Assembly (NCBI RefSeq): GCF_016862075.1
Contig: NZ_BOMG01000057.1
Span: forward strand, 124,001-188,000
Origin: Actinoplanes couchii
GTDB lineage: Bacteria; Actinomycetota; Actinomycetes; Mycobacteriales; Micromonosporaceae
Length of the DNA stretch: 64,000 nt
Direction of reading: 5' to 3'
Shown here: positions 1-64,000 of the stretch, in pieces
How positions within the stretch are numbered: the stretch's first letter is position 1
Layout of the letters: each line of letters begins with the position of its first letter
Translations under genes and position numbers: made by a program
Notes under the pieces: generated by a model
What the model was told of the DNA's origin: nothing
What the model saw: only the letters and a program-made list of their open reading frames with translations
Database searches by the model: none

Positions 1-266
1 ATGATTTTGGGAGTGGCCGTCAGGTATTTCGGTAGGTCCTGCTGTGCCTGTTTGAAATGGTCCGAGTTCACGTGGGCGGCGCCGGCGTCGCCGTCTTGGA
101 AGGCTTCTACCAGGACGTATTCGTTCGGGTCGTCGAGGCTTCGGGACCAGTCGAACCATAGGCAGCCCGGCTCGGAGCGGGTGGCCTCGGTGAACGGGGC
201 GGCGAGAGTCGGCCACTGGGCGGCGTGCTCTGGCTTGACCTGGAATTTCGCGGTTATGAAGATCAT
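1..266 (-). CDS. Antibiotic biosynthesis monooxygenase (ABM)-fold protein, C-terminal part off window
   Basis: An open frame begins at the ATG complementary to 264-266 and runs off the left edge, giving about 88 residues. An AGGAGG lies four bases upstream (271-276). The protein starts MIFITAKFQVKPEH and continues with a segment on exposure, an EPGCLWFDWSRS strand and a VLVEAFQDGDAGAAHV stretch. This is the order seen in small dimeric ABM/YgiN-like ferredoxin-fold proteins of roughly 95-105 residues, so only the last few residues should be missing. Members act as cofactor-free oxygenases, quinol monooxygenases or heme-handling proteins. The substrate cannot be read from sequence. No operon partner is visible in the window. 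Confidence 0.65.
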   Translation of the reverse strand, partial: MIFITAKFQVKPEHAAQWPTLAAPFTEATRSEPGCLWFDWSRSLDDPNEYVLVEAFQDGDAGAAHVNSDHFKQAQQDLPKYLTATPKI

Positions 267-409
267 TTTTCCTCCTGAATTCCGAATTCATCACACCACG
301 GAACACCGGGTTAGGGAGAGCGCAGCGCGACGCGGGCTCGGAGGAAAACTCACCGCGGCCGAGGCGGGGCGCGAGGCACGAGGCGGACACGGCTGCCTGC
401 TGCTGGTCC

Positions 410-462
410 GGGGCGCGAGGCGGGGCGCGAGGCGGGGCGCGAGGCGCGTGAGGCGCGTGAGG
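410..462. repeat. 12-bp tandem repeat, three copies plus two short variants
   Basis: Three exact head-to-tail copies of GGGGCGCGAGGC lie at 410-421, 422-433 and 434-445, followed by two shorter relatives (GCGTGAGGC, GCGTGAGG). The array sits in the gap between the divergent ABM and DUF1801 genes. The rest of this 274-base gap (267-540) shows no gene I can support. Confidence 0.8.
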
Positions 463-540
463 AAAAGCGGCGAGGAGTGGCACGTCGGTGGCACGGTGTG
501 GGGTGGTCTCGAGGCCCACGGTTCGGCCTAAGGTGGGGGG

Positions 541-978
541 ATGGCGGAGCCCAAGACGAGCCGCAACGAGGACAGTGTCGCCGTGTTTCTGGCCGGCGTC
601 TCCGATGTGCGGCGGCGGGACGACGCGGAAGCGGCCGTTGCGATGATCTCCGAGGTCACCGGTGCGGAGCCGGTCATGTGGGGGACCTCCATCATCGGGT
701 TCGGGGTCTATCACTACCGGTATGCGTCCGGCCGTGAAGGGGACTGGCCCGCCATCGGGCTGTCGCCCCGCAAGCAGGCGCTCACCCTGTACATCGCGCC
801 CGGCTTCGACGGCTATCAGGAACTGCTCGCGCGGCTGGGCCCGCACACCGTCGGCAAGTCCTGTCTGCATCTCAAGCGACTCGCCGACGTCGATCGGACC
901 GCGCTGAAAGAGCTGATCACCGCGGGCTTCCGGCATCTGGACGGACAGACGATCGTCTCGGGGGAGCAACCGGACTGA
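541..978 (+). CDS. DUF1801 domain protein
   Basis: This 145-residue protein starts at ATG 541 and has the DUF1801 pattern: an N-terminal helical segment, then EPVMWGTSIIGFGVYHYRYASGREGDWPAIGLSPRKQ, a strand ending in LTLYIAP, and a basic C-terminal part with GKSCLHLKRL. Proteins of this family are small cytosolic singletons related to the YdhG/MSMEG fold, and their biochemical role is not established. It is probably the first gene of a short run with the next two genes, because the following start lies 21 bases downstream. I see no signal peptide or membrane segment. Confidence 0.75.
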   Translation: MAEPKTSRNEDSVAVFLAGVSDVRRRDDAEAAVAMISEVTGAEPVMWGTSIIGFGVYHYRYASGREGDWPAIGLSPRKQALTLYIAPGFDGYQELLARLGPHTVGKSCLHLKRLADVDRTALKELITAGFRHLDGQTIVSGEQPD

Positions 979-999
979 TCGGGCGGCATAATCGGCGGG

Positions 1000-1287
1000 G
1001 TGAACATCTGGGAGTACGCGCGACTGGAATACCGCGCGGCGGGCACGCTCGGGTCCGACCGTTTCATGGACTGGACCGCCACTTTCCATCATCCGGGCGG
1101 GGTTCTGCGCTGGGGCACCGACGAGCGGTTCGACGACCTCCGGCATCTGAACCGGGCGGGCGCGGCCGGCTGGCAGGCGTACGACCGGGCCGTGATCCAC
1201 GTGAAGGACGAACCGCACCGGCTGAGCAGCGTGACCTATTCGATGCGCCGGATCGTGCCTTCCGACCTGGTCGGCCCGGATGCCTAG
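1000..1287 (+). CDS. Small hypothetical protein upstream of smpB
   Basis: This 95-residue protein has a GTG start at 1000, just after the DUF1801 gene. Its last codons overlap the first codons of smpB by 8 bases, so translation is likely coupled. The sequence is acidic-aromatic ([20 protein letters not shown], then [15 protein letters not shown]), with a fairly regular alternation that suggests a small alpha-beta fold. There are no cysteines and no membrane segment. Its third-position GC matches its neighbours, which supports real coding. I do not recognise the family and assign no function. Confidence 0.6.
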
Positions 1288-1759
1288 GGAGACCGGGGTC
1301 AAGCTGATCGCCTCGAACAAGAAGGCGCGGCACGACTACGCGATCCTGAAGTCGTACGAGGCGGGCCTGGTGCTGGCCGGTACCGAGGTGAAGTCGCTGC
1401 GCCTGGGCCGGGCGTCGCTGGTCGACACGTTCGCCCAGGAGCACGAGGGCGAGATCGTCCTCTACAACCTGCACATCGCGGAGTACGGGTTTGGCAGCTG
1501 GACGAATCACGCCCCGCGCCGCAACCGGAAGCTGCTGCTGCACAAGGCCGAGATCGTGAAGATCCTGGGCCAGCTCAAGGAGGGCTCCGGGCTGACCCTG
1601 GTGCCGCTGTCGCTGTACTTCAAGGACGGCTGGGCGAAGATCGAACTCGGTCTCGCGCGCGGTCTCAAGTCGTACGACAAAAGGCAGGTCATGGCCGAGA
1701 GGGACGCCAGGAAGGAGATCGCCAGAGAGATGGGGAGACGCCTGAAAAAGGGCCGATAA
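1280..1759 (+). CDS. smpB: SsrA-binding protein SmpB
   Basis: SmpB binds tmRNA and delivers it to stalled ribosomes for trans-translation. The 159-residue product has the full family pattern: [11 protein letters not shown] near the N-terminus, then [19 protein letters not shown], the [10 protein letters not shown] segment with [14 protein letters not shown], and the long basic C-terminal tail ending [12 protein letters not shown] that inserts into the mRNA channel. The length is normal for the family. Start ATG 1280 is chosen because it overlaps the previous stop and gives the expected N-terminus. I do not see the tmRNA gene (ssrA) in the short gap downstream, so it is encoded elsewhere. Confidence 0.97.
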
Positions 1760-1768
1760 GATCATCGA

Positions 1769-2776
1769 GTGGAATTCGGTCTGGATACTTTCGGCGACGT
1801 CAACGGCAAACCCTACGCACAGGTCATCCGGGACGTGGTCGAGCAAGGGGTGCTCGCCGACCAGGTCGGTCTCGACTTCTTCGGCGTCGGTGAGCACCAC
1901 CGCGACGACTATGCGATCTCGTCCCCGGAGATCGTCCTGGCGGCGATCGCGGCGCGGACCGAGCGGATCAAGGTGGGCACCGCGGTCACGGTGCTGAGTT
2001 CCGACGATCCGGTACGGGTGTTCGAGCGGTTCGCGACCCTGGACGCCGTGGCGCGGGGCCGCGCGGAGATCATTCTCGGTCGTGGCTCGTTCACCGAGTC
2101 GTTCCCGCTGTTCGGTTTCGATCTGAGCGACTACGAGACGCTGTTCGCCGAGAAGCTGGATCTGATGGCGGAGCTGCTGTCCGAGGGCCCGGTGTCGTGG
2201 CAGGGGTCGATCCGCCCGCCGCTGAAGGACCAGCACGTCTATCCGAAGACCGAGTCGGGCTCGATCCGCACATGGATCGGGGTGGGTGGCAGCCCGGAGT
2301 CGGTGGTGCGGGCCGCGCAGTACGGCCTGCCCCTGGTCCTGGCGATCATCGGCGGCGCCCCGGCACGTTTCGAGCCGTACGTGGATCTTTACAAGCGCGC
2401 CCTGACCGAGCTGGAGCAGGAGCCGCAGCCGGTGGCCGTGCACTGCCCGGGGTTCGTGGCGGCCACCGATCAGGAGGCGATCGACATCCTGTGGCCGCAC
2501 GCCCGCCGTAATCTGGACCGAATCGGCCGGGAGCGGGGCTGGCCACCGGCGACCCGGGACCGGTTCGAGGCGGATGTGGCCGAGGGCGCCTGGCACGTGG
2601 GTTCGCCGGAGACGGTGGCGCAGAAGGTCGCCGCCACGATCAGGGCGCTGGGCATCGACCGCTTCGACATGAAGTACGCGCACGGCCCGCTGCCGCACGA
2701 ACATCTGATGACCTGTATCCGGCTTTACGGTGAGCAGGTGGTGCCGCGGGTACGGGAGCTTCTCAACGAAGACTGA
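1769..2776 (+). CDS. LLM-class flavin-dependent oxidoreductase
   Basis: This is a 335-residue member of the bacterial luciferase-like TIM-barrel family, which uses reduced FMN or F420. Visible hallmarks are the N-terminal strand MEFGLDTFGDVNG, the ADQVGLDFFGVGEHH motif with the HH pair, AAIAARTERIKVGTAVTVLSSDDP, GRAEIILGRGSF and WIGVGGSPESVVRAA. The GTG start at 1769 follows smpB by only 9 bases. The aldehyde dehydrogenase 15 bases downstream probably belongs to the same transcript, which suggests the pair oxidises an alcohol or aldehyde. The substrate is unknown. Confidence 0.85.
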   Translation: MEFGLDTFGDVNGKPYAQVIRDVVEQGVLADQVGLDFFGVGEHHRDDYAISSPEIVLAAIAARTERIKVGTAVTVLSSDDPVRVFERFATLDAVARGRAEIILGRGSFTESFPLFGFDLSDYETLFAEKLDLMAELLSEGPVSWQGSIRPPLKDQHVYPKTESGSIRTWIGVGGSPESVVRAAQYGLPLVLAIIGGAPARFEPYVDLYKRALTELEQEPQPVAVHCPGFVAATDQEAIDILWPHARRNLDRIGRERGWPPATRDRFEADVAEGAWHVGSPETVAQKVAATIRALGIDRFDMKYAHGPLPHEHLMTCIRLYGEQVVPRVRELLNED

Positions 2777-2791
2777 GCAAAGGGAGCCGCT

Positions 2792-4219
2792 GTGAAGACC
2801 GATCTGTTCATCGCCGGTAAGTGGACCGAGGCATCGAGCAAAGAGCGTTTCGACGTGGTCGACCCGGCCACCGGGGACGTGATCGCCGAAGTCGCGAACG
2901 GTGGTGAGGCGGACGCGATCGCGGCGGTGGAGGCGGCGGCCGCGGCCGGTCCGGGCTGGGCGGCGACTCCGGCCCGGGTCCGCTCGGAGGTGCTGCGCAA
3001 GGCGTTCGAGCTGATGACGGAGCGGTCCGGCGAGCTGGCGAAGCTGATCAGCCTGGAGAACGGCAAGGCCCTGGTCGACGCGAAGGGCGAGGTGACGTAC
3101 GCCGCCGAGTTCTTCCGCTGGTTCGCCGAGGAGGCGGTCCGGGCCGAGGGCACCATCGGCTCGGCCCCGTCGGGTGCGAACCGGATCCTGGTGGTGCGCC
3201 AGCCGGTCGGGGTGTGTGTGCTGGTCACGCCGTGGAACTTCCCGGCCGCGATGGCCACCCGCAAGATCGGCCCGGCGCTGGCGGCCGGCTGCACGGTTAT
3301 CCTGAAACCGGCCAGCGACACCCCGCTGACGGCGCTGGCGATGGCCGCGATCCTGGCCGAGGCCGGTGTCCCGGACGGTGTGGTGAACGTGCTGCCGTCG
3401 CGCAGTTCCGGCAAGACGGTCGGGGCGATGCTGCGCGATCCGCGGGTGCGCAAGCTGTCCTTCACCGGTTCCACCGAGGTGGGCCGGCTGCTGCTGGCGC
3501 AGGCCGCGGAGAACGTGGTGAACACGTCGATGGAGCTGGGTGGCAACGCCCCGTTCGTGGTCTTCGCGGACGCCGACGTGGACGCGGCGGTGGACGGCGC
3601 GATGATCGCGAAGATGCGCAACGGCGGCGAGGCGTGCACGGCCGCGAACCGGTTCTTCGTGGAGGAGCCGGTGGCCGAGGAGTTCGCCCGCAAGCTGTCC
3701 CAGCGGATGGCGGCTCTGGTGGTGGGGCCGGGGACCGACGAGGGGACGCAGGTCGGGCCACTGGTCAACGAGGACACCGTGGCGAAGGTGGACTCCCTGG
3801 TCAAGGGGGCGCTGGACGGTGGCGCCGAGGCGGTCACCGGTGGGGCGCGACCGGACGGGCCGGGTTTCTACTACCCGCCGACGGTGCTGACCGGGGTGCC
3901 GGCGGACGCGCCGATCCTGCGCGAGGAGATCTTCGGGCCGGTGGCGCCGATCGTCACGTTCACCGGTGAGGCCGAGGCGGTGCGGCTGGCCAACGACACC
4001 GAGTACGGGCTGGTCGCCTATGTGTACACCCAGGACCTGGCCCGGGGGCTACGGATCGGTGAGGCGGTCGAGGCGGGCATGGTCGGGCTGAACCGGGGAC
4101 TGGTCAGTGACCCGGCGGCGCCGTTCGGCGGGGTGAAGCAGAGCGGCATCGGACGTGAGGGTGGTCACGAGGGGCTGCTGGAGTACCTGGAGTCCAAATA
4201 CATCGCCGTGAACTGGTAG
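2792..4219 (+). CDS. gabD: NAD(P)-dependent succinate-semialdehyde-type aldehyde dehydrogenase
   Basis: This enzyme converts an aldehyde, probably succinate semialdehyde, to the acid with NAD(P). The 475-residue protein carries the aldehyde dehydrogenase landmarks: TPWNFP at about 146-151, the FTGSTEVG dinucleotide loop at about 224-231, the general base in MELGGN (Glu248) and the catalytic Cys282 in GEACTAANRF. The EIFGPVAP and QSGIGREGG segments near the end match the GabD/SSADH group better than betaine- or acetaldehyde dehydrogenases. The start is GTG 2792 after AAAGGGAG. Substrate assignment rests on overall pattern only. Confidence 0.85.
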   Translation: MKTDLFIAGKWTEASSKERFDVVDPATGDVIAEVANGGEADAIAAVEAAAAAGPGWAATPARVRSEVLRKAFELMTERSGELAKLISLENGKALVDAKGEVTYAAEFFRWFAEEAVRAEGTIGSAPSGANRILVVRQPVGVCVLVTPWNFPAAMATRKIGPALAAGCTVILKPASDTPLTALAMAAILAEAGVPDGVVNVLPSRSSGKTVGAMLRDPRVRKLSFTGSTEVGRLLLAQAAENVVNTSMELGGNAPFVVFADADVDAAVDGAMIAKMRNGGEACTAANRFFVEEPVAEEFARKLSQRMAALVVGPGTDEGTQVGPLVNEDTVAKVDSLVKGALDGGAEAVTGGARPDGPGFYYPPTVLTGVPADAPILREEIFGPVAPIVTFTGEAEAVRLANDTEYGLVAYVYTQDLARGLRIGEAVEAGMVGLNRGLVSDPAAPFGGVKQSGIGREGGHEGLLEYLESKYIAVNW

Positions 4220-4424
4220 TTGACCGTTTTTGACACCCATAGACGATCTTCTGCGACGAGACGACTACCAACTGTGGATATTGGCAGCAACACGGCGAAA
4301 GTGAATAATCTTGTGGCCCGGCCCCCCACCCGGTGCTGCCGCCGCGGTGCGCTGCCCGATACTTGGCGGACTTGATCAGCGCGCCACGCAGCTCGTGTAC
4401 CACCCCGAAAGGACACTCATCGCC

Positions 4425-5552
4425 ATGCGCAAGTCTTTGCTAGCCCTGGTCGCCGCCGGCCTCCTGACGTCGGTCACGCTCTCGGCTTGTGATGGCGGAA
4501 CCGAAGGCGCGACCGGCAGCGATGAAGCCACCGTCAGCGGTGGCAGCGAGAAGGTGACCGGAAACGACGGCATCGCCGTGATCCTTCCGGACACTGAGAC
4601 CGACCGCTGGGTCAACGACGACCCGAAGTACCTGCAGGCCGAGTTCGAGAAGGCCGGCGTTCCCGCGCAGATCTTCAACGCCGAAGGCGACGAGGACGAG
4701 TTCAAGCGGATCGCCAAGACGGCCCTGGACAAGGGCTTCAAGGTCCTCATCATCGCGAACCACACCGCGGCCAGCGCCAAGGCCGTCATCGACGACGCGC
4801 ACTCCCGCAACATCCCGGTGATCGACTACGACCGGCTCACCCTGAACGGCGCCGCCGACTACTACGTGAGCTTCGACAACGAGGAGGTCGGCCGGCTGCA
4901 GGCCAAGGGCCTCCTCAGCTGTCTGCAGCAGAAGGGCGTCACCAACCCGGTGATCGCCGAGCTGAACGGCTCGCCGGCGGACAACAACGCCCACCTGTTC
5001 AAGACCGGCTACGACACCGTCCTCAACGCCGAGTTCGACAACGCGACCGCGTTCAAGGGCCCGGACCAGTTCGTGCCGGACTGGAAAGAGGACAACGCCC
5101 GCGAGATCTTCGCGCTGATGTACAAGCAGTTCCCGAACATCGACGGTGTCCTCTCCGCCAACGACGGTCTCGGCAACGCGGCCATCGAGGTGCTCAAGGA
5201 GAAGAAGCGCAACGGCAAGGTGCCGGTCACCGGCCAGGACGCCAGCCTCCAGGGCCTGCAGAACATCCTGACCGGCGACCAGTGCATGACGGTGTACAAG
5301 GACGCCCGCAAGCAGGCCGAGGCGGCCGCGAAACTGGCGGTCGGCCTCTACAAGAACGAGAAGCAGGCGGTTCCGGACAAGATCAAGGACCCGGAGTCCG
5401 GTCTGTACATCCCGTTCGTCAAGCTGGCCCCGCAGGCGATCAACATCAAGAACATGAAGACCGCGATCCTCGACAGCAAGTACGTCGACGTCGCGGAACT
5501 CTGCACCGCCGAGTACCGCAAGGCCTGCCGCTCCGCCAAGCTGATCAGCTGA
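4425..5552 (+). CDS. Sugar ABC transporter substrate-binding lipoprotein, XylF/ribose-binding type
   Basis: This 375-residue protein starts at ATG 4425 after a GAAAGGA site. It has a lipoprotein signal (MRKSLLALVAAGLLTSVTLSAC, lipobox LSAC, lipidated Cys22) and then a periplasmic-binding-protein type 1 fold. Segments such as DTETDRWVNDDPKYLQAEF, VLIIANHTAASAKAVIDDA, IPVIDYDRL and GVLSANDGLGNAAIEVLK are typical of xylose/glucose-binding proteins. It would capture a monosaccharide outside the membrane. No permease or ATPase lies next to it, which is unusual. It ends at a hairpin shared with the convergent helicase gene. Confidence 0.85.
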   Translation: MRKSLLALVAAGLLTSVTLSACDGGTEGATGSDEATVSGGSEKVTGNDGIAVILPDTETDRWVNDDPKYLQAEFEKAGVPAQIFNAEGDEDEFKRIAKTALDKGFKVLIIANHTAASAKAVIDDAHSRNIPVIDYDRLTLNGAADYYVSFDNEEVGRLQAKGLLSCLQQKGVTNPVIAELNGSPADNNAHLFKTGYDTVLNAEFDNATAFKGPDQFVPDWKEDNAREIFALMYKQFPNIDGVLSANDGLGNAAIEVLKEKKRNGKVPVTGQDASLQGLQNILTGDQCMTVYKDARKQAEAAAKLAVGLYKNEKQAVPDKIKDPESGLYIPFVKLAPQAINIKNMKTAILDSKYVDVAELCTAEYRKACRSAKLIS

Positions 5553-5569
5553 TCAGGCGGCACACTTCC

Positions 5570-5610
5570 GCGACGAGCCGTCAGGTCAACACGACCAGGC
5601 GGCTCGTCGC
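5570..5610. terminator. Hairpin between convergent sugar-binding and helR genes
   Basis: An 11-base perfect stem (GCGACGAGCCG at 5570-5580 with its complement at 5600-5610) encloses a 19-base loop. It starts 18 bases after the binding-protein stop and includes the last codons of helR. There is no T-tract, as is common in high-GC actinomycetes. Confidence 0.55.
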
Positions 5611-7671
5611 ACGTGTCATGGCCACGTAGCGGTCGACGGCGCCCTCGATGCCGGTGCCGAACGACGCGGGGCGGATCAGGACCACGAGATCGAATTCCAG
5701 ACCCTTCGCCAGTACGGGGGTCAGTACCCGTACACCCGCAGGGCAGTTGACCGGCTCGGTCGTGATGACACACGCGGTGCCCTCGGTGTGCGCGGCCAGG
5801 ATCGTGTCCAGCTCGGTCAGTGAGCCGTGGTGGACCGGCGCCCCGCCGCTGCGGATCGAGGTGGGCACGTTGGCGTCCGGCAGGGCGGCCCGGATCACCG
5901 GCTCCGCCTCGGCCATCACCTCGGCCGGGGTGCGGTAGTTCACCGTCAGCGACGCCATCGTGATCCGGTCGATGCCGGCCCGTTCCAGGCGCTCCCGCCA
6001 CGACTCGGTGAACCCGTGCCGGGCCTGCGCCCGGTCGCCGACCACGGTCAGGCTCCGGGACGGGCAGCGGGACAGCAGCATCCGCCACTCGGCGTCGGTC
6101 AGCTCCTGGGCCTCGTCCACCACGATGTGGTCGAACGCCTTCTCGGTGCTCTCCCCGGCCTCGTCGTCCCCGGCCAGGACCTCGCGCAGATCCTTCTGCC
6201 GGAGCATGCTCATCAGGCCCTCGCCGTCGTCGTACTCGGTCGAGGCGATCAGGTCGTCGACGACCCGGTCCATGTCGATGCTCCGGCGGCGCGCGTCGAT
6301 CTCCCGCCGCCGCCGTTCCCGGGCCGCCGACGGGTCGCCGAGCCGCTGCCGGACCGCGTCGAGCAACGGCAGGTCGGCGTCGGTCCAGGCCCGCGGGTCG
6401 TCGCGCTGCAGCGTGCGGATCTCGTCCGCGGTCAGCCAGGGCGCGCACCGGCGCAGATACGCGGGGACCGACCAGAGATCGGCGACCAGGTCGGCGGCCT
6501 CCAGCAGTGGCCAGGCCCGGCCGAACGCCTGCCGGAGATCGCGGCTGCGGGCCAACTCGGCCTCGCTCACGTCCTGCCCGGACGCCAGGATCGCCAGCAG
6601 CTCCGCCCAGACCAGGTCGCGGGCGTCGTTGTGCGGGGTGCCCGGGTCGCACACCTCGAACGCCGCCGTCCAGTCCCCCGGGCTCACCCGGACGTCCGCG
6701 TCCTCGGTGCTGATCACCATCGCCCGAGACGGCGGCTCCTCGTAGAAGCGGACCGCCGTCTCCATGGCCGCCACCAGCTCCGCCGTCGACTTCAGCCGGG
6801 CCACCTCCGGGTCCGGCTCGGGCACCGCCGTGGCCCCCTCGGCGACCAGACCGCGCAGCGTGCAGGTCCACACGTCGTCCTCGCCCAGGTTCGGCAGCAC
6901 GTCGGACACGTACGCCAGGTAGGGCTCGTGCGGCCCGACGAACAGCACCCGCTTGAGCCGCGGATCGGAGTAGCGCAGGTAGGCGGTGCGGTGCAGGGCC
7001 ACCACGGTCTTGCCGGTGCCCGGGCCGCCGTCCACCACCAGCGCACCGGGCGACCCGGCCCGGACGATGGCGTCCTGGTCGGACTGGATGGTGCCGAGCA
7101 CGTCGCGCATCCGCGGCGACCGGTTGCTGCCGAGGCTGGCGATGAAGGCGGACTGGTCGTCCAGCGCCGCGTTGCCCGCCAGCCCCTCGGCGGTGAACAC
7201 CTCGTCCCAGTAGTCGGTCACCCGGCCGTCGGTCCACCGGTACCGGCGGCAGCTGACCAGGCCCATCGGGGTCGCGTGGGTGGCGCCGAAGAACGGCTCG
7301 GCGGCCGGGGAACGCCAGTCCACCAGGAGCCGGCCGCCGTCCGGATCGCTCAGCCCGAAGCGGCCGATCCAGACCGTCTCCCCGGTCGCGAACACCATCC
7401 GTCCCAGGCAGAGGTCGAGGCTGAACCGGCGCAGCGCCCGTAGCCGGCCGGTCGTCCGGCGGACCGCGTCGTCCCGGTCGACGGCCTGCCGTCCCTTGCC
7501 GGCGGGCGCCCGGCGCTCCGCGTCCAGCTGTCCGGACAGCTCGGCGACGGACCGGCTGAGGCTGTCCGCGATGCCGCGGAAGTGCTCCTCGTCGGAGGCG
7601 ATCATGGCCGCCCCGGCCTTGGCGGCGAGCCGCTCGGGCAGGGCGAAAGCGCTGGTGGTGGAGAGATTCAC
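5581..7671 (-). CDS. helR: HelD/HelR-type RNA polymerase-remodelling helicase-like ATPase
   Basis: This 696-residue UvrD-like superfamily 1 ATPase belongs to the HelD group, which binds RNA polymerase, opens its clefts and releases DNA or bound drug. An N-terminal helical arm (about 20-85) precedes the split ATPase: Walker A GGPGTGKT at 215-222, Walker B with VVDEAQELTDAEW, VVGDRAQARHG, and the C-terminal LAKGLEFDLVV and VAMTRATSRLVVL motifs. There is no nuclease domain. The GTG start at 7671 has a weak ribosome site, and ATG at 7605 is an alternative. The 19-bp rifamycin-associated element just upstream argues for the HelR subtype, which displaces rifamycins from RNA polymerase and confers tolerance. 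Confidence 0.9.
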   Translation of the reverse strand: MNLSTTSAFALPERLAAKAGAAMIASDEEHFRGIADSLSRSVAELSGQLDAERRAPAGKGRQAVDRDDAVRRTTGRLRALRRFSLDLCLGRMVFATGETVWIGRFGLSDPDGGRLLVDWRSPAAEPFFGATHATPMGLVSCRRYRWTDGRVTDYWDEVFTAEGLAGNAALDDQSAFIASLGSNRSPRMRDVLGTIQSDQDAIVRAGSPGALVVDGGPGTGKTVVALHRTAYLRYSDPRLKRVLFVGPHEPYLAYVSDVLPNLGEDDVWTCTLRGLVAEGATAVPEPDPEVARLKSTAELVAAMETAVRFYEEPPSRAMVISTEDADVRVSPGDWTAAFEVCDPGTPHNDARDLVWAELLAILASGQDVSEAELARSRDLRQAFGRAWPLLEAADLVADLWSVPAYLRRCAPWLTADEIRTLQRDDPRAWTDADLPLLDAVRQRLGDPSAARERRRREIDARRRSIDMDRVVDDLIASTEYDDGEGLMSMLRQKDLREVLAGDDEAGESTEKAFDHIVVDEAQELTDAEWRMLLSRCPSRSLTVVGDRAQARHGFTESWRERLERAGIDRITMASLTVNYRTPAEVMAEAEPVIRAALPDANVPTSIRSGGAPVHHGSLTELDTILAAHTEGTACVITTEPVNCPAGVRVLTPVLAKGLEFDLVVLIRPASFGTGIEGAVDRYVAMTRATSRLVVLT

Positions 7672-7694
7672 GGAGCGATTCTGCGCCGGATACC

Positions 7695-7713
7695 GGGTCT
7701 TGCGGCAAGACCC
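7695..7713 (-). promoter_or_regulatory. Rifamycin-associated element (RAE) upstream of helR
   Basis: GGGTCTTGCGGCAAGACCC is a perfect inverted repeat with one central base. Its core CTTGCGGCAAG is identical to the RAE known from actinomycete rifamycin-resistance genes (consensus recalled from the literature). It lies 23 bases upstream of the helR start. A TATAGC-like -10 candidate for the minus strand lies just above it, around 7720-7727. Confidence 0.85.
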
Positions 7714-7833
7714 CCTGTCTGCTATAGCTTAGAAGTGGCGGGAGAGGGTTCCCGTCCAAAAATTTTCCTGTCAAAAAGCTGCGGATCGCTCACGGCGCGT
7801 GTCGTTTCCCGTCCCGCTGGGCACACTTGACGC

Positions 7834-7989
7834 ATGGCTTCCATCACTCAGCGTCTCCAGGCCCTCCTCAACAGTCCCCGTGGCCGTCAGCTCGCCGAGC
7901 AGGGCCGCCGTCAGCTCGCCAAGCCGGAGAACCAGCAGCGCCTCCGCGGCCTCCTGAGCAAGCTCCAGGGCCGCGGCACACGCCGCTGA
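7834..7989 (+). CDS. Small basic protein, 51 residues
   Basis: An open frame from ATG 7834 encodes 51 residues, rich in Arg, Gln and Leu (MASITQRLQALLNSPRGRQ and a near-repeat GRRQLAKPENQQRLRGLL). Codons are strongly GC3-biased, and the frame is isolated between the helR promoter and the convergent Nudix gene. It has no membrane segment and looks like two short amphipathic helices, possibly nucleic-acid or membrane-surface binding. I do not recognise a named family. Confidence 0.6.
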   Translation: MASITQRLQALLNSPRGRQLAEQGRRQLAKPENQQRLRGLLSKLQGRGTRR

Positions 7990-7991
7990 CC

Positions 7992-8010
7992 CTCAGCTCC
8001 AGGAGCTGAG
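7992..8010. terminator. Short perfect inverted repeat at convergent gene ends
   Basis: CTCAGCTCC, one base, then GGAGCTGAG. It begins three bases after the small protein's stop and covers the last codons of the convergent Nudix gene. It may act as a bidirectional terminator, but the evidence is structure only. Confidence 0.35.
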
Positions 8011-8445
8011 CTCGCGGACCAGGTCGGGCAGAGTGGGCGGGTCGAGACGGCCGGGCAGCTCGGTCAGCCCGGCCGGGTCCACCCACTTCTGGGCGATCAG
8101 ATCCTCCTGCTCGTACGGCAGCAGATGATCCCGGACCACCGCCGGCCGCGCGGTGGGGAAGAACGCCGCGAAGAACTGCTCCGGCCCGGTGGTCCGCTGC
8201 CCCTTCCAGACGAAGTCGCGGTGCACGTCGGTGAACCGCTCCCCCACCCGGGCCGGATCGAGCCCGGTCTCCTCGGCGAGCTCCCGGCGAGCCGCCTGCC
8301 ACGGGGTCTCGCCCGGGTCGATCCCGCCGCCGGGCGGTTCCCAGAGCCGATCGTGTGAGACCGGATCCTCCCAGTTCAGCAGCAGGATCCATCCGTCGGA
8401 ATCGAAACAGATCACGCGAACTGCCGGTCGGTGAACACCAGTCAT
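7993..8445 (-). CDS. NUDIX hydrolase
   Basis: This 150-residue cytosolic hydrolase cleaves a nucleoside diphosphate linked to another group. The complete Nudix box GX5EX7REUXEEXGU is present as GGGIDPGETPWQAARRELAEETGL (about residues 38-61), including the RELAEE metal ligands. The N-terminal strand AVRVICFDSDGWILLL and the later FFPTARPAVV segment fit the single-domain MutT-like group. The substrate cannot be inferred. The start ATG at 8445 is divergent from the YrdC-like gene, with 23 bases between the starts. Confidence 0.9.
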   Translation of the reverse strand: MTGVHRPAVRVICFDSDGWILLLNWEDPVSHDRLWEPPGGGIDPGETPWQAARRELAEETGLDPARVGERFTDVHRDFVWKGQRTTGPEQFFAAFFPTARPAVVRDHLLPYEQEDLIAQKWVDPAGLTELPGRLDPPTLPDLVRELSSWS

Positions 8446-8468
8446 GGGCGAAGCCTAAGCTGTCGTGA

Positions 8469-9101
8469 GTGGCCAAGTACTTCGACGTGCACCCGGACAA
8501 CCCGCAGCCGCGCAGCATCAATCAGGTCGTCGACCTGATCCGGAACGACGGGCTGATCGCCTATCCGACCGACTCCTGTTTCGCGCTGGGCTGTCAGATG
8601 GGTAGCAAGGACGCTCTGGACCGGATCCGGTCGATCCGGCAACTGGACGACAAGCACCACTTCACCCTGTTGTGTCACGACTTCGCCCAGCTGGGGCAGT
8701 TCGTGACGATCAACAACGCGCTGTTCCGGGCGGTGAAGGCCTCGACGCCGGGGCCGTACACGTTCATCCTGCCCGCGACCAAGGAGGTCCCGCGCCGGCT
8801 GCTGCACCCCAAAAAGAAGACGGTGGGGGTACGCATCACCAGTCACTCCACCGCGCAGGCGATCCTGGCCGCACTGGGTGAGCCGCTGGTCTCCTCGACG
8901 CTGCTGCTGCCCGGCGAGGAGGAACCGATGACCCAGGGCTGGGAGATCAAGGAGGCCCTGGACCACGTGGTCGACGCGGTGATCGACTCCGGGGAGTGCG
9001 GCACCGAGCCGACCACCGTGGTCGACCTGTCCGAGGGTACCCCGGAGATCCTGCGGGTCGGCGCCGGCGACCCGGAGCGCTTCCTGCCGTCCGAGGGTTA
9101 G
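8469..9101 (+). CDS. YciO/YrdC/Sua5-family protein (threonylcarbamoyl-AMP synthase-like)
   Basis: This 210-residue protein has a GTG start at 8469. It shows the YrdC-fold signatures IAYPTDSCFALGC, KHHFTLLCHDF, STPGPYTFILPA, KKKTVGVRIT and ALGEPLVSSTLLLPGEEEP. These match the YciO subgroup, which is close to but distinct from the TsaC/Sua5 enzymes that make threonylcarbamoyl-AMP for tRNA t6A. The KTVGVR phosphate-binding segment is kept. YciO proteins show weak activity in vitro, so the essential t6A enzyme may lie elsewhere. It converges with the ABC permease, and a hairpin joins the two stop codons. Confidence 0.85.
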   Translation: MAKYFDVHPDNPQPRSINQVVDLIRNDGLIAYPTDSCFALGCQMGSKDALDRIRSIRQLDDKHHFTLLCHDFAQLGQFVTINNALFRAVKASTPGPYTFILPATKEVPRRLLHPKKKTVGVRITSHSTAQAILAALGEPLVSSTLLLPGEEEPMTQGWEIKEALDHVVDAVIDSGECGTEPTTVVDLSEGTPEILRVGAGDPERFLPSEG

Positions 9102-9123
9102 GTCCCGTGCCGCACCGGACCTA
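9099..9123. terminator. Inverted repeat that contains both stop codons
   Basis: TAGGTCC at 9099-9105 pairs with GGACCTA at 9117-9123 around an 11-base loop. The first TAG is the stop of the YciO-like gene, and the last CTA is the stop of the convergent permease on the minus strand. Confidence 0.45.
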
Positions 9124-9828
9124 GACGTCTCGGCGGGCGACCAGCACCCCGCCGATCGTCACCGACACCGTTGCCCAGCCGGTCAGGACCAGCAGTCCGG
9201 CGGCCGGGCTCAGCGCCGTGGCCGGATCCGCCGGCATGCCCACCAGGCTGAGCGCCGCCTCGTGCGGCAGCACCCGGACCACTGTCGGCCACAGCCCGCC
9301 CAGGGTGGTGGAGACCAGGATCGGGACGGCGGCCAGGACCGCGATCGGGGTGACCACGGTGCGGGCGGCGAACGCGAACCCGTACCCGGTCAGCGCCAGC
9401 AGCAGGTAGGCGGCCAGGTACCGGCCGAGGTCGCCGAGGTCGCCCCGCAGCACCAGGTTCGGAATCAGCACCGGGACCGCCGCGAGCAGGCTGACGACCA
9501 GGATGGCCAGCAGTTTCGCGGCGAGGAACCGGGCCCGGCCGGGAACCGCGGCCAGGCTCAGGCGCAGTTGCCCGTTGCGGTACTCGGTGCCGGCGGCGAA
9601 GACCGCGATGGCCAGGTACGCGTACACCGGCGCCAGCATCAGCGCGCCGGCGCCCTCGATGCCGGTGGGACCGCCGTCGCCGGCGAGGCGGATCACGTCG
9701 GTGGCCGCGATCGCGCCGAGCGCGGTGTTGGCGGTCACCGCGACGGCCAGGGCGATCCAGAGCGCCGGCAGGGTACGGAGCTTGATGAGCTCGGCCGCCA
9801 CCGGATCGGTCAGCCGGGCCGCCGTCAC
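9121..9828 (-). CDS. ABC-2 type transporter permease
   Basis: This 235-residue membrane protein has about six hydrophobic segments (for example ALWIALAVAVTANTALGAI, APVYAYLAIAVFAAG, LAILVVSLLAAVPVLI, YLAAYLLLALTGYGFAFAA, PIAVLAAVPILVSTTLGG). The loop TEYRNGQLRLSLAAVPGRARFLAAKLLA is typical of ABC-2 exporters. It overlaps the upstream permease by four bases and is the last gene of the seven-gene run, so it probably forms a heterodimer with that permease and the ATPase before it. The exported substrate is unknown. A role in lantibiotic or antibiotic self-protection is possible but not shown. Confidence 0.8.
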   Translation of the reverse strand: MTAARLTDPVAAELIKLRTLPALWIALAVAVTANTALGAIAATDVIRLAGDGGPTGIEGAGALMLAPVYAYLAIAVFAAGTEYRNGQLRLSLAAVPGRARFLAAKLLAILVVSLLAAVPVLIPNLVLRGDLGDLGRYLAAYLLLALTGYGFAFAARTVVTPIAVLAAVPILVSTTLGGLWPTVVRVLPHEAALSLVGMPADPATALSPAAGLLVLTGWATVSVTIGGVLVARRDV

Positions 9829-10634
9829 CGGGCATCCCGGCGGCTCAGCACGACCCCGGCGACCAGGGTGGACACCACGGCCCAGGCGACCAGCACCACC
9901 GCGGCCCGCACCGGGCCGGACGACAGGTCGGCGTCGGCGGCGTCCAGCACCAGGTTCCGGCCGGCGCTGACCGGCAGCAGGGCGTCCACCGACGGCACGG
10001 TCCGGGCCAGCACCTGCGTCATGGTCAGGGCCATCAGCAGCACCGACACCACGACGCCGATCAGGGTGCTGCGGGCCAGGGTGGTGATCGCGAAGCTGAC
10101 CAGCGACACCAGGACGGCCAGCGCGAGGAGACGGGCCTGCTCGGCGAGGGTGCCCGCGGCGTACACCAGGCCGGGGTTCCAGTCCTGGACCGACGCGTAC
10201 AGGTAGGCGCTGCTGATCGCCTCGACCAGGACCGCCACCACGCCGATGTACAGCACCAGTGCCACGGCCTTGGCGGTGACCAGTATCCCGCGGCGGGGCA
10301 CCGACAGGACCGACTGGGCGAGCTGGCCCTGGAGGAACTCCTGCCCGGCGATCACCGCGGCGACGACCGGCAGGAACATCACCACGATCTGCAGGGAGGA
10401 CGCGATCAGCAGGTCGACCAGGGCCTCCCCGGCGAGGACACGCTCACCGGCGAAGATCTCGATCAGTCCGTCGGCGCCGATGTTCCGTACCGCCGTGGTG
10501 GTGTCGCCCAGGTTCGCCGCGCCGATCAGCAGGTGCAGTCCGAGCACCACGCCGGTGACCAGCCGGACGATCCGCGACGATTTGATCTTGGAGAGTTCCG
10601 CACCGATCGCGGCGGTCAGCACGCTCACGACCAC
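9825..10634 (-). CDS. ABC-2 type transporter permease
   Basis: This 269-residue membrane protein is homologous in layout to the gene after it. It opens AIGAELSKIKSSRIVRLVTGVVLGLHLLI, then QEFLQGQLAQSVLSVPRRGILVTAKAVAL (the same charged loop as in its partner) and several hydrophobic spans. The start overlaps the end of the upstream ATPase by ten bases and its end overlaps the next permease, so the three are translated together. The two permeases probably make one heteromeric exporter. Confidence 0.8.
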   Translation of the reverse strand: MVVSVLTAAIGAELSKIKSSRIVRLVTGVVLGLHLLIGAANLGDTTTAVRNIGADGLIEIFAGERVLAGEALVDLLIASSLQIVVMFLPVVAAVIAGQEFLQGQLAQSVLSVPRRGILVTAKAVALVLYIGVVAVLVEAISSAYLYASVQDWNPGLVYAAGTLAEQARLLALAVLVSLVSFAITTLARSTLIGVVVSVLLMALTMTQVLARTVPSVDALLPVSAGRNLVLDAADADLSSGPVRAAVVLVAWAVVSTLVAGVVLSRRDAR

Positions 10635-11380
10635 ACCTGCTTCGACGCCGCGCCGGTGAGCGCGAAGAACGCGTCCTCCAGCGACGGGTGGCCCTCGGTG
10701 ATGTCGGCCAGCGCGCCGTCCGCGACGATCCGGCCGTTCGCGATCACCACCACGTCGTCGGCGGTGTCCGCCATCTCGGTCATCAGGTGGCTGGAGAGCA
10801 GCACGGTCCGGCCCCGGCCGGCGTAACCGCGCAGGAACGACCGGATCCAGCGGATGCCGTCCGGGTCCAGGCCGTTCACCGGCTCGTCCAGGATCAGCAC
10901 CTCCGGGTCGCCGAGCAGGGCGGTGGCGATCCCCAGGCGTTGCCGCATGCCCAGCGAATACCTCCCGGTCCGCTGCCTGGCCGCGTCGGTCAGGCCGACC
11001 GCCTCGAGGACCTCGCCGACCCGGGAGCGCGGGATCCGGTTGGACCGGGCGATCCAGGCCAGGTGGTCGGCGCCGCGGCGATCCGGGACCGGGCCGGCGC
11101 CGTCGAGCAGCGCGCCGACGGTCCGCAACGGGAACGTCAGGTCCCGGTACCGCTTACCGGCGATCAGCGCCTCGCCGGACGTCGCGTGGTCCAGGCCGAG
11201 CAGGACGCGCAGCGAGGTGGACTTGCCCGCGCCGTTGGGGCCGAGGAACCCGGTGACCCGGCCGGGCCGTACCGCGAAGGTCACCGCGTCGACGGCCGTC
11301 TTCGCGCCGTACCGCTTGGTCACACCCTTGAATTCGATCACCGGCTCAGGATGCTCGCGGTGCCGGGCGGCCCGCGTCAC
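10625..11380 (-). CDS. ABC transporter ATP-binding protein (exporter type)
   Basis: This 251-residue ATPase has Walker A GPNGAGKS at about 48-55, the signature YSLGMRQRLGIA, Walker B LILDEPVNGLDPDG and the H-loop SSHLMTEMADTAD. It matches the ABC-2 exporter ATPases of the BcrA/drug-resistance group. It energises the two permeases that follow and overlap it. The response regulator gene ends only 17 bases upstream, so regulation by that two-component system is likely. Confidence 0.88.
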   Translation of the reverse strand: MTRAARHREHPEPVIEFKGVTKRYGAKTAVDAVTFAVRPGRVTGFLGPNGAGKSTSLRVLLGLDHATSGEALIAGKRYRDLTFPLRTVGALLDGAGPVPDRRGADHLAWIARSNRIPRSRVGEVLEAVGLTDAARQRTGRYSLGMRQRLGIATALLGDPEVLILDEPVNGLDPDGIRWIRSFLRGYAGRGRTVLLSSHLMTEMADTADDVVVIANGRIVADGALADITEGHPSLEDAFFALTGAASKQVWS

Positions 11381-11397
11381 CCGGAAGTAGACAACCG

Positions 11398-12048
11398 CTA
11401 GCGGGGATCCCGGAGCAGGCCGGCCTCGTACGCCAGCACCGCCAGATGGGTCCGGTCGTTGACGCCCAGCTTGGCGAACATCCGCCGCAGATAGGTGCGG
11501 ACCGTCTCCGGGCTGAGGAACAGCTCGTCGGCGATCCGCTGGTTGGAGTAGCCCCGGGCGACGAGCCGGACCACCTGCAGCTCGCGTTCGGACAGCACCT
11601 GCCCGGCGAACGCGTGGGCCCGCTCCGGCGGCGGCGGGGCCAGCCGGTGCAGCAGCCGGCCGGTGACCTCCGGCGCGAGCATGGCGTGCCCGGCGTGCAC
11701 GGTCCGGACCGCGTGCAGCACCTCGGCCGGCGCCGCGTTCTTCAGCAGGAAACCGGCGGCGCCCACCGACAGCGCGGTGTGCACGTACTCGTCCAGGTCG
11801 AAGGTGGTCAGCATGATCACCCGGGTGTCGGTGCCGGCCAGCACGGCACGCGCCACGGCCAGCCCGTCCATCTCCGGCATCTGCACGTCGAGCAGCGCCA
11901 CGGCCGGGCGCAGGCCGGTGATCAGCCGGACCGCGGTGGCGCCGTCGGCGGCCTCACCGGCGACCCGGAACCCGTCGGTCCGGTCGAACAGCTTCCGGTA
12001 GGCGGCCCGGAAACCCGCGTCGTCGTCGGCCAGGAAGACGGAGATCAC
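11398..12048 (-). CDS. NarL/LuxR-family response regulator
   Basis: This 216-residue protein combines a receiver domain (acidic pocket DDD near the N-terminus, phospho-acceptor in LLDVQMPEMDGL, conserved Thr in MLTTFD, Lys in FLLKNAAP) with a C-terminal LuxR helix-turn-helix (LSERELQVVRLVARGYSNQ onwards). The GTG start at 12048 overlaps the stop of the sensor kinase gene in a GTGA arrangement, so the two are partners. It likely controls the flanking ABC transporter genes. Confidence 0.93.
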   Translation of the reverse strand: MISVFLADDDAGFRAAYRKLFDRTDGFRVAGEAADGATAVRLITGLRPAVALLDVQMPEMDGLAVARAVLAGTDTRVIMLTTFDLDEYVHTALSVGAAGFLLKNAAPAEVLHAVRTVHAGHAMLAPEVTGRLLHRLAPPPPERAHAFAGQVLSERELQVVRLVARGYSNQRIADELFLSPETVRTYLRRMFAKLGVNDRTHLAVLAYEAGLLRDPR

Positions 12049-13187
12049 CGCCGGCCCACCGGCAGCCGCGCGGTGATCTCGAAACCGCCGCCGGCCGGCC
12101 GCCGCCAGGACACCGTCCCGCCGGCCAGCGCCGCGCGCTCCCGCATGCCCCGCAGCCCCACCCCGGAGCCGGCCCCGGCGCCCGGCCGGGTCGACCCGTG
12201 ATCCCGGATCCACACCTGGATCTCCTCCTCGTCGTGCCCGACCCGGACCGAGCATCGCGCGCCGGGCGCGTGCCGGACCACATTGTGCAGCGCCTCCTGG
12301 ACGATCCGGAACACCACCATCCGGGTGCCGCCGCCCGCGGCCGGGCCGGCGTCGAGGTGGGCGTCCACGGTGAGCCCGGCGGCACGGGCGCCGTCGATCA
12401 GGGACGCCAGAGCGGTCTCGGCGGGCCCGGCGGCCGGGACCGGCCCGGGATCCCGCAGATCCCGGACCAGGGACTGCGTCTCCCGCAGCGCGTCCCGGGC
12501 CCGTGTCTCGATCTCCGCCAGGGTGCCGCGCAGCTCGTCGTCACCGGCGTCCGGCAGCCCCCGGGTGACGCCGGCCTGCGCCGCGATCACCCCGAGCGCG
12601 TGCCCGACCACGTCGTGCACCTCGCGGGCCACGTTCAGCTGCACCCGGGCCCGCTCGGCCTCGCGCGCCGACTCCAGCTGCCGGCCGACCGCGGTGCCGA
12701 GCAGCCAGGCCGACGTCAGGGCGACGGCGGCGAACACCACCCGGCCGCCGGGCAGGCCGGAGCCGTCACCGTCCACCCCGGTCACCGCCAGCAGCAGCGC
12801 GAACCCGCACGCCACCAGGATGGCGGGGCCCCGGGTCCGGGCGGCCCGGGCGACGGCCAGGGCGTAGAGACACCAGGCGGCGGCGAGCATCGGATCCCGG
12901 CAGACGCCGAGCACCCCACCGGCCACGGTGGCCGCGGCAGCCGTCGCGGTGGCCACCCCCGGCGACCGGCGCCGGAACACCACGGCCGCGGCGGTGAGCA
13001 CCGCCAGCGCCACCCCGGGCAGGAGCACCGGGGCGATGCCCTCCCGGATCAGCGGAGGCGCCCAGAACGCCGCGAGCACGACCAGGGCCACCGCACCGTC
13101 GGCCAGTGGCCGGCCGAGCCGCGCGCGGCCGTTCAGGGGGCGGAGCTGCACCGGCACACCGTAGTCAGTCGTGGCGGGACGCGACAT
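12045..13187 (-). CDS. Sensor histidine kinase, HisKA_3 (NarX/DesK-like) type
   Basis: This protein of about 380 residues has some six N-terminal membrane segments. The dimerisation/phosphotransfer helix follows, with the phospho-acceptor in EVHDVVGHALGVIAAQAG, then a HATPase domain with VFRIVQEALHNVVRHAPGA and GSGVGLRGMRERAALAGG. This is the usual partner of LuxR-type regulators. The start is uncertain: ATG 13187 and GTG 13205 both overlap the end of the upstream permease. With no extracellular sensor domain it probably senses within the membrane, as in cell-envelope stress systems. Confidence 0.9.
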   Translation of the reverse strand: MSRPATTDYGVPVQLRPLNGRARLGRPLADGAVALVVLAAFWAPPLIREGIAPVLLPGVALAVLTAAAVVFRRRSPGVATATAAAATVAGGVLGVCRDPMLAAAWCLYALAVARAARTRGPAILVACGFALLLAVTGVDGDGSGLPGGRVVFAAVALTSAWLLGTAVGRQLESAREAERARVQLNVAREVHDVVGHALGVIAAQAGVTRGLPDAGDDELRGTLAEIETRARDALRETQSLVRDLRDPGPVPAAGPAETALASLIDGARAAGLTVDAHLDAGPAAGGGTRMVVFRIVQEALHNVVRHAPGARCSVRVGHDEEEIQVWIRDHGSTRPGAGAGSGVGLRGMRERAALAGGTVSWRRPAGGGFEITARLPVGRR

Positions 13188-13821
13188 GCCTGGTGAGCGC
13201 GACACAGCCGGCCGCCACCAGGATCGACACGGCGAGGTGGACGGTCAGGGTGGGCAGCATCTCCGCGGCCGGGCGGGTGCCGGACATCATCGTCAGCACC
13301 GGGTTCACCGGCGGAAGACCGGGGATCAGCGGTACGGCGATGACCACCACCAGCGCCAGCAGCAACGACCAGCCGGGCCGGGGCACCACCAGCCGGGAGC
13401 AGACGACACCGATCGCGATCCCGGTGACGGCACAGTTCAGCTGGGCCAGCGCGCCGGCGGCCAGGTCGGCGCCACCCCACCGGTGCTGGCCCAGCAGGAT
13501 CGGGAAGGCCAGCCCGAATCCGAGCAGGACCACACCGGACAGCAGCGCCAGGAGCATCTCGGCGGCCAGCACCCGGCCGGCCCCGCCCGCGGTCACGCTC
13601 TGGATCGACCGGCGGACCGGGTCCTCGTGGTTCACGATCGTCACGGTCAGCCAGCACATGGAGATGAGCAGCGTGCTCGCCGACACCACGTAGGTGTTGG
13701 TCAGCAGCCCGCCGTCGTTGACGGTGAAGACGGTGAGCACGATGCCGAAGAACAGCAGCGGCGCGACGTACCGCTGGCCGTGCACCACGGCGGCCAGCTG
13801 GTACCGGATCAGCGCGACCAT
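13165..13821 (-). CDS. ABC transporter permease paired with the upstream ATPase
   Basis: This 218-residue integral membrane protein starts at ATG 13821, inside the last codons of the ATPase gene. It has about six hydrophobic segments (YVAPLLFFGIVLTVF, TYVVSASTLLISMCWLTVTIV, LAAEMLLALLSGVVLLGF, LAQLNCAVTGIAIGVVCSRL, WSLLLALVVVIAVPLIPG, LAVSILVAAGCVAL) and the loop NHEDPVRRSIQSVTAGG. It resembles the single permease of small ABC-2 exporters. The substrate is unknown. Confidence 0.75.
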   Translation of the reverse strand: MVALIRYQLAAVVHGQRYVAPLLFFGIVLTVFTVNDGGLLTNTYVVSASTLLISMCWLTVTIVNHEDPVRRSIQSVTAGGAGRVLAAEMLLALLSGVVLLGFGLAFPILLGQHRWGGADLAAGALAQLNCAVTGIAIGVVCSRLVVPRPGWSLLLALVVVIAVPLIPGLPPVNPVLTMMSGTRPAAEMLPTLTVHLAVSILVAAGCVALTRHVASRHD

Positions 13822-14681
13822 CGTTCCCCGTCCCGGGCCGGCGTGGCGGCGTGGTCCCGGCGGACCTCGGCGACCGACCAGCCACCGCGCAGCGCGATCA
13901 TCAGCAGGTCGTCGCAGGCCGCCGGATGCACCCGCAGCTGGATCTGCCCGCCGTCGCCCCCGACTCCGGCCACCCCGTCCACCTCGTGCCAGTCGATCCG
14001 GCTCGGCGACCGGAACTCCGCGCCGGGGTCGGTCAGCATCACGTGGGCCATCGGTGCCCGGGTGCCCGGCTGGTGGCGCAGCACCCGGCCCTGGTCCACG
14101 CGGTAGGCCATGGTGGCGTGCGCACCGGTGACCGACTCGCGGTGGTCGGTGAAGACGACGCTGCCGCCGGCCCGGACCGTCTCGGCGATGATCTCGCCCA
14201 GCACCTGGTGGGCCCCGGCGTCCAGGCCGGACCACGGCTCGTCCAGGATCAGCAGCTCCGGGGGTGTCATCAGGGCCTGGGCGAGGGCGACCTTCTGGGC
14301 GTTGCCCTTGGAGAGCGCCCGGATCGGGGTACGGATCCCGCCGGCCAGCCGCAGCCGCTCCAGCAGCAGCAGGCCGCGCCGCCGGGCCTCGTCGCCGCCG
14401 AGTCCCCGGATCCGGCCGATGTGGACCAGGTAGGCGATCGGATTCATCGCGTCGGCGGCCGGGAAACGGTCCGGAACGTACCCGATCAGGCGTGGCATGC
14501 CGCTGATCCGCCCCCGGGTCGGGCGGGAGATCCCGGCGAGTATCCGGAGCAGGGTGGACTTACCCGACCCGTTGGACCCGAGGATCCCCACCGACTGACC
14601 GGGCGGGATCTCCATGTCGACCCGGTCGAGGACCCAGGCACCGGACCCGTACCGCTTGCTGACGTCCGTCAATCGAAGCAC
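13809..14681 (-). CDS. ABC transporter ATP-binding protein with C-terminal extension
   Basis: This 290-residue ATPase starts at GTG 14681. It has Walker A GSNGSGKST (about 36-44), an unusual signature LSKGNAQKVALA, Walker B LLILDEPWSGLD and the switch His in VVFTDHRESV. About 80 residues follow the ATPase core (DPGAEFRSPSRIDWHEVDG onwards), probably a small regulatory domain. It is the first gene of the seven-gene run, and a two-component system separates it from a second ABC exporter. Confidence 0.88.
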   Translation of the reverse strand: MLRLTDVSKRYGSGAWVLDRVDMEIPPGQSVGILGSNGSGKSTLLRILAGISRPTRGRISGMPRLIGYVPDRFPAADAMNPIAYLVHIGRIRGLGGDEARRRGLLLLERLRLAGGIRTPIRALSKGNAQKVALAQALMTPPELLILDEPWSGLDAGAHQVLGEIIAETVRAGGSVVFTDHRESVTGAHATMAYRVDQGRVLRHQPGTRAPMAHVMLTDPGAEFRSPSRIDWHEVDGVAGVGGDGGQIQLRVHPAACDDLLMIALRGGWSVAEVRRDHAATPARDGERWSR

Positions 14682-14731
14682 GACAACTCCAGGGCAGATG
14701 TCCCGACAAGCTACCCCATCACACCGGAGGG

Positions 14732-16072
14732 TCAGACGAACAGCTCCAGCGGTACGGCCGTGGCCAGTGCCGCCGTGCCCAGGTCGTTGGGGTGCAGGCC
14801 GTCGCCGGAGTCGTAGCGTGCCTGCATCTGCTCCGGGGCGGCCGGGTCACGGACCGCGGCGTCGAAGTCGACCACCGCGTCGTACTCGCCGGAGGCTCGG
14901 ATCCAGGTGTTGAGGGTGTGGCGTTTGATCTGGTTGGCCGGGTTGTTGTACTTGGCCGAGGCGGTGCCGAACGGCAGCAGGGTGCCGCCGACCACCAGCA
15001 GGCCCGCCGACTTGGCCCGCAGGATCAGCTCCCGGTGCCCGGCGATCAGCTGGGCCGGGGTGACCAGCGGGTTGTTGGCCAGGTCGTTGACGCCGAGCAG
15101 GGTCACCACGTAGCGCACGCCGGGCTGGCCGAGCACGTCCCGCTCGAACCGGCGCAGCCCGGCCGGGCCGATCGACGCCTGCTCGGCGGCCTGACCGGTC
15201 CGGTCCTCGTAGCCGAAGAGCAGCCGGTTGCCACTGAGCCCGACGTTGAGCAGCCCGCGCGGGATCCGCTCGACGCGGAACCGGGCGGCCAGCAGGTCCG
15301 GCCAGCGGTGGTTGGTGTTGTCGGTGGTCTCGGTGCCGCAGGTGATCGAGTCGCCGATGGCGGCGATCGCGGCGGCGGACCGGACCGTGCGCACGCTGAG
15401 CCCGGTGATCCACAGGTAGCGGGTGACCCGCTTGCCGGTGCCCGGGCCGTCGATCTCGGTGGCGTCGCCGCCGACGATCAGGTTCGACTGCTTGGAGCGG
15501 GGGCTGACCGTGCCGACGACCGTCCGGTCCGGCACGTAGAGGCTGATCACCAGGTCCGACCCGGCCTCGACGATCATGTCGACGTGGTCGCTGGTCACCG
15601 TCGCGCCGGGCGGGATGACGACCTCGGTCGCGCCGTCGAAGGTGAGCGGGCGGCCGCTGCCGGGGACGGTGTCGCAGGACTTCCCGGTGCCGGAGCGCAC
15701 GGCCAGGCCGGCGGCGCCGATCCGGACCGGTTCCGCGCCGTACTCGTTCGACAGGGTCAGGCGGGGCAGGTCGCCGCCGACGCTGGTGTGCACCACCTGC
15801 CGCACGGTCTGCGCGGTGAGCGTGAGAATCTTGTCGGCCGGAACCGCGGTCGGCGCGGCGGCCCAGGTGCCGACGCGCGCGGGCACGCGTGCGATGCTGT
15901 CGCGCTGACCGGCCTCACCGGGTGTGCCCATCACGACGGTCGCGCCGGCACCGCCCAGCAGGAGGCCACGGCGAGTGACCCCCCGGGCGAATCGGTGCCA
16001 ACCCGATGATCCGATAAGAGAGCTTTTCTTCTTTATGCGGGCAATGTACAAATGGCCCCACGGGCTCGTCAA
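14732..16072 (-). CDS. Secreted SGNH/GDSL hydrolase with twin-arginine signal
   Basis: This protein of about 446 residues has a Tat-type leader (GVTRRGLLLGGAGATVV), a roughly 160-residue beta-rich region and an SGNH esterase domain. Block I is AAIGDSITCG (nucleophile Ser242), the oxyanion residues lie in LSGN and LLGVNDL, and the acid-base pair is in DGLHPNDLG. Such enzymes deacylate polysaccharides or lipids outside the cell. The start codon is uncertain because the first 20 residues before the Tat motif look atypical. It lies 73 bases after the LPMO gene, beyond a hairpin, so it may be partly co-expressed with the cellulase operon. An acetyl-polysaccharide esterase role is an inference. Confidence 0.85.
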   Translation of the reverse strand: MTSPWGHLYIARIKKKSSLIGSSGWHRFARGVTRRGLLLGGAGATVVMGTPGEAGQRDSIARVPARVGTWAAAPTAVPADKILTLTAQTVRQVVHTSVGGDLPRLTLSNEYGAEPVRIGAAGLAVRSGTGKSCDTVPGSGRPLTFDGATEVVIPPGATVTSDHVDMIVEAGSDLVISLYVPDRTVVGTVSPRSKQSNLIVGGDATEIDGPGTGKRVTRYLWITGLSVRTVRSAAAIAAIGDSITCGTETTDNTNHRWPDLLAARFRVERIPRGLLNVGLSGNRLLFGYEDRTGQAAEQASIGPAGLRRFERDVLGQPGVRYVVTLLGVNDLANNPLVTPAQLIAGHRELILRAKSAGLLVVGGTLLPFGTASAKYNNPANQIKRHTLNTWIRASGEYDAVVDFDAAVRDPAAPEQMQARYDSGDGLHPNDLGTAALATAVPLELFV

Positions 16073-16094
16073 GCTACCCCTCCGATGTACGGCG

Positions 16095-16129
16095 CCCCCG
16101 GCGCGCGAATTCGGTCACACTGCCGGGGG
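16095..16129 (-). terminator. Hairpin after the cellulase operon
   Basis: CCCCCGGC at 16095-16102 pairs with GCCGGGGG at 16122-16129 (8 bp, 19-base loop). It starts 17 bases past the LPMO stop on the minus strand. There is no T-tract, so partial read-through into the SGNH hydrolase gene is possible. Confidence 0.5.
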
Positions 16130-16145
16130 AACCGTCATCGGAGCG

Positions 16146-17213
16146 TCAAGCCGTGGTGCAGGTCAGGTTCTGCACCTGTGCGGTGGCTGTGCCCGAGGCG
16201 AGGAAACCGAAGGTCACCGAGCCGTTGGCCGGGACCGAGGCGTTCCAGTTCTCGTTCGTCACGGACACCAATGATCCACTACTGGTGCCCTTGGCACTCC
16301 ACACCTGGGCCAGCGTCTGTGCCCCCGGCCACGTCCAGCCGATCTTCCAGCCGTTCACCGCGGTGCTGCCCGCGGTCACCTTGACCTCACCCTGGAACCC
16401 GCCGGTCCAGGACGAGGTGGTGCTGTACGTCGCCGTACAGGCGCCGGGGTTGGGGTTGGGGGTCGTCGGGGTGCTGGGCGACGGCGACGGTGACGGGCTG
16501 GTGCCACCGTTCCCGACGCCGGTGACCTCGCCGTTGCCGCCGTCGAAGATCACGTCGGAGCAGCCGTAGAACGTCTCCTGGCTGTCCGAACGCGCCCACA
16601 CCGAGTAGATCAGGTGCTTGCCAGTCTTGCCGGCCGGCAGCGTGCCGTTCCAGTAGTAGTGACCGTCGTCGGTGCCCGGCCCACCGGTCTCGGCCGGGTT
16701 GGTGACCTGGTCGAACGCGACCGGTTCGAGGTCACCCCAGGCGAGCGGCTTGGTCGGGTCGTAGCCGTTCTTGGTGATGTAGAGGGAGAACGTCCCCGGG
16801 TGCCGGGCCCAGTTGTTGTACTTGAACTGCACCGCCGCCCCACTGGTCAGGTGGGTGAGCGGCCAGTCGTTGCGGGCCAGGTTGAAACCGGTGAAGTTGT
16901 ACGGCCCGCCGGTCCCGCCGCTGCACAGCTGCCCGTCCGGGAGGAACCCGTTGACCCGGCCGGCCCCGTCCGAGCGGAGCACGGCGAACCAGTTGTAGAG
17001 GGAGTTGACGCCGCTCTGGGCGACGGCCGCGGCGCAGGCGGCGTTCTTCGGTTCGATCGCGCCGGTCGACGGGTTGCGCCCGTCCTGGTAGCAGAGCCAG
17101 GTACGGCTGCCGGGGGCCTGGATCGCCCCGTGTGCCTGGGCCGGGCCCGGCAGAGCCAGGAGCCCGGCCGCGGCGGTGAACAGGACCACCGCGGCCATTC
17201 TGAGCAGTTTCAT
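16146..17213 (-). CDS. AA10 lytic polysaccharide monooxygenase with CBM2
   Basis: This 355-residue secreted copper enzyme cleaves crystalline cellulose (or chitin) oxidatively. Signal cleavage at AQA|H exposes His28, the N-terminal half of the histidine brace. The second His is His138 in NWARHPGTF, and the axial aromatic lies in ETFYGCSDVIF. A Ser/Pro/Thr linker (about 238-257) leads to a C-terminal CBM2 that begins ACTATYSTTSSWTGGFQGEV. The two-domain order and the Trp-rich CBM2 favour cellulose as substrate. It is the last gene of the GH74-GH48-LPMO operon, 9 bases after GH48. Confidence 0.95.
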   Translation of the reverse strand: MKLLRMAAVVLFTAAAGLLALPGPAQAHGAIQAPGSRTWLCYQDGRNPSTGAIEPKNAACAAAVAQSGVNSLYNWFAVLRSDGAGRVNGFLPDGQLCSGGTGGPYNFTGFNLARNDWPLTHLTSGAAVQFKYNNWARHPGTFSLYITKNGYDPTKPLAWGDLEPVAFDQVTNPAETGGPGTDDGHYYWNGTLPAGKTGKHLIYSVWARSDSQETFYGCSDVIFDGGNGEVTGVGNGGTSPSPSPSPSTPTTPNPNPGACTATYSTTSSWTGGFQGEVKVTAGSTAVNGWKIGWTWPGAQTLAQVWSAKGTSSGSLVSVTNENWNASVPANGSVTFGFLASGTATAQVQNLTCTTA

Positions 17214-17222
17214 GCTTTTACC

Positions 17223-20141
17223 TCACCCCTGGGGGAACAGCCGGGCGTATTCGGCGTAGCCGGTTGCCACGTCGACCTGCGCCCAGAACCGGTGGTAGTT
17301 GAAGGACGGCGCGGGACCGCCCTTCAGGTAGGCGTCGAGCTTCGGGAAGTCCGGGTCGTTGCGGTAGAAGCTGCGGATGTCCAGGAACGAGACGCCCGGC
17401 TTGATGACGTCACCGTTGGGCATCTCCCCGGTCCAGCCCGGCGGGATGTAGATGCCCTGGCCGGTGGAGGCGTTGTAGGTGTCGTCCATCCGGTTGTAGT
17501 CGGCCCGGGTCTCGGTCACCGAGACGCCCTTGCTGTCCTTGAACGCCCAGATCGCGTCGAGCAGCCCCTTGGCCGCCGTCTTGGCCTGCGCGTTACCGGA
17601 CTTGGCGGCATAGAAGGTGAGCAGCTTGGCGAACGAGCCGGCCACCCCGAGATCCTGGCTGTGGTTGGAGACGGTCACGTGCAGGTTGGTGTTGGCGGCC
17701 GGGCTGGACGGGTTCCAGGTGGCCGGCGCGCCGGACCAGGCCAGGTCGGACGGGATGGCGAAGGTGTTCGTGCCGATCGTGGTGTTGGCCAGCGCCCACG
17801 GCACCCACTTGTCGAGCACCGCCTTGGCCTTGGCGTTACCGGTCACGTAGTACAGCTCGGCGAGCCTTTCCAGTGACCAGGTCTGCATGCCGAACCAGCG
17901 GTTCGACGGCGGGTCCTCGTAGACCGGAGCCTCGACGTACGACAGGCCGTAGAACTGCGGCACGTTGCTCGGGCGGGCCGAGTAGTTGCCGTTCCAGCTG
18001 TTGGTGGCGCCACCGGCGATGGCCCCTTCGGACGACTGCAGCCACTGGTAGAACTCCAGCTGCCGGTCCAGGCTGGCCTGCCAGTCGGCCTTCGCCGTCG
18101 GCGACTTCGGGTTGAAGGCCGAGACGTTGGACAGGATGTAGGCGGCCATCGGGTTCTGGTAGCCGAAGTGGCTGACGCTGGAGCCGATGCGCCACGCCCA
18201 GCCGGCGCTGGTGTCGTAGGCCCCGCCCCAGGCGTAGTACCACGACATCAGGTTGTTCGACGCGTTCTTGCCGGTGCCGGCGGCACACGAGGTGGACGCG
18301 CAGCCGGGCTGCTTGAAGTACTTGTCGTAGAACGAGTAGCGCAGGTAGTCACCCATCTTGGCGGCGTTGGTGACGGCCGTCGCGACCTGTGACTGCTTGC
18401 CCTGCTCGGTGGCCCACTGCAGGGCCCAGTAGGCGACCTGCACGACGCGGGCGTCGGCGTCCGGGGCGTTGGTGTACTTCCACTGCTTGGCGTACGACGC
18501 GTCCTTGGTGAACAGGTCCAGGTACCCGTTCGGGCCGCCGTGCGCGAACGTGTCGCAGGAGGGCTGCGGCACGGTCTCGAAGGTGGACTCCTGCGGGCCG
18601 CGCTGGAACGTGTTGATGTACGCGACCCGGGTGGTCCCGTCACCGCAGTGACCGAAGCCGTAGACGTTGTCGACGTCCAGCAGCCAGTGCATGCCGTAGA
18701 TGTCGTCGGTGCCGTACGCCGTCTTCAGTTCCGCGGCGAGCGGGTCGGTGCCGACGCTGACACTCGTGTCGAGCTGCGACGGATACTGCGACGGCAAGGG
18801 GTACTCGGCGGCGTACGTGGCCGGCTTGGCGGGGTTGTAGTTGGCGTTGGTCGGCTGGTCGGCGTGCGACGGGATGATGTACTTCTCCATCGTCGCCCAG
18901 GCCGCGTTGAAGGCGGTCCAGCTGCCGGAGATCCGGGCCTGCGACGCCTCCAGCCACAGCCAGTAACTGAACGCCTCGCTGGTGGTCTCGTGACCGTGGT
19001 CCGGCGCCTCGTCGATCAGCGTCTCGATCGAGTGGTAGGGCACGCCCTCCGGGCTGAAGTAGCCGTTGGCCGGGTTCTTCAGGTCGTTGTAGAGCTGCGT
19101 GAACCGGGCGTCCACCGAGCCCTGGTCGACCACCGAGACACCGAGCTGGGCGGCGGTGTAACCGCTGCTGGTGGCGGAGATCGTCGCGGTGGCCCCGATC
19201 GCGGCGGCCGACGAGGCGGCGACCGTGACCGACTGGCCGGTGTTCCAGTTCGACGGGGTGAACGTGAGGCTGGCCGGGGTCACCGTGACCGCGGTGGATC
19301 CGGCGCTGCGGGCCACCGCCACGGTGACGTTCGCGGCCGGCGCCTTGCTCAGCGCGACCTTGAACGCGCCGCTGGCCCCGGGCGAGATCGCCAGGGAGGT
19401 GGCGTCCGCGACGATCGCCGGGGTGGTCGAGGCGTCCACGAAGACCGGCACGTCGGCGGTGCTGCTGCGGGTGCCGGCGTTGTCGAACGCGACGGCCTGC
19501 ACGTGGTAGGCCGCGGTCTGTGCCGGGACACCGTCCCAGCTGTACGCGTACGGCGCGGTCGTGTCCGAGCCCAGCAGCAGCCCGTCGTGGTAGAACTCGA
19601 CCCGGCTGATCGTCTGCCCGGTGGCCGCGGTGGCGGTGGCCGTGATCGGGATCGACGCCGGTGCGGTGTACCTGGTGTTCGCGGCCGGGGCGGTGATCGC
19701 CACGGTCGGCGCGTTCGCCGCCTGGTTGCAGGCGGTGCCGTTCAGGGTGAACGCGGTGGGCACCGGGTTCGCCGAGGTGAACGTGGCGTTGAAGCCGGTG
19801 CTCACGGTGGCGTTGGTGCCCAGCGAACCGTTCCAGGAGGCGTTGTCGACGGTGACCCTGGCGCCGGACTGGGTGTAGACGCCACTCCAGCCCTGGGTGA
19901 CCTTCTGGCCGGCGTCCGGGAAGTCGTACTGCAGCTTCCAGGTGCTGAGCGGGTCACCGGTGTTCTTGATCTGGATGTCGCCGGTGAAGCCACCGGACCA
20001 CGAACTCTGCACCTTGTACACGACGGTGCAGCCGGCCGCGGCGTAGGCGGGAGCGCCTGCCGCGAGGGCCGCGCCGGCGCCGAGAACGGCGACGCCGGAG
20101 ACGGCCAGCCTGCGTCGCAGGCGTTGTCTGAAAGGACTCAC
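17223..20141 (-). CDS. GH48 reducing-end cellobiohydrolase with N-terminal CBM2
   Basis: This 972-residue secreted exocellulase works from cellulose reducing ends. The order is: signal peptide (cut near APAYA|A), CBM2 (about 37-137, GCTVVYKVQSSWSGGFTGDI), an Ig-like module (about 143-235, with VEFYHDGLLLGSDTTAPYAY), a second beta module (about 240-340) and the GH48 barrel (about 345-972). The catalytic acid is in HGHETTSEAFSYW. MHWLLDVDNVYGFG and YFSPEGVPYHSIETLIDEAPD are GH48 landmarks. The start is GTG 20141, 18 bases after the GH74 stop. GH48 is usually single-copy and central in actinomycete cellulase sets. Confidence 0.96.
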   Translation of the reverse strand: MSPFRQRLRRRLAVSGVAVLGAGAALAAGAPAYAAAGCTVVYKVQSSWSGGFTGDIQIKNTGDPLSTWKLQYDFPDAGQKVTQGWSGVYTQSGARVTVDNASWNGSLGTNATVSTGFNATFTSANPVPTAFTLNGTACNQAANAPTVAITAPAANTRYTAPASIPITATATAATGQTISRVEFYHDGLLLGSDTTAPYAYSWDGVPAQTAAYHVQAVAFDNAGTRSSTADVPVFVDASTTPAIVADATSLAISPGASGAFKVALSKAPAANVTVAVARSAGSTAVTVTPASLTFTPSNWNTGQSVTVAASSAAAIGATATISATSSGYTAAQLGVSVVDQGSVDARFTQLYNDLKNPANGYFSPEGVPYHSIETLIDEAPDHGHETTSEAFSYWLWLEASQARISGSWTAFNAAWATMEKYIIPSHADQPTNANYNPAKPATYAAEYPLPSQYPSQLDTSVSVGTDPLAAELKTAYGTDDIYGMHWLLDVDNVYGFGHCGDGTTRVAYINTFQRGPQESTFETVPQPSCDTFAHGGPNGYLDLFTKDASYAKQWKYTNAPDADARVVQVAYWALQWATEQGKQSQVATAVTNAAKMGDYLRYSFYDKYFKQPGCASTSCAAGTGKNASNNLMSWYYAWGGAYDTSAGWAWRIGSSVSHFGYQNPMAAYILSNVSAFNPKSPTAKADWQASLDRQLEFYQWLQSSEGAIAGGATNSWNGNYSARPSNVPQFYGLSYVEAPVYEDPPSNRWFGMQTWSLERLAELYYVTGNAKAKAVLDKWVPWALANTTIGTNTFAIPSDLAWSGAPATWNPSSPAANTNLHVTVSNHSQDLGVAGSFAKLLTFYAAKSGNAQAKTAAKGLLDAIWAFKDSKGVSVTETRADYNRMDDTYNASTGQGIYIPPGWTGEMPNGDVIKPGVSFLDIRSFYRNDPDFPKLDAYLKGGPAPSFNYHRFWAQVDVATGYAEYARLFPQG

Positions 20142-20159
20142 GGGGATGGGTTCCTTCCG

Positions 20160-22787
20160 CTACGGGTTGGTGGAACAGGTGATCGGGGACGGGACGGGGT
20201 TGGAGCCGGTGGTGCTGCCGAGGAATCCGAAGGTGGTGGAGGCCCCGGACGTGAGGGCGCCGTTGTAACTCGCGTTCACGACGCTGACGGTGGTTCCGGA
20301 CTGGGTGGCGGTGCCGCCCCAGCTCTGCGTGACGGTCTGGCCGGCGCCGTAGGTCCAGCCGACCTTCCAGGCGCTGGTCGTGGCGGTCCCGTTGTTGGTG
20401 ACGGTCACCTCGCCCTGGAAGCCGCCCGACCAACTGCCGGTGATCTTGTACGCCGCCGAACAGCCGGAGTTGGGTGTGGGGGAAGTGGACGGGGACGCCG
20501 AGGGGGAGGGACTCGATGACGTGGAGGGCGTCGGTGACGTCGGGCCCCCGTTACGGTCGGCGTAGAGGATGCCGCGGCCGTTCGTACCCAGGTAGACCCG
20601 GCCGTAGATCCGCGGGTCACCGGCCAGGGCGTCACCCGCGTTGCCGTACTGGTGCTTGTCGTCGTTGATCCGCACCCAGTAGGCGCCGCTGTTGTCCGAG
20701 CGGAACACCCCGTCCACGCCGTCGACCGTGCCGACCAGGAACACCGCGGGGGCGGTCGATCCCGGGGCGGCCCTACCGAACGCCACGTTGATGCCCTCGG
20801 TGACGCCGCCACCGATCGTGGTGAACGTCTGGCCCGAGTCGGTGGAGCGGTACAGCCCGGTCTTGGCGGCCACCCACACCTGCCCGGCGGCACCGGGGAC
20901 GGCCTTCAGGTTGACCCGGCCCTCGGTCGGCAGGGTGATCGAGCGGGCGGTGAACGTCGCGCCGCCGTCGGTGCTGGTGTAGAACTTCCCGGCGGCGTAC
21001 GCATAGAAGGTCCTGGGGTTGACCCGGTCGCTTTCCACCTTGGCCCCGGCCGGGATGCCCGTGGCGGCGGTCCAGGTGCTGCCGCGGGTGGTGGAATAGT
21101 GCACACCGGTTCCGGCCGGCGACCAGACCACCGCGTTCGCGTCGGCGCCGACCGCCACGGTGCCGCCGCCTGTCACGCCGGACGGCTCCTGACCCTGGTA
21201 CCAGGTCTTCCCGCCGTCGTTGGACACACCGATGTGCGGCGCGGCCGCGTTGTTGCCGACCCGGACGAAGAACGACGGGCTCGACTCGGCGAAGTCCAGG
21301 CCGGTGTTGCTGCCCAGGGCCGGGGTGTCGTGGAAGTTGGGCTGCACCGTGTCCAGATCGGCGTGGTGGAAACCGCCGACGTCGCCGAGCGCGCTGACCA
21401 GCGGGGCCCCGGAGGGCGGGCTGGCCAGGTCGAGCACCGCGGTCTCCTCGATCCCCTTGGCGTACGGCTTGATGGTGAACGTGGTGTTGCTGTCCCAGTT
21501 GGTCAGCTGCGTGGTGCCGTAGACGGTCGCCCCGGTGCCGTAGAGCAGCCGGTCGGAGTCGAACGGGTCGATCGCCAGGGACTCGTTCATCCAGCCGAGC
21601 TTCGGGCTCTCCTCGGGCGCCTGGGCGGTGCTGTTGAAGTCCAGCCACGGGTTCGCCGAGATGTCCATGGTGTAGCGCTTGGACCGGCTCGGATAACTGG
21701 TCCAGTCCCAGGCGCGGGTCCAGGTGGCGCCGTAGTCGGTGGAGCGGAAGAAGATCGCGTCCGGCCACCAGGAGATCTGGGTGGCGACCATCAGGGTCCC
21801 GGGCCGTTTGGCGTCCACGGTCAGGCCGGAGTACCCGTAGTAGCGGTCGGCGACCGGGGTCGGCGAGATGTCGGTCCAGACGCCGGTGGTGGTGTCCAGT
21901 CGAGCCACCTGACCGGCGCCGCCGTCGTACGGGCCGCCGGTGTCACTGGTCGCGATGAACAGGTACTTTCCCTGGATCACACCCTTGTGCGCGAGATATC
22001 CGGTGGGCTGCCCGGCGACCCGCTCCCACGTGGCGCCGGAGTCGAGCGAGCGGTAGACCGGGTTCTCCTTGTCGGCGACACCGACGTATACAGCGGGTGA
22101 CGCCGGATCGAACGTCACCCATGTCAGCCCTTGGTTCTGGTTGAGATAGCCGTTCGGGTCGGACGGGTCGGCGACATAGTTACCGGCGTTCGGGAAGTTG
22201 GTCACTTTCGCCCAGGTGGCCCCATAGTCAACACTGCGCCACAGCCCGTTTCCGCCCTCGGCGGCGAAATAGACCTTCCGGTTGTCCCGCGGGTCGACGG
22301 CCAGGCGCTCCCCCATGCCGCGACCGGGCATGTTGCCACCCACCTTGAACGGCAGAGCCGTCCGTGACCAGGTGTTTCCCTTGTCGCTCGAGCGCAGGAT
22401 CGCGCCGTTGTTCGGATCCCAGGAGTTGGTGTACATCCCGACCGCCGCGTAGACCCGGGTGGTGTCGACCGGGTCCGGAGCGATGCTCAGCACCCCGTTG
22501 TGACCCCAGTCGTCCTGCCCGACCCAGTCCAGCAGCGGCGTCCAGCTCTGCGTCGACGGCGTCCACCGGTAGGCGCCACCGATGTCGGTCCGGCTGTAGA
22601 TCAGGTCCTTCTCACCCGGGTTGAAGACGATGCCCGGAACAAAACCACCGCCGTCGATCCGGACGTTCTTCCAGGTGTACGGCTCGGCGGGGGCCGCGGT
22701 GGCGATGTTCGGGCCGGCGGCGACGGCGACCGCGGTGGCGGCGGTCATGAGAGCGGCGACCAGCGCGCCGCCGGTGGACCTTCGCAT
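20160..22787 (-). CDS. GH74 xyloglucanase with C-terminal CBM2
   Basis: This secreted protein of about 875 residues cuts xyloglucan, the hemicellulose that coats cellulose. The start chosen is ATG 22787 (MRRSTGGALVAALMTAATA), preceded by AAAGG. An ATG at 22814 is also in frame but lies three bases from the operator. A signal peptide is followed by two seven-bladed propellers with many DxGxTW repeats (SSDKGNTW, SVDYGATW, STDSGQTF). The catalytic Asp candidates lie in RTDIGGAYRW and LGDVGGFHHAD. A Thr/Ser/Pro linker leads to the C-terminal CBM2. It is the first gene of the operon behind the CebR box. Confidence 0.95.
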   Translation of the reverse strand: MRRSTGGALVAALMTAATAVAVAAGPNIATAAPAEPYTWKNVRIDGGGFVPGIVFNPGEKDLIYSRTDIGGAYRWTPSTQSWTPLLDWVGQDDWGHNGVLSIAPDPVDTTRVYAAVGMYTNSWDPNNGAILRSSDKGNTWSRTALPFKVGGNMPGRGMGERLAVDPRDNRKVYFAAEGGNGLWRSVDYGATWAKVTNFPNAGNYVADPSDPNGYLNQNQGLTWVTFDPASPAVYVGVADKENPVYRSLDSGATWERVAGQPTGYLAHKGVIQGKYLFIATSDTGGPYDGGAGQVARLDTTTGVWTDISPTPVADRYYGYSGLTVDAKRPGTLMVATQISWWPDAIFFRSTDYGATWTRAWDWTSYPSRSKRYTMDISANPWLDFNSTAQAPEESPKLGWMNESLAIDPFDSDRLLYGTGATVYGTTQLTNWDSNTTFTIKPYAKGIEETAVLDLASPPSGAPLVSALGDVGGFHHADLDTVQPNFHDTPALGSNTGLDFAESSPSFFVRVGNNAAAPHIGVSNDGGKTWYQGQEPSGVTGGGTVAVGADANAVVWSPAGTGVHYSTTRGSTWTAATGIPAGAKVESDRVNPRTFYAYAAGKFYTSTDGGATFTARSITLPTEGRVNLKAVPGAAGQVWVAAKTGLYRSTDSGQTFTTIGGGVTEGINVAFGRAAPGSTAPAVFLVGTVDGVDGVFRSDNSGAYWVRINDDKHQYGNAGDALAGDPRIYGRVYLGTNGRGILYADRNGGPTSPTPSTSSSPSPSASPSTSPTPNSGCSAAYKITGSWSGGFQGEVTVTNNGTATTSAWKVGWTYGAGQTVTQSWGGTATQSGTTVSVVNASYNGALTSGASTTFGFLGSTTGSNPVPSPITCSTNP

Positions 22788-22817
22788 GGAGGGTGCCCTT
22801 TCATTGACACGCATGAG

Positions 22818-22831
22818 TGGGAGCGCTCCCA
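22818..22831 (-). promoter_or_regulatory. CebR/CelR operator of the cellulase operon
   Basis: TGGGAGCGCTCCCA is a perfect 14-bp palindrome identical to the CebR (Streptomyces) / CelR (Thermobifida) site. It lies 30 bases upstream of the chosen GH74 start. LacI-family CebR bound here blocks transcription until cello-oligosaccharides release it. The regulator gene is not in the window. Confidence 0.93.
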
Positions 22832-23030
22832 GAAGCGTCTGCCGATGTCATCTTCATGTCAAGAGCCGGAAACTTCACGGTGACAACGGGTAGACGCTCG
22901 GCAACCGTCCGATGGAAGGGGACATTGCGTGACAATTGGCTGCTGAAAAGGCTGTGTATCATTCGGCCGGAACACGCAGGTCGACGTCATCCGAGGCGCC
23001 GGCCGGCCGACCCGGCGAGAGGCCGGTTAA

Positions 23031-23051
23031 GCCACGTTCCGAATACGTGGC
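23031..23051. promoter_or_regulatory. Inverted repeat upstream of ugd
   Basis: GCCACGT and ACGTGGC face each other across seven bases, 38-58 bases before the UDP-glucose dehydrogenase start. It could be an operator or a leader hairpin. No known regulator is recognised. Confidence 0.35.
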
Positions 23052-23088
23052 GTAACCGCGGGTACGGCGTAGCGGTGGAGGAGATTGC

Positions 23089-24453
23089 ATGAAGGTTTGT
23101 GTCGTCGGTACCGGCTATGTCGGCCTTACCACGGGTGTCAGCCTGGCCTTCCTCGGACACGAGGTGACTTGTGTCGACCTCGACCAGGCCAAGGTCGACA
23201 TGCTGCGCGGCGGTAAGTGCCCCATCTACGAGCCCGGGATGGAGGATCTGCTCGCCGAGGCCGCGTCGAATCTGACGTTCACCACGTCCTACTCCGAGGC
23301 CGTTCCCGGCGCCGACGTGGTCTTCGTGGCGGTCCAGACGCCGTCGGCCGCGGACGGCAGCCCCGACCTGCGCTACCTGAGCAGTGCCGCGGAGAGCGTG
23401 GCGCACGCGCTGAACCACGACTTCACCGTGGTGGTCAACAAGTCCACGGTGCCGATCGGCAGTGGCAACTGGGTCGACGCGATCCTGCGGGAGTCGTTCG
23501 CGACCCGCGAGGACCGCCCGGCCGGTGTCGAGTTCGCGGTCGCGTCCAACCCGGAGTTCCTGCGGGAGGGCAACGCCATCGCGGACACCCTCTACCCGGA
23601 CCGGATCGTCATCGGCTCGGACAACCCGCGCAGCCTCGAGGTGCTCAACCGCCTCTACCGGCCGATCATCAACCAGACCTTCACGCCGCCGACGTTCCTG
23701 CCGCGGCCCGAGGACGCCACCGCCGTCCCGCTGGTCTCCACCGACCTGGCCTCGGCCGAGCTGATCAAGTACGCGGCGAACGCGTTCCTGGCCCTGAAGA
23801 TCAGCTACGCGAACGAGATCGGCCAGCTGGCCGCCAAGGTCGGCGCGGACATCACCGAGGTGGTCCGGGGCATGGGCCTGGACCAGCGGATCGGCTCCCG
23901 GTTCCTGCAGCCGGGCGTCGGCTGGGGCGGCTCCTGCTTCGGCAAGGACACCAAGGCCCTGGTCGCCACCGCCGCCGAGTACAACCTCGAGATGCCGATC
24001 GTGCGGGCCGCCCGCGAGGTGAACACCCGGCAGCGCGCCGTCGCCGTCGAGCGCCTCCAGGACGAGCTGCGGATCCTCAAGGGCCGCAAGATCGGCCTGC
24101 TGGGCCTGGCGTTCAAGCCGAACACCGACGACCTGCGGGACGCGGCGTCGCTGGACATCGCGAAGTCGCTGATCGCCCGGGGCGCGCGGGTCAAGCTGCA
24201 CGACCCGGTCGCGACCGAGCGGTTCAAGGCGGAGCAGCCGGAGCTGGCGCCGTACCTGGCCTCGACGATCGACGAGGTGTTCGCCGACTGCGACGCGGTG
24301 GTGCTGGTGACCGAGTGGGCGCAGTACCTGGAGCTGGACTGGTCGAAGTTCGTCGGCCTGATGCGCACCCCGATCCTGCTCGACGGCCGGCACGTGCTGG
24401 ACCCGGACCGGATGCGCCGTCTCGGCTATCGCTACGTCGCCGTGTCCGGCTAG
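23089..24453 (+). CDS. ugd: UDP-glucose 6-dehydrogenase
   Basis: This enzyme oxidises UDP-glucose twice with NAD+ to UDP-glucuronate, a precursor of wall and capsule polysaccharides. The 454-residue protein has the N-terminal Rossmann motif VGTGYVGL, the CPIYEPGMEDLL substrate loop, the central helix with AELIKYAANAFLALKISYANEI, the catalytic Cys283 in GWGGSCFGKDT, and the C-terminal UDP-binding KIGLLGLAFKPNTDDLRDA. The length is typical. The start ATG 23089 follows GGAGGAG. The gene is monocistronic, with a strong terminator after it. Confidence 0.96.
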   Translation: MKVCVVGTGYVGLTTGVSLAFLGHEVTCVDLDQAKVDMLRGGKCPIYEPGMEDLLAEAASNLTFTTSYSEAVPGADVVFVAVQTPSAADGSPDLRYLSSAAESVAHALNHDFTVVVNKSTVPIGSGNWVDAILRESFATREDRPAGVEFAVASNPEFLREGNAIADTLYPDRIVIGSDNPRSLEVLNRLYRPIINQTFTPPTFLPRPEDATAVPLVSTDLASAELIKYAANAFLALKISYANEIGQLAAKVGADITEVVRGMGLDQRIGSRFLQPGVGWGGSCFGKDTKALVATAAEYNLEMPIVRAAREVNTRQRAVAVERLQDELRILKGRKIGLLGLAFKPNTDDLRDAASLDIAKSLIARGARVKLHDPVATERFKAEQPELAPYLASTIDEVFADCDAVVLVTEWAQYLELDWSKFVGLMRTPILLDGRHVLDPDRMRRLGYRYVAVSG

Positions 24454-24471
24454 ATCTGCTTTACCTACATC

Positions 24472-24515
24472 AACCGCCGTGGCGGCCCTCGGGCTGCCGC
24501 GGCGGTTTCCTTTTT
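24472..24515 (+). terminator. Rho-independent terminator of ugd
   Basis: AACCGCCG at 24472-24479 and following bases pair with the CGGCGGTT side near 24500-24507, and TCCTTTTT follows. The stem plus T-run make this one of the clearest terminators in the window. Confidence 0.8.
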
Positions 24516-24588
24516 GCGGCCGTACCGGCTGATAAGCCCCTTCCAGCAAAACCGACTCACACCATACCGGCGAGACGTTTAGTCTGGA

Positions 24589-24604
24589 TAAATACGGGTA
24601 TTTA
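24589..24604. promoter_or_regulatory. AT-rich palindrome TAAATAC-GG-GTATTTA
   Basis: Seven-base arms around GG form a perfect palindrome, 209 bases before aglE. It is unusually AT-rich for this genome. It may be an operator. The regulator is unknown. Confidence 0.35.
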
Positions 24605-24647
24605 CCCACGGATCGGGTGGCTTACCGGTAGGCTCTTCCGCCAATCT

Positions 24648-24663
24648 CCTTAACCGGTTAAGG
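24648..24663. promoter_or_regulatory. LacI-type operator candidate upstream of aglE
   Basis: CCTTAACCGGTTAAGG is a perfect 16-bp palindrome with the central CG typical of LacI/GalR-family sites. It lies 150 bases before the aglE start, where a sugar-responsive repressor such as AglR would be expected to bind. Confidence 0.55.
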
Positions 24664-24812
24664 TGCCGACGGGTCGCAGCGATATCGTTACCGACTCGAT
24701 CGCGCTGAAATCATTGCGCAACTTGCTGGTTACCTCTTGACTGTTGGTCAAGAAGCGCTTCGGACGGCGGCGTCGCAAGACGCCGGAGGCGCTATATGAC
24801 ATAGGGAGCGGT

Positions 24813-26180
24813 ATGTTCGTTCAACGTGGGAGTTCGCGATCCCGGGTCGCGGTCGCCGGTGCCCTCAGCATGGGCCTGGTTTTCGGTCTCAGTGCTTGCG
24901 GCGACAGCAAGGAAACGGACAGCGGGACCACCGACAGTTCGGCGGCGGCCATCGACTGCACGCCGTACACCGCGTTCGGTGACATCAAAGGCAAGACGGT
25001 CACGATCTACACCGGCATCGTGACCCCGGAGGACAAGCCGCACATCGACTCGTACAAGCCGTTCGAGACGTGCACCGGCGCCACCATCAAGTACGAGGGC
25101 GACAAGGCCTTCGAGACCCAGGTGCTGATCCGCGCCGAGGCCGGCAACCCGCCGGACCTCGCGTTCGTGCCCCAGCCCGGCCTGCTGCAGCGCCTCGTCG
25201 CCACCGGCAAGGCCAAGGAGGCCCCGGCCGAGACCGCGGCCAACGTGGACAAGCACTTCGGCAAGGACTGGAAGGCGTACGGCACGGTCGACGGCAAGTT
25301 CTACGCCGCGCCGCTGGGCGCCAACGTGAAGTCCCTGGTGTGGTACTCCCCCACCGAGTTCAAGGACAGCGGCTACGCCGTGCCCACCACGCTCGCCGAG
25401 CTGAAGACGCTCAGCGACAAGATGGTCGCCGACGGCAAGAAGCCGTGGTGCGCGGGCATCTCCTCCGGTGAGGCGACCGGCTGGCCGCTCACCGACTGGA
25501 TGGAGGACTTCATGCTCCGGCTCTCCGGGCCGGAGGCGTACGACAAGTGGGTGAGCCACGGAATCCCGTTCAACGGTCCCGAGGCCACCGCGGCCCTCGA
25601 CGCGGTCGGCGGCTACCTGAAGAACGACCAGTACGTGAACGGCGGCCTCGGCGACGTCAAGAGCATCGCCGGCACCACCTTCCAGGACGCGGGCCTGCCC
25701 ATCCTGGACGGCACCTGCTCGCTGCACCGCCAGGCCTCGTTCTACGCGGCCAACTTCCCCAAGGACAAGAAGGTGGCCGCGGACGGCGACGTCTTCGCCT
25801 TCTACCTGCCGGGTGAGACCGCCGACAGCAAGCCGGTCCTGGGTGGTGGCGAGTTCGTCGTCGCGTTCGCCGACCGTCCCGAGGTCAAGGCGTTCCAGAC
25901 CTACCTGTCCAGCGACACCTGGGCCAACGCCAAGGCCAAGCTCTCCTCGGGCTGGGTCTCCGCGAACAAGGGTCTGGACCCCAACAACCTGACGAACCCG
26001 GTCGACAAGCTGTCCGCCGAGATCCTGCAGGACCCGAACGCCACGTTCCGCTTCGACGGCTCGGACATGATGCCCGCCGCGGTCGGCTCCAACGCGTTCT
26101 GGAAGCAGACCACCGCCTGGATCACCGGGCAGGACACGAAGACCACGCTCGACAAGATCGAAGCGGCCTGGCCGAAGTGA
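24813..26180 (+). CDS. aglE: Alpha-glucoside ABC transporter substrate-binding lipoprotein (AglE-like)
   Basis: This 455-residue extracellular family 1 solute-binding protein has a lipoprotein signal (VAGALSMGLVFGLSAC). It starts at ATG 24813 after an AGGGAG site. Segments such as VTIYTGIVTPEDKPHIDSYKPFE, IRAEAGNPPDLAFVPQPGLL and GWPLTDWMEDFMLRLSGPEAYDKWV match the AglE group, which binds alpha-glucosides such as maltose, trehalose or sucrose. Actinoplanes carries an AglEFG importer of this type. The two permeases follow after a strong hairpin that probably lets the binding protein be made in excess. Confidence 0.85.
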   Translation: MFVQRGSSRSRVAVAGALSMGLVFGLSACGDSKETDSGTTDSSAAAIDCTPYTAFGDIKGKTVTIYTGIVTPEDKPHIDSYKPFETCTGATIKYEGDKAFETQVLIRAEAGNPPDLAFVPQPGLLQRLVATGKAKEAPAETAANVDKHFGKDWKAYGTVDGKFYAAPLGANVKSLVWYSPTEFKDSGYAVPTTLAELKTLSDKMVADGKKPWCAGISSGEATGWPLTDWMEDFMLRLSGPEAYDKWVSHGIPFNGPEATAALDAVGGYLKNDQYVNGGLGDVKSIAGTTFQDAGLPILDGTCSLHRQASFYAANFPKDKKVAADGDVFAFYLPGETADSKPVLGGGEFVVAFADRPEVKAFQTYLSSDTWANAKAKLSSGWVSANKGLDPNNLTNPVDKLSAEILQDPNATFRFDGSDMMPAAVGSNAFWKQTTAWITGQDTKTTLDKIEAAWPK

Positions 26181-26181
26181 T

Positions 26182-26230
26182 CTGCTAGCAACAATGGGCC
26201 GGCCGGGTATCCCCCGGTCGGCCCTAGCAG
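26182..26230 (+). terminator. Attenuating hairpin between aglE and aglF
   Basis: A long stem pairs CTGCTAG with CTAGCAG on the outside and GGGCCG.CCGGG with CCCGG.CGGCCC on the inside. It sits just after the aglE stop. Such structures in binding-protein operons partly terminate transcription or protect the upstream mRNA. Confidence 0.7.
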
Positions 26231-26300
26231 TCTCTCGCCACTTGTTCTTCACTTAACCTCCTCTCTCTCGCTTGGAAACAACCAAGGAGGAACGGGCCGC

Positions 26301-27278
26301 GTGTTCACCACCGCCTCCACCGCCGGTCAGAAGATCGGTCAGATGTTCGCGGCGATCCTGCTGTTCGCCGCCGTCGTCGGCCTGATCCTGTTCATCGCCG
26401 GGCGTTTCACCGGCAAGCGCGACCGTGCCATCGCCGCGCTCTACCTGCTACCGACCCTCGTGCTGCTCAGCGTCGGGCTTCTCTACCCGGGTCTGCGCAC
26501 CATCTACCAGTCGTTCCTCGACGCGTCGCTGACGAACTTCGTCGGGCTCGACAACTACAAGACGATCTTCAGTGATCCGGAACAGCTGACGGTTCTGCGC
26601 AACACCGCGTTCTGGGTGCTGCTGACGCCGTTCGTGGCGACCGCGATCGGCCTGCTCTACGCCATCCTGGTGGACCGGGCCCGGGTCGAGTCGTTCGCCA
26701 AGGCGCTGGTCTTCCTGCCGATGTCGATCTCGTTCGTCGCGGCGTCGGTGATCTGGAAGTTCGTCTACGAGTACCGCCCGGACCAGCGCAACGTGCAGCA
26801 GATCGGCCTGCTCAACGAATTCGTCGTGATGTTCGGCGGCAAACCGGTCCAGTTCCTGATCGAGTCGCCGCTCAACACGTTCCTGCTGATCGTGATCCTG
26901 GTGTGGATCCAGGCCGGGTTCGCGATGACCGTGCTGTCCGCGGCGATCAAGGCGATCCCGGACGACATCGTGGAGGCCGCCCGCCTCGACGGCGTCGGCC
27001 CGTGGGGCATGTTCCGCTTCGTCACCCTGCCGGCGATCCGCCCGGCGGTCGTGGTGGTGCTGACCACCATCGCCATCGGCACCCTGAAGGTCTTCGACAT
27101 CGTCCAGACCATGACCGGTGGCCGGTTCGAGACGAGCGTCATCGCCAACGAGTTCTACAGCCAGACCTTCCGCAGCGACAACCGTGGCTTCGGCGCGGCG
27201 CTCGCGGTGGTGCTGTTCATCCTGGTGATCCCGATCGTCGTCTACAACATCCGCCAGCTTCGCCGTTCGGAGGCGTGA
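26301..27278 (+). CDS. aglF: Sugar ABC transporter permease (AglF-like)
   Basis: This 325-residue inner-membrane permease has a GTG start at 26301 after AAGGAGGAA. It has about seven or eight membrane spans, including two at the N-terminus (MFAAILLFAAVVGLILFIAG and ALYLLPTLVLLSVGLLYPG). The EAA loop reads EAARLDGVGPWGMFRFVTLPAIRP and contacts the shared ATPase. It pairs with the next gene, which it overlaps by one base. Confidence 0.88.
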   Translation: MFTTASTAGQKIGQMFAAILLFAAVVGLILFIAGRFTGKRDRAIAALYLLPTLVLLSVGLLYPGLRTIYQSFLDASLTNFVGLDNYKTIFSDPEQLTVLRNTAFWVLLTPFVATAIGLLYAILVDRARVESFAKALVFLPMSISFVAASVIWKFVYEYRPDQRNVQQIGLLNEFVVMFGGKPVQFLIESPLNTFLLIVILVWIQAGFAMTVLSAAIKAIPDDIVEAARLDGVGPWGMFRFVTLPAIRPAVVVVLTTIAIGTLKVFDIVQTMTGGRFETSVIANEFYSQTFRSDNRGFGAALAVVLFILVIPIVVYNIRQLRRSEA

Positions 27279-28195
27279 TGACCACCGCAGCTCCTCTCTC
27301 CACCACGCCGGTGTCGAAGTCGGAAGGCAAGAAGCTGTCCGCGGCCTCGTCGGCGAAGAGCAAGCTCACCTCGCCGTGGGCGTCGCTGGTCGCGATCGTC
27401 ATCGCGGTGCTGTGGACGATCCCCACGTTCGGTCTGCTGGTCTCGTCCTTCCGCCCGGAGGACCAGATCAAGAAGACCGGCTGGTGGACGTTCTTCTCCG
27501 ACCCGACGCTGACGCTGGACAACTACCGGGCCGTCTTCGACGCGGAGAACGGCGTCAACCTGGCGGACTACCTGCTCAACTCGGTGGTCATCACGATCCC
27601 CGCGGTGCTCATCCCGCTCTGCCTCGCCTCGCTCGCGGCGTACGCGTTCGCCTGGATGAACTTCCCGGGGAAGAACTTCCTGTTCATCACGATCTTCGCG
27701 CTGCAGATCGTGCCGCTGCAGGTGACCCTGCTGCCGCTGCTCCAGCTGTTCGTCACGATGGACATCGACGGCACGTTCTGGACGCTGTGGCTGTCGCACT
27801 CGACGTTCGCGCTGCCGCTGGCGATCTACCTCCTGCACAACTTCATCAAGGAGGTGCCGTCCAGCCTGATCGAGGCGGCCCGGATCGACGGCGCCGGGCA
27901 CGTGTCGATCTTCTTCCGGGTGCTGCTGCCGCTGCTCACCCCGGCACTGGCGGCGTTCGGCATCTTCCAGTTCCTCTGGGTCTGGAACGACCTGCTGGTC
28001 GCGCTGACGTTCACCGGCGCCCCGGAGATCTCGCCGATGACGGTGCAGCTGTCCAACCTGAGCGGCACCCGGGGCACGGCCTGGTACCTGCTGTCGGCCG
28101 GCGCCTTCGTCTCGATCGTCATTCCGGTCACGGTGTTCCTGCTCCTGCAGCGCTACTTCGTCCGCGGCCTGCTCGCGGGCAGCGTCAAGGGCTGA
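27278..28195 (+). CDS. aglG: Sugar ABC transporter permease (AglG-like)
   Basis: This 305-residue permease begins at ATG 27278 in an overlap with the aglF stop. After about 40 polar residues come six membrane spans, starting VAIVIAVLWTIPTFGLLVSSF. The EAA loop is EAARIDGAGHVSIFFRVLLPLLTPAL. It completes the importer channel. No ATPase gene follows, so a general sugar ATPase such as MsiK, encoded elsewhere, must drive the system. Confidence 0.88.
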   Translation: MTTAAPLSTTPVSKSEGKKLSAASSAKSKLTSPWASLVAIVIAVLWTIPTFGLLVSSFRPEDQIKKTGWWTFFSDPTLTLDNYRAVFDAENGVNLADYLLNSVVITIPAVLIPLCLASLAAYAFAWMNFPGKNFLFITIFALQIVPLQVTLLPLLQLFVTMDIDGTFWTLWLSHSTFALPLAIYLLHNFIKEVPSSLIEAARIDGAGHVSIFFRVLLPLLTPALAAFGIFQFLWVWNDLLVALTFTGAPEISPMTVQLSNLSGTRGTAWYLLSAGAFVSIVIPVTVFLLLQRYFVRGLLAGSVKG

Positions 28196-28223
28196 CCCCG
28201 CACCTCTCCCCCTGCTCCGCGTG

Positions 28224-28260
28224 AACGGCGGCCGCACCTTCCCGGTGCGGCCGCCGTTTC
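28224..28260. terminator. Bidirectional terminator after aglG
   Basis: A perfect 15-bp stem (28224-28238 with 28244-28258) with a five-base loop TTCCC ends in TTTC. It lies between the importer operon and the convergent MFS gene. Confidence 0.85.
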
Positions 28261-28271
28261 TCGTTCGGGCC

Positions 28272-29714
28272 TCACCCTCTCCGTGCCACCGGGCGCAGCG
28301 CGCGGAACGCGATCAGCGTGCTGGCCGCCAGCAGCAGGGCCGGGATCACGTAGGCGGCGCCCACGGCCGCCGCGAGTTCCGGGCGCAGTGCCTCGCGGGC
28401 CGCGGGTTCCAGGGCGAGCATGCCGCCCACTCCCCCGGCCTCCGGCGCGCGGGCGCTGACCAGCAGGCTCAGGGAGACCGCGACGGCCGCGCCGCCGGTC
28501 GCCGACGCGAGCTGGTTGGCCAGGGTGAGCAGGGTGATGCCGCGCGGGGTCTGGTCGTGGTCCAGGTCCCGGGTCGCGACCGTCATCGCCGGCAGCAGGG
28601 TGGCGCCCGATCCGGCGGCGAGCACCATCGCCGCCGCCACCAGCCACGGATAGCCGGCGTCGGTGGCCATCGCGGTGCCCAGCGCGATCGCCCCGGCCGT
28701 CCCGAGAGTGGTGCCGGTGAGCACGATCCGGCGCGGCGGGATCCGGTCGATCAGCCGGGTGCCGGCCTGGGCGAACACCGCCACCACGACCGCCTGCGGC
28801 AGCACCAGCAGCCCGGCCCGGGCCACCCCGTCGCCGCCGACACCCTGGACGAACAACGGCAGGACCGACATGGTGCCGAAGTACGCCGCCGCGAAGCAGG
28901 CCATCACGCCCAGCCCGGCCCGGAACGGCCGATGTTCCAGCATCCGCAGATCGACGAGCGGCTCCGGCACCCGGCGGGCCCGGCGGACGAAGACGGCGAG
29001 CATCCCGATCCCGGCGGCGAGCAGGCCCAGCCACCCCAGCGAACGCTCCAGCAGGGTGCCGCCCAGCACGACGGCGACCGCCCCGCCGGAGAGCAGGGCC
29101 AGACCGGGCAGGTCGATCGACCGTACGACAGCAAGGGGTTGATCTTTCGGGAGGACCCGGCGGCAGACCGCGAGGGCGAGCAGGCCGATCGGCACGTTGA
29201 TCAGGAAGATCCAGCGCCAGGAACCGGCGTCGGTGAGCCAGCCGGCCAGCGGCGGGCCGAAGACCGGGCCGATCGCCAGCGGCAGCGCCAGCAGGCTCAT
29301 CAGGCGGCCGCGGGCCTCCCGGGGTGTCGCCCGCAGCCCGATGGCCGTGCCGACCGGGGTGAGCAGACCACCGCCGAGGCCCTGGACGAACCGGAAGAAG
29401 GCCAGCGAGACCACGTCCCAGGCCAGTCCGGCGAGCAGGGACAGGACGGTGAACACGATCATCGCGGTGAGGTAGACCCGGCGGGCGCCGAAACGTTCGA
29501 CGGCCCAGCCGGCGAGGGGGATCACCGAGACCAGTCCGAGCAGGTACCCGATGGTCACCCACTGGGCGGCCGGCAGCGAGGTGTGCAGGCCGGCGACGAT
29601 CGCGGGCAGCGCCACCGCGGTCACCGTGGTGTCGACGACGACCAGCAGGCCGCCGAGGGCGATGGTCAGGCCGAGGACGCGGATGCTCCGGCCGGCCAGG
29701 GCGATATCGGTCAT
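28272..29714 (-). CDS. MFS drug exporter, DHA2 (14-helix) family
   Basis: This efflux protein of about 480 residues has some 14 membrane helices. Typical DHA2 motifs are present: LLVVVDTTVTAVALPAIVAGL in helix 1 (motif D1), GWAVERFGARRVYL (motif A) and FRFVQGLGGGLLTPVG (motif B), followed by GPVFGPPLAGWLTD (motif C). It probably expels a cationic or hydrophobic drug. The start is taken as ATG 29714, and a TTG seven codons upstream is possible. No regulator gene is adjacent. Confidence 0.88.
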   Translation of the reverse strand: MTDIALAGRSIRVLGLTIALGGLLVVVDTTVTAVALPAIVAGLHTSLPAAQWVTIGYLLGLVSVIPLAGWAVERFGARRVYLTAMIVFTVLSLLAGLAWDVVSLAFFRFVQGLGGGLLTPVGTAIGLRATPREARGRLMSLLALPLAIGPVFGPPLAGWLTDAGSWRWIFLINVPIGLLALAVCRRVLPKDQPLAVVRSIDLPGLALLSGGAVAVVLGGTLLERSLGWLGLLAAGIGMLAVFVRRARRVPEPLVDLRMLEHRPFRAGLGVMACFAAAYFGTMSVLPLFVQGVGGDGVARAGLLVLPQAVVVAVFAQAGTRLIDRIPPRRIVLTGTTLGTAGAIALGTAMATDAGYPWLVAAAMVLAAGSGATLLPAMTVATRDLDHDQTPRGITLLTLANQLASATGGAAVAVSLSLLVSARAPEAGGVGGMLALEPAAREALRPELAAAVGAAYVIPALLLAASTLIAFRALRPVARRG

Positions 29715-29759
29715 CGGGCCAGCGTCGGTGCTCAACCGCGCTTGAGGTCAAGCAGACGG

Positions 29760-29789
29760 GCCGGCCCCGGGATCGCTCCCGGGACCGGC
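29760..29789 (-). terminator. Terminator after the metzincin gene
   Basis: GCCGG.CCCGGGA pairs with TCCCGGG.CCGGC around a four-base loop, with one mismatch. It lies eight bases past the stop of the minus-strand protease gene. Confidence 0.65.
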
Positions 29790-29796
29790 TACCGGA

Positions 29797-31698
29797 TCAC
29801 GGCTGGCTGCGCGGGCTGTCCGGGGCCAGGGTGTCGATGAACTCGTGCGGCTCGTGCACCTTGCTGCTGCTGCGGGCCTGGTCGGCCTCGGCCTTGAGCG
29901 TCGCCGCGACTCCGGCGGAGTCCACGCCCGGGATCGACCGGACCGTGTCGTAGGCCTTCTCCGCCAGCGCGTACGCCGACCGGTAGTCGTGGGCCGCGAA
30001 AGCCTTGCTCGCGCCGCCCAGCAGCAGGTCGGCAGCCTTCAGCGCGGCCTTGCCCCGGCCCGCCGGGACGGTCGCGGCGAGCCGGTTCGCGGCCTCCCAG
30101 TAGGCGGCGGTCAGGAACCGGTCGCTGTTGTCCCGGTCGAACTGGCTGAAGTCCCAGTTGACGTCGATGTAGGACATCATCGAGTTGTTCTCGTCGCCGG
30201 CGTTGGCGTAGTAGAACTCGCCGGATCCGCCGTAGTCGACGCCGGTGGCGCTGTCGTAGCCGTCGTGCGGGTGGCTCATGCCCAGGTGGTGGCCGACCTC
30301 GTGGATCTGGGTGGTGGTCAGGCCGTAACCGGAGGCGACGATCTCGGGCGAGATGAACGAGAACACGTAGCTCTGGTCGCCGTCGGACCAGTCGTCGTCG
30401 GCGAATCCGAGCGCCGGGCTGCCGATGCCGGCCCCGACCGCGTAGTTGAACAGCGGGATCTCGTAGTCGACCTTCCCCCGGTCGTCGAGGGCGCGGTCCA
30501 GGTTCTCGGTGTTGTAGAGGTACAGGTTCGCCATCGCCGGGAGACCGGTCTCCGGGTAGCAGGACTCCCCGGTGAGGACGCCGAGGTAGCACTGCTCGGC
30601 CTTCGCGTCGTACGGCAGATCCTGGAAGTCCTGGGAGAACCGGTTGCGCCAGCGCAGCTCGGACAGTTCCTGGACGAGCAGCTCCGGAGTGATGTACTCC
30701 TTCGACGCGTCGACGCCGGGCCAGCCCTCGTACGTGTTGTTGTCGATGTCCAGGGTCTTCGGCGGGTTGGCCGTGGGCAGCTCGACCGGGTACAGCGGCG
30801 AGGTGGTGAAGAGCAGGTTCAGCGCCACGTACCGGGTGATCTTCCCGAGGTCGCCGGCGAGCGCGGACGGGGCACGGTAGCCGCCGTTCACGTACTCCCA
30901 GGTCGGCGGCATCCGGTAGTCGGGCACACCGTCACCGTCGACGTCGGCGTTGTCCACGTCGTAGTTCGCGGTCCAGGACTCCGGGCCGGCCGACAGGTCG
31001 TGGAACCAGACCCGCCGGGTGGCGCCCAGACCGGTCTCCTCGTCGTCGGCGGTGGTGCCGCCCCAGGCGATCATCTTGCGGCTGTCCCGCTCGGCGCCGA
31101 AGTCGTAGCCGGTGTCCGGGTCCGGTTCGCCGGTCTTGGTGTACACGTGGTGCCGGAAGTCGGACCGGCCGAACCAGTTCACGAAGAAGACCGTGTTGCG
31201 GCGGGTGTCCACCCCGGACGGCGGGTTGAAGGCCAGCCACTTCTCCACGCTGGGCGCGTCGATCGTGCTGTTGCCAGTGATGTCCAGGACGTTGTTCGCC
31301 TGGTCGTTGTAGGCCTGCTGATACGCCGTCAGCGGGGCCGGTTTCGCCAGCTTGCCGAGCTGCTTGAAGAACCTGTCCTCGTAGCTCTGGTTGGCGTACG
31401 TAAGCCGGTAGTCGTATTTGTAGGTGATGCCCAGTTTCTCGGTCTCGCCGTACCAGAGACGCGACCGGACCACCGGCTCGTAACCGGGCGCCAGCTCGCC
31501 GAGGAAGGCGTTCTTGGCGACCTGCGACGGCTCGTACCCGACGAATACGACGTTGACCGGCACCTTCTCGACGAGGCGCGGCTGGCCGCCCGGCTTCAGA
31601 TAGCTCAGTGACGGCGCGGCGGAGGCGCCGGCCGGGCCCGCTCCGGCGCCGACGAGAACCGCGACGACCGCCACGGCCATAGATCTTCTCCATCCCAT
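29797..31698 (-). CDS. Secreted metzincin-type zinc metalloprotease
   Basis: This 633-residue exported protein starts with a signal peptide (MAVAVVAVLVGAGAGPAGASA). The zinc site HEVGHHLGMSH at 466-476 fits HExxHxxGxxH, and a Met-turn candidate MMSY lies at 507-510 after it, so it is a metzincin. The roughly 430 residues before the zinc site carry Asp-rich loops (VDNADVDGDGVPDYRM) that may bind calcium. The C-terminal 100 residues are helical (KAADLLLGGASKAFAAHDYRSAYALAEKAY). Substrates are unknown. A scavenging or wall-remodelling role is an inference. Confidence 0.85.
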   Translation of the reverse strand: MGWRRSMAVAVVAVLVGAGAGPAGASAAPSLSYLKPGGQPRLVEKVPVNVVFVGYEPSQVAKNAFLGELAPGYEPVVRSRLWYGETEKLGITYKYDYRLTYANQSYEDRFFKQLGKLAKPAPLTAYQQAYNDQANNVLDITGNSTIDAPSVEKWLAFNPPSGVDTRRNTVFFVNWFGRSDFRHHVYTKTGEPDPDTGYDFGAERDSRKMIAWGGTTADDEETGLGATRRVWFHDLSAGPESWTANYDVDNADVDGDGVPDYRMPPTWEYVNGGYRAPSALAGDLGKITRYVALNLLFTTSPLYPVELPTANPPKTLDIDNNTYEGWPGVDASKEYITPELLVQELSELRWRNRFSQDFQDLPYDAKAEQCYLGVLTGESCYPETGLPAMANLYLYNTENLDRALDDRGKVDYEIPLFNYAVGAGIGSPALGFADDDWSDGDQSYVFSFISPEIVASGYGLTTTQIHEVGHHLGMSHPHDGYDSATGVDYGGSGEFYYANAGDENNSMMSYIDVNWDFSQFDRDNSDRFLTAAYWEAANRLAATVPAGRGKAALKAADLLLGGASKAFAAHDYRSAYALAEKAYDTVRSIPGVDSAGVAATLKAEADQARSSSKVHEPHEFIDTLAPDSPRSQP

Positions 31699-31768
31699 GC
31701 GGACACGCTTCCATCAACGACCGCCGATGGGAACCCTCGACGGCTCCACATTGCCTACTCTTTGCCGC

Positions 31769-32527
31769 ATGGCAACAAACGCCCTGGAGATACGGGGATT
31801 ACGTAAAACCTTCGGAACATTCCGCGCAGTGGACGGTGTCGATCTGACCGTCCGGCCGGGAACCTTTCACGGCATCGTCGGGCCCAACGGGGCCGGCAAG
31901 TCCACCACCATCGGCATGGCCGTCGGCCTGATCGTCCCGGACGCCGGGGAGATCCGGATCCTCGGGCACGACGCGGTCCGCGACCGGGCCACCGCACGGA
32001 GCCTGACCGGGGTCCTGCCGGACGGGCTGGACCTGCCGGAACGGCTCACCGGCGCGGAGCTGCTGCGGTACAGCGCCGGGCTCCGCGGACTGTCCCGCAC
32101 CGCCGCGGCCGAGCGGGCCGGGGAGCTGATCGAGGTCCTCGGCATCACCAAGGCCGCCGCGACGCCGCTGGCCGACTGCTCCACCGGCAACCGCAAGAAG
32201 GTCGGCCTGGCCCAGGCGCTGCTGCACGCGCCGCGCCTGCTGGTGCTGGACGAGCCGTTCGAGGCGGTGGACCCGGTGTCGGCGGCGAGCATCCGGCGGG
32301 TGCTGCGGCGCTTCGTCGACAGCGGCGGCACCTGCGTGCTCTCCACCCACTCGATGCTGCTGGTCGAGCAGATGTGCGACGACGTCACCGTGATCCACCA
32401 GGGCACCGTCGTCGCGGCCGGCACGGTCGCCGCGGTGGCCGGCGGCGTCCCCTTGGAGGACCGGTTCGTCGAGCTGGTCGGCGCCGAGACCGGTGGCGCC
32501 GACGGCCTGTCCTGGCTCGTCCGGTGA
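31769..32527 (+). CDS. ABC transporter ATP-binding protein
   Basis: This 252-residue ATPase starts at ATG 31769, divergent from the protease. It has Walker A GPNGAGKSTT, the signature CSTGNRKKVGLAQ in place of the classical LSGGQ, Walker B LLVLDEPFEAVDPVS and the switch His in STHSM. This resembles ATPases of ABC-2 exporters. Its stop overlaps the start of the next gene in a GTGA arrangement, so the two form one transporter. Confidence 0.88.
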   Translation: MATNALEIRGLRKTFGTFRAVDGVDLTVRPGTFHGIVGPNGAGKSTTIGMAVGLIVPDAGEIRILGHDAVRDRATARSLTGVLPDGLDLPERLTGAELLRYSAGLRGLSRTAAAERAGELIEVLGITKAAATPLADCSTGNRKKVGLAQALLHAPRLLVLDEPFEAVDPVSAASIRRVLRRFVDSGGTCVLSTHSMLLVEQMCDDVTVIHQGTVVAAGTVAAVAGGVPLEDRFVELVGAETGGADGLSWLVR

Positions 32528-34329
32528 GCGCCTCGGCCGCTCTCACGCCGTCGCGGATGCGGGCGAGCATGTTCCGTCGCTCGCTGCGCGAGCATCCGGG
32601 TCCGGCGGTGGCCGCGATCGCCGGTCTACTCGCGGCCGGTTGGCTGATTCATTACGCGTCGTACGGCGACCAGCACACGTTGTCGATCCTGGCCGGGACG
32701 TGGGTGCTCGGCTGGCTGGTGCTGCCGCTGATGCTGGGCGCCGGGCGGGGCCGGGTGCGCCCGTCGCACCTGCGCCTGGAGCCGATCGGCAGCCTGCCGG
32801 CAGCGGCCGGGCTGCTGCTCGCCTCAGCGATCGGGATCGGCCCGCTGGTCTCCCTGGTGGCCCTGGCGGCGCTGCCGGTGCACGCGGCCCGCTACGGGGC
32901 GCGCGGGGTGCTGGTGGCCGGGTTCGGGGCCCTGCTGCTGTGGCTGATCGGGCTGATCGGGTCGGCGTTCGCGCTGGAGTCGATCGGGCACGCCGGTGGG
33001 CCGGCCGGGGCGATCCTCACCGGGGTGTTCACCGGCACCGTGATGGGTGTGTTCGGCTCGGTGTGGGCGGTCGCGCCGTGGATCACCTTCCTGCTCGCCG
33101 GAACTCCGGGGCACATCGTGCGGTGGCTGCCGTGGTTCCCGGGGAGCTGGCCGCTGTCCGCGGTGGCCGGGCCGTCCGGGCGCGGGTTCGGGATGATCAT
33201 CGGGCTGGTGGCGATCGTGCTGGTCCTCGGGGCGGCCTACCTGACCCTGGTCCGGCGTACCCTCGCGTCGGGGTCGTCCCGGAGGCCCGGACGGTCGCTG
33301 TCCCCGCGGGCGGGAGTGTGGGGGCCCGGCCCGGTGTGGGCGGTCGCCGGGCGGGAGCTGCGCGCCTGGGGCCGGCATCCGCTGCGCCTGCAGTACCTGG
33401 CGTTCGCCGTCGTCTACGGCACGCTGCTGGCCGGGCTGCCGCTGCTGGCCGGCGCCGATCTGCTGGTGCCGTGGGCCGGGGTGCTCACCGCGTTGTGGGC
33501 GGCGGGCATGTCGGCCGGGCTGGTCGGGCTGGACGGGACCGCGCTGTGGATGCCGTTCGGCACACCGGGCGGCGAGCGGGCCGAGGTGCGCGGGCGGGCG
33601 CTGGCCTGGCTGCTGCTGGTCACGCCGATCGCGGTGCTGCTGACCGTCGCCGGGATGCTCGTCGCGCCCCAGGTGGATCCGCTGCCCGCGCTGGCGGTGC
33701 TGCCCGCCGTGCTGGGAGCGGGTGGCACCGTGCCGGTGTGGGTGTCGCTGCTGCGGGTGCGCCCGGTGCCGGATGTCCGGCATCCCACCTCGGCCGACAA
33801 CCCGACCGACATGATCAGCGTGCTGGTCGCGGTGGGCGGCGGCGTGCTCGCGGCCGCGGCGCCGGTCGCCTGCCTGATCTGGGGGCCGTCCGCACTCGCG
33901 CCGGTGGCCGGGGTGGTCTCCGGCGCGCTGTTGTGGTTCGCCGGCCGGTGGCTGGCCGACGACCGGCTGGCCGGCCGCGGCGCCGAGGTGCTCGCCGCGG
34001 CCGGTCAGCGCACCCGCCCGCCGGAGACGGCGATCCCGCTGACGTGGGACGCCGAGTGGTACCGCCGGAACAAGGCGACCGCGTGGGCGCTGATCCTGCT
34101 GATGGTGGGATGGGTTCCGGTGGTCCCGCAGGGGCTGATGGTGCTGGTCTTCGACATCTCCGGCGGCTGGATCGTGGCCTCGCACCTGACCGGGGGCGCC
34201 CGGACCGGTGTCGCGGTCGCGATGGTCGCCCTCGGCGGTGCGCTGCTGCTGACCGGGCTGGTGCTGTGGGGCCGCCGCCCGTACCCGCTCAGTCCTGGGT
34301 CTTCTCCAGAGGCTCGTACGAGAAGTTGA
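32524..34329 (+). CDS. Large ABC exporter membrane protein
   Basis: This 601-residue membrane protein begins at GTG 32524 and has roughly twelve to fourteen hydrophobic segments in two halves, split by a charged loop around SGSSRRPGRSLSPRAGVWGP. It therefore looks like two fused permease halves (for example GLLAAGWLIHYASYG, ASAIGIGPLVSLVALAALPV, then FAVVYGTLLAGLPLLAG, VLVAVGGGVLAAAAPVACLIWG). It depends on the overlapping ATPase gene. Its last 41 bases overlap the end of the convergent DUF600-like gene. The substrate is unknown. Confidence 0.8.
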   Translation: MSASAALTPSRMRASMFRRSLREHPGPAVAAIAGLLAAGWLIHYASYGDQHTLSILAGTWVLGWLVLPLMLGAGRGRVRPSHLRLEPIGSLPAAAGLLLASAIGIGPLVSLVALAALPVHAARYGARGVLVAGFGALLLWLIGLIGSAFALESIGHAGGPAGAILTGVFTGTVMGVFGSVWAVAPWITFLLAGTPGHIVRWLPWFPGSWPLSAVAGPSGRGFGMIIGLVAIVLVLGAAYLTLVRRTLASGSSRRPGRSLSPRAGVWGPGPVWAVAGRELRAWGRHPLRLQYLAFAVVYGTLLAGLPLLAGADLLVPWAGVLTALWAAGMSAGLVGLDGTALWMPFGTPGGERAEVRGRALAWLLLVTPIAVLLTVAGMLVAPQVDPLPALAVLPAVLGAGGTVPVWVSLLRVRPVPDVRHPTSADNPTDMISVLVAVGGGVLAAAAPVACLIWGPSALAPVAGVVSGALLWFAGRWLADDRLAGRGAEVLAAAGQRTRPPETAIPLTWDAEWYRRNKATAWALILLMVGWVPVVPQGLMVLVFDISGGWIVASHLTGGARTGVAVAMVALGGALLLTGLVLWGRRPYPLSPGSSPEARTRS

Positions 34330-34930
34330 TCTCGAAGGTGTCGTCGCGGCGGACGGTCATGGTGATCCCGTACCAGGGGTCGTCGCCGTCCTCCGTGGTC
34401 GCCTCGAAGAGGTCGATCAGGTAGTCGGCGATGTCGTCGAGCGACTCCGGGGCGTCGTCCCAGTCGATGTGGTACGACGTCCCGTCCTCGCGGTACATCG
34501 TCAGGTCGTGGCTCGACCAGTCCTCGTCCAGCTCACCGTCGAGGACGATCTTGACGGCGTCGTCCGGCAGGACCTCGCGCAGCACCACCGCCAGGCTCTC
34601 GATGATCTCGTCGGTCTCGGAGAGCGGCTCGCCGGCCGAGAAGTCCACCTCGGGTTCGCCGTCGCGGCGCACCGTGACGGTGACGTCGTGCCAGGGGTCG
34701 GAGGCCTCGTCGGCCTCCCACAGCCGGATCAGCAGCGCGCTGATCTCGTCGGCCTGCCCGGGGTGTTCGTCCGGGCCGAGAGTGGTCTCGGCGCCGTCCG
34801 GCCAGACCACGGCGAAGGTGGCGCTGGACCAGCCCTCGTCGGCCTCACCTTCGAGAACGATCTCGGTTGCCCCGGCCGGGAGGATCTCCCGCAGTAGCGA
34901 TGCGATCTTGCTGATGACGTCGTCGCGCAC
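34289..34930 (-). CDS. Tandem-domain DUF600/YezG-like acidic protein
   Basis: This 213-residue acidic protein has two related halves. The first is LLREILPAGATEIVLEGEAD...DPWHDVTVTVRRDGEPEVDF and the second VLREVLPDDAVKIVLDGELD...DPWYGITMTVRRDDTFEINFSYEPLE. The closing F-x-I-x-F-x-Y-E pattern is like the YezG/DUF600 family, whose known members are antitoxins or immunity proteins of polymorphic toxins. No LXG or other toxin gene is nearby. The GTG start at 34930 is chosen to give the family N-terminus. It is possibly an orphan immunity protein; confidence in the gene is higher than in the role. Confidence 0.65.
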   Translation of the reverse strand: MRDDVISKIASLLREILPAGATEIVLEGEADEGWSSATFAVVWPDGAETTLGPDEHPGQADEISALLIRLWEADEASDPWHDVTVTVRRDGEPEVDFSAGEPLSETDEIIESLAVVLREVLPDDAVKIVLDGELDEDWSSHDLTMYREDGTSYHIDWDDAPESLDDIADYLIDLFEATTEDGDDPWYGITMTVRRDDTFEINFSYEPLEKTQD

Positions 34931-34997
34931 GACGCGGGAGCCTATCGATGACGCGCAAGGTCCGGTCGGCGGGGTACACGATCTCCCTCTTCGCAAC

Positions 34998-35037
34998 GGC
35001 CGAGGGCCGCACCCCGTTCCGGGTGCGGCCCCCGGCC
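34998..35037 (-). terminator. Terminator of the Gly/His-tailed secreted protein
   Basis: A 17-bp stem with one mismatch (34998-35014 with 35021-35037), ending in CTTCT, lies just past the stop of the minus-strand gene at 35055. Confidence 0.75.
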
Positions 35038-35054
35038 TTCTCTGGCGCCGGTCT

Positions 35055-35498
35055 CTAGCGGGTGCCCTGGTAGTGGCCGCCGTGCTGGTGCCCGCCACCC
35101 TGGTAGCCGCCCTGGTAACCGCCCTGGTGCCCGCCGCCCGGGTAGCCGCCCGGCCGGCCGGTGGAGACCTTCAGGGCCCAGTTGCCGTGGTAACCACGGT
35201 CGATCCGGACGCAGGAGTACCGGCTCCACTGCCGCTTCCACTGGCCGGCCCGGCCGACCTTGTCACAGGTCCGCAGGGTGCGGTAGACGCCGGCGATGCG
35301 GTCCCGGCGCGGGTTGGCCTTCTGCTGGGCCGCCACCCGCTTCTCGCCGGCCTTCTCGCCGACGGACCCGGACACGGAGGCCGCCTTCTCGCCGACGGAC
35401 CCGGACGCGGAAACCGCCGAGGCCGGCCCGGCCGCCATGGTCAGACCGGCGGCGACTGCCACGCCGGACATCACGGCGGCACGAATGATCCTGTTCAT
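35055..35498 (-). CDS. Small secreted protein with Gly/His/Gln-rich tail
   Basis: This 147-residue exported protein has a clear signal peptide (MSGVAVAAGLTMAAGPASA). A duplicated SGSVGEKA motif follows, then a basic core with two cysteines (TLRTCDKVGRAGQWKRQWSRYSCVRIDRGYHG) that may form a disulfide. The 30-residue tail is built of GGYQGG and GGHQ units with five His. The tail could bind metal ions, or an acidic surface through its charge. No family is recognised. The ATG 35498 start follows AAAGGTGA. Confidence 0.75.
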   Translation of the reverse strand: MNRIIRAAVMSGVAVAAGLTMAAGPASAVSASGSVGEKAASVSGSVGEKAGEKRVAAQQKANPRRDRIAGVYRTLRTCDKVGRAGQWKRQWSRYSCVRIDRGYHGNWALKVSTGRPGGYPGGGHQGGYQGGYQGGGHQHGGHYQGTR

Positions 35499-35642
35499 AC
35501 GATCACCTTTTTCCGGAGAAAGGGATTTTCTGGACGGGATGCATCGTATGGGCGTTTTCGCGTGGAAATCTTGGCAAAGTCGGACACTTACGAGTGAATA
35601 ATTGCGTTTTAACGGGTTAAACTCGTACTTTCAGTCAGAAAC

Positions 35643-35664
35643 GTGCCCCCCGTTCGGGGAGCAC
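35643..35664 (-). terminator. Terminator after narK
   Basis: GTGC.CCCC pairs with GGGG.GCAC around GTTC with one mismatch. It lies eight bases past the narK stop on the minus strand. Confidence 0.6.
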
Positions 35665-35672
35665 GGCATCCG

Positions 35673-37007
35673 TCAAACGGCGATCTTGGTGCGAGCCGAC
35701 GGCCGCAGGTAGACCACCCAGGTGATCACCACGCAGAGCGCGTAGAACCCGATGAAGGCGAGATAGGCCGCGTCGGCGTCCTGATAGGTCAGGAACGACT
35801 GCCGGAACGCCAGGTTCACCAGCACCCCGCCGACCGCCCCGATCGCCCCGGCGATGCCGATGACCGCACCGGAGATCCGCCGGGCCGTGTGCTCGTCACC
35901 CGCGTACTTCTGCTTGAAGATCGCCGGGATCATCTTGTACGTCGACCCGTTGCCCAGTCCGCTGAGGACGAACAGGCTGATGAACCCGACCAGGTACAGC
36001 GCCAGCGACCGCTGCTGGGCCGCGAACAGCACGATCGACGCGCCGGCGGCCATCCCGATGAAGTTGACGAACGTGACCTTTCCGCCGCCGAACCGGTCCG
36101 CCAGTGCCCCGCCGAACGGCCGGATCAGCGACCCCAGCAGCGGGCCGATGAAGGTCAGCCAGGCCGCCTTGACCGGGGTGTCGAACGTCTCCGCGAACTG
36201 CACCTGCAGCACCTGGCCGAACGCGAAACCGAACCCGATGAACGAGCCGAACGTGCCGATGTAGAGCACCGACATGACCCAGGTGTGACCCTCCTTGGCG
36301 GCGTCCCGCATGCCGCGCTTCTCGTTGCGGGCCTGCGCCAGGTTGTCCATGTACAGCGCCGAGCCGACGGCCGCGAGCACGATCAGCGGGATGTAGACGC
36401 CGGCCACCAGACCGGGGCTGCCGGCGCCCACGGTGGCCAGCACGAGCAGGCCGACCAGCTGCACCGCCGGGACGCCGATGTTGCCGCCGCCCGCGTTGAC
36501 ACCGAGCGCCCAGCCCTTGAGCCGGTCCGGGTAGAACGCGTTGATGTTCGCCATCGACGACGCGAAGTTGCCACCGCCGACACCGGCCAGTGCGGCCAGG
36601 ATCAGGAGGGTTTCGTACGACACCCCGGGCTCGATCAGGAACGCGGCCAGAATCGACGGGATCAGCAGCAGCGACGCACTGATGATGGTCCAGTTCCGGC
36701 CGCCGAACCGGGCCACCGCGAACGTGTACGGGATCCGCAGCCCCGCCCCGACCAGCGTCGGCACCGCGGTGAGCAGGAACTTCTGCGCCGGATCGAAGCC
36801 GTAGGCGGGCCCCAGGAAGAGCACCATCACCGACCACAGCGACCACACCGAGAAACCGATGTGCTCGGACAGGATCGAGAAGATCAGGTTCCGTCCGGCG
36901 ATCCGTTTGCCACCGTTGTCCCAGAACTCCCGGTCCTCGGGCCGCCAGTCGTCGATCCAGTGGCCGGAGAGGCTTCTCGCGGCGGGCCGTTCCAAAGTCG
37001 CGGTCAT
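35673..37007 (-). CDS. narK: NarK-type nitrate/nitrite transporter (MFS)
   Basis: This 444-residue, 12-helix transporter moves nitrate in and/or nitrite out. The Gly-rich nitrate signature motifs are visible as AALAGVGGGNFASSMANINAFYP in helix 5 and FVLSGLGNGSTYKMIPAIF in helix 11. Substrate-binding Arg candidates are in GAGLRIPYTFAVARFGG and GSLIRPFGGALADRFGG. The start is ATG 37007 after GGGAG. It lies two bases after nirD and is the last gene of nirB-nirD-narK. Confidence 0.93.
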   Translation of the reverse strand: MTATLERPAARSLSGHWIDDWRPEDREFWDNGGKRIAGRNLIFSILSEHIGFSVWSLWSVMVLFLGPAYGFDPAQKFLLTAVPTLVGAGLRIPYTFAVARFGGRNWTIISASLLLIPSILAAFLIEPGVSYETLLILAALAGVGGGNFASSMANINAFYPDRLKGWALGVNAGGGNIGVPAVQLVGLLVLATVGAGSPGLVAGVYIPLIVLAAVGSALYMDNLAQARNEKRGMRDAAKEGHTWVMSVLYIGTFGSFIGFGFAFGQVLQVQFAETFDTPVKAAWLTFIGPLLGSLIRPFGGALADRFGGGKVTFVNFIGMAAGASIVLFAAQQRSLALYLVGFISLFVLSGLGNGSTYKMIPAIFKQKYAGDEHTARRISGAVIGIAGAIGAVGGVLVNLAFRQSFLTYQDADAAYLAFIGFYALCVVITWVVYLRPSARTKIAV

Positions 37008-37009
37008 CG

Positions 37010-37306
37010 TCAGACTCCCAGAATGAGTTGACCGTCGTCGACCCGCACCGGGTAGACGTCGATCGCGGGCTGGCCGGACTGGGAACACCCGGTGGCGAGG
37101 TCCCATGCGTACAGGTGCAGCGGGCAGACGACGACGCGGTTGTCGATCTGCCCGTCGGCGAGCGGGCCGCCCTTGTGCGGGCAGACCGCGGACACCGCGC
37201 GGACCTCGCCTGTTCTCAAGTGAAAGACGGCGATCATGTCGTCACCGACGGCGTAGGTGCGGCCCTCGCCGAGGGGGATGTCGTCGACCGGGCCGAGATT
37301 CCTCAT
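37010..37306 (-). CDS. nirD: Assimilatory nitrite reductase small subunit, Rieske type
   Basis: This 98-residue Rieske-fold protein partners NirB. CPHKGGPL and CPLHLYAWDLATG give the Cys-X-His and Cys-X2-His ligand pairs for a [2Fe-2S] cluster, which many NirD proteins lack but actinobacterial ones often keep. The start ATG 37306 overlaps the nirB stop in an ATGA arrangement. It helps feed electrons or stabilise the complex that reduces nitrite to ammonium in the cytosol. Confidence 0.93.
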   Translation of the reverse strand: MRNLGPVDDIPLGEGRTYAVGDDMIAVFHLRTGEVRAVSAVCPHKGGPLADGQIDNRVVVCPLHLYAWDLATGCSQSGQPAIDVYPVRVDDGQLILGV

Positions 37307-39945
37307 GCGCGCACCGGAACCTGCGGGAGGACGGTCAGGGGCAGGGAGGTGCGGAACTGGCCCGGTGTGGCCGGGACGGCCCGTTCCTTCCACGGATCCT
37401 GGTAGGCCTGGACGGCTTCTTCCACGGCGGCGTCCAGAGCTTGCGCGATACCGTCCGAGTCGTCCACGACGATCTCCCGGATCCGGTCGATGCCGACCCT
37501 CGGGACGAACGTGTAGGTGCGCTCCAGCCAGTTCGCGTTCTCCCGGTAGTACTGCAGGAAGCGCCCGGTCAGCCGGATCACCTCGTCGGCCGTGCCGACC
37601 GTGGTGAGCAGGTCACCCTTGCGGATGTGGGCTCCGGCGGCGCCGCCGACGTAGATCTCCCACCTACCACCGTCGATGGCGACGACACCCAGATCCTTGA
37701 CGTACGCCTCCGCACAGTTGCGCGGGCAACCCGTCACGGCGAGCTTCATCTTGCCGGGACCTTCCAGCCCCTGGTAGCGCTCTTCCAGCGCGATGCCCAG
37801 GGCTGTCGAATCGCCGACGCCGAACCGGCAGTAGTCCGAGCCGACACAGGTCTTCACGGTCCGGAAACTCTTGGCGTACGCGTACCCGGACGGCATGTCC
37901 AGGTCCGCCCACATCGCCGGGAGCTGCTCCTTCGGCACACCGAGCAGGTCGATGCGCTGGCCGCCGGTGAGTTTCACCATCGGCACGCCGTACTTGTCGG
38001 CCACGTCGGCGATCCGGCGGAGCTGATCCGGGGTGGTGACGCCGCCTTTCATCTGCGGGACCACCGAGAACGTGCCGTCGCGCTGGATGTTGGCGTGCAC
38101 CCGGTCGTTGATGAAACGGGCGTCACGCTCGTCGACGTACTCGTCGGCCCACATCATCTTCAGCAGCGACGCCAGGCCCATCTTGCTCTTCGCGTCGTGC
38201 TCGCCACCGGGCACCAGCTTGTCGAAAACCGACGAGACACTCTTCAGTTCGTACCGGCGGATGACGGCCATCAGTTCGGGTTTCGGCATCGGGACGCCCG
38301 GCACGTACCAGGACGCCGCCGGATCCTCCTCGGCCTCGCCGCCGGCCGCCCACTCGACGATCCGCTGCACCAGCGGCTTGCAGGTCCCGCAACCCTTACC
38401 GGCCCGGGTCCTGTCCATCACGCCGCTGACCGTCCGGCAGCCGCCGTCGACGACGCCGCAGATCGCACCCTTGCTGACGCCGTTGCAGTTGCAGACCTGG
38501 GCGTCGTCGGGCATCTCCCCGGGCGTGACCTCGGCTTTTGCGCCGCCGAGATCAAAAAGCAGCTCCGCGCGTACGTCCGGAAGAGGTTCTCCCCGGTCGA
38601 AAGCCTGGATCAGGCCCGCCGCCTTGCTGTTGTCGCCGACCAGCGTGGCACCGACCAGCGCCCCGTCGCGGATGATGATCTGCTTGTAGAGGCCCTTCTT
38701 CGGCTCGCTGTAGACGATCACCTCGTCGTCGTCGGTCTCCGGCTCCTTCAGGCCCATCGCTGCCACGTCGATGCCGGCTACTTTCAGCTTCGTGTGCAGT
38801 TTCGAACCGCGGTAGGCGGCGTCCGGGTCGCTGCCGGTGATGTGGTCGGCCAGCACCTTCGCCTGCTCCCACAGGGGCGCGACCAGGCCGTACATCTCGC
38901 CGCGGTGCTGGGCGCACTCGCCGACCACGTAGATGTCGTCCTCGCCGATCGCGCGCATCTGGTCGTCGACGACGATGCCGCGCTCGACGGTGAGGCCGCT
39001 GTCCGCGGCGACCCGGGTGTTCGGCCGGATGCCGGCGGCGACCACGATCACGTCGGCGTCGATCACGGTTCCGTCGGCGAGTTTCACGCCGGTGACGCGG
39101 TCCTTGCCGAGGATCTCGGTGGTCATCGCGTTCAGGACCACCTTGATGCCGAGGCGGCTCTCCACACTGTCCTTCAGCATGGTGCCGGCCCGCTCGTCCA
39201 GCTGGACGTTCATCAGGTGGCCCATGGCGTGCAGAAGCGTCACTTCGCTGACGTGATTCTGCAGGCCGCGGGCGGCTTCCAGACCGAGGAGCCCACCGCC
39301 GATGACCACGGCACGCTCGTGATCGCGGGCGTACCGGATCATCCCGCGCGTGTCGTCGAGCGTCCGGAACGCGAAGACCCCCTGGTGGTAGCCCCGCTTC
39401 GGATTGTTGATGTTCTTGATCGGCGGAGTCCACGAGCTGGACCCGGTGGCGATGATCAGCTTGTCGTACGGGGTGGCGGTGCCGTCCGCCGCGTAGACGA
39501 GTTTCGCGGTGCGGTCGATCCGCTCGATCCGGGTGCCGGAGTGCAGGGTGATCCCGTTGTCGGCGTACCAGCCGAGGTCGTTGAGAAAGATCCCGGCCTC
39601 GTCCTCCACCCCCGCGAGCAGGTTGGAGAGCATGATCCGGTTGTAGTTCCCATAGGGTTCGTCCCCGAACATCGTGACGACGAACCCACCGTCCCCACCA
39701 CCCTCGCCACTCCGGCGCGCCTCCCGCTCCGCACTGCGACCTTCGCCCGGTTCCCGGCCCTCACCGCGAACCTCGTTCCGGTTCGGATTCCGGCCCTCAC
39801 CACCAACCTCGTTCCCATCCGGGATCCGGCCCTCGCCACCAACCTCGTTCCGGTTCTCTTTTCGGTTCTTGCTCCGGGCGAGGATCTCCTCAACCGTGCG
39901 GGCCCCGGCCATGCCGTTGCCGATAACCACCAGGCGTTGCGTCAT
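37303..39945 (-). CDS. nirB: NAD(P)H nitrite reductase large subunit with a 63-residue repeat insertion
   Basis: The 880-residue protein reduces nitrite to ammonium using NAD(P)H, FAD, [2Fe-2S], [4Fe-4S] and siroheme. The FAD motif is VVIGNGMAGARTVEEIL (6-22), and GDEPYGNYNRIMLSNLLAG follows only at about 94-112. A BFD-like iron-sulfur region lies near 483-525 (CNCNGVSKGAICG, GKGCGTCKPL). The siroheme ligands are TCVGSDYC and TGCPRNC (about 698-740). Residues 25-87 are an added low-complexity segment built of NEVGGEGR-type 12-residue repeats, between the first helix and second strand of the FAD fold. All cofactor residues are kept, so it may still be active. Confidence 0.95.
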   Translation of the reverse strand: MTQRLVVIGNGMAGARTVEEILARSKNRKENRNEVGGEGRIPDGNEVGGEGRNPNRNEVRGEGREPGEGRSAEREARRSGEGGGDGGFVVTMFGDEPYGNYNRIMLSNLLAGVEDEAGIFLNDLGWYADNGITLHSGTRIERIDRTAKLVYAADGTATPYDKLIIATGSSSWTPPIKNINNPKRGYHQGVFAFRTLDDTRGMIRYARDHERAVVIGGGLLGLEAARGLQNHVSEVTLLHAMGHLMNVQLDERAGTMLKDSVESRLGIKVVLNAMTTEILGKDRVTGVKLADGTVIDADVIVVAAGIRPNTRVAADSGLTVERGIVVDDQMRAIGEDDIYVVGECAQHRGEMYGLVAPLWEQAKVLADHITGSDPDAAYRGSKLHTKLKVAGIDVAAMGLKEPETDDDEVIVYSEPKKGLYKQIIIRDGALVGATLVGDNSKAAGLIQAFDRGEPLPDVRAELLFDLGGAKAEVTPGEMPDDAQVCNCNGVSKGAICGVVDGGCRTVSGVMDRTRAGKGCGTCKPLVQRIVEWAAGGEAEEDPAASWYVPGVPMPKPELMAVIRRYELKSVSSVFDKLVPGGEHDAKSKMGLASLLKMMWADEYVDERDARFINDRVHANIQRDGTFSVVPQMKGGVTTPDQLRRIADVADKYGVPMVKLTGGQRIDLLGVPKEQLPAMWADLDMPSGYAYAKSFRTVKTCVGSDYCRFGVGDSTALGIALEERYQGLEGPGKMKLAVTGCPRNCAEAYVKDLGVVAIDGGRWEIYVGGAAGAHIRKGDLLTTVGTADEVIRLTGRFLQYYRENANWLERTYTFVPRVGIDRIREIVVDDSDGIAQALDAAVEEAVQAYQDPWKERAVPATPGQFRTSLPLTVLPQVPVRA
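39685..39873 (-). repeat. 36-bp in-frame tandem repeat inside nirB
   Basis: The anchor AACCTCGTTC recurs at 39769, 39805 and 39841, exactly 36 bases apart, and degenerate flanks extend the block. It encodes the NEVGGEGRNPNR-like 12-residue units at the N-terminus of NirB. Confidence 0.85.
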
Positions 39946-40388
39946 CAGATCTCCAGCAGTCCGGGCGTCTGGTCACTGCTGATGCTTCAGCGCCGCCGTT
40001 AACCCCCGAGACGCCTACCGGTGACACTGCTGTTCAGAAATCCCTACAACCAGCCACAACCCGTTGTGAGAAGCCGCCCCCACCAGGCCCCACCACACAT
40101 CTCCACCGCCGCCCGCCTCCCCACGTCCTTGTCGCCGTTTCCTCGCGAAGGCGGTGCCGCTTTCCCAGCCCGAACCGCTTTCCCCGCCCAACCGCTATCC
40201 CCGCCCGAACCGCTTTCCCCGCCCGAACCGCTATCCCTGCCGGACCGCGAACACGCCACCCTCCCGCCCGAACCGCAATCCCCCGCAGACCGCGAACACG
40301 CCACCCTCCCGCCCGAACCGCGATCCCTCGTGGACCGCGAACATGCGCTTTCCCTCACGGACCGCGCCTTTCCGTGGCGGGCCGGGGA
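39946..40388. other. Gap upstream of nirB, mostly tandem repeats
   Basis: The first 75 bases before nirB (39946-40020) should hold its promoter. The rest is taken up by an 18-bp array and a 45-bp array. Open frames rich in Pro/Arg/Asn cross the arrays on both strands, but they lack family signatures and I do not call them genes. Confidence 0.6.
40168..40380. repeat. 18-bp x4 and 45-bp x2.6 tandem arrays
   Basis: GCCCGAACCGCTTTCCCC-type units run from 40168 to 40238 (four copies, one with a single-base deletion). From 40243 a 45-bp unit that starts GACCGCGAAC recurs at 40288 and 40333. The two arrays share the GCCCGAACCGC core, so the longer unit contains the shorter one. Confidence 0.85.
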
Positions 40389-41075
40389 TCAGCCTCTGCT
40401 GCCTGCTCCGACCGGGGTGTCGGTGGTGTTGCTCTTGATGGCGGTATCGAACCGGCTCAGGACCAGGTCGGCCACGGCTGGGTCGTGACACAAGGGCGGG
40501 GTCACCGCGTCGGCGCCCGCGCCGTGCAAGGTGCGGTAGAACAAACCTTCGGCCAGCAGGTACGCGGCTACCGCCACAGTTTTGGCGCCTTCCGTCCGCA
40601 ACATGGCGACCACGTCCTTCACCCGCGGGCCGCTGCCGGAGGTGTAGCCGAGTTCGACCCGGCCGGGCAGTTGGGCCGCCACCTCACGAATGCCCTCCAC
40701 CCACAGCGGATCCGACGAACCGGCCGAGGCCAGAACCACGGCGTCGGCGCGCGGCAGGTTCCGGCGCAGGCTGGCGAGAAAGACCGGATCCGGCCCGAGC
40801 GGCGGGCTGACCGGGATACGTGTTGACTTGACTGCATCAGCGATGTCAACACGGACGTGATATCCACACGAGAGCAGCAACGGCACCACCACCGCGTCCC
40901 CGACGGCCGGAACCACCTCGGCCACCTTGGGTTCCTGCACGTCCACGTAGCAGAGCCGAACATCCAGCCCGGGACGCCGCCGCGCCACCGCAGAGGCGAG
41001 CTCCTGAATCTGCCGCCGCCCGGCCGGCGACCGGGTGCCATGGGCGACAGCGATCAGCGTGGGAAATGCAGACAT
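40389..41075 (-). CDS. CbiX-type sirohydrochlorin chelatase
   Basis: This 228-residue CbiX/SirB-type chelatase probably inserts Fe2+ into sirohydrochlorin to make siroheme, the cofactor NirB needs. The metal-site His lies in AVAHGTRSPAGRRQI near the N-terminus, and the second conserved region is VVPLLLSCGYHVRVDI. The C-terminal half repeats the fold (DPLWVEGIREVAAQL, TVAVAAYLLAEGLFY). The start ATG 41075 follows AAGGAGAAGG. Position beside nirBD argues for iron rather than cobalt. A GTGTTGACTTGAC word is embedded in its codons near 40820. Confidence 0.88.
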   Translation of the reverse strand: MSAFPTLIAVAHGTRSPAGRRQIQELASAVARRRPGLDVRLCYVDVQEPKVAEVVPAVGDAVVVPLLLSCGYHVRVDIADAVKSTRIPVSPPLGPDPVFLASLRRNLPRADAVVLASAGSSDPLWVEGIREVAAQLPGRVELGYTSGSGPRVKDVVAMLRTEGAKTVAVAAYLLAEGLFYRTLHGAGADAVTPPLCHDPAVADLVLSRFDTAIKSNTTDTPVGAGSRG

Positions 41076-41123
41076 AGACCTTCTCCTTGAGTTTCAGCAC
41101 TCCCCCACCCGCCCGGCATCCAC

Positions 41124-41345
41124 GTCGCGGAGTGTGCTCGGCACGCTCTGTTCAGCGCACTCCATCCGGCGCACCCCGTTCAGCACGCTCCACTCGGTGC
41201 GCTCCGCCCGGTGTGCTCCATTCGGCGCAACCCCCGATGCGCTCCACCCGATGCGCTTCACCCGGCGCGCTCCATCCGGTGGCACACCGTTCAGTGCATT
41301 CCTTCCGGCGAACCCGGTTCAGTTCCCCTCCGGCCCTGAGCGGCG
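41124..41345. repeat. Degenerate 13-15-bp tandem array
   Basis: About fourteen imperfect head-to-tail copies follow the pattern YCGGYGCGCTCCAY (for example CGGTGCGCTCCG, CGATGCGCTCCACC, CGGCGCGCTCCATC). Unlike the other arrays its period drifts between 13 and 15 bases. Confidence 0.65.
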
Positions 41346-41594
41346 ATCCGGTGGCTGACGCCATGGTGGTGGCCAGGACGCTCAGGCCGCTCATCGAGTC
41401 GACGTTGTGGGCCATCAGTCAGGGCACTCCATCTGGTGGCACGCCGCTCAGTGCGTTCCGTTCGGTGCGGGGAGTCGATTTCCTACGAGACAGGAGCGGC
41501 CCGGCATGTCATCAGGCTCGCGAACTTCGGTACCGCGTTCCAGGCCCGGCATGTGCATCGGGCACCTGGCAGGGCCGGCCGCGTCGCCGGTCCT

Positions 41595-41654
41595 GTTGAC
41601 TTGACTTGTGTTGATTTGACTCGTGTTGACTTGACTCGTGTTGACCTGACTTGG
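41595..41654. repeat. Four exact-period 15-bp repeats, GTTGACTTGACTYGT
   Basis: Units at 41595, 41610, 41625 and 41640 each start GTTGA and differ at one to three positions. The array ends one base before the nnaR stop codon. Such AT-balanced iteron-like units stand out in this GC-rich sequence. Confidence 0.9.
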
Positions 41655-41655
41655 G

Positions 41656-42756
41656 TCAGGCGGCTTCGTCTATGCGTAGGCGATAGCCTCGTTTGATCAC
41701 GGTCTCGATGTGTTTTCCGGAGCCCAGGGCCGCCCTCAAGCGGGCCACCGCCACGTCCACCGCGTGGCCGTCGTTGCCTCGGGGCAGGGCCATTGCCAGC
41801 TGGTCCTTCGAGACCACCGCGCCGGGACGGCTGGCCAGCGCCGACAGGATCGCCATCGCCGCGGGTGCCAGTGCGTGGGTTGCCCCGTCGATCAGGGCCG
41901 CGTGGCCCCGCACCTCCAGGATCGTGCCGGCCACGTGCAGGCGCAGGGCCCGGCTCGGCAGCTCGTCGGCGACCGTCTTGATCAGCGCGCCCAGGCGGTA
42001 ACGCTCCGGCATCACCACCGGGATGCCCCGCTCGATCAGCGGCGCGGCGGTCACCGGGCCGACACACGCGGCCAGGGTGCCGCAGCCGAATGCCGTGGCC
42101 ACGTCCGCGCGGCTCTCCTCGGCGATCTGCAGGAACGCCTTGACCGCCGGTGCGCTGGTGAACGTCACCGCGTCGATCTGCCCGGCGGCCACCTGTTCGG
42201 TGAGGCGTTTCACCGGGGCCACGTCCGGAGGCATGGCCCATCGGTAGACGGGGACTTCGACAACGGCAGCTCCGGCCGTACGCAAAGCTCTGACGAATTC
42301 GGTTTGGGGTTCGCCGTGTTCCTGCACCACGATCCGGCGGCCCGCCACACCCTCGGCGAGCAGTCTCTCCAGCACCTCCTCGGAGGCTTCGGTCTTCGCC
42401 GCCCAGTCCTCGGTGAGGCCGGCCGCACGGATCGCGCCGCACGGTTTCGGGCCGCGGGCGATGATCCGGGCGTTGCTCAGGGAGACACGCAACGCCTCGG
42501 CCAGCCCCCAGCCCTCGGCCGCCTCCAGCCAGCCGCGGAACCCGAAACCGGTGGTGGCGACCACGATGTGCGGTTCGAGACCGATGCAGGCCGCGGTCGC
42601 CGCGTGCAGCGCCTCGTCGTCGATCAAGGGGATGATGGTGATCGCCGGAGCGCTGATCACCCGTGCTCCGCGCCGTTCCAGCAGTGCGGCCATCTCGTTG
42701 CGGCGCCGTTCGGCAGTCACCGCCACGGTGAAGCCGGTCAATACACCCTCGATCAT
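41656..42756 (-). CDS. nnaR: NnaR-like regulator: uroporphyrinogen-III synthase domain fused to winged helix
   Basis: This 366-residue fusion has a HemD domain at about 1-260 (FTVAVTAERRRNEMAALLERRGARV, VVATTGFGFRGWLEA, VQEHGEPQTEFVRAL, DAVTFTSAPAVKAFL) and an OmpR/PhoB-like winged helix at about 272-366 (LASRPGAVVSKDQLAMALP, HAVDVAVARLRAALGSGKHIETVIKRGYRLRI). Streptomyces and mycobacterial NnaR proteins have this architecture and activate nitrite-assimilation genes together with GlnR. The order nnaR-chelatase-nirB-nirD-narK supports this. It may also keep a role in the siroheme precursor pathway. The start is ATG 42756. Confidence 0.88.
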   Translation of the reverse strand: MIEGVLTGFTVAVTAERRRNEMAALLERRGARVISAPAITIIPLIDDEALHAATAACIGLEPHIVVATTGFGFRGWLEAAEGWGLAEALRVSLSNARIIARGPKPCGAIRAAGLTEDWAAKTEASEEVLERLLAEGVAGRRIVVQEHGEPQTEFVRALRTAGAAVVEVPVYRWAMPPDVAPVKRLTEQVAAGQIDAVTFTSAPAVKAFLQIAEESRADVATAFGCGTLAACVGPVTAAPLIERGIPVVMPERYRLGALIKTVADELPSRALRLHVAGTILEVRGHAALIDGATHALAPAAMAILSALASRPGAVVSKDQLAMALPRGNDGHAVDVAVARLRAALGSGKHIETVIKRGYRLRIDEAA

Positions 42757-42885
42757 CCGGTCCCCATCCTGAGCCGCCTGTCCGGTGCAAGAGTCCTAAG
42801 GCCTGATTTCGGGACCGGCAAAGCAATGTTTCCGAGAGAATAACGGCTGCTCACATAGCCACCGTCGAGCACTGTGACCTGTCGA

Positions 42886-43080
42886 TCACGCTCCGGTGAC
42901 GTCGTCCGGGCCGAGGATTCCGCGCAGTTCCCGGTTCAGATGGAACGCCGCGATCCGGCCGTCGAGCAGACCGATCCGGTAGTCGGCGCCGACCTCCGGA
43001 TCCTCGGCGATCTGCGGATCCCGGAACCCGGCGGCCCCGTCCACTCGGCCCGCGTTGTAGGCCACCAGGGCGTCGTCCAT
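42886..43080 (-). CDS. Small acidic hypothetical protein, 64 residues
   Basis: An open frame from ATG 43080 with strong GC3 bias encodes MDDALVAYNAGRVDGAAGFR and, later, GADYRIGLLDGRIAAFHLNREL. It is acidic and has no membrane segment. The regular pattern suggests a small folded domain. It lies alone between nnaR and the DUF4253 gene. I do not recognise a family. Confidence 0.5.
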   Translation of the reverse strand: MDDALVAYNAGRVDGAAGFRDPQIAEDPEVGADYRIGLLDGRIAAFHLNRELRGILGPDDVTGA

Positions 43081-43498
43081 CGCTCACTCTCTCTCGTCGT
43101 ACTCCCCCGCCGTGATGATCTTCAGCGCGGAATGTCGCGACAATCTCGCACAAGGTGAGGGGCAGGACGAACGGCCGATGGTCCGGTTCCGCGCTCCGGA
43201 AGGACACCGCAACCTGACCGAAACCGTTCAGCACCCGGGGTTCGGTCCTCTTGCCGGCGGCCTTTCATGGCGCACAGCCGTGCTCGTGCCGGGAAAGCGG
43301 CGTCTCATCCGGTTTTCCGGCGTCTCATGCGGTTACCGGCGACGGCCCTGGTCCGGTCTGTCCGGCGGCTGCTTTGACCCGGCTTTCCAGCGCCTGCTTT
43401 GGTTCGGGTTCCGGCGGCGACTCTGGATCGGGTTCCGGCGGCGACTCTGGATCGGCATTCCGGTTACGGTGGTTCTCGGGTGGCCGGATACTCGAATC
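43081..43498. other. Gap upstream of the DUF4253 gene, with short repeats
   Basis: This 418-base gap has no convincing gene. It includes two 20-bp copies of a CGGCGTCTCAT-type unit near 43301-43340 and two 24-bp units at 43405-43452. The DUF4253 promoter should lie between 43453 and 43490. Confidence 0.5.
43405..43452. repeat. 24-bp direct repeat, two exact copies
   Basis: CGGGTTCCGGCGGCGACTCT plus GGAT is present twice in direct contact (43405-43428 and 43429-43452), and a partial third copy follows. Confidence 0.85.
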
Positions 43499-44524
43499 AT
43501 GGCCGCTGACCTGGATGCCGTCCGGAGGGCCCTGCGGGCGACGATGCTCGCCGACCTGCCGATCATGCCGGTTTTCGGTGATTCTCTGCTGATCAGCGGG
43601 GTGGATCCGGCGGAGATGCTGCCGGCCTGGCGGACGGCTCGGGCGGTGATGGAGTCGACCGGCCGGCGCCCGGTTTTCGTCGACGGCGACGCGCCATTTC
43701 TCGACGAGATCCTGCAGGATTCGGACTCCGAGGACCCTCCGTTCGATCCCTCCTCCGATTCTTCCGTCGCCCCCTCCCGCGAGGTCGGCTCCTCCCGCGA
43801 AGTCGCCCCGTCCCGCGAAGTCGGCCCGGCCCGCGAAGTCGGCCTCTCCCGCGAAACGGGCGAGTGGAAAGGTCCCGGCAACCTGACTGCGATGGATCAG
43901 GTGGCGCGCTCGATCGATCCGTGGCAGGCGTTGCATCATTCCTGGCGGGACGAGCCGCTCGACGACGACACGCTTCGGTCGCAGCTGGCCGGTTTCGGAC
44001 ACGCGCCTTGGGCTGAGGGCACTGGTTCGAGAGACGCGTACCCCGGCTTCGAAGTCGGCGAGGTGCGGCGGCGTGTCTCCGAACCAACATTACGGACCGT
44101 GAACCGGTACGTGTTCGATCGGGTCCGGGACGATCCCGCGTTACTGGCTCAGGTCCCGCCGTACAGCGATCGGCTCACCGGGCTGCACCAGTGGTATCAG
44201 CCGGAGCGGGTGGAACTGCTGCTGCCACCCACCACGGAGCCGCATCTGCTCGCCGGATGGGTCAGCTTCCACGGCACGCTCGGCGCGGAGAGTGTGCTGG
44301 CCGGGGCACTGTTGCAGTGGCATGACCGGTGGCAGGCCGAACTGGTGGCCGGCTGGGAGACGATGCTCCAACTCGTCGTCGGCCGACGGCCGGAGGAGCC
44401 CGACGACGCCTTCGAGGTGGCGTACCAGATAGCGCTCCTGGCCAGTCACCTGGAGATGACCGTGTGGGAGATCGCCCTCGCGGTCACCCGGGGTGACGAG
44501 TGGTTCCTGCACAACCGGCCGTGA
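43499..44524 (+). CDS. DUF4253 protein with in-frame repeat linker
   Basis: This 341-residue protein starts at ATG 43499. The N-terminal part (LDAVRRALRATMLADLPIMPVFGDSLLISG) and the C-terminal DUF4253 region (ESVLAGALLQWHDRWQAELVAGWETMLQLVVGRRPEEPDDAFEVAYQIALLA) flank a disordered linker of SREVGS/SREVAP hexapeptides, about residues 93-121. DUF4253 proteins are cytosolic and of unknown function, and some are linked to polymorphic-toxin immunity. It converges with the AurF-like gene, 17 bases apart. Confidence 0.8.
   Translation: MAADLDAVRRALRATMLADLPIMPVFGDSLLISGVDPAEMLPAWRTARAVMESTGRRPVFVDGDAPFLDEILQDSDSEDPPFDPSSDSSVAPSREVGSSREVAPSREVGPAREVGLSRETGEWKGPGNLTAMDQVARSIDPWQALHHSWRDEPLDDDTLRSQLAGFGHAPWAEGTGSRDAYPGFEVGEVRRRVSEPTLRTVNRYVFDRVRDDPALLAQVPPYSDRLTGLHQWYQPERVELLLPPTTEPHLLAGWVSFHGTLGAESVLAGALLQWHDRWQAELVAGWETMLQLVVGRRPEEPDDAFEVAYQIALLASHLEMTVWEIALAVTRGDEWFLHNRP
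43775..43861. repeat. 18-bp in-frame repeat in the DUF4253 gene
   Basis: Units of TCCCGCGAAGTCGGCCCG start at 43775, 43793, 43811, 43829 and 43847. They encode five SREVGP-like hexapeptides. Confidence 0.9.
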
Positions 44525-44541
44525 GTCAGCCCTCGTAGTGG

Positions 44542-45432
44542 TCAGCGGGCTCGGGGCAGGAGGCCGGAGGCGTGCCAGAGACGTAGGCCGGGGCCGCCGA
44601 TAAGATCGAGATCGGACAGGAACGTGATCACCCGTTCGCCGGCCCAGCGCAGGGTCTCCCGGTGGTGGGGGTTGGCGCGGGCGGCTCGGCGGCCCTCCTC
44701 CGGGTCGATGCCGACGGCCCGGTAGACGCGCGGGTCGATCAGGCGGGCGCCGGTCAGGTAGGCGGCTCGGGCGATCACCAGTTTGTCGAAGTGGATACGG
44801 GCCTTTCCTGCGGTACGAATCCGTCGGGCCAGCTCTTCCCGGGCGTACCGGACATGTCTCGCCTCTTCTACGACGTGGATGCGGGAGACCATCCGGACCA
44901 GCGGTTGTACGTTCTCGTCGGCCATCGCCTCGCGTTGCAGGATGTCCAGGATCTCCTCGGCGATGAGGATGGCCGCGTACATGCGCGGGCCGACGCCGGT
45001 GTGGGCGATCCATCTGCCGAGCCACATGTTGACGCCGGTGGGTTGATACACAGGTGTATCAAGTCGAGCGATCATCCGGCCGAACATGACCGAGTGCCGG
45101 CACTCGTCGCCGATCTCGGTGAGCGCGTACTGGGCGTGCGGGGCGGTCGGGTCCTGTCTGAAGTATTCGCGGATCAGCAGCTGCATGAGGATCGTCTCGA
45201 ACCAGACGCCCAGACCGGCGATGCTGGCGACCTCATGTCTGGTCAAGTCAACACGTTGTTCCTCGGTCATCCGGTCCCACAGCGCGGTGCCGTAGAGGCT
45301 GGAGCGGTGCGGAGGAACAAAATACTTTTCCGGTACGAACGGGGCCTCCCAGTCGATCTCCACGTCGGGGTTGTAGGAGTGCTCGGCCGAGGAGCGGATC
45401 AGCCGAACTGCGGTGCGGTCGCGGTCTGTCAT
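44542..45432 (-). CDS. AurF-like diiron oxygenase
   Basis: This 296-residue helical protein resembles p-aminobenzoate N-oxygenase AurF and related actinobacterial diiron enzymes. Carboxylate and His ligands for two irons are visible in ALTEIGDECRHSVMFG, AAILIAEEILDILQREAM and IHVVEEARHVRYAREEL. It would use O2 to oxidise an amine or a C-H bond. It diverges from the TetR gene, with a 15-bp operator candidate between them, so it is probably co-regulated with the monooxygenase operon. A perfect 20-bp palindrome lies inside its coding sequence. Confidence 0.85.
   Translation of the reverse strand: MTDRDRTAVRLIRSSAEHSYNPDVEIDWEAPFVPEKYFVPPHRSSLYGTALWDRMTEEQRVDLTRHEVASIAGLGVWFETILMQLLIREYFRQDPTAPHAQYALTEIGDECRHSVMFGRMIARLDTPVYQPTGVNMWLGRWIAHTGVGPRMYAAILIAEEILDILQREAMADENVQPLVRMVSRIHVVEEARHVRYAREELARRIRTAGKARIHFDKLVIARAAYLTGARLIDPRVYRAVGIDPEEGRRAARANPHHRETLRWAGERVITFLSDLDLIGGPGLRLWHASGLLPRAR
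45043..45062. other. Perfect 20-bp palindrome inside the AurF-like gene
   Basis: TTGATACAC-AG-GTGTATCAA has nine-base perfect arms. It falls on codons for LDTPVYQP. One arm, GTGTATCAA, recurs at 49722-49730 in the alpha/beta hydrolase gene of the same cluster. Confidence 0.85.
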
Positions 45433-45472
45433 CCGGTCCTCCCGGAAATGCTCGACGTCGCCGGTCCTTGAC

Positions 45473-45487
45473 GTTACCGGCGGTAAC
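45473..45487. promoter_or_regulatory. TetR operator candidate between the divergent aurF-like and tetR genes
   Basis: GTTACCGGCGGTAAC has seven-base perfect arms around one base. It lies 41 bases from the AurF-like start and 17 from the TetR start, the usual place for an autoregulating TetR dimer. Confidence 0.7.
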
Positions 45488-45503
45488 AGTTACTTCTAGT
45501 ACT

Positions 45504-46703
45504 ATGAGTTCGGTCACTCCACCCGTCAAGCCCGTCCGTCCCTGCGACGGCCGCAAGGCCACCACTCGCGCCGGAGATGAGGGCAAGACCGCTGTTCCCA
45601 CCAACAGCGAGCGTGAGACCGTTGTTACCGCCAGCGGCGGGCGTGAGACCGCTGTTCGCGCCAGCGGCGACCGCGAGACCGCTGTTCCCGCCGACAGCGA
45701 GCGCCAGACCACTGTTCCCACCAGCAGCAAGCGCGAGACAGCTGTTACCGCCAGCGGCGACCGCGAGACCGGCACTGGGACCAACTCCGGGACCGGTCAA
45801 TTCGTTGACGGGCGTGAGACCGCCGCTCGTCCCCGGGCCGCTCGCTCCGGTGACGGGCGCCGAGTCGCTGCCCGGGCGGCGACCGGCCGCTCTGGGGACG
45901 GGCGTCGTGGGCGGTGGGACGGGCATCGGGAGCAGCGGCGGGGCGAGTTGACGGCGGCGGCCGTCGCGGCGATCCGGCAGCACGGGCCGGACGTCGGGAT
46001 GGAGACGATCGCCGCGCATGCCGGCGTCAGCAAGCCGGTGCTGTACCGCTACTTCGCCGACAAGTCCGAGTTGTGGCTGGCCGTCGGGCAGGTGGCCGGG
46101 CAGATGGTGCTCGACGACATGATCCCGGCGGTCGCCGCGGTTCGCGAGGACCGGGCCGTGGTCGCCGCGGCCATCGACATCTACCTGACCCGCATCGAGT
46201 CGGATCTTCATCTGTACCGGTTCGTGGTCCATCAACCCGACGTCACCCGGGGCCGGGACGTGGTCGCCGACGTGATGGACACGGTGGCCAGCGGGCTGGC
46301 CCGGATCTTCGGGGACCGGTTGCGGGCACGCGGGCTGGACTCGGGGGCAGCGCTGCCGTGGGCCTACGGCGTGGTCGGTTACGTCCAGGCGGTCGGCGAC
46401 TGGTGGCTGCGGCAGCAGCAGCCGATCAGCCGGGACGCCCTCACCGACTACCTGACGACGTTCCTGTGGAGCGGCATCGCCGGCATGCGCCAGGCCGCGG
46501 ACATCCCCGGCGGTCTGGCAGCGGCACGAGACACCCCCGGCGGTCCGGCCGCGGCACGAGACACCCCCGGCGGTCCGGCTGCGGCACGAGACGTCCCCGG
46601 CAGTCTGGCAGCGATGCGAGACATCTCCAGCGGCACGATGGGCGTGCCGGCCACCCTCGGCGACCTCCCGAGAAGTGAGAGTGCGGGGGTGCGGGACATA
46701 TGA
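45504..46703 (+). CDS. TetR-family regulator with repeat extensions at both ends
   Basis: This 399-residue protein is about twice the usual TetR length. The DNA-binding domain is at about 137-185 (RRGELTAAAVAAIRQHGPDVG, then HAGVSKPVLYRYFADKSELW), and the ligand-binding helices run to about 340. Residues 29-92 are 10-residue repeats (TAVPTNSERE-like), followed by an Arg/Gly-rich stretch. Residues 332-377 are a second 10-residue repeat (DTPGGPAAAR-like). The core looks intact, so the tails are probably disordered additions. The stop overlaps the next start. It is the likely repressor of the cluster. Confidence 0.88.
   Translation: MSSVTPPVKPVRPCDGRKATTRAGDEGKTAVPTNSERETVVTASGGRETAVRASGDRETAVPADSERQTTVPTSSKRETAVTASGDRETGTGTNSGTGQFVDGRETAARPRAARSGDGRRVAARAATGRSGDGRRGRWDGHREQRRGELTAAAVAAIRQHGPDVGMETIAAHAGVSKPVLYRYFADKSELWLAVGQVAGQMVLDDMIPAVAAVREDRAVVAAAIDIYLTRIESDLHLYRFVVHQPDVTRGRDVVADVMDTVASGLARIFGDRLRARGLDSGAALPWAYGVVGYVQAVGDWWLRQQQPISRDALTDYLTTFLWSGIAGMRQAADIPGGLAAARDTPGGPAAARDTPGGPAAARDVPGSLAAMRDISSGTMGVPATLGDLPRSESAGVRDI
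45588..45767. repeat. 30-bp x6 in-frame repeat, N-terminal part of tetR
   Basis: Six units with exact 30-base spacing start ACCGCTGTTCCC-like at 45588, 45618, 45648, 45678, 45708 and 45738. They differ mainly at third positions and at a few replacement sites. Confidence 0.92.
46501..46620. repeat. 30-bp x4 in-frame repeat, C-terminal part of tetR
   Basis: Four units with exact 30-base spacing start ACACCCCCGGCGG-like at 46501, 46531, 46561 and 46591, and a partial fifth follows. The middle two differ by one base. Confidence 0.92.
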
Positions 46704-46999
46704 ACGACGAGGAATATCGGGGGCCGGCGACCCTGTGTCTCGAGGACGGGCCGGTGGTGGTCGAGGTTCGGATGTCGGCCCGGTTCGAACCTGTCGAGGG
46801 GCGGTTCCGCTGGGCCGGGCGCACCGGGCCGCACGACCTGCTGCGTCAGCGGGTCGGGGGTGGGCTGCGGAAAGCCACGATCGTGGTGCCCGGCTCGCCG
46901 GAGACCGCGGTCCGGCTGGGTGATCCTGATCCGTGGGGCGGCGTCCGGATCTCCGGGTCCGGGACGCCGCCGTGGTTCGTACCGGGAGGCTCATGTTGA
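46700..46999 (+). CDS. DUF4873 protein
   Basis: This 99-residue protein matches DUF4873: YRGPATLCLEDGPVVVEVRMSARFEPVEGRFRWAGRTGP, then VVPGSPETAVRLGDPDPWGGVRISGSGTPPW. DUF4873 is often fused to, or encoded next to, flavin monooxygenases in actinobacteria, as here, so it may be an accessory domain of the next enzyme. The start overlaps the TetR stop (ATGA), and its end overlaps the monooxygenase start by seven bases. Confidence 0.85.
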   Translation: MNDEEYRGPATLCLEDGPVVVEVRMSARFEPVEGRFRWAGRTGPHDLLRQRVGGGLRKATIVVPGSPETAVRLGDPDPWGGVRISGSGTPPWFVPGGSC

Positions 47000-48513
47000 C
47001 CGAACATGTTGACGTATTGATCGTCGGCGCCGGGTTGTCCGGGATCGGCGCCGCCTGGCGGTTACAACGGCAGCGTCCCGGTGACACCTACGCCATCCTC
47101 GAGGCACGGGACGCGATCGGCGGCACCTGGGACCTGTTCCGCTATCCCGGCATCCGATCCGATTCGGACATGTACACGCTGAGCTATCCGTTCCGGCCCT
47201 GGCGCGAGCCGGAATCCCTAGCCTCCGGCGAGAAGATCCGCCGCTACATCCAGGAGACCGCCGACGAAGCCGGCATCACCGCGAAGATCCGGTTCGGGAC
47301 GCGGGTCACCCGCGCCACCTGGTCGTCGACGAAGTCCCGCTGGACCGTCCACACCGCCTCCGGCGACATTCTGACAAGCAATTTCCTGTACGGATGTGCC
47401 GGGTACTACGACTACGAGCACGGTTATCAGCCGGACTTCCCCGGAATCGCCGAGTACACCGGCCGGCTCGTGCACCCGCAGTCATGGCCGGCCGATCTCG
47501 ACTGGACCGGCAAACGGGTGATCGTCATCGGCAGCGGCGCGACAGCGGTGACGCTGGTCCCGGCGATGGCGGCGGACGCGGCGCACGTGACGATGCTGCA
47601 GCGCTCCCCCACCTACGTCACGCCGCTCCCGGGCCGGGACGCGGTCGCCGTCCTCGCCCGCCGGCTGCTCCCGCCGCACGCCGCGAACCGGGTCGCCCGC
47701 GCCAAGAACATCCTGCTCACCCAGGCGTTCTACCAACTCGCCCGGCACCGGCCGCGACTGGTCCGGCGGGCGCTGCGCGAGATCGCGCTCCGGTTCCTGA
47801 AGGATCCGGCGTACGTGGACGAGCACTTCAAACCCCGCTACGACCCGTGGGACCAGCGGCTGTGCGTCATCCCGTCCGGTGATCTGTATCGGTCGATCAG
47901 GACCGGGCGGGCCTCGGTGGTGACCGACCACATCGACACGTTCACGCCGTCGGGCATCCGGCTGCGGTCCGGGGCGGTGCTCGACGCCGACGTCGTGGTG
48001 TCCGCGACCGGACTGTCGCTGCTGCCGGTCGGGGGCATCGAGCTGGTCGTCGACGGGGTGACGGTCGACGTCGGCGGATCGGTGTCCTACCGGGGTCTGA
48101 TGCTGGGCGGGGTGCCGAACTTCGCCTACTGCATCGGGTACGTCAACGCCTCGTGGACGTTACGGGCCGACCTGTCCCACCGGTACGTGTTGAAGCTACT
48201 TGATCACATGGATCAACACGATCTGGCGGCGGCGACACCCGTCACGCCGGAGGGGACCGGGCGGCCACTGCTCGACCTGTCCTCCGGATACGTGCAGCGG
48301 GCCCTCGACCTGTTCCCCCGCCAGGGCGATCACGACCCGTGGCTCATCCGGCAGAACTATCTGCGCGACGTCCTCACCACTCCCCGAGCCGACGTGACCC
48401 GCGACATGAGTTTCACGCCCCGCTCCGGTCTCGCCCACGACGCGGCCGCTCTGCGCGGCTCTGACTCTGCTCCCGGCTCCACGTCCGTTTCCGGCTCTCC
48501 GAAGGTGGTCTGA
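46993..48513 (+). CDS. Flavin-containing (Baeyer-Villiger-type) monooxygenase
   Basis: This 506-residue FAD/NADPH enzyme inserts oxygen next to a ketone or oxidises a heteroatom. The FAD site is LIVGAGLSGIGAAWRL (9-24), the fingerprint YTGRLVHPQSWP fits (F/Y)xGxxxHxxxWP, and the NADPH Rossmann site is VIVIGSGATAVTLVPA. ARDAIGGTWDLFRYPGIRSDSDMYTLSYPF is a landmark shared with mycobacterial EthA/MymA-like enzymes. The start ATG 46993 follows GGGAGG. Two copies of CATGTTGAC lie in its first codons. Confidence 0.92.
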   Translation: MLTEHVDVLIVGAGLSGIGAAWRLQRQRPGDTYAILEARDAIGGTWDLFRYPGIRSDSDMYTLSYPFRPWREPESLASGEKIRRYIQETADEAGITAKIRFGTRVTRATWSSTKSRWTVHTASGDILTSNFLYGCAGYYDYEHGYQPDFPGIAEYTGRLVHPQSWPADLDWTGKRVIVIGSGATAVTLVPAMAADAAHVTMLQRSPTYVTPLPGRDAVAVLARRLLPPHAANRVARAKNILLTQAFYQLARHRPRLVRRALREIALRFLKDPAYVDEHFKPRYDPWDQRLCVIPSGDLYRSIRTGRASVVTDHIDTFTPSGIRLRSGAVLDADVVVSATGLSLLPVGGIELVVDGVTVDVGGSVSYRGLMLGGVPNFAYCIGYVNASWTLRADLSHRYVLKLLDHMDQHDLAAATPVTPEGTGRPLLDLSSGYVQRALDLFPRQGDHDPWLIRQNYLRDVLTTPRADVTRDMSFTPRSGLAHDAAALRGSDSAPGSTSVSGSPKVV

Positions 48514-49391
48514 TGTCCCGTCGTCTTTCCGAGTACCGGTTCGCCGGGCGCACCGCCGTCGTCACCGGAGCCGCCAGTGGCATCGGCGAACACCTCGCCT
48601 ACGGGCTGGCCTTCCGCGGCAGTGACCTGGTGCTGATCGACGTGACCGAGGATCGTCTCGCCACGGTCGCCGCGCGGATCCGTACCGCGAATCCGTCCTT
48701 GACCGTGGAGACCGTCGTCGCCGACCTCGCCGACCGGGCCGCCGTCGAATCCGTCGCCGCGCGGATCCTCGCCGACCACCCCGCGATCGGCCTGTTGATC
48801 AACAACGCCGGCATCGCACTCGGCGGGCGCTTCGACCAGGTGACCGTCGAGGAGTTCGAGCACGTCATGAACGTCAACTTCCGGGCGCCGATGCTGCTCA
48901 CCCACGCGCTGCTGCCCGCATTGACTGCATCGACCGGCGGTCATCTAGTCAACATGTCCAGTCTGTTCGGGTTGATCGCACCGCCCGGGCAGAGCGCGTA
49001 CAGCGCCAGCAAGTTCGCGTTGCGCGGGCTCAGCGAGGCGCTGCGCGGCGAGTTGATCGACCACGGCGTCGGTGTGACCACGGTGCATCCCGGCGGCATC
49101 CGGACACGGATCGCGGAGTCGGCGCTGATCGGCTCCCACGTACCGCGGCAAGAGATCGAACCCCAGATGAAACGCTTCGCCGCGCTGCTCAGCTTTCCCC
49201 CGGAGAAGGCCGCGGAACTGATTCTGCGGGCCGTCACCAGGCGCAAGGCCCGGCTGCTCATCGCCGTCAGCGCCAAAGCGCCCGATCTCCTGGCCCGCCT
49301 GTTGCCCGTCGGGCACGCCGCCGTCGTCCGCGCGGTCGCCGTCGCCACCAGCCGTGGGACACGACCGGCGAACACCACGATCAAAAGATGA
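48513..49391 (+). CDS. Short-chain dehydrogenase/reductase
   Basis: This 292-residue SDR has the cofactor loop VVTGAASGIGEHLA, LLINNAGIALGG and the catalytic Ser-Tyr-Lys in MSSLFGLIAPPGQSAYSASKFALRG. The acidic residue at the end of strand 2 (LVLIDVTEDRL) favours NAD(H). Its start shares one base with the monooxygenase stop, and its end overlaps the hydrolase start, so all three are co-translated. It probably makes or removes the keto group used by the monooxygenase. Confidence 0.92.
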   Translation: MSRRLSEYRFAGRTAVVTGAASGIGEHLAYGLAFRGSDLVLIDVTEDRLATVAARIRTANPSLTVETVVADLADRAAVESVAARILADHPAIGLLINNAGIALGGRFDQVTVEEFEHVMNVNFRAPMLLTHALLPALTASTGGHLVNMSSLFGLIAPPGQSAYSASKFALRGLSEALRGELIDHGVGVTTVHPGGIRTRIAESALIGSHVPRQEIEPQMKRFAALLSFPPEKAAELILRAVTRRKARLLIAVSAKAPDLLARLLPVGHAAVVRAVAVATSRGTRPANTTIKR

Positions 49392-50227
49392 GATTCGCGC
49401 TGGTACGGGGGACGCGTATCCGTCTCCACGAAAGCGGCGATCCGGACGCGACACCGGTCGTGCTCCTGCCCGGCATCGGGCGCAGCCTGGAGGATTGGGA
49501 GCTGCAGCATCCGTTGCTCGACGACGAGTACCGGGTGATCAGTATCGACATGCCGGGGTTCGGTCTGTCGGAGCGGATGCCCCCTTCCACCACGCTGGGC
49601 GTGCTCGCGGACGGGGTGTGGGCGACCCTCGACGCCATCGGGGAACACCGGCCCGTCCATCTGATGGGAAACTCGCTCGGCGGCGCGGTGTCCATGACGA
49701 TGCTGGCCGGCTCGCCTCAACGTGTATCAACATTGACTCTGGTCAACAGTGCCGGGTTCGGGCGGGAGGTCACGGCGGCGCTGCGGATGCTCGCCGTCCC
49801 CGGGCTGGGGCGGCGGATGCTGCGCCGCATCGACCGGATCAGCGCGCCGCGGATGGAACGGATGATCTTCGCGGACCGGGCTCTCGTCACGCCCGCCAGA
49901 GTGGAGATGGCCTTGCGGATCGCGCGGCAGCCGGACTTCGCGGCCGTCTATCTGGAGATCGCGCGAGCGCTCGGCGGGGTTCGCGGGGTCGGCGCCGCCT
50001 GGCGGGCTGAACTGTTGGGGCGGTTGGCGGGTAGTCCCGTGCCCACCACCCTGGTGTGGGGCGAGCGGGACCTGATCCTGCCCAGCCGGCATCTCGGGGC
50101 GGCTCGGGCGGCGTTTCCGCATGCCCGGGCGCATCTGTTCCCGGCGACCGGGCACATGCCGCAGATCGAGCGGGCTTCGGAGTTCGCCGCGCTGGTGCGG
50201 CCGATGTTGTCCCGGGTGGCTGTTTGA
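49388..50227 (+). CDS. Alpha/beta hydrolase
   Basis: This 279-residue hydrolase has the oxyanion strand VVLLPGIGRSLEDW, the nucleophile elbow GNSLGG, the acid in WGERDLILP and the base His in ATGHMPQIE. It ends the operon. After Baeyer-Villiger oxidation an ester would form, and this enzyme is well placed to cleave it. That pathway is inferred from the gene set and has not been demonstrated. Confidence 0.92.
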   Translation: MRFALVRGTRIRLHESGDPDATPVVLLPGIGRSLEDWELQHPLLDDEYRVISIDMPGFGLSERMPPSTTLGVLADGVWATLDAIGEHRPVHLMGNSLGGAVSMTMLAGSPQRVSTLTLVNSAGFGREVTAALRMLAVPGLGRRMLRRIDRISAPRMERMIFADRALVTPARVEMALRIARQPDFAAVYLEIARALGGVRGVGAAWRAELLGRLAGSPVPTTLVWGERDLILPSRHLGAARAAFPHARAHLFPATGHMPQIERASEFAALVRPMLSRVAV

Positions 50228-50594
50228 GGGCGGTTGTCGGCGCTGATCGCCAGGTCTCGGCCCCCGCGCATGTGTTCATCGCCGCATCGGAGTTCGCCGG
50301 TCGAGGCTTTCAACCCGCCGCTGCCGGATGCCACTCCGACCTGTCGTGGCAGAGGGTGTTCGGACACAGTCTCCGAGGCCGCGCCGGTCGTCATGGCGTC
50401 CGGGCATCGGCTCCCTCTCCCCCCGGTGGCCGCTCTTTCCCTTCACGACATGTTCTTTTCGACGGGCGGTTGCTGTGGGCTGTCGGCACCTTCTTGAAAG
50501 TGACCCTCGACGAGCACTGAAACCCGAGGATTCCTCCGGGGTCACTCTTCGGAAAGCTGCGGCACGGGCTGCGGTTGGTGGGCGTACCGGCAAA
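50228..50594. other. Gap with no recognised feature
   Basis: This 367-base stretch lies between the hydrolase and the end of the 1107-residue protein gene. Open frames here are short or extend from the hydrolase in another frame, and none shows a family motif. I see no clear terminator. Confidence 0.5.
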
Positions 50595-53500
50595 TCAGCT
50601 TGCTCTTTTGATTTTGATCTCGCTGTGGGCCACATTGGCTGGTAGGAGGGCTCGGGACTGGCCGGGGCGCAACGTGCGGGCGGTCGACGGGTCCACCACC
50701 ACTGCCGTCAACTGGAAATTTTCGTCACCGCCGGTCTCCAATCCCGCGGGGCCGCATGTGAAACTCCAGCCGCCGGGGCAGGCGCCCACCACCCGGTACG
50801 GGGTGCCGGCTCCGTGTCTGCGCAGGAGCCAGACCTGGTGGTGGGGTGGGAGGTCGGCGCTGCCGCTGACCCTGGCGTTCGCTGCCAGCGTATCGCCGTC
50901 GCGGGGGTGACTGAAACCGATCGATGCGGTTCGGCCCACCGTTCCGGTGGCGGTCAGGTCGGTGGTGGTGACACCTGACGGAACTGGTGTTGACGTCTTG
51001 ACGCCGGACCCCGACGGTGCAGTCAACCCTGTCGGCGGTGGGGACGCCTCGCCCAACTGGTCGTCGACCGTTGCCGATCGATGTCTTCCGGTGGGGGCGG
51101 GCGGCTCGTAGGGGGCCAGTCCGGAGTAGACGCCGGAGGCATCGGCGGGGGCCGGGGTGTGGGCTGCGGCCAGCGGCGGCGGCCGGAACTGAGGGCCGTC
51201 CGGCGCCATCCCGAACGCGGACGCGGCTACGGCCCCCACCCCCACGGTCATCAATCCCACGGTGAGGACCGGACGTCTGCGTGCTTCCCTGCCCACGGCA
51301 CCGACGGTCTGTCCCACGACTGCCGTTCCCCGTCCCAGAAGTTGGTCCAGCGCTGCTTTGGCCTGGGCAAATGCGGCCGCTCCGTCGGCTGATAGTCCGT
51401 AGGCGACGTGCTCCAGGACATCTGTCGCGGGACCTTGCAGATCGCCGGTCTTCAACCGCGGAGCCGTCGGTACGTGTCCTGGCTCCGTGTTCGCCATGAA
51501 CGCCGCGGCGGCTCTCGACACGTCGTCGGTGCGCTCCAGTACGGCTGTCAACGCGCTGCCGGTGCGCTCCGGTACGGCAGTCGACGCGCTGCCGGTGCGC
51601 TGCCGTAGGGCCGGTTTCGGTCGTTCACCCACCCGCATCATCACCACGGTCGAGGGCGGAAGTATGCCTGTCCGGTCATGCATCACCACGGTGTCGCCGG
51701 GCGATCCGGTGCTGATCCCGTTGTGGACGGTATGGACGTTGTGGATCCCGCCGCCGTCGGCACGGATGGCTGCACGGCCACCGGTCATCACAGCGGACGC
51801 CCGGACCGCGGCGGACCTTCCGGAACCGGACCCTGTCTCACCGATACCCGTCAGCACAGCCGTGACCGCGGCCGACACCCGAGCCGCATCAACTCGCGGC
51901 CCCGTGGCAGGCATCAGACCGGCAGTTCCAAAAGATTCACCCACACCTGTCAGTACGGCCGTCACCGCAGCAGAAGCCGGACCAGCATCAACGCCAGCCG
52001 GTGCCCCATAAAGCCCACCGGCTACGGGTGATCCTTCACCGCCCGCCTCATGTTGCGGCTCAGTGTTTCTCGTATGAGACTCGCTGCCCCTCGCATGGGG
52101 CTCAGCACCTCTCACATGGGGCTCGCTGCCCCTCGCATGGGGCTCGCTGCCCCTCACGTGGGGCTCAGCACCTCTCACATGAGGCTCAGTGCCTCCCTCG
52201 TGGGGCTCGGTGCCTCTCGCCTGGGGAGAGGTGTCGCCTGAGGGGGTGACAGCACCCGGCGGCGCCGAATCCCGCCCCGCCGCCGTGACGTAAACCCGGG
52301 AACCCGCATCAACCCGGGAACCCGCATCGTGCTCGGCATCCCTTGCCCCAGCCCGCCCTGGGGAAGCAGCCCGCCAAGCATCACCAACCGGTCGAACAGC
52401 ATCATCTCGATACCCAGCGTCGACCTGCCGCGCCCCGTCAACCCGCGTCAGACCGTCGACATGGCCGACGCCGACCACCGGACCCGCATGATTCACCCCG
52501 CCCGGACCGTCCACCTGGCTGACGTCATCCGCCTCAGCCACACGGCTCACCCAGCCCGCACCGCCCCCCTGAGCTGCATGACTCCCGTGGCTGGCACCGT
52601 TCACCTGGTCAGCACCGTTCAGCTGAGCCACACGACCGGCCCGACCCGCACCGTCCACCTGAACCACAGATCCCACGTGGCTGGCACCGCCCACCTGACC
52701 AACACCATCCAGCTGAACAACACGACCGGCCCAGCCCGCACCATCCACCTGAACCACCGAACCCACGTGGCCGGCACCGCTCACCTGGCCAACACCGCTC
52801 ACCTGAGCCTCGTGGCTGAGCCTGCCGGCGCTACCCACTTGAAACGCCTGACTCATGTGAGTGGTGCCGCCCATCTGGCCGGCACCAGCAGCATGCCGCG
52901 CGTCGCCAGCGAGTAGGACAGCCTCGGCCTGCTGCACGGCATTGGCCTGCTGCATGCCGTTGGCCTGCTGCATGCCGTTGGCCTGCTGCATGCCGTTGGC
53001 CTGCTGCGAGCCGTTGGCCTGCTGCGAGCCGGTGGCCCAGCGAACGGCGCCCGCCTGCACCAATGCGGCGATCTGGCGTGCATCGATTCGGCGCGCATCG
53101 GCGGCTCCGGGCATGACCGCGAGCACGGCAACCGGCATCGTAGCGTCGGTGATCTGCGGAGCGGAGGTAACGATCGAGCCCGCAGCCGAAACCGTCGGCC
53201 CCGCAGCCGACAGGTTCAGGATCGGTTGAATCGCTGTTGATTCAGTCAACGTTGATCCGGGACATGTTGAGCCAGGACAGGTTGATCCGGAACATGTTGA
53301 TCCAGTCAATGATGATTCCGATGTGGTCAACTCGATCAATGTTGACGGCGCGGTGGTCAACATTGCGGACGTCAATGTTGACGAGTCCTGTGTTGACGTT
53401 GGCTGGGTAGACGGCGGAAGCGTTGATCGAGGTTGTGCCGGTGGCGCCTCTGCTGATGAAGCCGATGTGTCCGAAGCCGATGTTGATGAAGACGAAGCTG

Positions 53501-53918
53501 ATGTTGACGTCAATGTTGATGACGTCAAGGGCAGAGAAGCCGGCGGCGGCATTCCCTGCTTCGCAGTTGTTGGCGGCTGAGCTGCCGTCCGCGCTTCCGC
53601 GTCGTCGGGAATCCGCTCCCGCGCTTCCGGACCATCAGGAACCTGCTCCCGCGCTGCCAGACCGTCAGAAACCTGCGTCCACGCTTCCGGACCATCAGGA
53701 ACCTGCTCCCGCGCTGCCAGACCGTCAGAAACCTGCGTCCACGCTTCCGAACTATCAGGAACCTGCTCCCGCGCTTCCGGACCGCCGGGAACCTGTGTCC
53801 ACGCTTCCGTGCTGTTGGGAACCTGGGTCCGCGCTTCCGCGCCGTTAGGAGTTGCTGTGGGGCTGGAGGAGTTCTCGGGCGTGCCTTCGGATGCGGATTC
53901 CCGGGAGGTGACAACCAT
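50595..53918 (-). CDS. Large repeat-built single-pass membrane protein, 1107 residues
   Basis: Start ATG 53918 follows GGAAGG. Residues 28-112 are 10-residue EAWTQVSDGL/EAREQVPDGP repeats. 128-240 are Ser/Thr-rich. 297-330 are QQANGM hexapeptides. 351-500 are Gly/Val/Gln repeats with a 30-residue higher unit. 565-620 are EPHVRGA heptapeptides, and 769-797 are RTGSALTAVLE-type units. A helical region (about 820-880) leads to one membrane span (PVLTVGLMTVGVGAVAASAFG, 883-903), a Pro-rich stalk and a C-terminal Ig-like domain with two Cys (about 995-1085). N-in/C-out topology is likely. Only the last 300 residues look conserved. I know no named family for the whole protein. Confidence 0.75.
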   Translation of the reverse strand: MVVTSRESASEGTPENSSSPTATPNGAEARTQVPNSTEAWTQVPGGPEAREQVPDSSEAWTQVSDGLAAREQVPDGPEAWTQVSDGLAAREQVPDGPEARERIPDDAEARTAAQPPTTAKQGMPPPASLPLTSSTLTSTSASSSSTSASDTSASSAEAPPAQPRSTLPPSTQPTSTQDSSTLTSAMLTTAPSTLIELTTSESSLTGSTCSGSTCPGSTCPGSTLTESTAIQPILNLSAAGPTVSAAGSIVTSAPQITDATMPVAVLAVMPGAADARRIDARQIAALVQAGAVRWATGSQQANGSQQANGMQQANGMQQANGMQQANAVQQAEAVLLAGDARHAAGAGQMGGTTHMSQAFQVGSAGRLSHEAQVSGVGQVSGAGHVGSVVQVDGAGWAGRVVQLDGVGQVGGASHVGSVVQVDGAGRAGRVAQLNGADQVNGASHGSHAAQGGGAGWVSRVAEADDVSQVDGPGGVNHAGPVVGVGHVDGLTRVDGARQVDAGYRDDAVRPVGDAWRAASPGRAGARDAEHDAGSRVDAGSRVYVTAAGRDSAPPGAVTPSGDTSPQARGTEPHEGGTEPHVRGAEPHVRGSEPHARGSEPHVRGAEPHARGSESHTRNTEPQHEAGGEGSPVAGGLYGAPAGVDAGPASAAVTAVLTGVGESFGTAGLMPATGPRVDAARVSAAVTAVLTGIGETGSGSGRSAAVRASAVMTGGRAAIRADGGGIHNVHTVHNGISTGSPGDTVVMHDRTGILPPSTVVMMRVGERPKPALRQRTGSASTAVPERTGSALTAVLERTDDVSRAAAAFMANTEPGHVPTAPRLKTGDLQGPATDVLEHVAYGLSADGAAAFAQAKAALDQLLGRGTAVVGQTVGAVGREARRRPVLTVGLMTVGVGAVAASAFGMAPDGPQFRPPPLAAAHTPAPADASGVYSGLAPYEPPAPTGRHRSATVDDQLGEASPPPTGLTAPSGSGVKTSTPVPSGVTTTDLTATGTVGRTASIGFSHPRDGDTLAANARVSGSADLPPHHQVWLLRRHGAGTPYRVVGACPGGWSFTCGPAGLETGGDENFQLTAVVVDPSTARTLRPGQSRALLPANVAHSEIKIKRAS
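51530..51605. repeat. 30-bp in-frame repeat in the 1107-residue protein gene
   Basis: GTGCGCTCCGGTACGGCAGT-type units recur at 30-base spacing, about two and a half copies. They encode the RTGSALTAVLE decapeptides. Confidence 0.75.
52059..52226. repeat. 21-bp in-frame array in the 1107-residue protein gene
   Basis: About eight 21-base units (CTCGCTGCCCCTCGCATGGG and variants) encode the GSEPHVR/GAEPHAR heptapeptides. Confidence 0.88.
52419..52868. repeat. Compound repeat block with 90-bp higher-order unit
   Basis: Short QV-G/HVG units group into a 30-residue unit (HVGSVVQVDGAGWAGRVVQL followed by DGVGQVGGAS) that is present twice almost unchanged, with decayed copies on both sides. Confidence 0.8.
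52929..53030. repeat. 18-bp array encoding QQANGM
   Basis: GCCTGCTGCATGCCGTTG is repeated head to tail, with about six copies including end variants. The three central ones are identical. Confidence 0.92.
53199..53537. repeat. GTTGA-rich block
   Basis: This block holds more than fifteen GTTGA(C/T) words and several reverse-orientation TCAAT/TCAAC words in 340 bases. On the coding (minus) strand it encodes Ser/Thr runs with TCA and ACA/ACG codons that are rare elsewhere in the window. Base use is much more AT-rich than in the flanks. Confidence 0.75.
53583..53837. repeat. 30-bp array with 60-bp higher-order unit
   Basis: The 60 bases at 53641-53700 and 53701-53760 are identical apart from two substitutions. 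Each consists of two 30-base units, and diverged units flank them on both sides. They encode the EAWTQVSDGL/EAREQVPDGP decapeptides. Confidence 0.93.
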
Positions 53919-54016
53919 CGAACGCCTTCCGCATGATCGGAGGCCGCCGGTGAACCGCCGGCCGGAGCGCCGTACCCAACAGCGCCATCCGACCCGATAA
54001 CCCGACTACCCACGAT

Positions 54017-54436
54017 TTAGATGCGGTTGTCCGTAGTGACGCTATTGTGGCGATCCTCTCCCAGTAATCCGTAATGACGGCTTACGGACATCCGAGAACG
54101 GGCTTGCACCAGCCCATATCCCGCCGCCCACAGCGCTCGGCAAGACCGGAACCAAACGCGGGAAAGATCAGAATTCTCGCGACCGGGCGAACCCTTGAAA
54201 CGAATACTCATCAAGACCGAAATCGGCGACTGCGATCCGGCCGCCCGGACCTGGCGACCCTCGCGTCCGACACAACGGCGAACCCTTCGACCACGCCGCG
54301 AATTGACCCCGTCGCGAACCCGTGGCGACGCCGCCGCCCCGCCGGCGGCAACCAACGCAACCAACGCAACCAACGCAACCAGGGCCGCAATCATGGCGCC
54401 GACCTCCATCAGCAGGACGACGAATCCCCCGGCCAC
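54017..54436 (-). CDS. Doubtful small membrane protein
   Basis: A 139-residue frame starts MAGGFVVLLMEVGAMIAALV, which with its ALVALVALVAAGG continuation would be a signal or membrane segment. An Arg-rich stretch and an unremarkable tail follow. The hydrophobic part comes largely from the 9-bp repeat at 54348-54381, and codon bias in the tail is weak, so the frame may be an accident. I assign no function. Confidence 0.25.
   Translation of the reverse strand: MAGGFVVLLMEVGAMIAALVALVALVALVAAGGAAASPRVRDGVNSRRGRRVRRCVGREGRQVRAAGSQSPISVLMSIRFKGSPGRENSDLSRVWFRSCRALWAAGYGLVQARSRMSVSRHYGLLGEDRHNSVTTDNRI
54348..54381. repeat. 9-bp tandem repeat GCAACCAAC
   Basis: Three exact copies at 54348, 54357 and 54366, plus a partial fourth. 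Confidence 0.85.
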
Positions 54437-54492
54437 GTCGTTGGACCCGCCGAAGCCTGACCAAAATCCGTCACCGCCCCCTTACGGACCGG

Positions 54493-54906
54493 TCAGCGGC
54501 TGTCCCGCAACTCCCTGAGGATTCGGGACAGGTGTGCGCGGTCGGTCGGGTTGAGGCCGGCGAACAGCCGTTCGCCCTCGCTGGCGCGAGCCTCCCGGAT
54601 GGCCCTTGCCGTCTCGGCACCGCGCTCGGTCAGCACCACCAGGGTGGCCCGGCGGTCGGACGGATCCGGACGCCGCTCGACCAGCCCCCGGTTCTGCAGG
54701 TCGTCGATCACCTCGGTGGCCGAACGCGGCACGATCCGCAGATGCTCGGCCAGGGCGCTGAGACGCATCTCACCGTGTTTGGAGAGCACCATGACCGCGC
54801 GGGACTGCGACGGCGAGACATGCCAGGGCTCGAGCGTGATCCTGGTGTGCTCACGCAGCTTCCGGGACACCGCCCAGAACGTCTCCAGCAGCCCGTCCTC
54901 CTCCAC
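54493..54906 (-). CDS. MarR-family transcriptional regulator
   Basis: This 137-residue winged-helix dimer has a GTG start at 54906. The recognition region is MRLSALAEHLRIVPRSATEVIDDLQNRGLVERRPDPSDRRATLVVLTERG, which covers the helix-turn-helix and the wing with the DRR motif. It diverges from an ABC exporter gene, and a long palindrome lies between them. It therefore probably represses that exporter and responds to a small molecule. Confidence 0.93.
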   Translation of the reverse strand: MEEDGLLETFWAVSRKLREHTRITLEPWHVSPSQSRAVMVLSKHGEMRLSALAEHLRIVPRSATEVIDDLQNRGLVERRPDPSDRRATLVVLTERGAETARAIREARASEGERLFAGLNPTDRAHLSRILRELRDSR

Positions 54907-54940
54907 GGGAACAAACTACCAGCGATTACCGTTGCTCCCT

Positions 54941-54963
54941 CATGTTGAGGTAACCTCAGCATG
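54941..54963. promoter_or_regulatory. MarR operator candidate
   Basis: The core TGAGGTAACCTCA is a perfect 13-bp palindrome. After one mismatched pair the arms continue as CATG on both sides, which gives 23 bp with a single mismatch. It lies 35 bases before the MarR start and 53 before the exporter start. Confidence 0.8.
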
Positions 54964-55015
54964 CCGCCCGGGCCACCACACGACCCGGATACCCCCGTAC
55001 AAGAAAGGCACGCTC

Positions 55016-56797
55016 TTGGCAGAAATCCCACGCCGCGGCGCGGCACGCACCCTGACCCCCGCGGAGAAGGCGCAGGCCCGCGCCGTCTCGCTGCGCCGCA
55101 TCGGCGGCCTGTTCGTCGGCCATCGCGGGCAGCTCGCTGTCGTCGTGGCCGTCATCATCGTCTCGTCCGTCATCTCGATGGCCTCACCGTTCCTGCTCCG
55201 CGAGGTCATCGACGTCGCACTCCCCCAGTCCGATCTGCGCCTGCTGTCCTGGCTGGTGGCGGGCATGATCGGTGTCGCAGCGGCCACGTCCGCGCTCGGC
55301 GTCGTGCAGACCTGGATCTCCACGACCGTCGGTCAGCGGGTCATGCACCGGCTGCGCACCGACGTGTTCGCCCACCTGCAACGGCAGTCGGTGGCGTTCT
55401 TCACCCGCACGCGCACGGGTGAGGTCCAGTCCCGCATCACCAACGACATCGGCGGCATGCAGCAGGTGGTCACCTCGACTGCCACGTCGGTCGCCGCGAA
55501 CCTGACCACCGTGATCGCCACGCTGGTCGCCATGACCGCGTTGTCCTGGCAACTCACGCTGGTGTCGCTGGTCGCGCTGCCACCGGCGGTCTACTGGACG
55601 CGGCGGGTCGCCCGGATGCGCCAGGCGATCACCGCTCAACGGCAGCGTGAGCTGGCCGACCTCAACGTGATCATCGACGAGGGCCTGTCGATCAGCGGCG
55701 TGCAGCTCGCCAAGACGATGGGCGCGACCGGTGCGGTGACCGACCGGTTCACCTCGTCGTCGTCCCGGCTGATCGACCTGGAGCTGCGTTCCGAGCTGGC
55801 CGGCCGCTGGCGGATGGCCACGATGAACATCGTCTTCGCCGTGATCCCCGCGGCGATCTATCTGGCCGCCGGGCTGCCGTTCGCCGCGGGCGCGATGAGC
55901 ATCGGCACCCTGGTCGCGTTCACCGGGTTGCAGGCGGGCCTGTTCCGCCCACTGATGAGCCTGCTCGACGTCGGGGTCACGCTGACCGCGTCGCTGGCGT
56001 TGTTCCAGCGCATCTTCGAGTACCTCGACCTCCCCGTCGACATCCAGGAGCCCACGACACCGGTCCGGCTGACCGAGCCACGGGGGCACCTCCAGTTCAA
56101 GGACGTCACTTTCGCGTACGGGGACAGCGCCACCGCCGCCCTGGCCGGCGTGAGTCTCGACGTGCCCGCCGGGTCGTCCCTGGCCCTGGTCGGGGAGACC
56201 GGTTCCGGCAAGAGCACCATCGCCGCCCTGATCGCGCGGCTGCACGACCCGACGTCCGGTCAGGTCACCATTGACGGCGTCGACGTCCGCGACCTGGCCC
56301 TGGACGATCTGGCCGCCCTGGTCGGCGTCGTCAGCCAGGAGACGTATCTGCTGCACACCACGATCCGGGAGAACCTGCGCTATGCGAAACCGGACGCCAC
56401 CGACGCCGAGATCGAGCGCGCCACCCGGGCCGCCCAGATCCACGATCTGATCACGGCGCTGCCCGACGGGTACGACACGATGGTCGGATCCCGGGGCCAC
56501 CGCTTCTCCGGCGGTGAGAAACAGCGCATCGCGATCGCCCGGACCCTGCTGCGCGATCCCCGCATCCTGGTTCTGGACGAGGCCACCAGTGCTCTGGACA
56601 ACGAGACCGAGCGTGCCGTTCAGCAGGCGTTCGACACCCTGGCCGAGGGGCGCACCACGGTGACGATCGCGCACCGGCTGTCCACGGTCCGCAACGCCGA
56701 TCAGATCGCGGTGATCGACCACGGCCGGATCCTGGAGTCCGGCACCCACGATTCCCTGCTCCGGGGCGGCGGGCACTACGCCACCCTGGCCCGCTGA
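55016..56797 (+). CDS. ABC-type multidrug exporter, fused membrane and ATPase half-transporter
   Basis: This 593-residue protein starts at TTG 55016 after GAAAGG. Six membrane helices (about 35-320, for example LAVVVAVIIVSSVISMASPFLL and FAVIPAAIYLAAGLPFAAG) are followed by the ATPase: GETGSGKST Walker A, VSQETYLLHTTIRENLRYA Q-loop, FSGGEKQRIAIART signature, ILVLDEATSALD Walker B and IAHRLST switch. It works as a homodimer, as MsbA/BmrA-like exporters do. The divergent MarR gene suggests drug-induced expression. Confidence 0.93.
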   Translation: MAEIPRRGAARTLTPAEKAQARAVSLRRIGGLFVGHRGQLAVVVAVIIVSSVISMASPFLLREVIDVALPQSDLRLLSWLVAGMIGVAAATSALGVVQTWISTTVGQRVMHRLRTDVFAHLQRQSVAFFTRTRTGEVQSRITNDIGGMQQVVTSTATSVAANLTTVIATLVAMTALSWQLTLVSLVALPPAVYWTRRVARMRQAITAQRQRELADLNVIIDEGLSISGVQLAKTMGATGAVTDRFTSSSSRLIDLELRSELAGRWRMATMNIVFAVIPAAIYLAAGLPFAAGAMSIGTLVAFTGLQAGLFRPLMSLLDVGVTLTASLALFQRIFEYLDLPVDIQEPTTPVRLTEPRGHLQFKDVTFAYGDSATAALAGVSLDVPAGSSLALVGETGSGKSTIAALIARLHDPTSGQVTIDGVDVRDLALDDLAALVGVVSQETYLLHTTIRENLRYAKPDATDAEIERATRAAQIHDLITALPDGYDTMVGSRGHRFSGGEKQRIAIARTLLRDPRILVLDEATSALDNETERAVQQAFDTLAEGRTTVTIAHRLSTVRNADQIAVIDHGRILESGTHDSLLRGGGHYATLAR

Positions 56798-56803
56798 TCA
56801 TCG

Positions 56804-57253
56804 ATGTCCGGCCGGGACCTATCGTCGGCGCACGTGAGCTTTCATTACGAGGTCGTCATCAGCTGCTTCCTGGAAGCACACACTCCGGACACCGTTCTGG
56901 ACACACTTCACTGGTTGCTGGGCATCGCCGACGAGCGCCCGGCGCATCTGAGCGACGACACGTTCCCCTACCAGACGTTCGACCCGGACCCGGACAGTCG
57001 ACTGCCGGGCGGTGACGTGGCCACGCTGCGGCAGCAGAAGCGGGGCTTCACCGCCTACGGCGACGTCGTCGAGTGGGGCCTGCACGTCCGAGTCCTGGTC
57101 CACGACGACGGCATGGGCGAGATCTACTCGTTCCTGGAGCTCATCGAGCCGCATGTCTCCGGCGACGGTTACGCCGGCCACATCCGCAACGAGGACGACC
57201 CCACCCAGATGGACATCCTCATCCTGGGCAGCGGTTCCTTCCAGATCAGCTGA
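56804..57253 (+). CDS. Hypothetical acidic protein after the ABC exporter
   Basis: This 149-residue protein starts six bases after the exporter stop (ATG 56804, or GTG 56834 at VSFHYEVVISCFLEAHTP). It is rich in Asp/Glu and aromatic residues, with DTFPYQTFDPDPDSRLPGGDV and YGDVVEWGLHVRVLVHDDG. It has no membrane segment. Its position suggests co-expression with the exporter. I do not recognise the family. Confidence 0.65.
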   Translation: MSGRDLSSAHVSFHYEVVISCFLEAHTPDTVLDTLHWLLGIADERPAHLSDDTFPYQTFDPDPDSRLPGGDVATLRQQKRGFTAYGDVVEWGLHVRVLVHDDGMGEIYSFLELIEPHVSGDGYAGHIRNEDDPTQMDILILGSGSFQIS

Positions 57254-57335
57254 CGGGACCACCCCACTCCACGCGAACACGAACGCCTGCCCGAATGCGA
57301 AACCCACGTGAAGTGGCCCCCGCACGAAGGTGGAA

Positions 57336-57363
57336 CCCCGCCCGGTGGAGCGGGCGGGGCGTT
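57336..57363. terminator. Bidirectional terminator
   Basis: CCCCGCCCG (57336-57344) pairs with CGGGCGGGG (57351-57359) around GTGGAG, followed by CGTTT. It lies between the convergent hypothetical and nitroreductase genes. Confidence 0.75.
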
Positions 57364-57380
57364 TGACGGGCGTACCGCAA

Positions 57381-58016
57381 TCAGCTGGTTTTGAACTTTT
57401 CGAAGTGGACTACCTCTTCGAGGGGGCGGCGTTTGGGTTCGGACCAGCGGCCTCGGCTGGGGTGACCGATCGGGATCAGGGCCATCGTCAGTGCGTCCCC
57501 CGGGAGGCCCAGCAGGGTGCGGACTTCGGCCTCGTGGCCGATGTGCAAGGTGGTCAAGGTTGCGCCCAGGCCGTGTGCGCGGGCGGCCAGAATCAGGTGC
57601 TGGACGGCGCCGTAGATCGACGAACCCAGCCTTGGATTGGTGGATTTCGCGGCGCCCAGCAGGACCGGGAAGATCCAGACCGGTGCCTCTTCCAGGTGAT
57701 TCGCCAAGTGGTCGGCGGCCAGGAAGCTCTTCTTGCTCATCGGGCCGCCCTCCGGCGCGCCCAGGATCTGCTCGCGGCGGGAACCGTAGTGGCGCTCCCA
57801 GCCCTCCCGGTACCAGTCCGCGATCTGCTTCTTCGTCTCCGGGTCGCGGACCACGATCCATGTCCAGAATTGACCATTGCCGGCGGATGGGCCCCGGATC
57901 GCGGCGTCCAGGATGGCGCGGATCACGTCGTCGCCGACCGGCTCGGTGGACAGGTAGCGGCGGGCCGGCGTCGAGTGCAACGCCTCCAGCAGAGGTAGTG
58001 CGTTCGGGTCCGTCAT
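57381..58016 (-). CDS. Nitroreductase-family protein
   Basis: This 211-residue FMN enzyme has ALHSTPARRYLSTEPVGDDVIRAILDAAIRGPSAGNGQFWTWIVV at the start (the S/T-x-R-x-Y/F FMN-phosphate site) and GAVQHLILAARAHGLGATLTT later, both typical of NfsA/NfnB-like dimers. Such enzymes reduce nitro groups, quinones or activated alkenes with NAD(P)H. The substrate is unknown. It ends at a shared terminator and starts 25 bases from the citrate synthase-like stop. Confidence 0.9.
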   Translation of the reverse strand: MTDPNALPLLEALHSTPARRYLSTEPVGDDVIRAILDAAIRGPSAGNGQFWTWIVVRDPETKKQIADWYREGWERHYGSRREQILGAPEGGPMSKKSFLAADHLANHLEEAPVWIFPVLLGAAKSTNPRLGSSIYGAVQHLILAARAHGLGATLTTLHIGHEAEVRTLLGLPGDALTMALIPIGHPSRGRWSEPKRRPLEEVVHFEKFKTS

Positions 58017-58041
58017 GCCGGGATCCTACTGGCCGGTAGCC

Positions 58042-59757
58042 TCAGCCGGGATGGTGTCCCGCGTACATTCCGGACGGCCGGAAACGCAGTGGGCGATCGC
58101 CGTACTCCTCCATCGCGTGCGCCAGCCAGCCCGCCGTCCGGGCCACCGCGAAGATCACCTCGCCGGCCTCGGCGGGCATGTCGTATTCCAGGGACAGTGC
58201 GGCGAGCGCCAGATCGATGTTGGCGGCGGTGCCCGATCTGGTACGCATCGTCCGGTCCAGCCGCAGAGCATCCTGCTTCGGCGCACCGTCGCCGAGCAGA
58301 TCGAACAGGGCGGTCGCGCGCGGATCCCCGTCCGGATAGAGCGGATGCCCGAACCCGGGGACCGGAACACCGGTGCGCAAGCGATCCGAAAGAGTCACCG
58401 CCGGTCCCTTGGCACCGGAGGATTCGATCAGCAGCTGGTACGCGAGACCACTCGCCGCCCCGTGCAACGGACCGTCGAGTGCGGCGAGACCGGCGCTGAC
58501 CACCGCGTACGGGTGTGCACGTGTTGACGCGGCAACCCTTGCCGCAAGTGTTGACGCGGCGATGTCGTGATCGGCGAGCAGGACCATCGCGCCGTTGAGA
58601 GCGCGCAGACCCTCCTCCGTCGGCGGGACACGGGTCAGCCGGTGCCAGAGTGCCTCGGCCAGCGGGATCGGCTTGACCGGGACACCGGTGCGGGCCGGCA
58701 GCCCGTGCACCATCGTGGCGAGCAGATCCCGTCCGGTAGCGATCACCGCGGCGGGCGACGTGTCGAACCGCAGCGGATCAGCAGCCGACGCGGCGGCGAC
58801 GATCACCCGCAGGCGGTCGGTGAGCCGGGCGGTGGCCGGCAGCTTCGCCGTGACCTCGACAACCAGATCCCACAACTTCCCGTTGACCGGAATCAGCAGG
58901 TCAGCCCCCGGCCGACCGGCCCATTCCCGGCTCGGGCCGACCGCTCCTGCCAGGCCGGCCGCTTCAGCCAGGGTGACCGTTCCCGCCGGGTCAGCCGCTT
59001 CAACCGGGGTAATCGTTGCAGCCAGGGTGACTGCCCCTGCCTGGCTGACCGTTCCTGCCGGGCCGACCGCTTCAACCAGGGTGACCGCTCCTGCCGGGCC
59101 AGCCGTTCTTACCGGGCCAGCCGCCGCAGCCGTCTCGCCCTGCGGCTCGGCTTCTCTTGATCCGGGCTCTTCGCCCGGGCGGCCGGTCTCCTCACTCGGG
59201 CGGCCGGACTCGTCCGGCTGGGCTTCCCTGCTCGGGCCTCTCGTTGCGTCCAGCCGGATGGTTTGATCGGGGTTGCCCCACTGGGCCGGCCGGTTTGCCG
59301 TTGTCACGCCGGTGGTCTCTCCCGGCTCGCCTGACTCGGCTGGTCTGTTCGAGCTGCCCGGTGTGTCCGCCCTGGCCAGCCGGACTGTGTCGGCCGGCAT
59401 GACTGTCCCGGTCGGCCGGCCTGTGTTGACTGGGGTGGGGGTCTGGTCTCCGGACCACAGGAGGGCCGCGACGGACTCGTACGAGAAGTCTCGGGCCAGG
59501 ATTGTGGCGTCCTGGCCTCGGAAGAACAGGCGGCCGTCTCTGATCAGGGTGATGCCGGTCTGGATGCCGGGGGTGGTGGGTCGTTTGCGGGTGGCCACGA
59601 AAGCGTCGACGTCGGATCTGGTGAACAGGCTGTTCTTGCCGTCGGCGTTGCGCCGGCTGGTGAGGAGACCGCGGCTGACATACGCATACACCGTCGCCTG
59701 CTTGACGCCCAGCAGGCTAGCGACTTCCTCGGTGGTCAGCAGCGGTTCAGAGGCCAT
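58042..59757 (-). CDS. Citrate synthase-like protein with N-terminal helix-turn-helix and repeat insertion
   Basis: The 571-residue protein begins with a MerR/excisionase-like DNA-binding fold ([27 protein letters not shown], about 6-52). A citrate synthase fold starts near residue 66 ([23 protein letters not shown]). It is interrupted at about 105-285 by a disordered insertion and resumes at [18 protein letters not shown]. Catalytic landmarks are present: [25 protein letters not shown] and [17 protein letters not shown]. Actinobacteria often pair such a protein with a second citrate synthase, here divergent. It may be a regulator, an enzyme or both. Confidence 0.88.
58930..59124. repeat. 18-bp-based in-frame repeat in the citrate synthase-like gene
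   Basis: Six-residue units of the [18 protein letters not shown] type, in sets of one to three, make up residues about 212-276. Their DNA units are multiples of 18 bases and clearly related (GCCAGGGTGACCGTTCCTGC-like). Confidence 0.75.
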
Positions 59758-59824
59758 GTTGCCATCCTCTCATATTGACTGGATCAACATTGACATCAAC
59801 ATGTTGATTATCCACATTGAGGTC

Positions 59825-60988
59825 ATGTTGACAGTCAATCCTGGGCTTGCCGGTGTTGTTGCCTTCGACACCGAGATCGCCGAACCCGATCGGAACGGCG
59901 GGGCGCTGCGGTACCGCGGCGTCGACATCAACTCCCTGGCCGGGCGGGCCTCGTTCGGTGACGTCTGGGGGCTGCTCGTCGATGGTGACTTCCGTCGGGG
60001 GCTTCCGCCGGCCGGGGCGCTTCCGCCTGTGGACAACACCGGGGACATCCGGGCCGATGTGCAGGCCGCGGTGTCGCTGCTGGCCCCGCGATGGTCCATG
60101 CGTCAACTGATCGACATCTCCGACGAGCAGGCCCGCGACGACCTGGCCGCGACGTCGGCGGCGGTCCTGGACTACGTCGCCCGGGCCGCTCGCCTCTTCT
60201 CCGCGGCGGGAGGTCCGGCTGCGGGAGGGCGGGTGGTGGAGCGGGTTTCCGGGGTGGAGGGGGTTCCTGTGCCGGAGCGGCTGGTGGCTGCGGGGCGGAC
60301 TGCTACCGAGCGGTTCATGATTGCCTGGCGAGGGGAACCTGATCCTCGGCATGTGGCGGCCATCGACCGGTACTGGGTGTGTGCCGCTGAGCACGGCATG
60401 AACGCCTCCACCTTCACCGCCCGGGTTGTCGCCAGTACCGGGGCCGATGCTCCCGCCTGCGTGTCGGCTGCGATCGCGGCGCTGTCGGGGCCGCTGCACG
60501 GTGGGGCTCCGGCCCGGGCGCTCGGCATGATCGAAGAGGTCGAGCGGGGTGTGGACGCCCGGCGATACGTTCGGCGGCTGCTTGACGACGGGCAGCGGCT
60601 CATGGGGTTCGGGCATGCGATCTACCGGGCGGAGGATCCTCGGGCGCGGATCCTGCGGGAGACCGCCCGGGAACTGGCGGCTCCGCGGTACGAGGTGGCG
60701 CGGGCACTGGAACTGGCTGCCCTGGCCGAACTCCGGGAACGCAAACCGGACCGGGTTCTGGAGACGAACGTCGAGTTCTGGGCCGCGGTGGTGCTGGACT
60801 TCGCGGGCGTACCGGCGGAAATGTTTGCTTCGATGTTCACCTGTGCCCGGACCGCTGGATGGAGTGCCCACATCCTGGAACAGAAGCGCCTGGGAAAGAT
60901 CATCCGGCCGTCCGCCGACTACGTGGGGCCCGGCGAACGTGACGCCGCCGAGGTTCCCGGCTGGCCCCCGGTCACCGCTCCCCTGTGA
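59825..60988 (+). CDS. Citrate synthase family protein (second, divergent copy)
   Basis: This 387-residue type II-like citrate synthase condenses an acyl-CoA with oxaloacetate or a related keto acid. Visible segments are [51 protein letters not shown] (catalytic His), [23 protein letters not shown] (second His) and [21 protein letters not shown] with the downstream Arg. The start is taken as ATG 59825. ATG 59801 is in frame but has no ribosome site. Citrate or 2-methylcitrate synthase activity cannot be separated by eye. Confidence 0.9.
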
Positions 60989-61010
60989 TGACGGCCGACC
61001 CGAAGGCGGG

Positions 61011-61157
61011 CGGCCGCCCGTGAGAACCGGACGGCCGCCCGTAAGGAACAGACTGTCGCCCGTGAGAACCGGACGGCCGCCCGTAAGGAACGGACTGTCG
61101 ACCATGAGAAACGGTCGGCCGCCCGTGAAGACCGGGCGGCCGACCAGGAACAACGGG
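61011..61157. repeat. Seven exact-period 21-bp repeats between convergent genes
   Basis: CGGCCGCCCGTGAGAACCGG-type units occur at 61011, 61032, 61053, 61074, 61095, 61116 and 61137. Odd and even copies differ in a way that suggests a 42-bp doubled unit. The array ends two bases before the stop of the minus-strand gene and has no stop codon in one frame of either strand. Confidence 0.93.
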
Positions 61158-61159
61158 TG

Positions 61160-62095
61160 TCAGGGCAGCTCGGACGGCCGGTAGGAGGTGGTCTTGCCGC
61201 CGGCGTGGACCGTCACGGTCAAGGTGTCCACCTCGCCGCCCTCGGGGCCCGGCCACCAGGCCGCCCACCAGCCGGATTTCACGCTGGCCTGCAGGAGCGC
61301 GCCGCTGTCCAGCCGGATCTCCACCGCGTCGACCCCCGGACCGGCCAGGCCGACGATGTTGGACCACTGGTCGTCACCGTCACCCAGGGAGCTCATCGTC
61401 TCCAGGTTGACGGTACCGGCGGCGGGAGCCGGCAACCCCCCGGGGCCGGCCAGGCCCATCGATGCGGCGCTCTCCTCGGCGACCATCAGGCATTCGACGA
61501 CGCCCTCCGCCTTGCTCATGATCAGCAGGGTGGCCTCGCCCCGTTGTTCGGCCAGCAGCACGTCGGCGGCCTGCGGGCTGGTCTTTCCGCCGACGTCGCC
61601 GGACGCGCACACCTTCGCCTGCGGCAGCACCTGGTCGCCGGTTCGGGAGGTGGGCATCGCAGTCCACGATGCGACGGCCTTCTCGGTGGTGCCGGGGACC
61701 AGGGCGGGCACCGCTACGGCGGCCACCGCGCCGGCGGCCATGGCTGCGGCGCCGGCGACGATCCAGCGCCGTGCGGGCGGCCGGGAGGCGGAGGTGGAGG
61801 TGGAGGCGGTGCCGTCGATCACCCGCTCGACGAAGGCCTCGGAGCGGGCCCATTCCCTGCGGCTCGGCTCGCGGCCCCGAGCGGGATCAAGAACGGCGAG
61901 CATGCCCAGATCGTGATCACGGGCGGCAGACAGGCCCCGGCCGGTGTCGCGAGCGGCGGACAGGCCCGGGTCATTGTCGCGGCCGGCAAACGACGCCCGG
62001 TCGGTGCCGCGGCCGGCGAGCGGGCCCGGGTAGGTGTCGCGCAGCGGAGATCCGGAGGCCGTGGGGTCGGTGGAGTCGTTCATGCGTTCGTCCAT
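61160..62095 (-). CDS. Membrane partner of the ECF sigma factor, with repeats
   Basis: This 311-residue protein starts at ATG 62095, eight bases after AAGGAG, and overlaps the sigma gene by 16 bases. The N-terminal 66 residues include four 10-residue LSAARDTGRG-like repeats. A membrane span follows (WIVAGAAAMAAGAVAAVAVPALV, about 110-132), then an outer domain with two Cys. There is no HxxxCxxC zinc anti-sigma motif, so it is not a standard ZAS anti-sigma factor, but its position suggests that it controls the sigma factor. Confidence 0.75.
   Translation of the reverse strand: MDERMNDSTDPTASGSPLRDTYPGPLAGRGTDRASFAGRDNDPGLSAARDTGRGLSAARDHDLGMLAVLDPARGREPSRREWARSEAFVERVIDGTASTSTSASRPPARRWIVAGAAAMAAGAVAAVAVPALVPGTTEKAVASWTAMPTSRTGDQVLPQAKVCASGDVGGKTSPQAADVLLAEQRGEATLLIMSKAEGVVECLMVAEESAASMGLAGPGGLPAPAAGTVNLETMSSLGDGDDQWSNIVGLAGPGVDAVEIRLDSGALLQASVKSGWWAAWWPGPEGGEVDTLTVTVHAGGKTTSYRPSELP
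61898..62026. repeat. 30-bp in-frame repeat in the sigma-partner gene
   Basis: Four degenerate 30-base units encode PLAGRGTDRA, SFAGRDNDPG, LSAARDTGRG and LSAARDHDLG in the N-terminal cytoplasmic part. Confidence 0.75.
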
Positions 62096-62604
62096 GACTG
62101 CTGCTCCTTGACTAGGAGGGCGGGGGCCGCCGGTTCGAGGGCGGACTGGAGGCGCTTGCGGGCCCGGGTCAGGCGCATCGCGAAGGTGGACCGGCGGCAG
62201 TTCAGCACGGTGGCGGCCTGTTCCGAGGTGAGGCCGTCGAAAGCGATCAGGGCGAGCACCTCGCGGTCGCCGGCGCTCAAGGTTCGCCAGGCGCGTTCCA
62301 GGTCGACCCGGGTGGCCGCCCCGGTGGCGCCGTCCGGTTCGTGGAAGCCGTCGCCGCTCAGGCGTACGTCCAGAGCCTGCCGCCGCAACCAACCGCGGGT
62401 CTGGTTGGCCATCGTCCGCCGGGCCACCGCGAACAACCAGGGGCGGGCGTCCTCGGGGACGTCGGCGAGCCGCCGCCAGGCGGTGAGGAACACGGTGGAC
62501 ACGATGTCCTCCGCCTCGTCCGCCGGCACCCGCCGTTCGACGAACCGCAGCAGGTCAGCGTAGGTGTTCCGGTGCAGCGCCCGGAACCGCTCTTGTTGGT
62601 CCAT
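62080..62604 (-). CDS. ECF-family RNA polymerase sigma factor
   Basis: This 174-residue sigma-70 has region 2 (YADLLRFVERRVPADEAEDIVSTVFLTAWRRLADVPEDARPWLFAVARRTMANQTR) and region 4 (LSAGDREVLALIAFDGLTSEQAATVLNCRRSTFAMRLTRARKRLQ). ATG 62604 is the start. The downstream overlapping membrane protein is its likely partner. Target promoters are unknown. No stress-response gene lies next to it to hint at the stimulus. Confidence 0.93.
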   Translation of the reverse strand: MDQQERFRALHRNTYADLLRFVERRVPADEAEDIVSTVFLTAWRRLADVPEDARPWLFAVARRTMANQTRGWLRRQALDVRLSGDGFHEPDGATGAATRVDLERAWRTLSAGDREVLALIAFDGLTSEQAATVLNCRRSTFAMRLTRARKRLQSALEPAAPALLVKEQQSWTNA

Positions 62605-62736
62605 GCCCCCTACCTGTCCGGCACGCGAAAGGCTGTCACACCCGAATCCCGGCGAAAATCCAGCCAGGCCCGGCGAGAAACGCCCATCGAAAGGCAGGCC
62701 CGAGTTCGGGACGGGCTGGTCAGAAGCGGGCCGCCC

Positions 62737-63588
62737 TCAGGCCCGGGATCGGGACTGGTCGGTCAGGGCGAAGACGCAACCCGCGGTCCCGGCCGCGCAG
62801 AGCAGGGCGACGTACAGGCTGGACGGCACGGTGAGCAGCCCGGCAGCGTCCAGGAGACCGGCCCCGGCGAGCACTGCCAGGAACCACGACAACGTCATCC
62901 GGGCCACATACCCGGTCGCCGAACGGACCGCCCCGGGGCGACGGAGCGGCGGCCGGCCGGGGTGGATCCGCAGACTTTCGGCGTAGTCGTCGGCGGCCAG
63001 CGCCAGGGACGCGGCATCGACCGCGGTGCTCATCGCCGCCGCGAAGGCGTGCAGCGCGCTACGGGCCCCGGCGTGACCGAAATCGATCGCCAGCGCACGT
63101 CCGACGGCCTCGCGGGCGCTGAGCGGGCGGCCGATCGCGAAGAGGGCCATCCCGTACGTGACCATCAGATCCGCGTCCCAGCCGGCCATGTCGACGACGC
63201 ACCGTAGTCCCTCGGCGGCGTCGGTGGGCAGGCCCGCGGCGAGCTGCGCCTGGGCGAGACGGTTGTGCAGGCGAGGGTTGCCCGGGTCCTCCCGGCAGGC
63301 GGCGGCCGCGGCGGCGATGGCCTCGGCGTGGTCGCCCAGGTGCGAGTGGGCGGCGCTCAGCCAGTGCAGGGACTCGGTGCCGTACGGGTCGAGATGCCAC
63401 GCGGCCTGCGCGGCGACCAGCGCCTCGGCCGGGTCGCCGAGGTCGAGGCGGGCACGGGCCATCCGCTGCCAGCCGCCGACGTTCTCCGGCTCCCGCCCGA
63501 CGAACGGGGTGAGCAGCCGTGCGGCATTGTGGGCACGCCCGCGGGCGAGCAGGGCATCGGCCTCGGCGAGAAGCAGCTCGGTTTGCAC
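62737..63588 (-). CDS. TPR-repeat protein with C-terminal membrane segments
   Basis: This 283-residue protein starts at GTG 63588 after GGGAG. Four to five TPR-like helix pairs are visible (AEADALLARGRAHNAARLLTPFVGREPENVGGWQRMARARLDLGDPAEALVAAQAAWHLDP and similar). Two hydrophobic helices follow near the end (MTLSWFLAVLAGAGLLDAAGLL and LYVALLCAAGTAGCVFAL). It is probably a scaffold bound to the inner face of the membrane. The partner is unknown. Confidence 0.8.
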   Translation of the reverse strand: MQTELLLAEADALLARGRAHNAARLLTPFVGREPENVGGWQRMARARLDLGDPAEALVAAQAAWHLDPYGTESLHWLSAAHSHLGDHAEAIAAAAAACREDPGNPRLHNRLAQAQLAAGLPTDAAEGLRCVVDMAGWDADLMVTYGMALFAIGRPLSAREAVGRALAIDFGHAGARSALHAFAAAMSTAVDAASLALAADDYAESLRIHPGRPPLRRPGAVRSATGYVARMTLSWFLAVLAGAGLLDAAGLLTVPSSLYVALLCAAGTAGCVFALTDQSRSRA

Positions 63589-63814
63589 GATGCTCCCGAT
63601 CGGCAGCGACCCGGGCAGCGCGTGGTCACATCACGGTGCACGTGAGTTGCCAACGGCCGACCCCAGATCAAGAGCCCCTTTCCTCGTACGCCAGCGAACT
63701 AGGTGAGAACCAACAGCCGCGACGCGCGCAACTGCCGCACGGCGGGGAAAAGGCCGCGTGACGGTGTGGCCACAACAAGAGCCGAACCGCCCCGCGCGGT
63801 CACGAGGCGCGTGG

Positions 63815-64000
63815 TCACGGGTTGCGCAGCTCGTCGCGGTAGGAGACCAGGGAGCCGATCATGCCGTGCAGGAACTTCTCGATGGTCACCAGCTCGCTGA
63901 CGGTGAAGTCGTTCATCACCGCGTCGGTGCGCGGGGCCAGCGGCGTGAAGAACGCCATCGCGAGCGCCATCCCGGCGTCCGCATAACGCAGGTGCACGAC
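63815..64000 (-). CDS. C-terminal end of a MarR-like regulator (partial)
   Basis: A frame enters from the right edge and stops at 63815. The visible 61 residues end with TDAVMNDFTVSELVTIEKFL and a helical tail, HGMIGSLVSYRDELRNP. This looks like the C-terminal dimerisation helices of a MarR/PadR-type regulator. The DNA-binding part lies outside the window, so the assignment is tentative. Confidence 0.45.
   Translation of the reverse strand, partial: VVHLRYADAGMALAMAFFTPLAPRTDAVMNDFTVSELVTIEKFLHGMIGSLVSYRDELRNP

Follow-up and report, generated by a model that had tools for sequence, protein, structure and literature searches.

The window analysed here, 64 kb from the chromosome of a soil bacterium whose relatives place it in Actinoplanes (G000; 199 contigs), carries a dense zone of tandem repeats between positions 39754 and 62047 (Table 1). 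Arrays are the tandem repeat calls of TRF, at score cut-offs of at least 50, 60, 80 or 100 depending on the count. The zone contains 16 arrays of score at least 80 and 13 of at least 100, composed of head-to-tail copies of 10-100 bp units; 11 lie in genes or ORFs and five in gaps. A previous reading of the bare sequence (the sequence-only reading) had reported coding minisatellites between 39685 and 62026, and these are real. Its list of host genes stands for nirB, the DUF4253 gene, both ends of tetR, the citrate synthase-like gene and the ECF partner gene, but the coding status of the arrays in the 1107-codon ORF is uncertain, since the codon-usage gene caller did not call this ORF and four of its five arrays fall outside the part aligned to the relative G026 (residues 643-1107 only, 48%).

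Table 1. Tandem repeat arrays in the window (TRF calls)
Array	Location	Position	Strand	Remark
33 bp	before the zone	35350-35418		score 117; sole call of score at least 100 before 39.1 kb
36 bp	nirB	39754..39856	-	
18/45 bp, compound	nirB-cbiX gap	40157..40343		
14/26 bp	cbiX-hemD gap	41186..41288		
15 bp	cbiX-hemD gap	41594..41651		unit TGTTGACTTGACTCG
24-25 bp	5' of DUF4253 gene	43353..43463		
18 bp	DUF4253 gene, variable loop	43766..43855	+	repeat SREVG-PS and variants
30/90 bp	TetR regulator gene	45579..45771	+	
30 bp	TetR C-terminus	46500..46613	+	
33, 21/63, 90, 18 and 30/60 bp	1107-codon ORF	51527..53850	-	five arrays; coding status uncertain
18/36/54 bp	HTH/citrate synthase-like protein, linker	58933..59118	-	
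21/42/63 bp	gap between second citrate synthase-like gene and ECF partner gene	60990..61157		
30 bp	gene adjoining ECF sigma factor, near N-terminus	61923..62047	-	

In nirB, the array follows the conserved EEILAR (residues 19-24) and precedes the strand FVVTMFGDEP, in a loop of the FAD domain. No repeat is found at this site in 28 of the 29 printed NirB orthologs, two of which are 2 residues longer; the NirB of G026 has a 12-bp unit (DQTR) at the same loop. The predicted structure of NirB has a mean pLDDT of 47.4 and is of too low quality to tell more than that residues 28-86 fall below 50. The alignment to 1xhc, a solved relative, begins at residue 88, which agrees with an insertion directly ahead of what we take to be the second strand. 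The DUF4253-gene array is missing from all four aligned relatives. The 30/90-bp array of the TetR gene follows the conserved start MSSVTPPVKP and precedes the DNA-binding domain, and the 18/36/54-bp array lies in the first of two citrate synthase-like genes, in a linker of about 190 amino acids where relatives carry a different unit at the same site. Between cbiX and hemD, G026 also has arrays, as do 5 of the 11 further relatives (score at least 60), and here too the site recurs with a different unit.

Each array has its own unit, as the sequence-only reading had noticed: among 9180 array pairs only 7 are similar at E<=1e-3, and of these, three join adjacent arrays of a single locus and two involve units of 6-7 bp. 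A mobile or transposed satellite family, which would place a related unit at several loci, is rejected on this count. Periods in G000 range from 6 to 147 bp (score at least 80). Nested periods (21/42/63 and 30/60/90 bp) show that amplification has occurred in repeated rounds. Two arrays visibly grew out of host codons. The unit at the TetR C-terminus, DIPGGLAAAR, is a copy of the conserved AAD[IV]PGGLAA of the host protein, which occurs once in all six relatives printed. In genome G032 (L034), TGG ACC GGC GAA is present in three copies, against a single copy of the equivalent codons in L024, L035 and L050.

The repeats are strongly biased toward periods divisible by three inside genes. In the sample of G000, 47 of 48 arrays within called genes have such a period, versus 28 of 48 in noncoding DNA (score at least 80), and the counts are 22 of 24 for arrays in possible 5' extensions and 9 of 16 for arrays overlapping a gene edge; in G026 the figures are 28 of 30 genic and 8 of 21 noncoding. 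The claim that almost all periods are multiples of three holds within called genes, but not every gap array of the window follows it, periods of 14/26, 20 and 25 bp being among them. Array density is 347 per Mb in noncoding DNA versus 97.5 in genes, a ratio of about 3.6 per base. Because noncoding arrays are both denser and much less biased, the open frames appear to fit selection, the bias looking like a coding filter, and a special process that makes coding repeats is not needed. These densities also bear on the idea that the zones are simply permissive, with duplications arising evenly and persisting where gaps are long and linkers tolerant, a reading to which we give slightly less than an even chance. 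Density drops as the coding fraction of a bin rises (rho -0.29, P 0.004), and genic arrays occupy low-order sequence (order-promoting residues 0.137 versus 0.256). However, when only the conserved genes of the zone are counted, 6 arrays are found where 1.69 would be expected (P 0.008, for a zone chosen post hoc), and the FAD-domain loop that accepted an array in this NirB is repeat-free in the 28 other printed orthologs.

Array density in the zone exceeds the average of the genome: its 16 arrays in about 22 kb compare with 119 in 926 kb sampled elsewhere, or about 128 per Mb (score at least 80). At a score of at least 100, 65 arrays were identified in 634 kb outside the window. Ten Markov-3 shuffles of the 64-kb window yielded no array of score at least 100 and 23 of at least 50. 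The zone is not unique within the genome, however. Arrays are clustered throughout: across 98 bins the index of dispersion is 3.47, and two bins of the zone rank 4th and joint 5th in density. About the same density is reached in at least five more of the sampled stretches (among L008, L014, L015, L019, L143 and L209). Nor is the first 39 kb of the window limited to one short 12-bp array, as had been stated; nine calls of score at least 50, one of them at least 100, precede 39.1 kb. The proposal of a local process fares accordingly: the behaviour is regional, since the zone is array-rich in all three relatives tested as well, but arrays occur genome-wide and are not confined here. In an approximate SATFIND-like count, arrays per Mb numbered 29.2 in G000, 12.5 in G026, 33.3 in G029, 30.6 in G021 and 4.3 in Micromonospora loci.

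The relatives tested for zone density were G026 and G029, both single-contig assemblies, and G021. Orthologs of the zone take the first two places in array density among the 50 bins of G026 and among the 40 of G029, and the four zone bins of G021 hold 3, 4, 3 and 2 arrays versus a random mean of 0.67; together they exceed 112 random bins at P = 1.2e-5. That the two single-contig assemblies show the same zone makes an assembly artefact extremely improbable. G000 is fragmented and two of its short contigs (L014 and L015) are array-rich, as an artefact might produce, but copies within the zone arrays are mostly 60-93% alike, a pattern that mis-assembly does not create.

The individual arrays are not shared. 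None of the 16 zone arrays is matched in G026, none in G029 and one in G021, while noncoding control segments are matched in 40, 16 and 22 of 60 cases, respectively (0 of 16 versus 40 of 60 in G026; Fisher 6.7e-7). What is new here is that inheritance across species applies to the zone and not to its arrays. Close relatives do not carry the same insertions at the same places, a possibility that the sequence-only reading had raised; the sites recur and the units differ between species. A further reading, that the arrays are old and inherited with units drifted past recognition, is largely refuted for the zone by these matches and by the 28 repeat-free NirB orthologs, and we consider it very unlikely. 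In its favour is the hot zone HZ4, where 6, 5 and 6 of 8 arrays have a matching array at the corresponding position of the three relatives. HZ4 arrays are partly inherited, and therefore inheritance of a zone without its arrays is not universal. Orthologs of HZ1, HZ2 and HZ4 exceed the 112 random bins at P = 3.3e-4, HZ2 being hot in only one of the three relatives.

No single feature marks the hot zones. In G000, arrays become fewer as GC3 rises (rho -0.28, P 0.006); the correlation is weak in G021 (-0.29, P 0.07) and absent in G026 (0.02) and G029 (-0.11). Identity between G000 and G026 at 4-fold sites is 0.652 in 16 zone genes versus 0.758 in 19 genes of the window flank (P 1.7e-4). This deficit, the zone density common to three relatives and the faster turnover of zone arrays than of adjacent noncoding DNA are consistent with a raised rate of duplication at the DNA level, in a fragile or error-prone region that several species have kept. 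We regard this as possible but rather unlikely. Synonymous divergence between G029 and G021 is not raised in the zone versus the flank (P 0.45, with 4 flank genes only), and HZ4 is slow-evolving (4-fold identity 0.816), so that hot zones in general are not characterised by raised mutation; three stretches present by chance in both samples stand at 0.68, 0.69 and 0.74. A position at the replication terminus was also rejected for the three relatives in which the zone was tested, as nirB lies at 0.28 (G029), 0.30 (G021) and 0.32 (G026) of the chromosome from dnaA; over 17 relatives this distance is 0.26-0.48, with six at 0.42-0.48. The dif-like patterns used gave no hit in the window or in six relative stretches. 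No sequence signature of the zone was found. Local sharing of 13-mers outside arrays is lower in dense bins (8.9 versus 21.6). Loss of the NucS repair enzyme was rejected, NucS being found in all 10 genomes searched, with an open frame in the four that were read.

We think it likely that the arrays result from duplication and slippage of an ordinary, local kind that is unusually active in this zone, that selection keeps them in frame, and that they gather in hot zones conserved between species. Any sequence could be duplicated locally, which would continually start short tandem arrays, and later rounds of slippage or unequal recombination would enlarge them; slippage or recombination is the probable molecular step. 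Within genes, only arrays that preserve the frame and lie in loops, in linkers or at protein ends would survive. Births and losses would concentrate in chromosomal zones kept between species, so that all four species retain a dense zone whose individual arrays come and go. As the cause of a hot zone we favour weaker local constraint (longer gaps and looser codon bias), perhaps plus a raised duplication rate. More speculatively, and in our judgment a shade less probable than a raised rate, the hot zones may be long-lived sites of repeat birth whose location outlives the arrays, with the same loops of the same enzymes repeatedly gaining disordered insertions under a DNA-level property beyond tolerance.

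These arrays make it possible to measure, in a natural setting, where in a bacterial genome repeats arise, and, with independent repeats in the same gene and loop of sister species, for studying how proteins tolerate new disordered segments. Should unequal rates of duplication underlie the hot zones, these would exemplify regional repeat instability in bacteria; should tolerance underlie them, they map the parts of core enzymes that accept insertions. A literature search, with most subscription journals outside its coverage, found no paper on such arrays in Actinoplanes.

In-frame intragenic minisatellites and VNTR loci occur in bacteria. Like them, the arrays described here have units of tens of bp, in multiples of three when coding, a unique unit per locus and presumed growth through replication errors; unlike them, they lie in enzymes and regulators, densely, in a zone common to species with different units. 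Coding tandem repeats of bacteria are treated in Subirana and Messeguer 2019 (PMC6749651). The same paper describes families of non-coding satellites spread in the genomes of Leptospira interrogans and Methanocella conradii, which resemble our case in having many arrays per genome, but the arrays here have no common unit. Bacterial tandem repeats of constant size (20-21 or 52 nt) and variable sequence, as outlined in Subirana and Messeguer 2021 (PMC8161180), share with the present arrays a unit sequence that varies from array to array, whereas the arrays of G000 follow no fixed period.

Tandem Repeats Finder returns 51 rows of score at least 50 in the window, and after merging of rows the zone holds 16 arrays of score at least 80. 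Six lie in conserved genes: nirB, the DUF4253 gene (a match slightly below the Pfam cut-off), tetR (both ends), the HTH/citrate-synthase-like gene and the ECF partner gene, whose presumed "ECF" label is taken over from the sequence-only reading. Five are in a 1107-codon ORF, a candidate coding sequence that codon-usage gene calling does not pick up and without a Pfam match at E<=0.001, and five are in gaps. When the window is shuffled with a Markov-3 model, 640 kb yield 23 arrays of score at least 50 and none of score at least 100. The dense arrays claimed for the zone are real, and the main grounds for doubting them did not hold. The motif GTTGAC is enriched about 3-fold in the zone.

Positions of the array-dense zone and related features in the window and in other loci
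Feature	Sequence	Position	Remark
Zone	window	39754-62047	
GTTGACTTGAC copies	window	40822, 41595, 41625, 45247	within 5 kb; two in the 15-bp gap array, others inside cbiX and aurF where orthologs differ; 7 occurrences in the genome
Block with citrate-synthase-like genes	window	54493-60988	orientation relative to hemD inverted in G026 and some relatives, not in others
Several genes	window	~9-14 and 32-34 kb	no syntenic match in G026
Dense stretch	L209 (own genome)	10001-20000	one 411-bp array built of ~100-bp units resembles an old repeat protein; with its orthologs L268-L270 dense, arrays recognisable in four species, unlike zone arrays
Nascent array	L034 (relative G032)	1135-2385 (gene)	citrate-synthase-like gene; 12-bp host codons in tandem

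Arrays occur throughout the sampled part of the 11.46-Mb genome (199 contigs), which consists chiefly of contig starts and 204 kb from the window's own contig. Outside the window, 634 kb contain 65 arrays of score at least 100 (102 per Mb), and an enlarged sample of 926 kb contains 119 of score at least 80, 79 in or at genes and 40 noncoding. Arrays cluster: over 98 bins of 10 kb, the variance of the count is 3.5 times the mean. With 16 arrays in its 22.3 kb, the zone has about 5.5 times the average array density of the sample (128 per Mb), but it is one of several dense stretches, because bins in L015, L143 and L209 are denser and L019 is equal: one zone bin ranks fourth and another ties with L019 for fifth. 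Two short contigs, L014 and L015, also belong to the stretches richest in arrays, a hint that the assembly breaks near arrays.

The strongest new point is that zones are common to species while their arrays turn over, a pattern examined in three relatives (G026, G029 and G021) and four zones, namely the present one and three other array-dense stretches, HZ1, HZ2 and HZ4. Among the genomes searched, G026 has the most similar NirB (93% identity) and is collinear with much of the window, with the block at ~54.5-61 kb inverted. The zone orthologs are the two densest bins in G026 (50 bins) and in G029 (40 bins), and the four in G021 hold 3, 4, 3 and 2 arrays, where random bins average 0.67 (six zone ortholog bins against 112 random bins, P = 1.2e-5; one-sided rank test, bins taken as independent). 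The orthologs of HZ1 (10 arrays in A. couchii) hold 3, 9 and 5 arrays in G026, G029 and G021, those of HZ2 (5 arrays) 0, 5 and 0, and those of HZ4 (8 arrays) 7, 8 and 6, against random-bin means of 1.00, 1.08 and 0.67 (nine values against 112 random bins, P = 3.3e-4, same test and assumption).

Judged by nucleotide matches, the arrays of the zone are hardly inherited: the orthologous stretches in G026, G029 and G021 match 0, 0 and 1 of the 16, against 40, 16 and 22 of 60 noncoding and 58, 53 and 46 of 60 coding control segments (arrays versus noncoding controls in G026, Fisher P 6.7e-7). HZ1 resembles the zone in this: one of its 10 arrays is matched in each relative (noncoding controls 30, 19 and 2 of 60), as are 0, 1 and 0 of 5 in HZ2. 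In HZ4, 6, 5 and 6 of 8 are matched, mostly array to array, and these are therefore older repeats. HZ2 is thus mostly against the pattern of shared zones with array turnover, and HZ4 shows arrays inherited.

Had relatives carried the same insertions, the sequence-only reading of the zone would have been refuted; at the NirB loop and the citrate-synthase-like linker they have a different unit or no array. In NirB orthologs, EEILAR is separated from FTVTMFGDEPYGNYNR by about three residues, such as NGD. After EEILAR, the A. couchii protein has about 63 residues with a 36-bp unit, that of G026 about 20 with a 12-bp unit, and 28 other orthologs among those listed at most 2 extra residues. NirB was matched in 64 of 66 other genomes of the genus and not in 2; the best match starts at query residue 82-88 in each matching genome, i.e. 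past the insertion, and is split in G009 and G088 (first piece from residue 86 and 85). The linker spans about 190 residues in A. couchii, 13-15 in five measured relatives, 19-32 without an array in L028, L040 and L041, 69 with a 24-bp unit in G026 and 30 with a 12-bp unit in G032, excluding loci whose two domain matches overlap (printed as 0). L043 and L050 have a second insertion site in this protein. The cbiX-hemD gap bears arrays (score at least 60) in A. couchii, G026 and 5 of 11 other relatives.

In all six relatives listed, TetR has AAD[IV]PGGLAA once near its C-terminus, followed by a short end. At this place the A. couchii protein reads DIPGGLAAAR DTPGGPAAAR DTPGGPAAAR DVPGSLAAMR; since this repeat copies the motif that is single in relatives, its unit is the host's own codons. 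In L034, TGG ACC GGC GAA occurs three times in succession, followed by two degenerate copies, and equivalent codons are present once in L024, L035 and L050. Nested periods in zone arrays (21/42/63 and 30/60/90) indicate several amplification rounds. Such growth fits slippage or unequal recombination, which would be the molecular step.

At a score of at least 80, the period is divisible by three in 47 of the 48 arrays inside called genes of A. couchii and in 28 of the 30 of G026. In noncoding DNA this holds for 28 of 48 and 8 of 21, respectively; the shares are 22/24 and 2/2 in possible 5' extensions and 9/16 and 2/7 at gene edges. The noncoding share in A. couchii exceeds one third, which may be explained by doubtful ORFs counted there, e.g. 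the 1107-codon ORF. Array density is 347 per Mb in noncoding DNA versus 97.5 per Mb in genes, and order-promoting residues form 13.7% of the 48 genic arrays versus 25.6% of host proteins. A survival filter is enough for the in-frame bias, and a frame-aware process is unnecessary. The local process proposed earlier, creating or keeping coding repeats, is too strong a reading: array formation is genome-wide and common to relatives.

Arrays per 10 kb in A. couchii rise from 0.35 in the highest quintile of third-codon-position GC (GC3) to 2.77 in the lowest, a trend absent in G026 and G029 and weak in G021. In the run of 13 genes that starts at nirD and ends with the nitroreductase gene, GC3 is below the ortholog mean in 12 and equal to it in the TetR core. 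The 4-fold identity to G026 is 0.652 in zone genes versus 0.758 in flank genes (P 1.7e-4); the G029-G021 pair shows no such difference, in HZ4 the trend is reversed, and stretches that overlap by chance span 0.68-0.74. In G026, G029 and G021 the zone lies away from the replication terminus. NucS is present, its reading frame open.

The hemD locus (~10 kb per side) takes in part of the hot zone; its density of arrays of score at least 100 is 138 per Mb across 12 loci from close Actinoplanes, compared with 36.5 per Mb for Paractinoplanes (12 loci) and 30 per Mb for Micromonospora (24 loci). For all 16 loci titled Actinoplanes the value is 132, the four initially omitted carrying 0, 7, 0 and 1 arrays. 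Outside the closest group, L093 (Symbioplanes lichenis) and L079 (Actinoplanes sp. RD1) have 11 and 7 at this locus. By a SATFIND-like count (our own implementation, not identical to the published one), 3 of 4 genomes exceed 23 arrays per Mb, the highest bacterial value among those entries of the PMC6749651 table that were compared.
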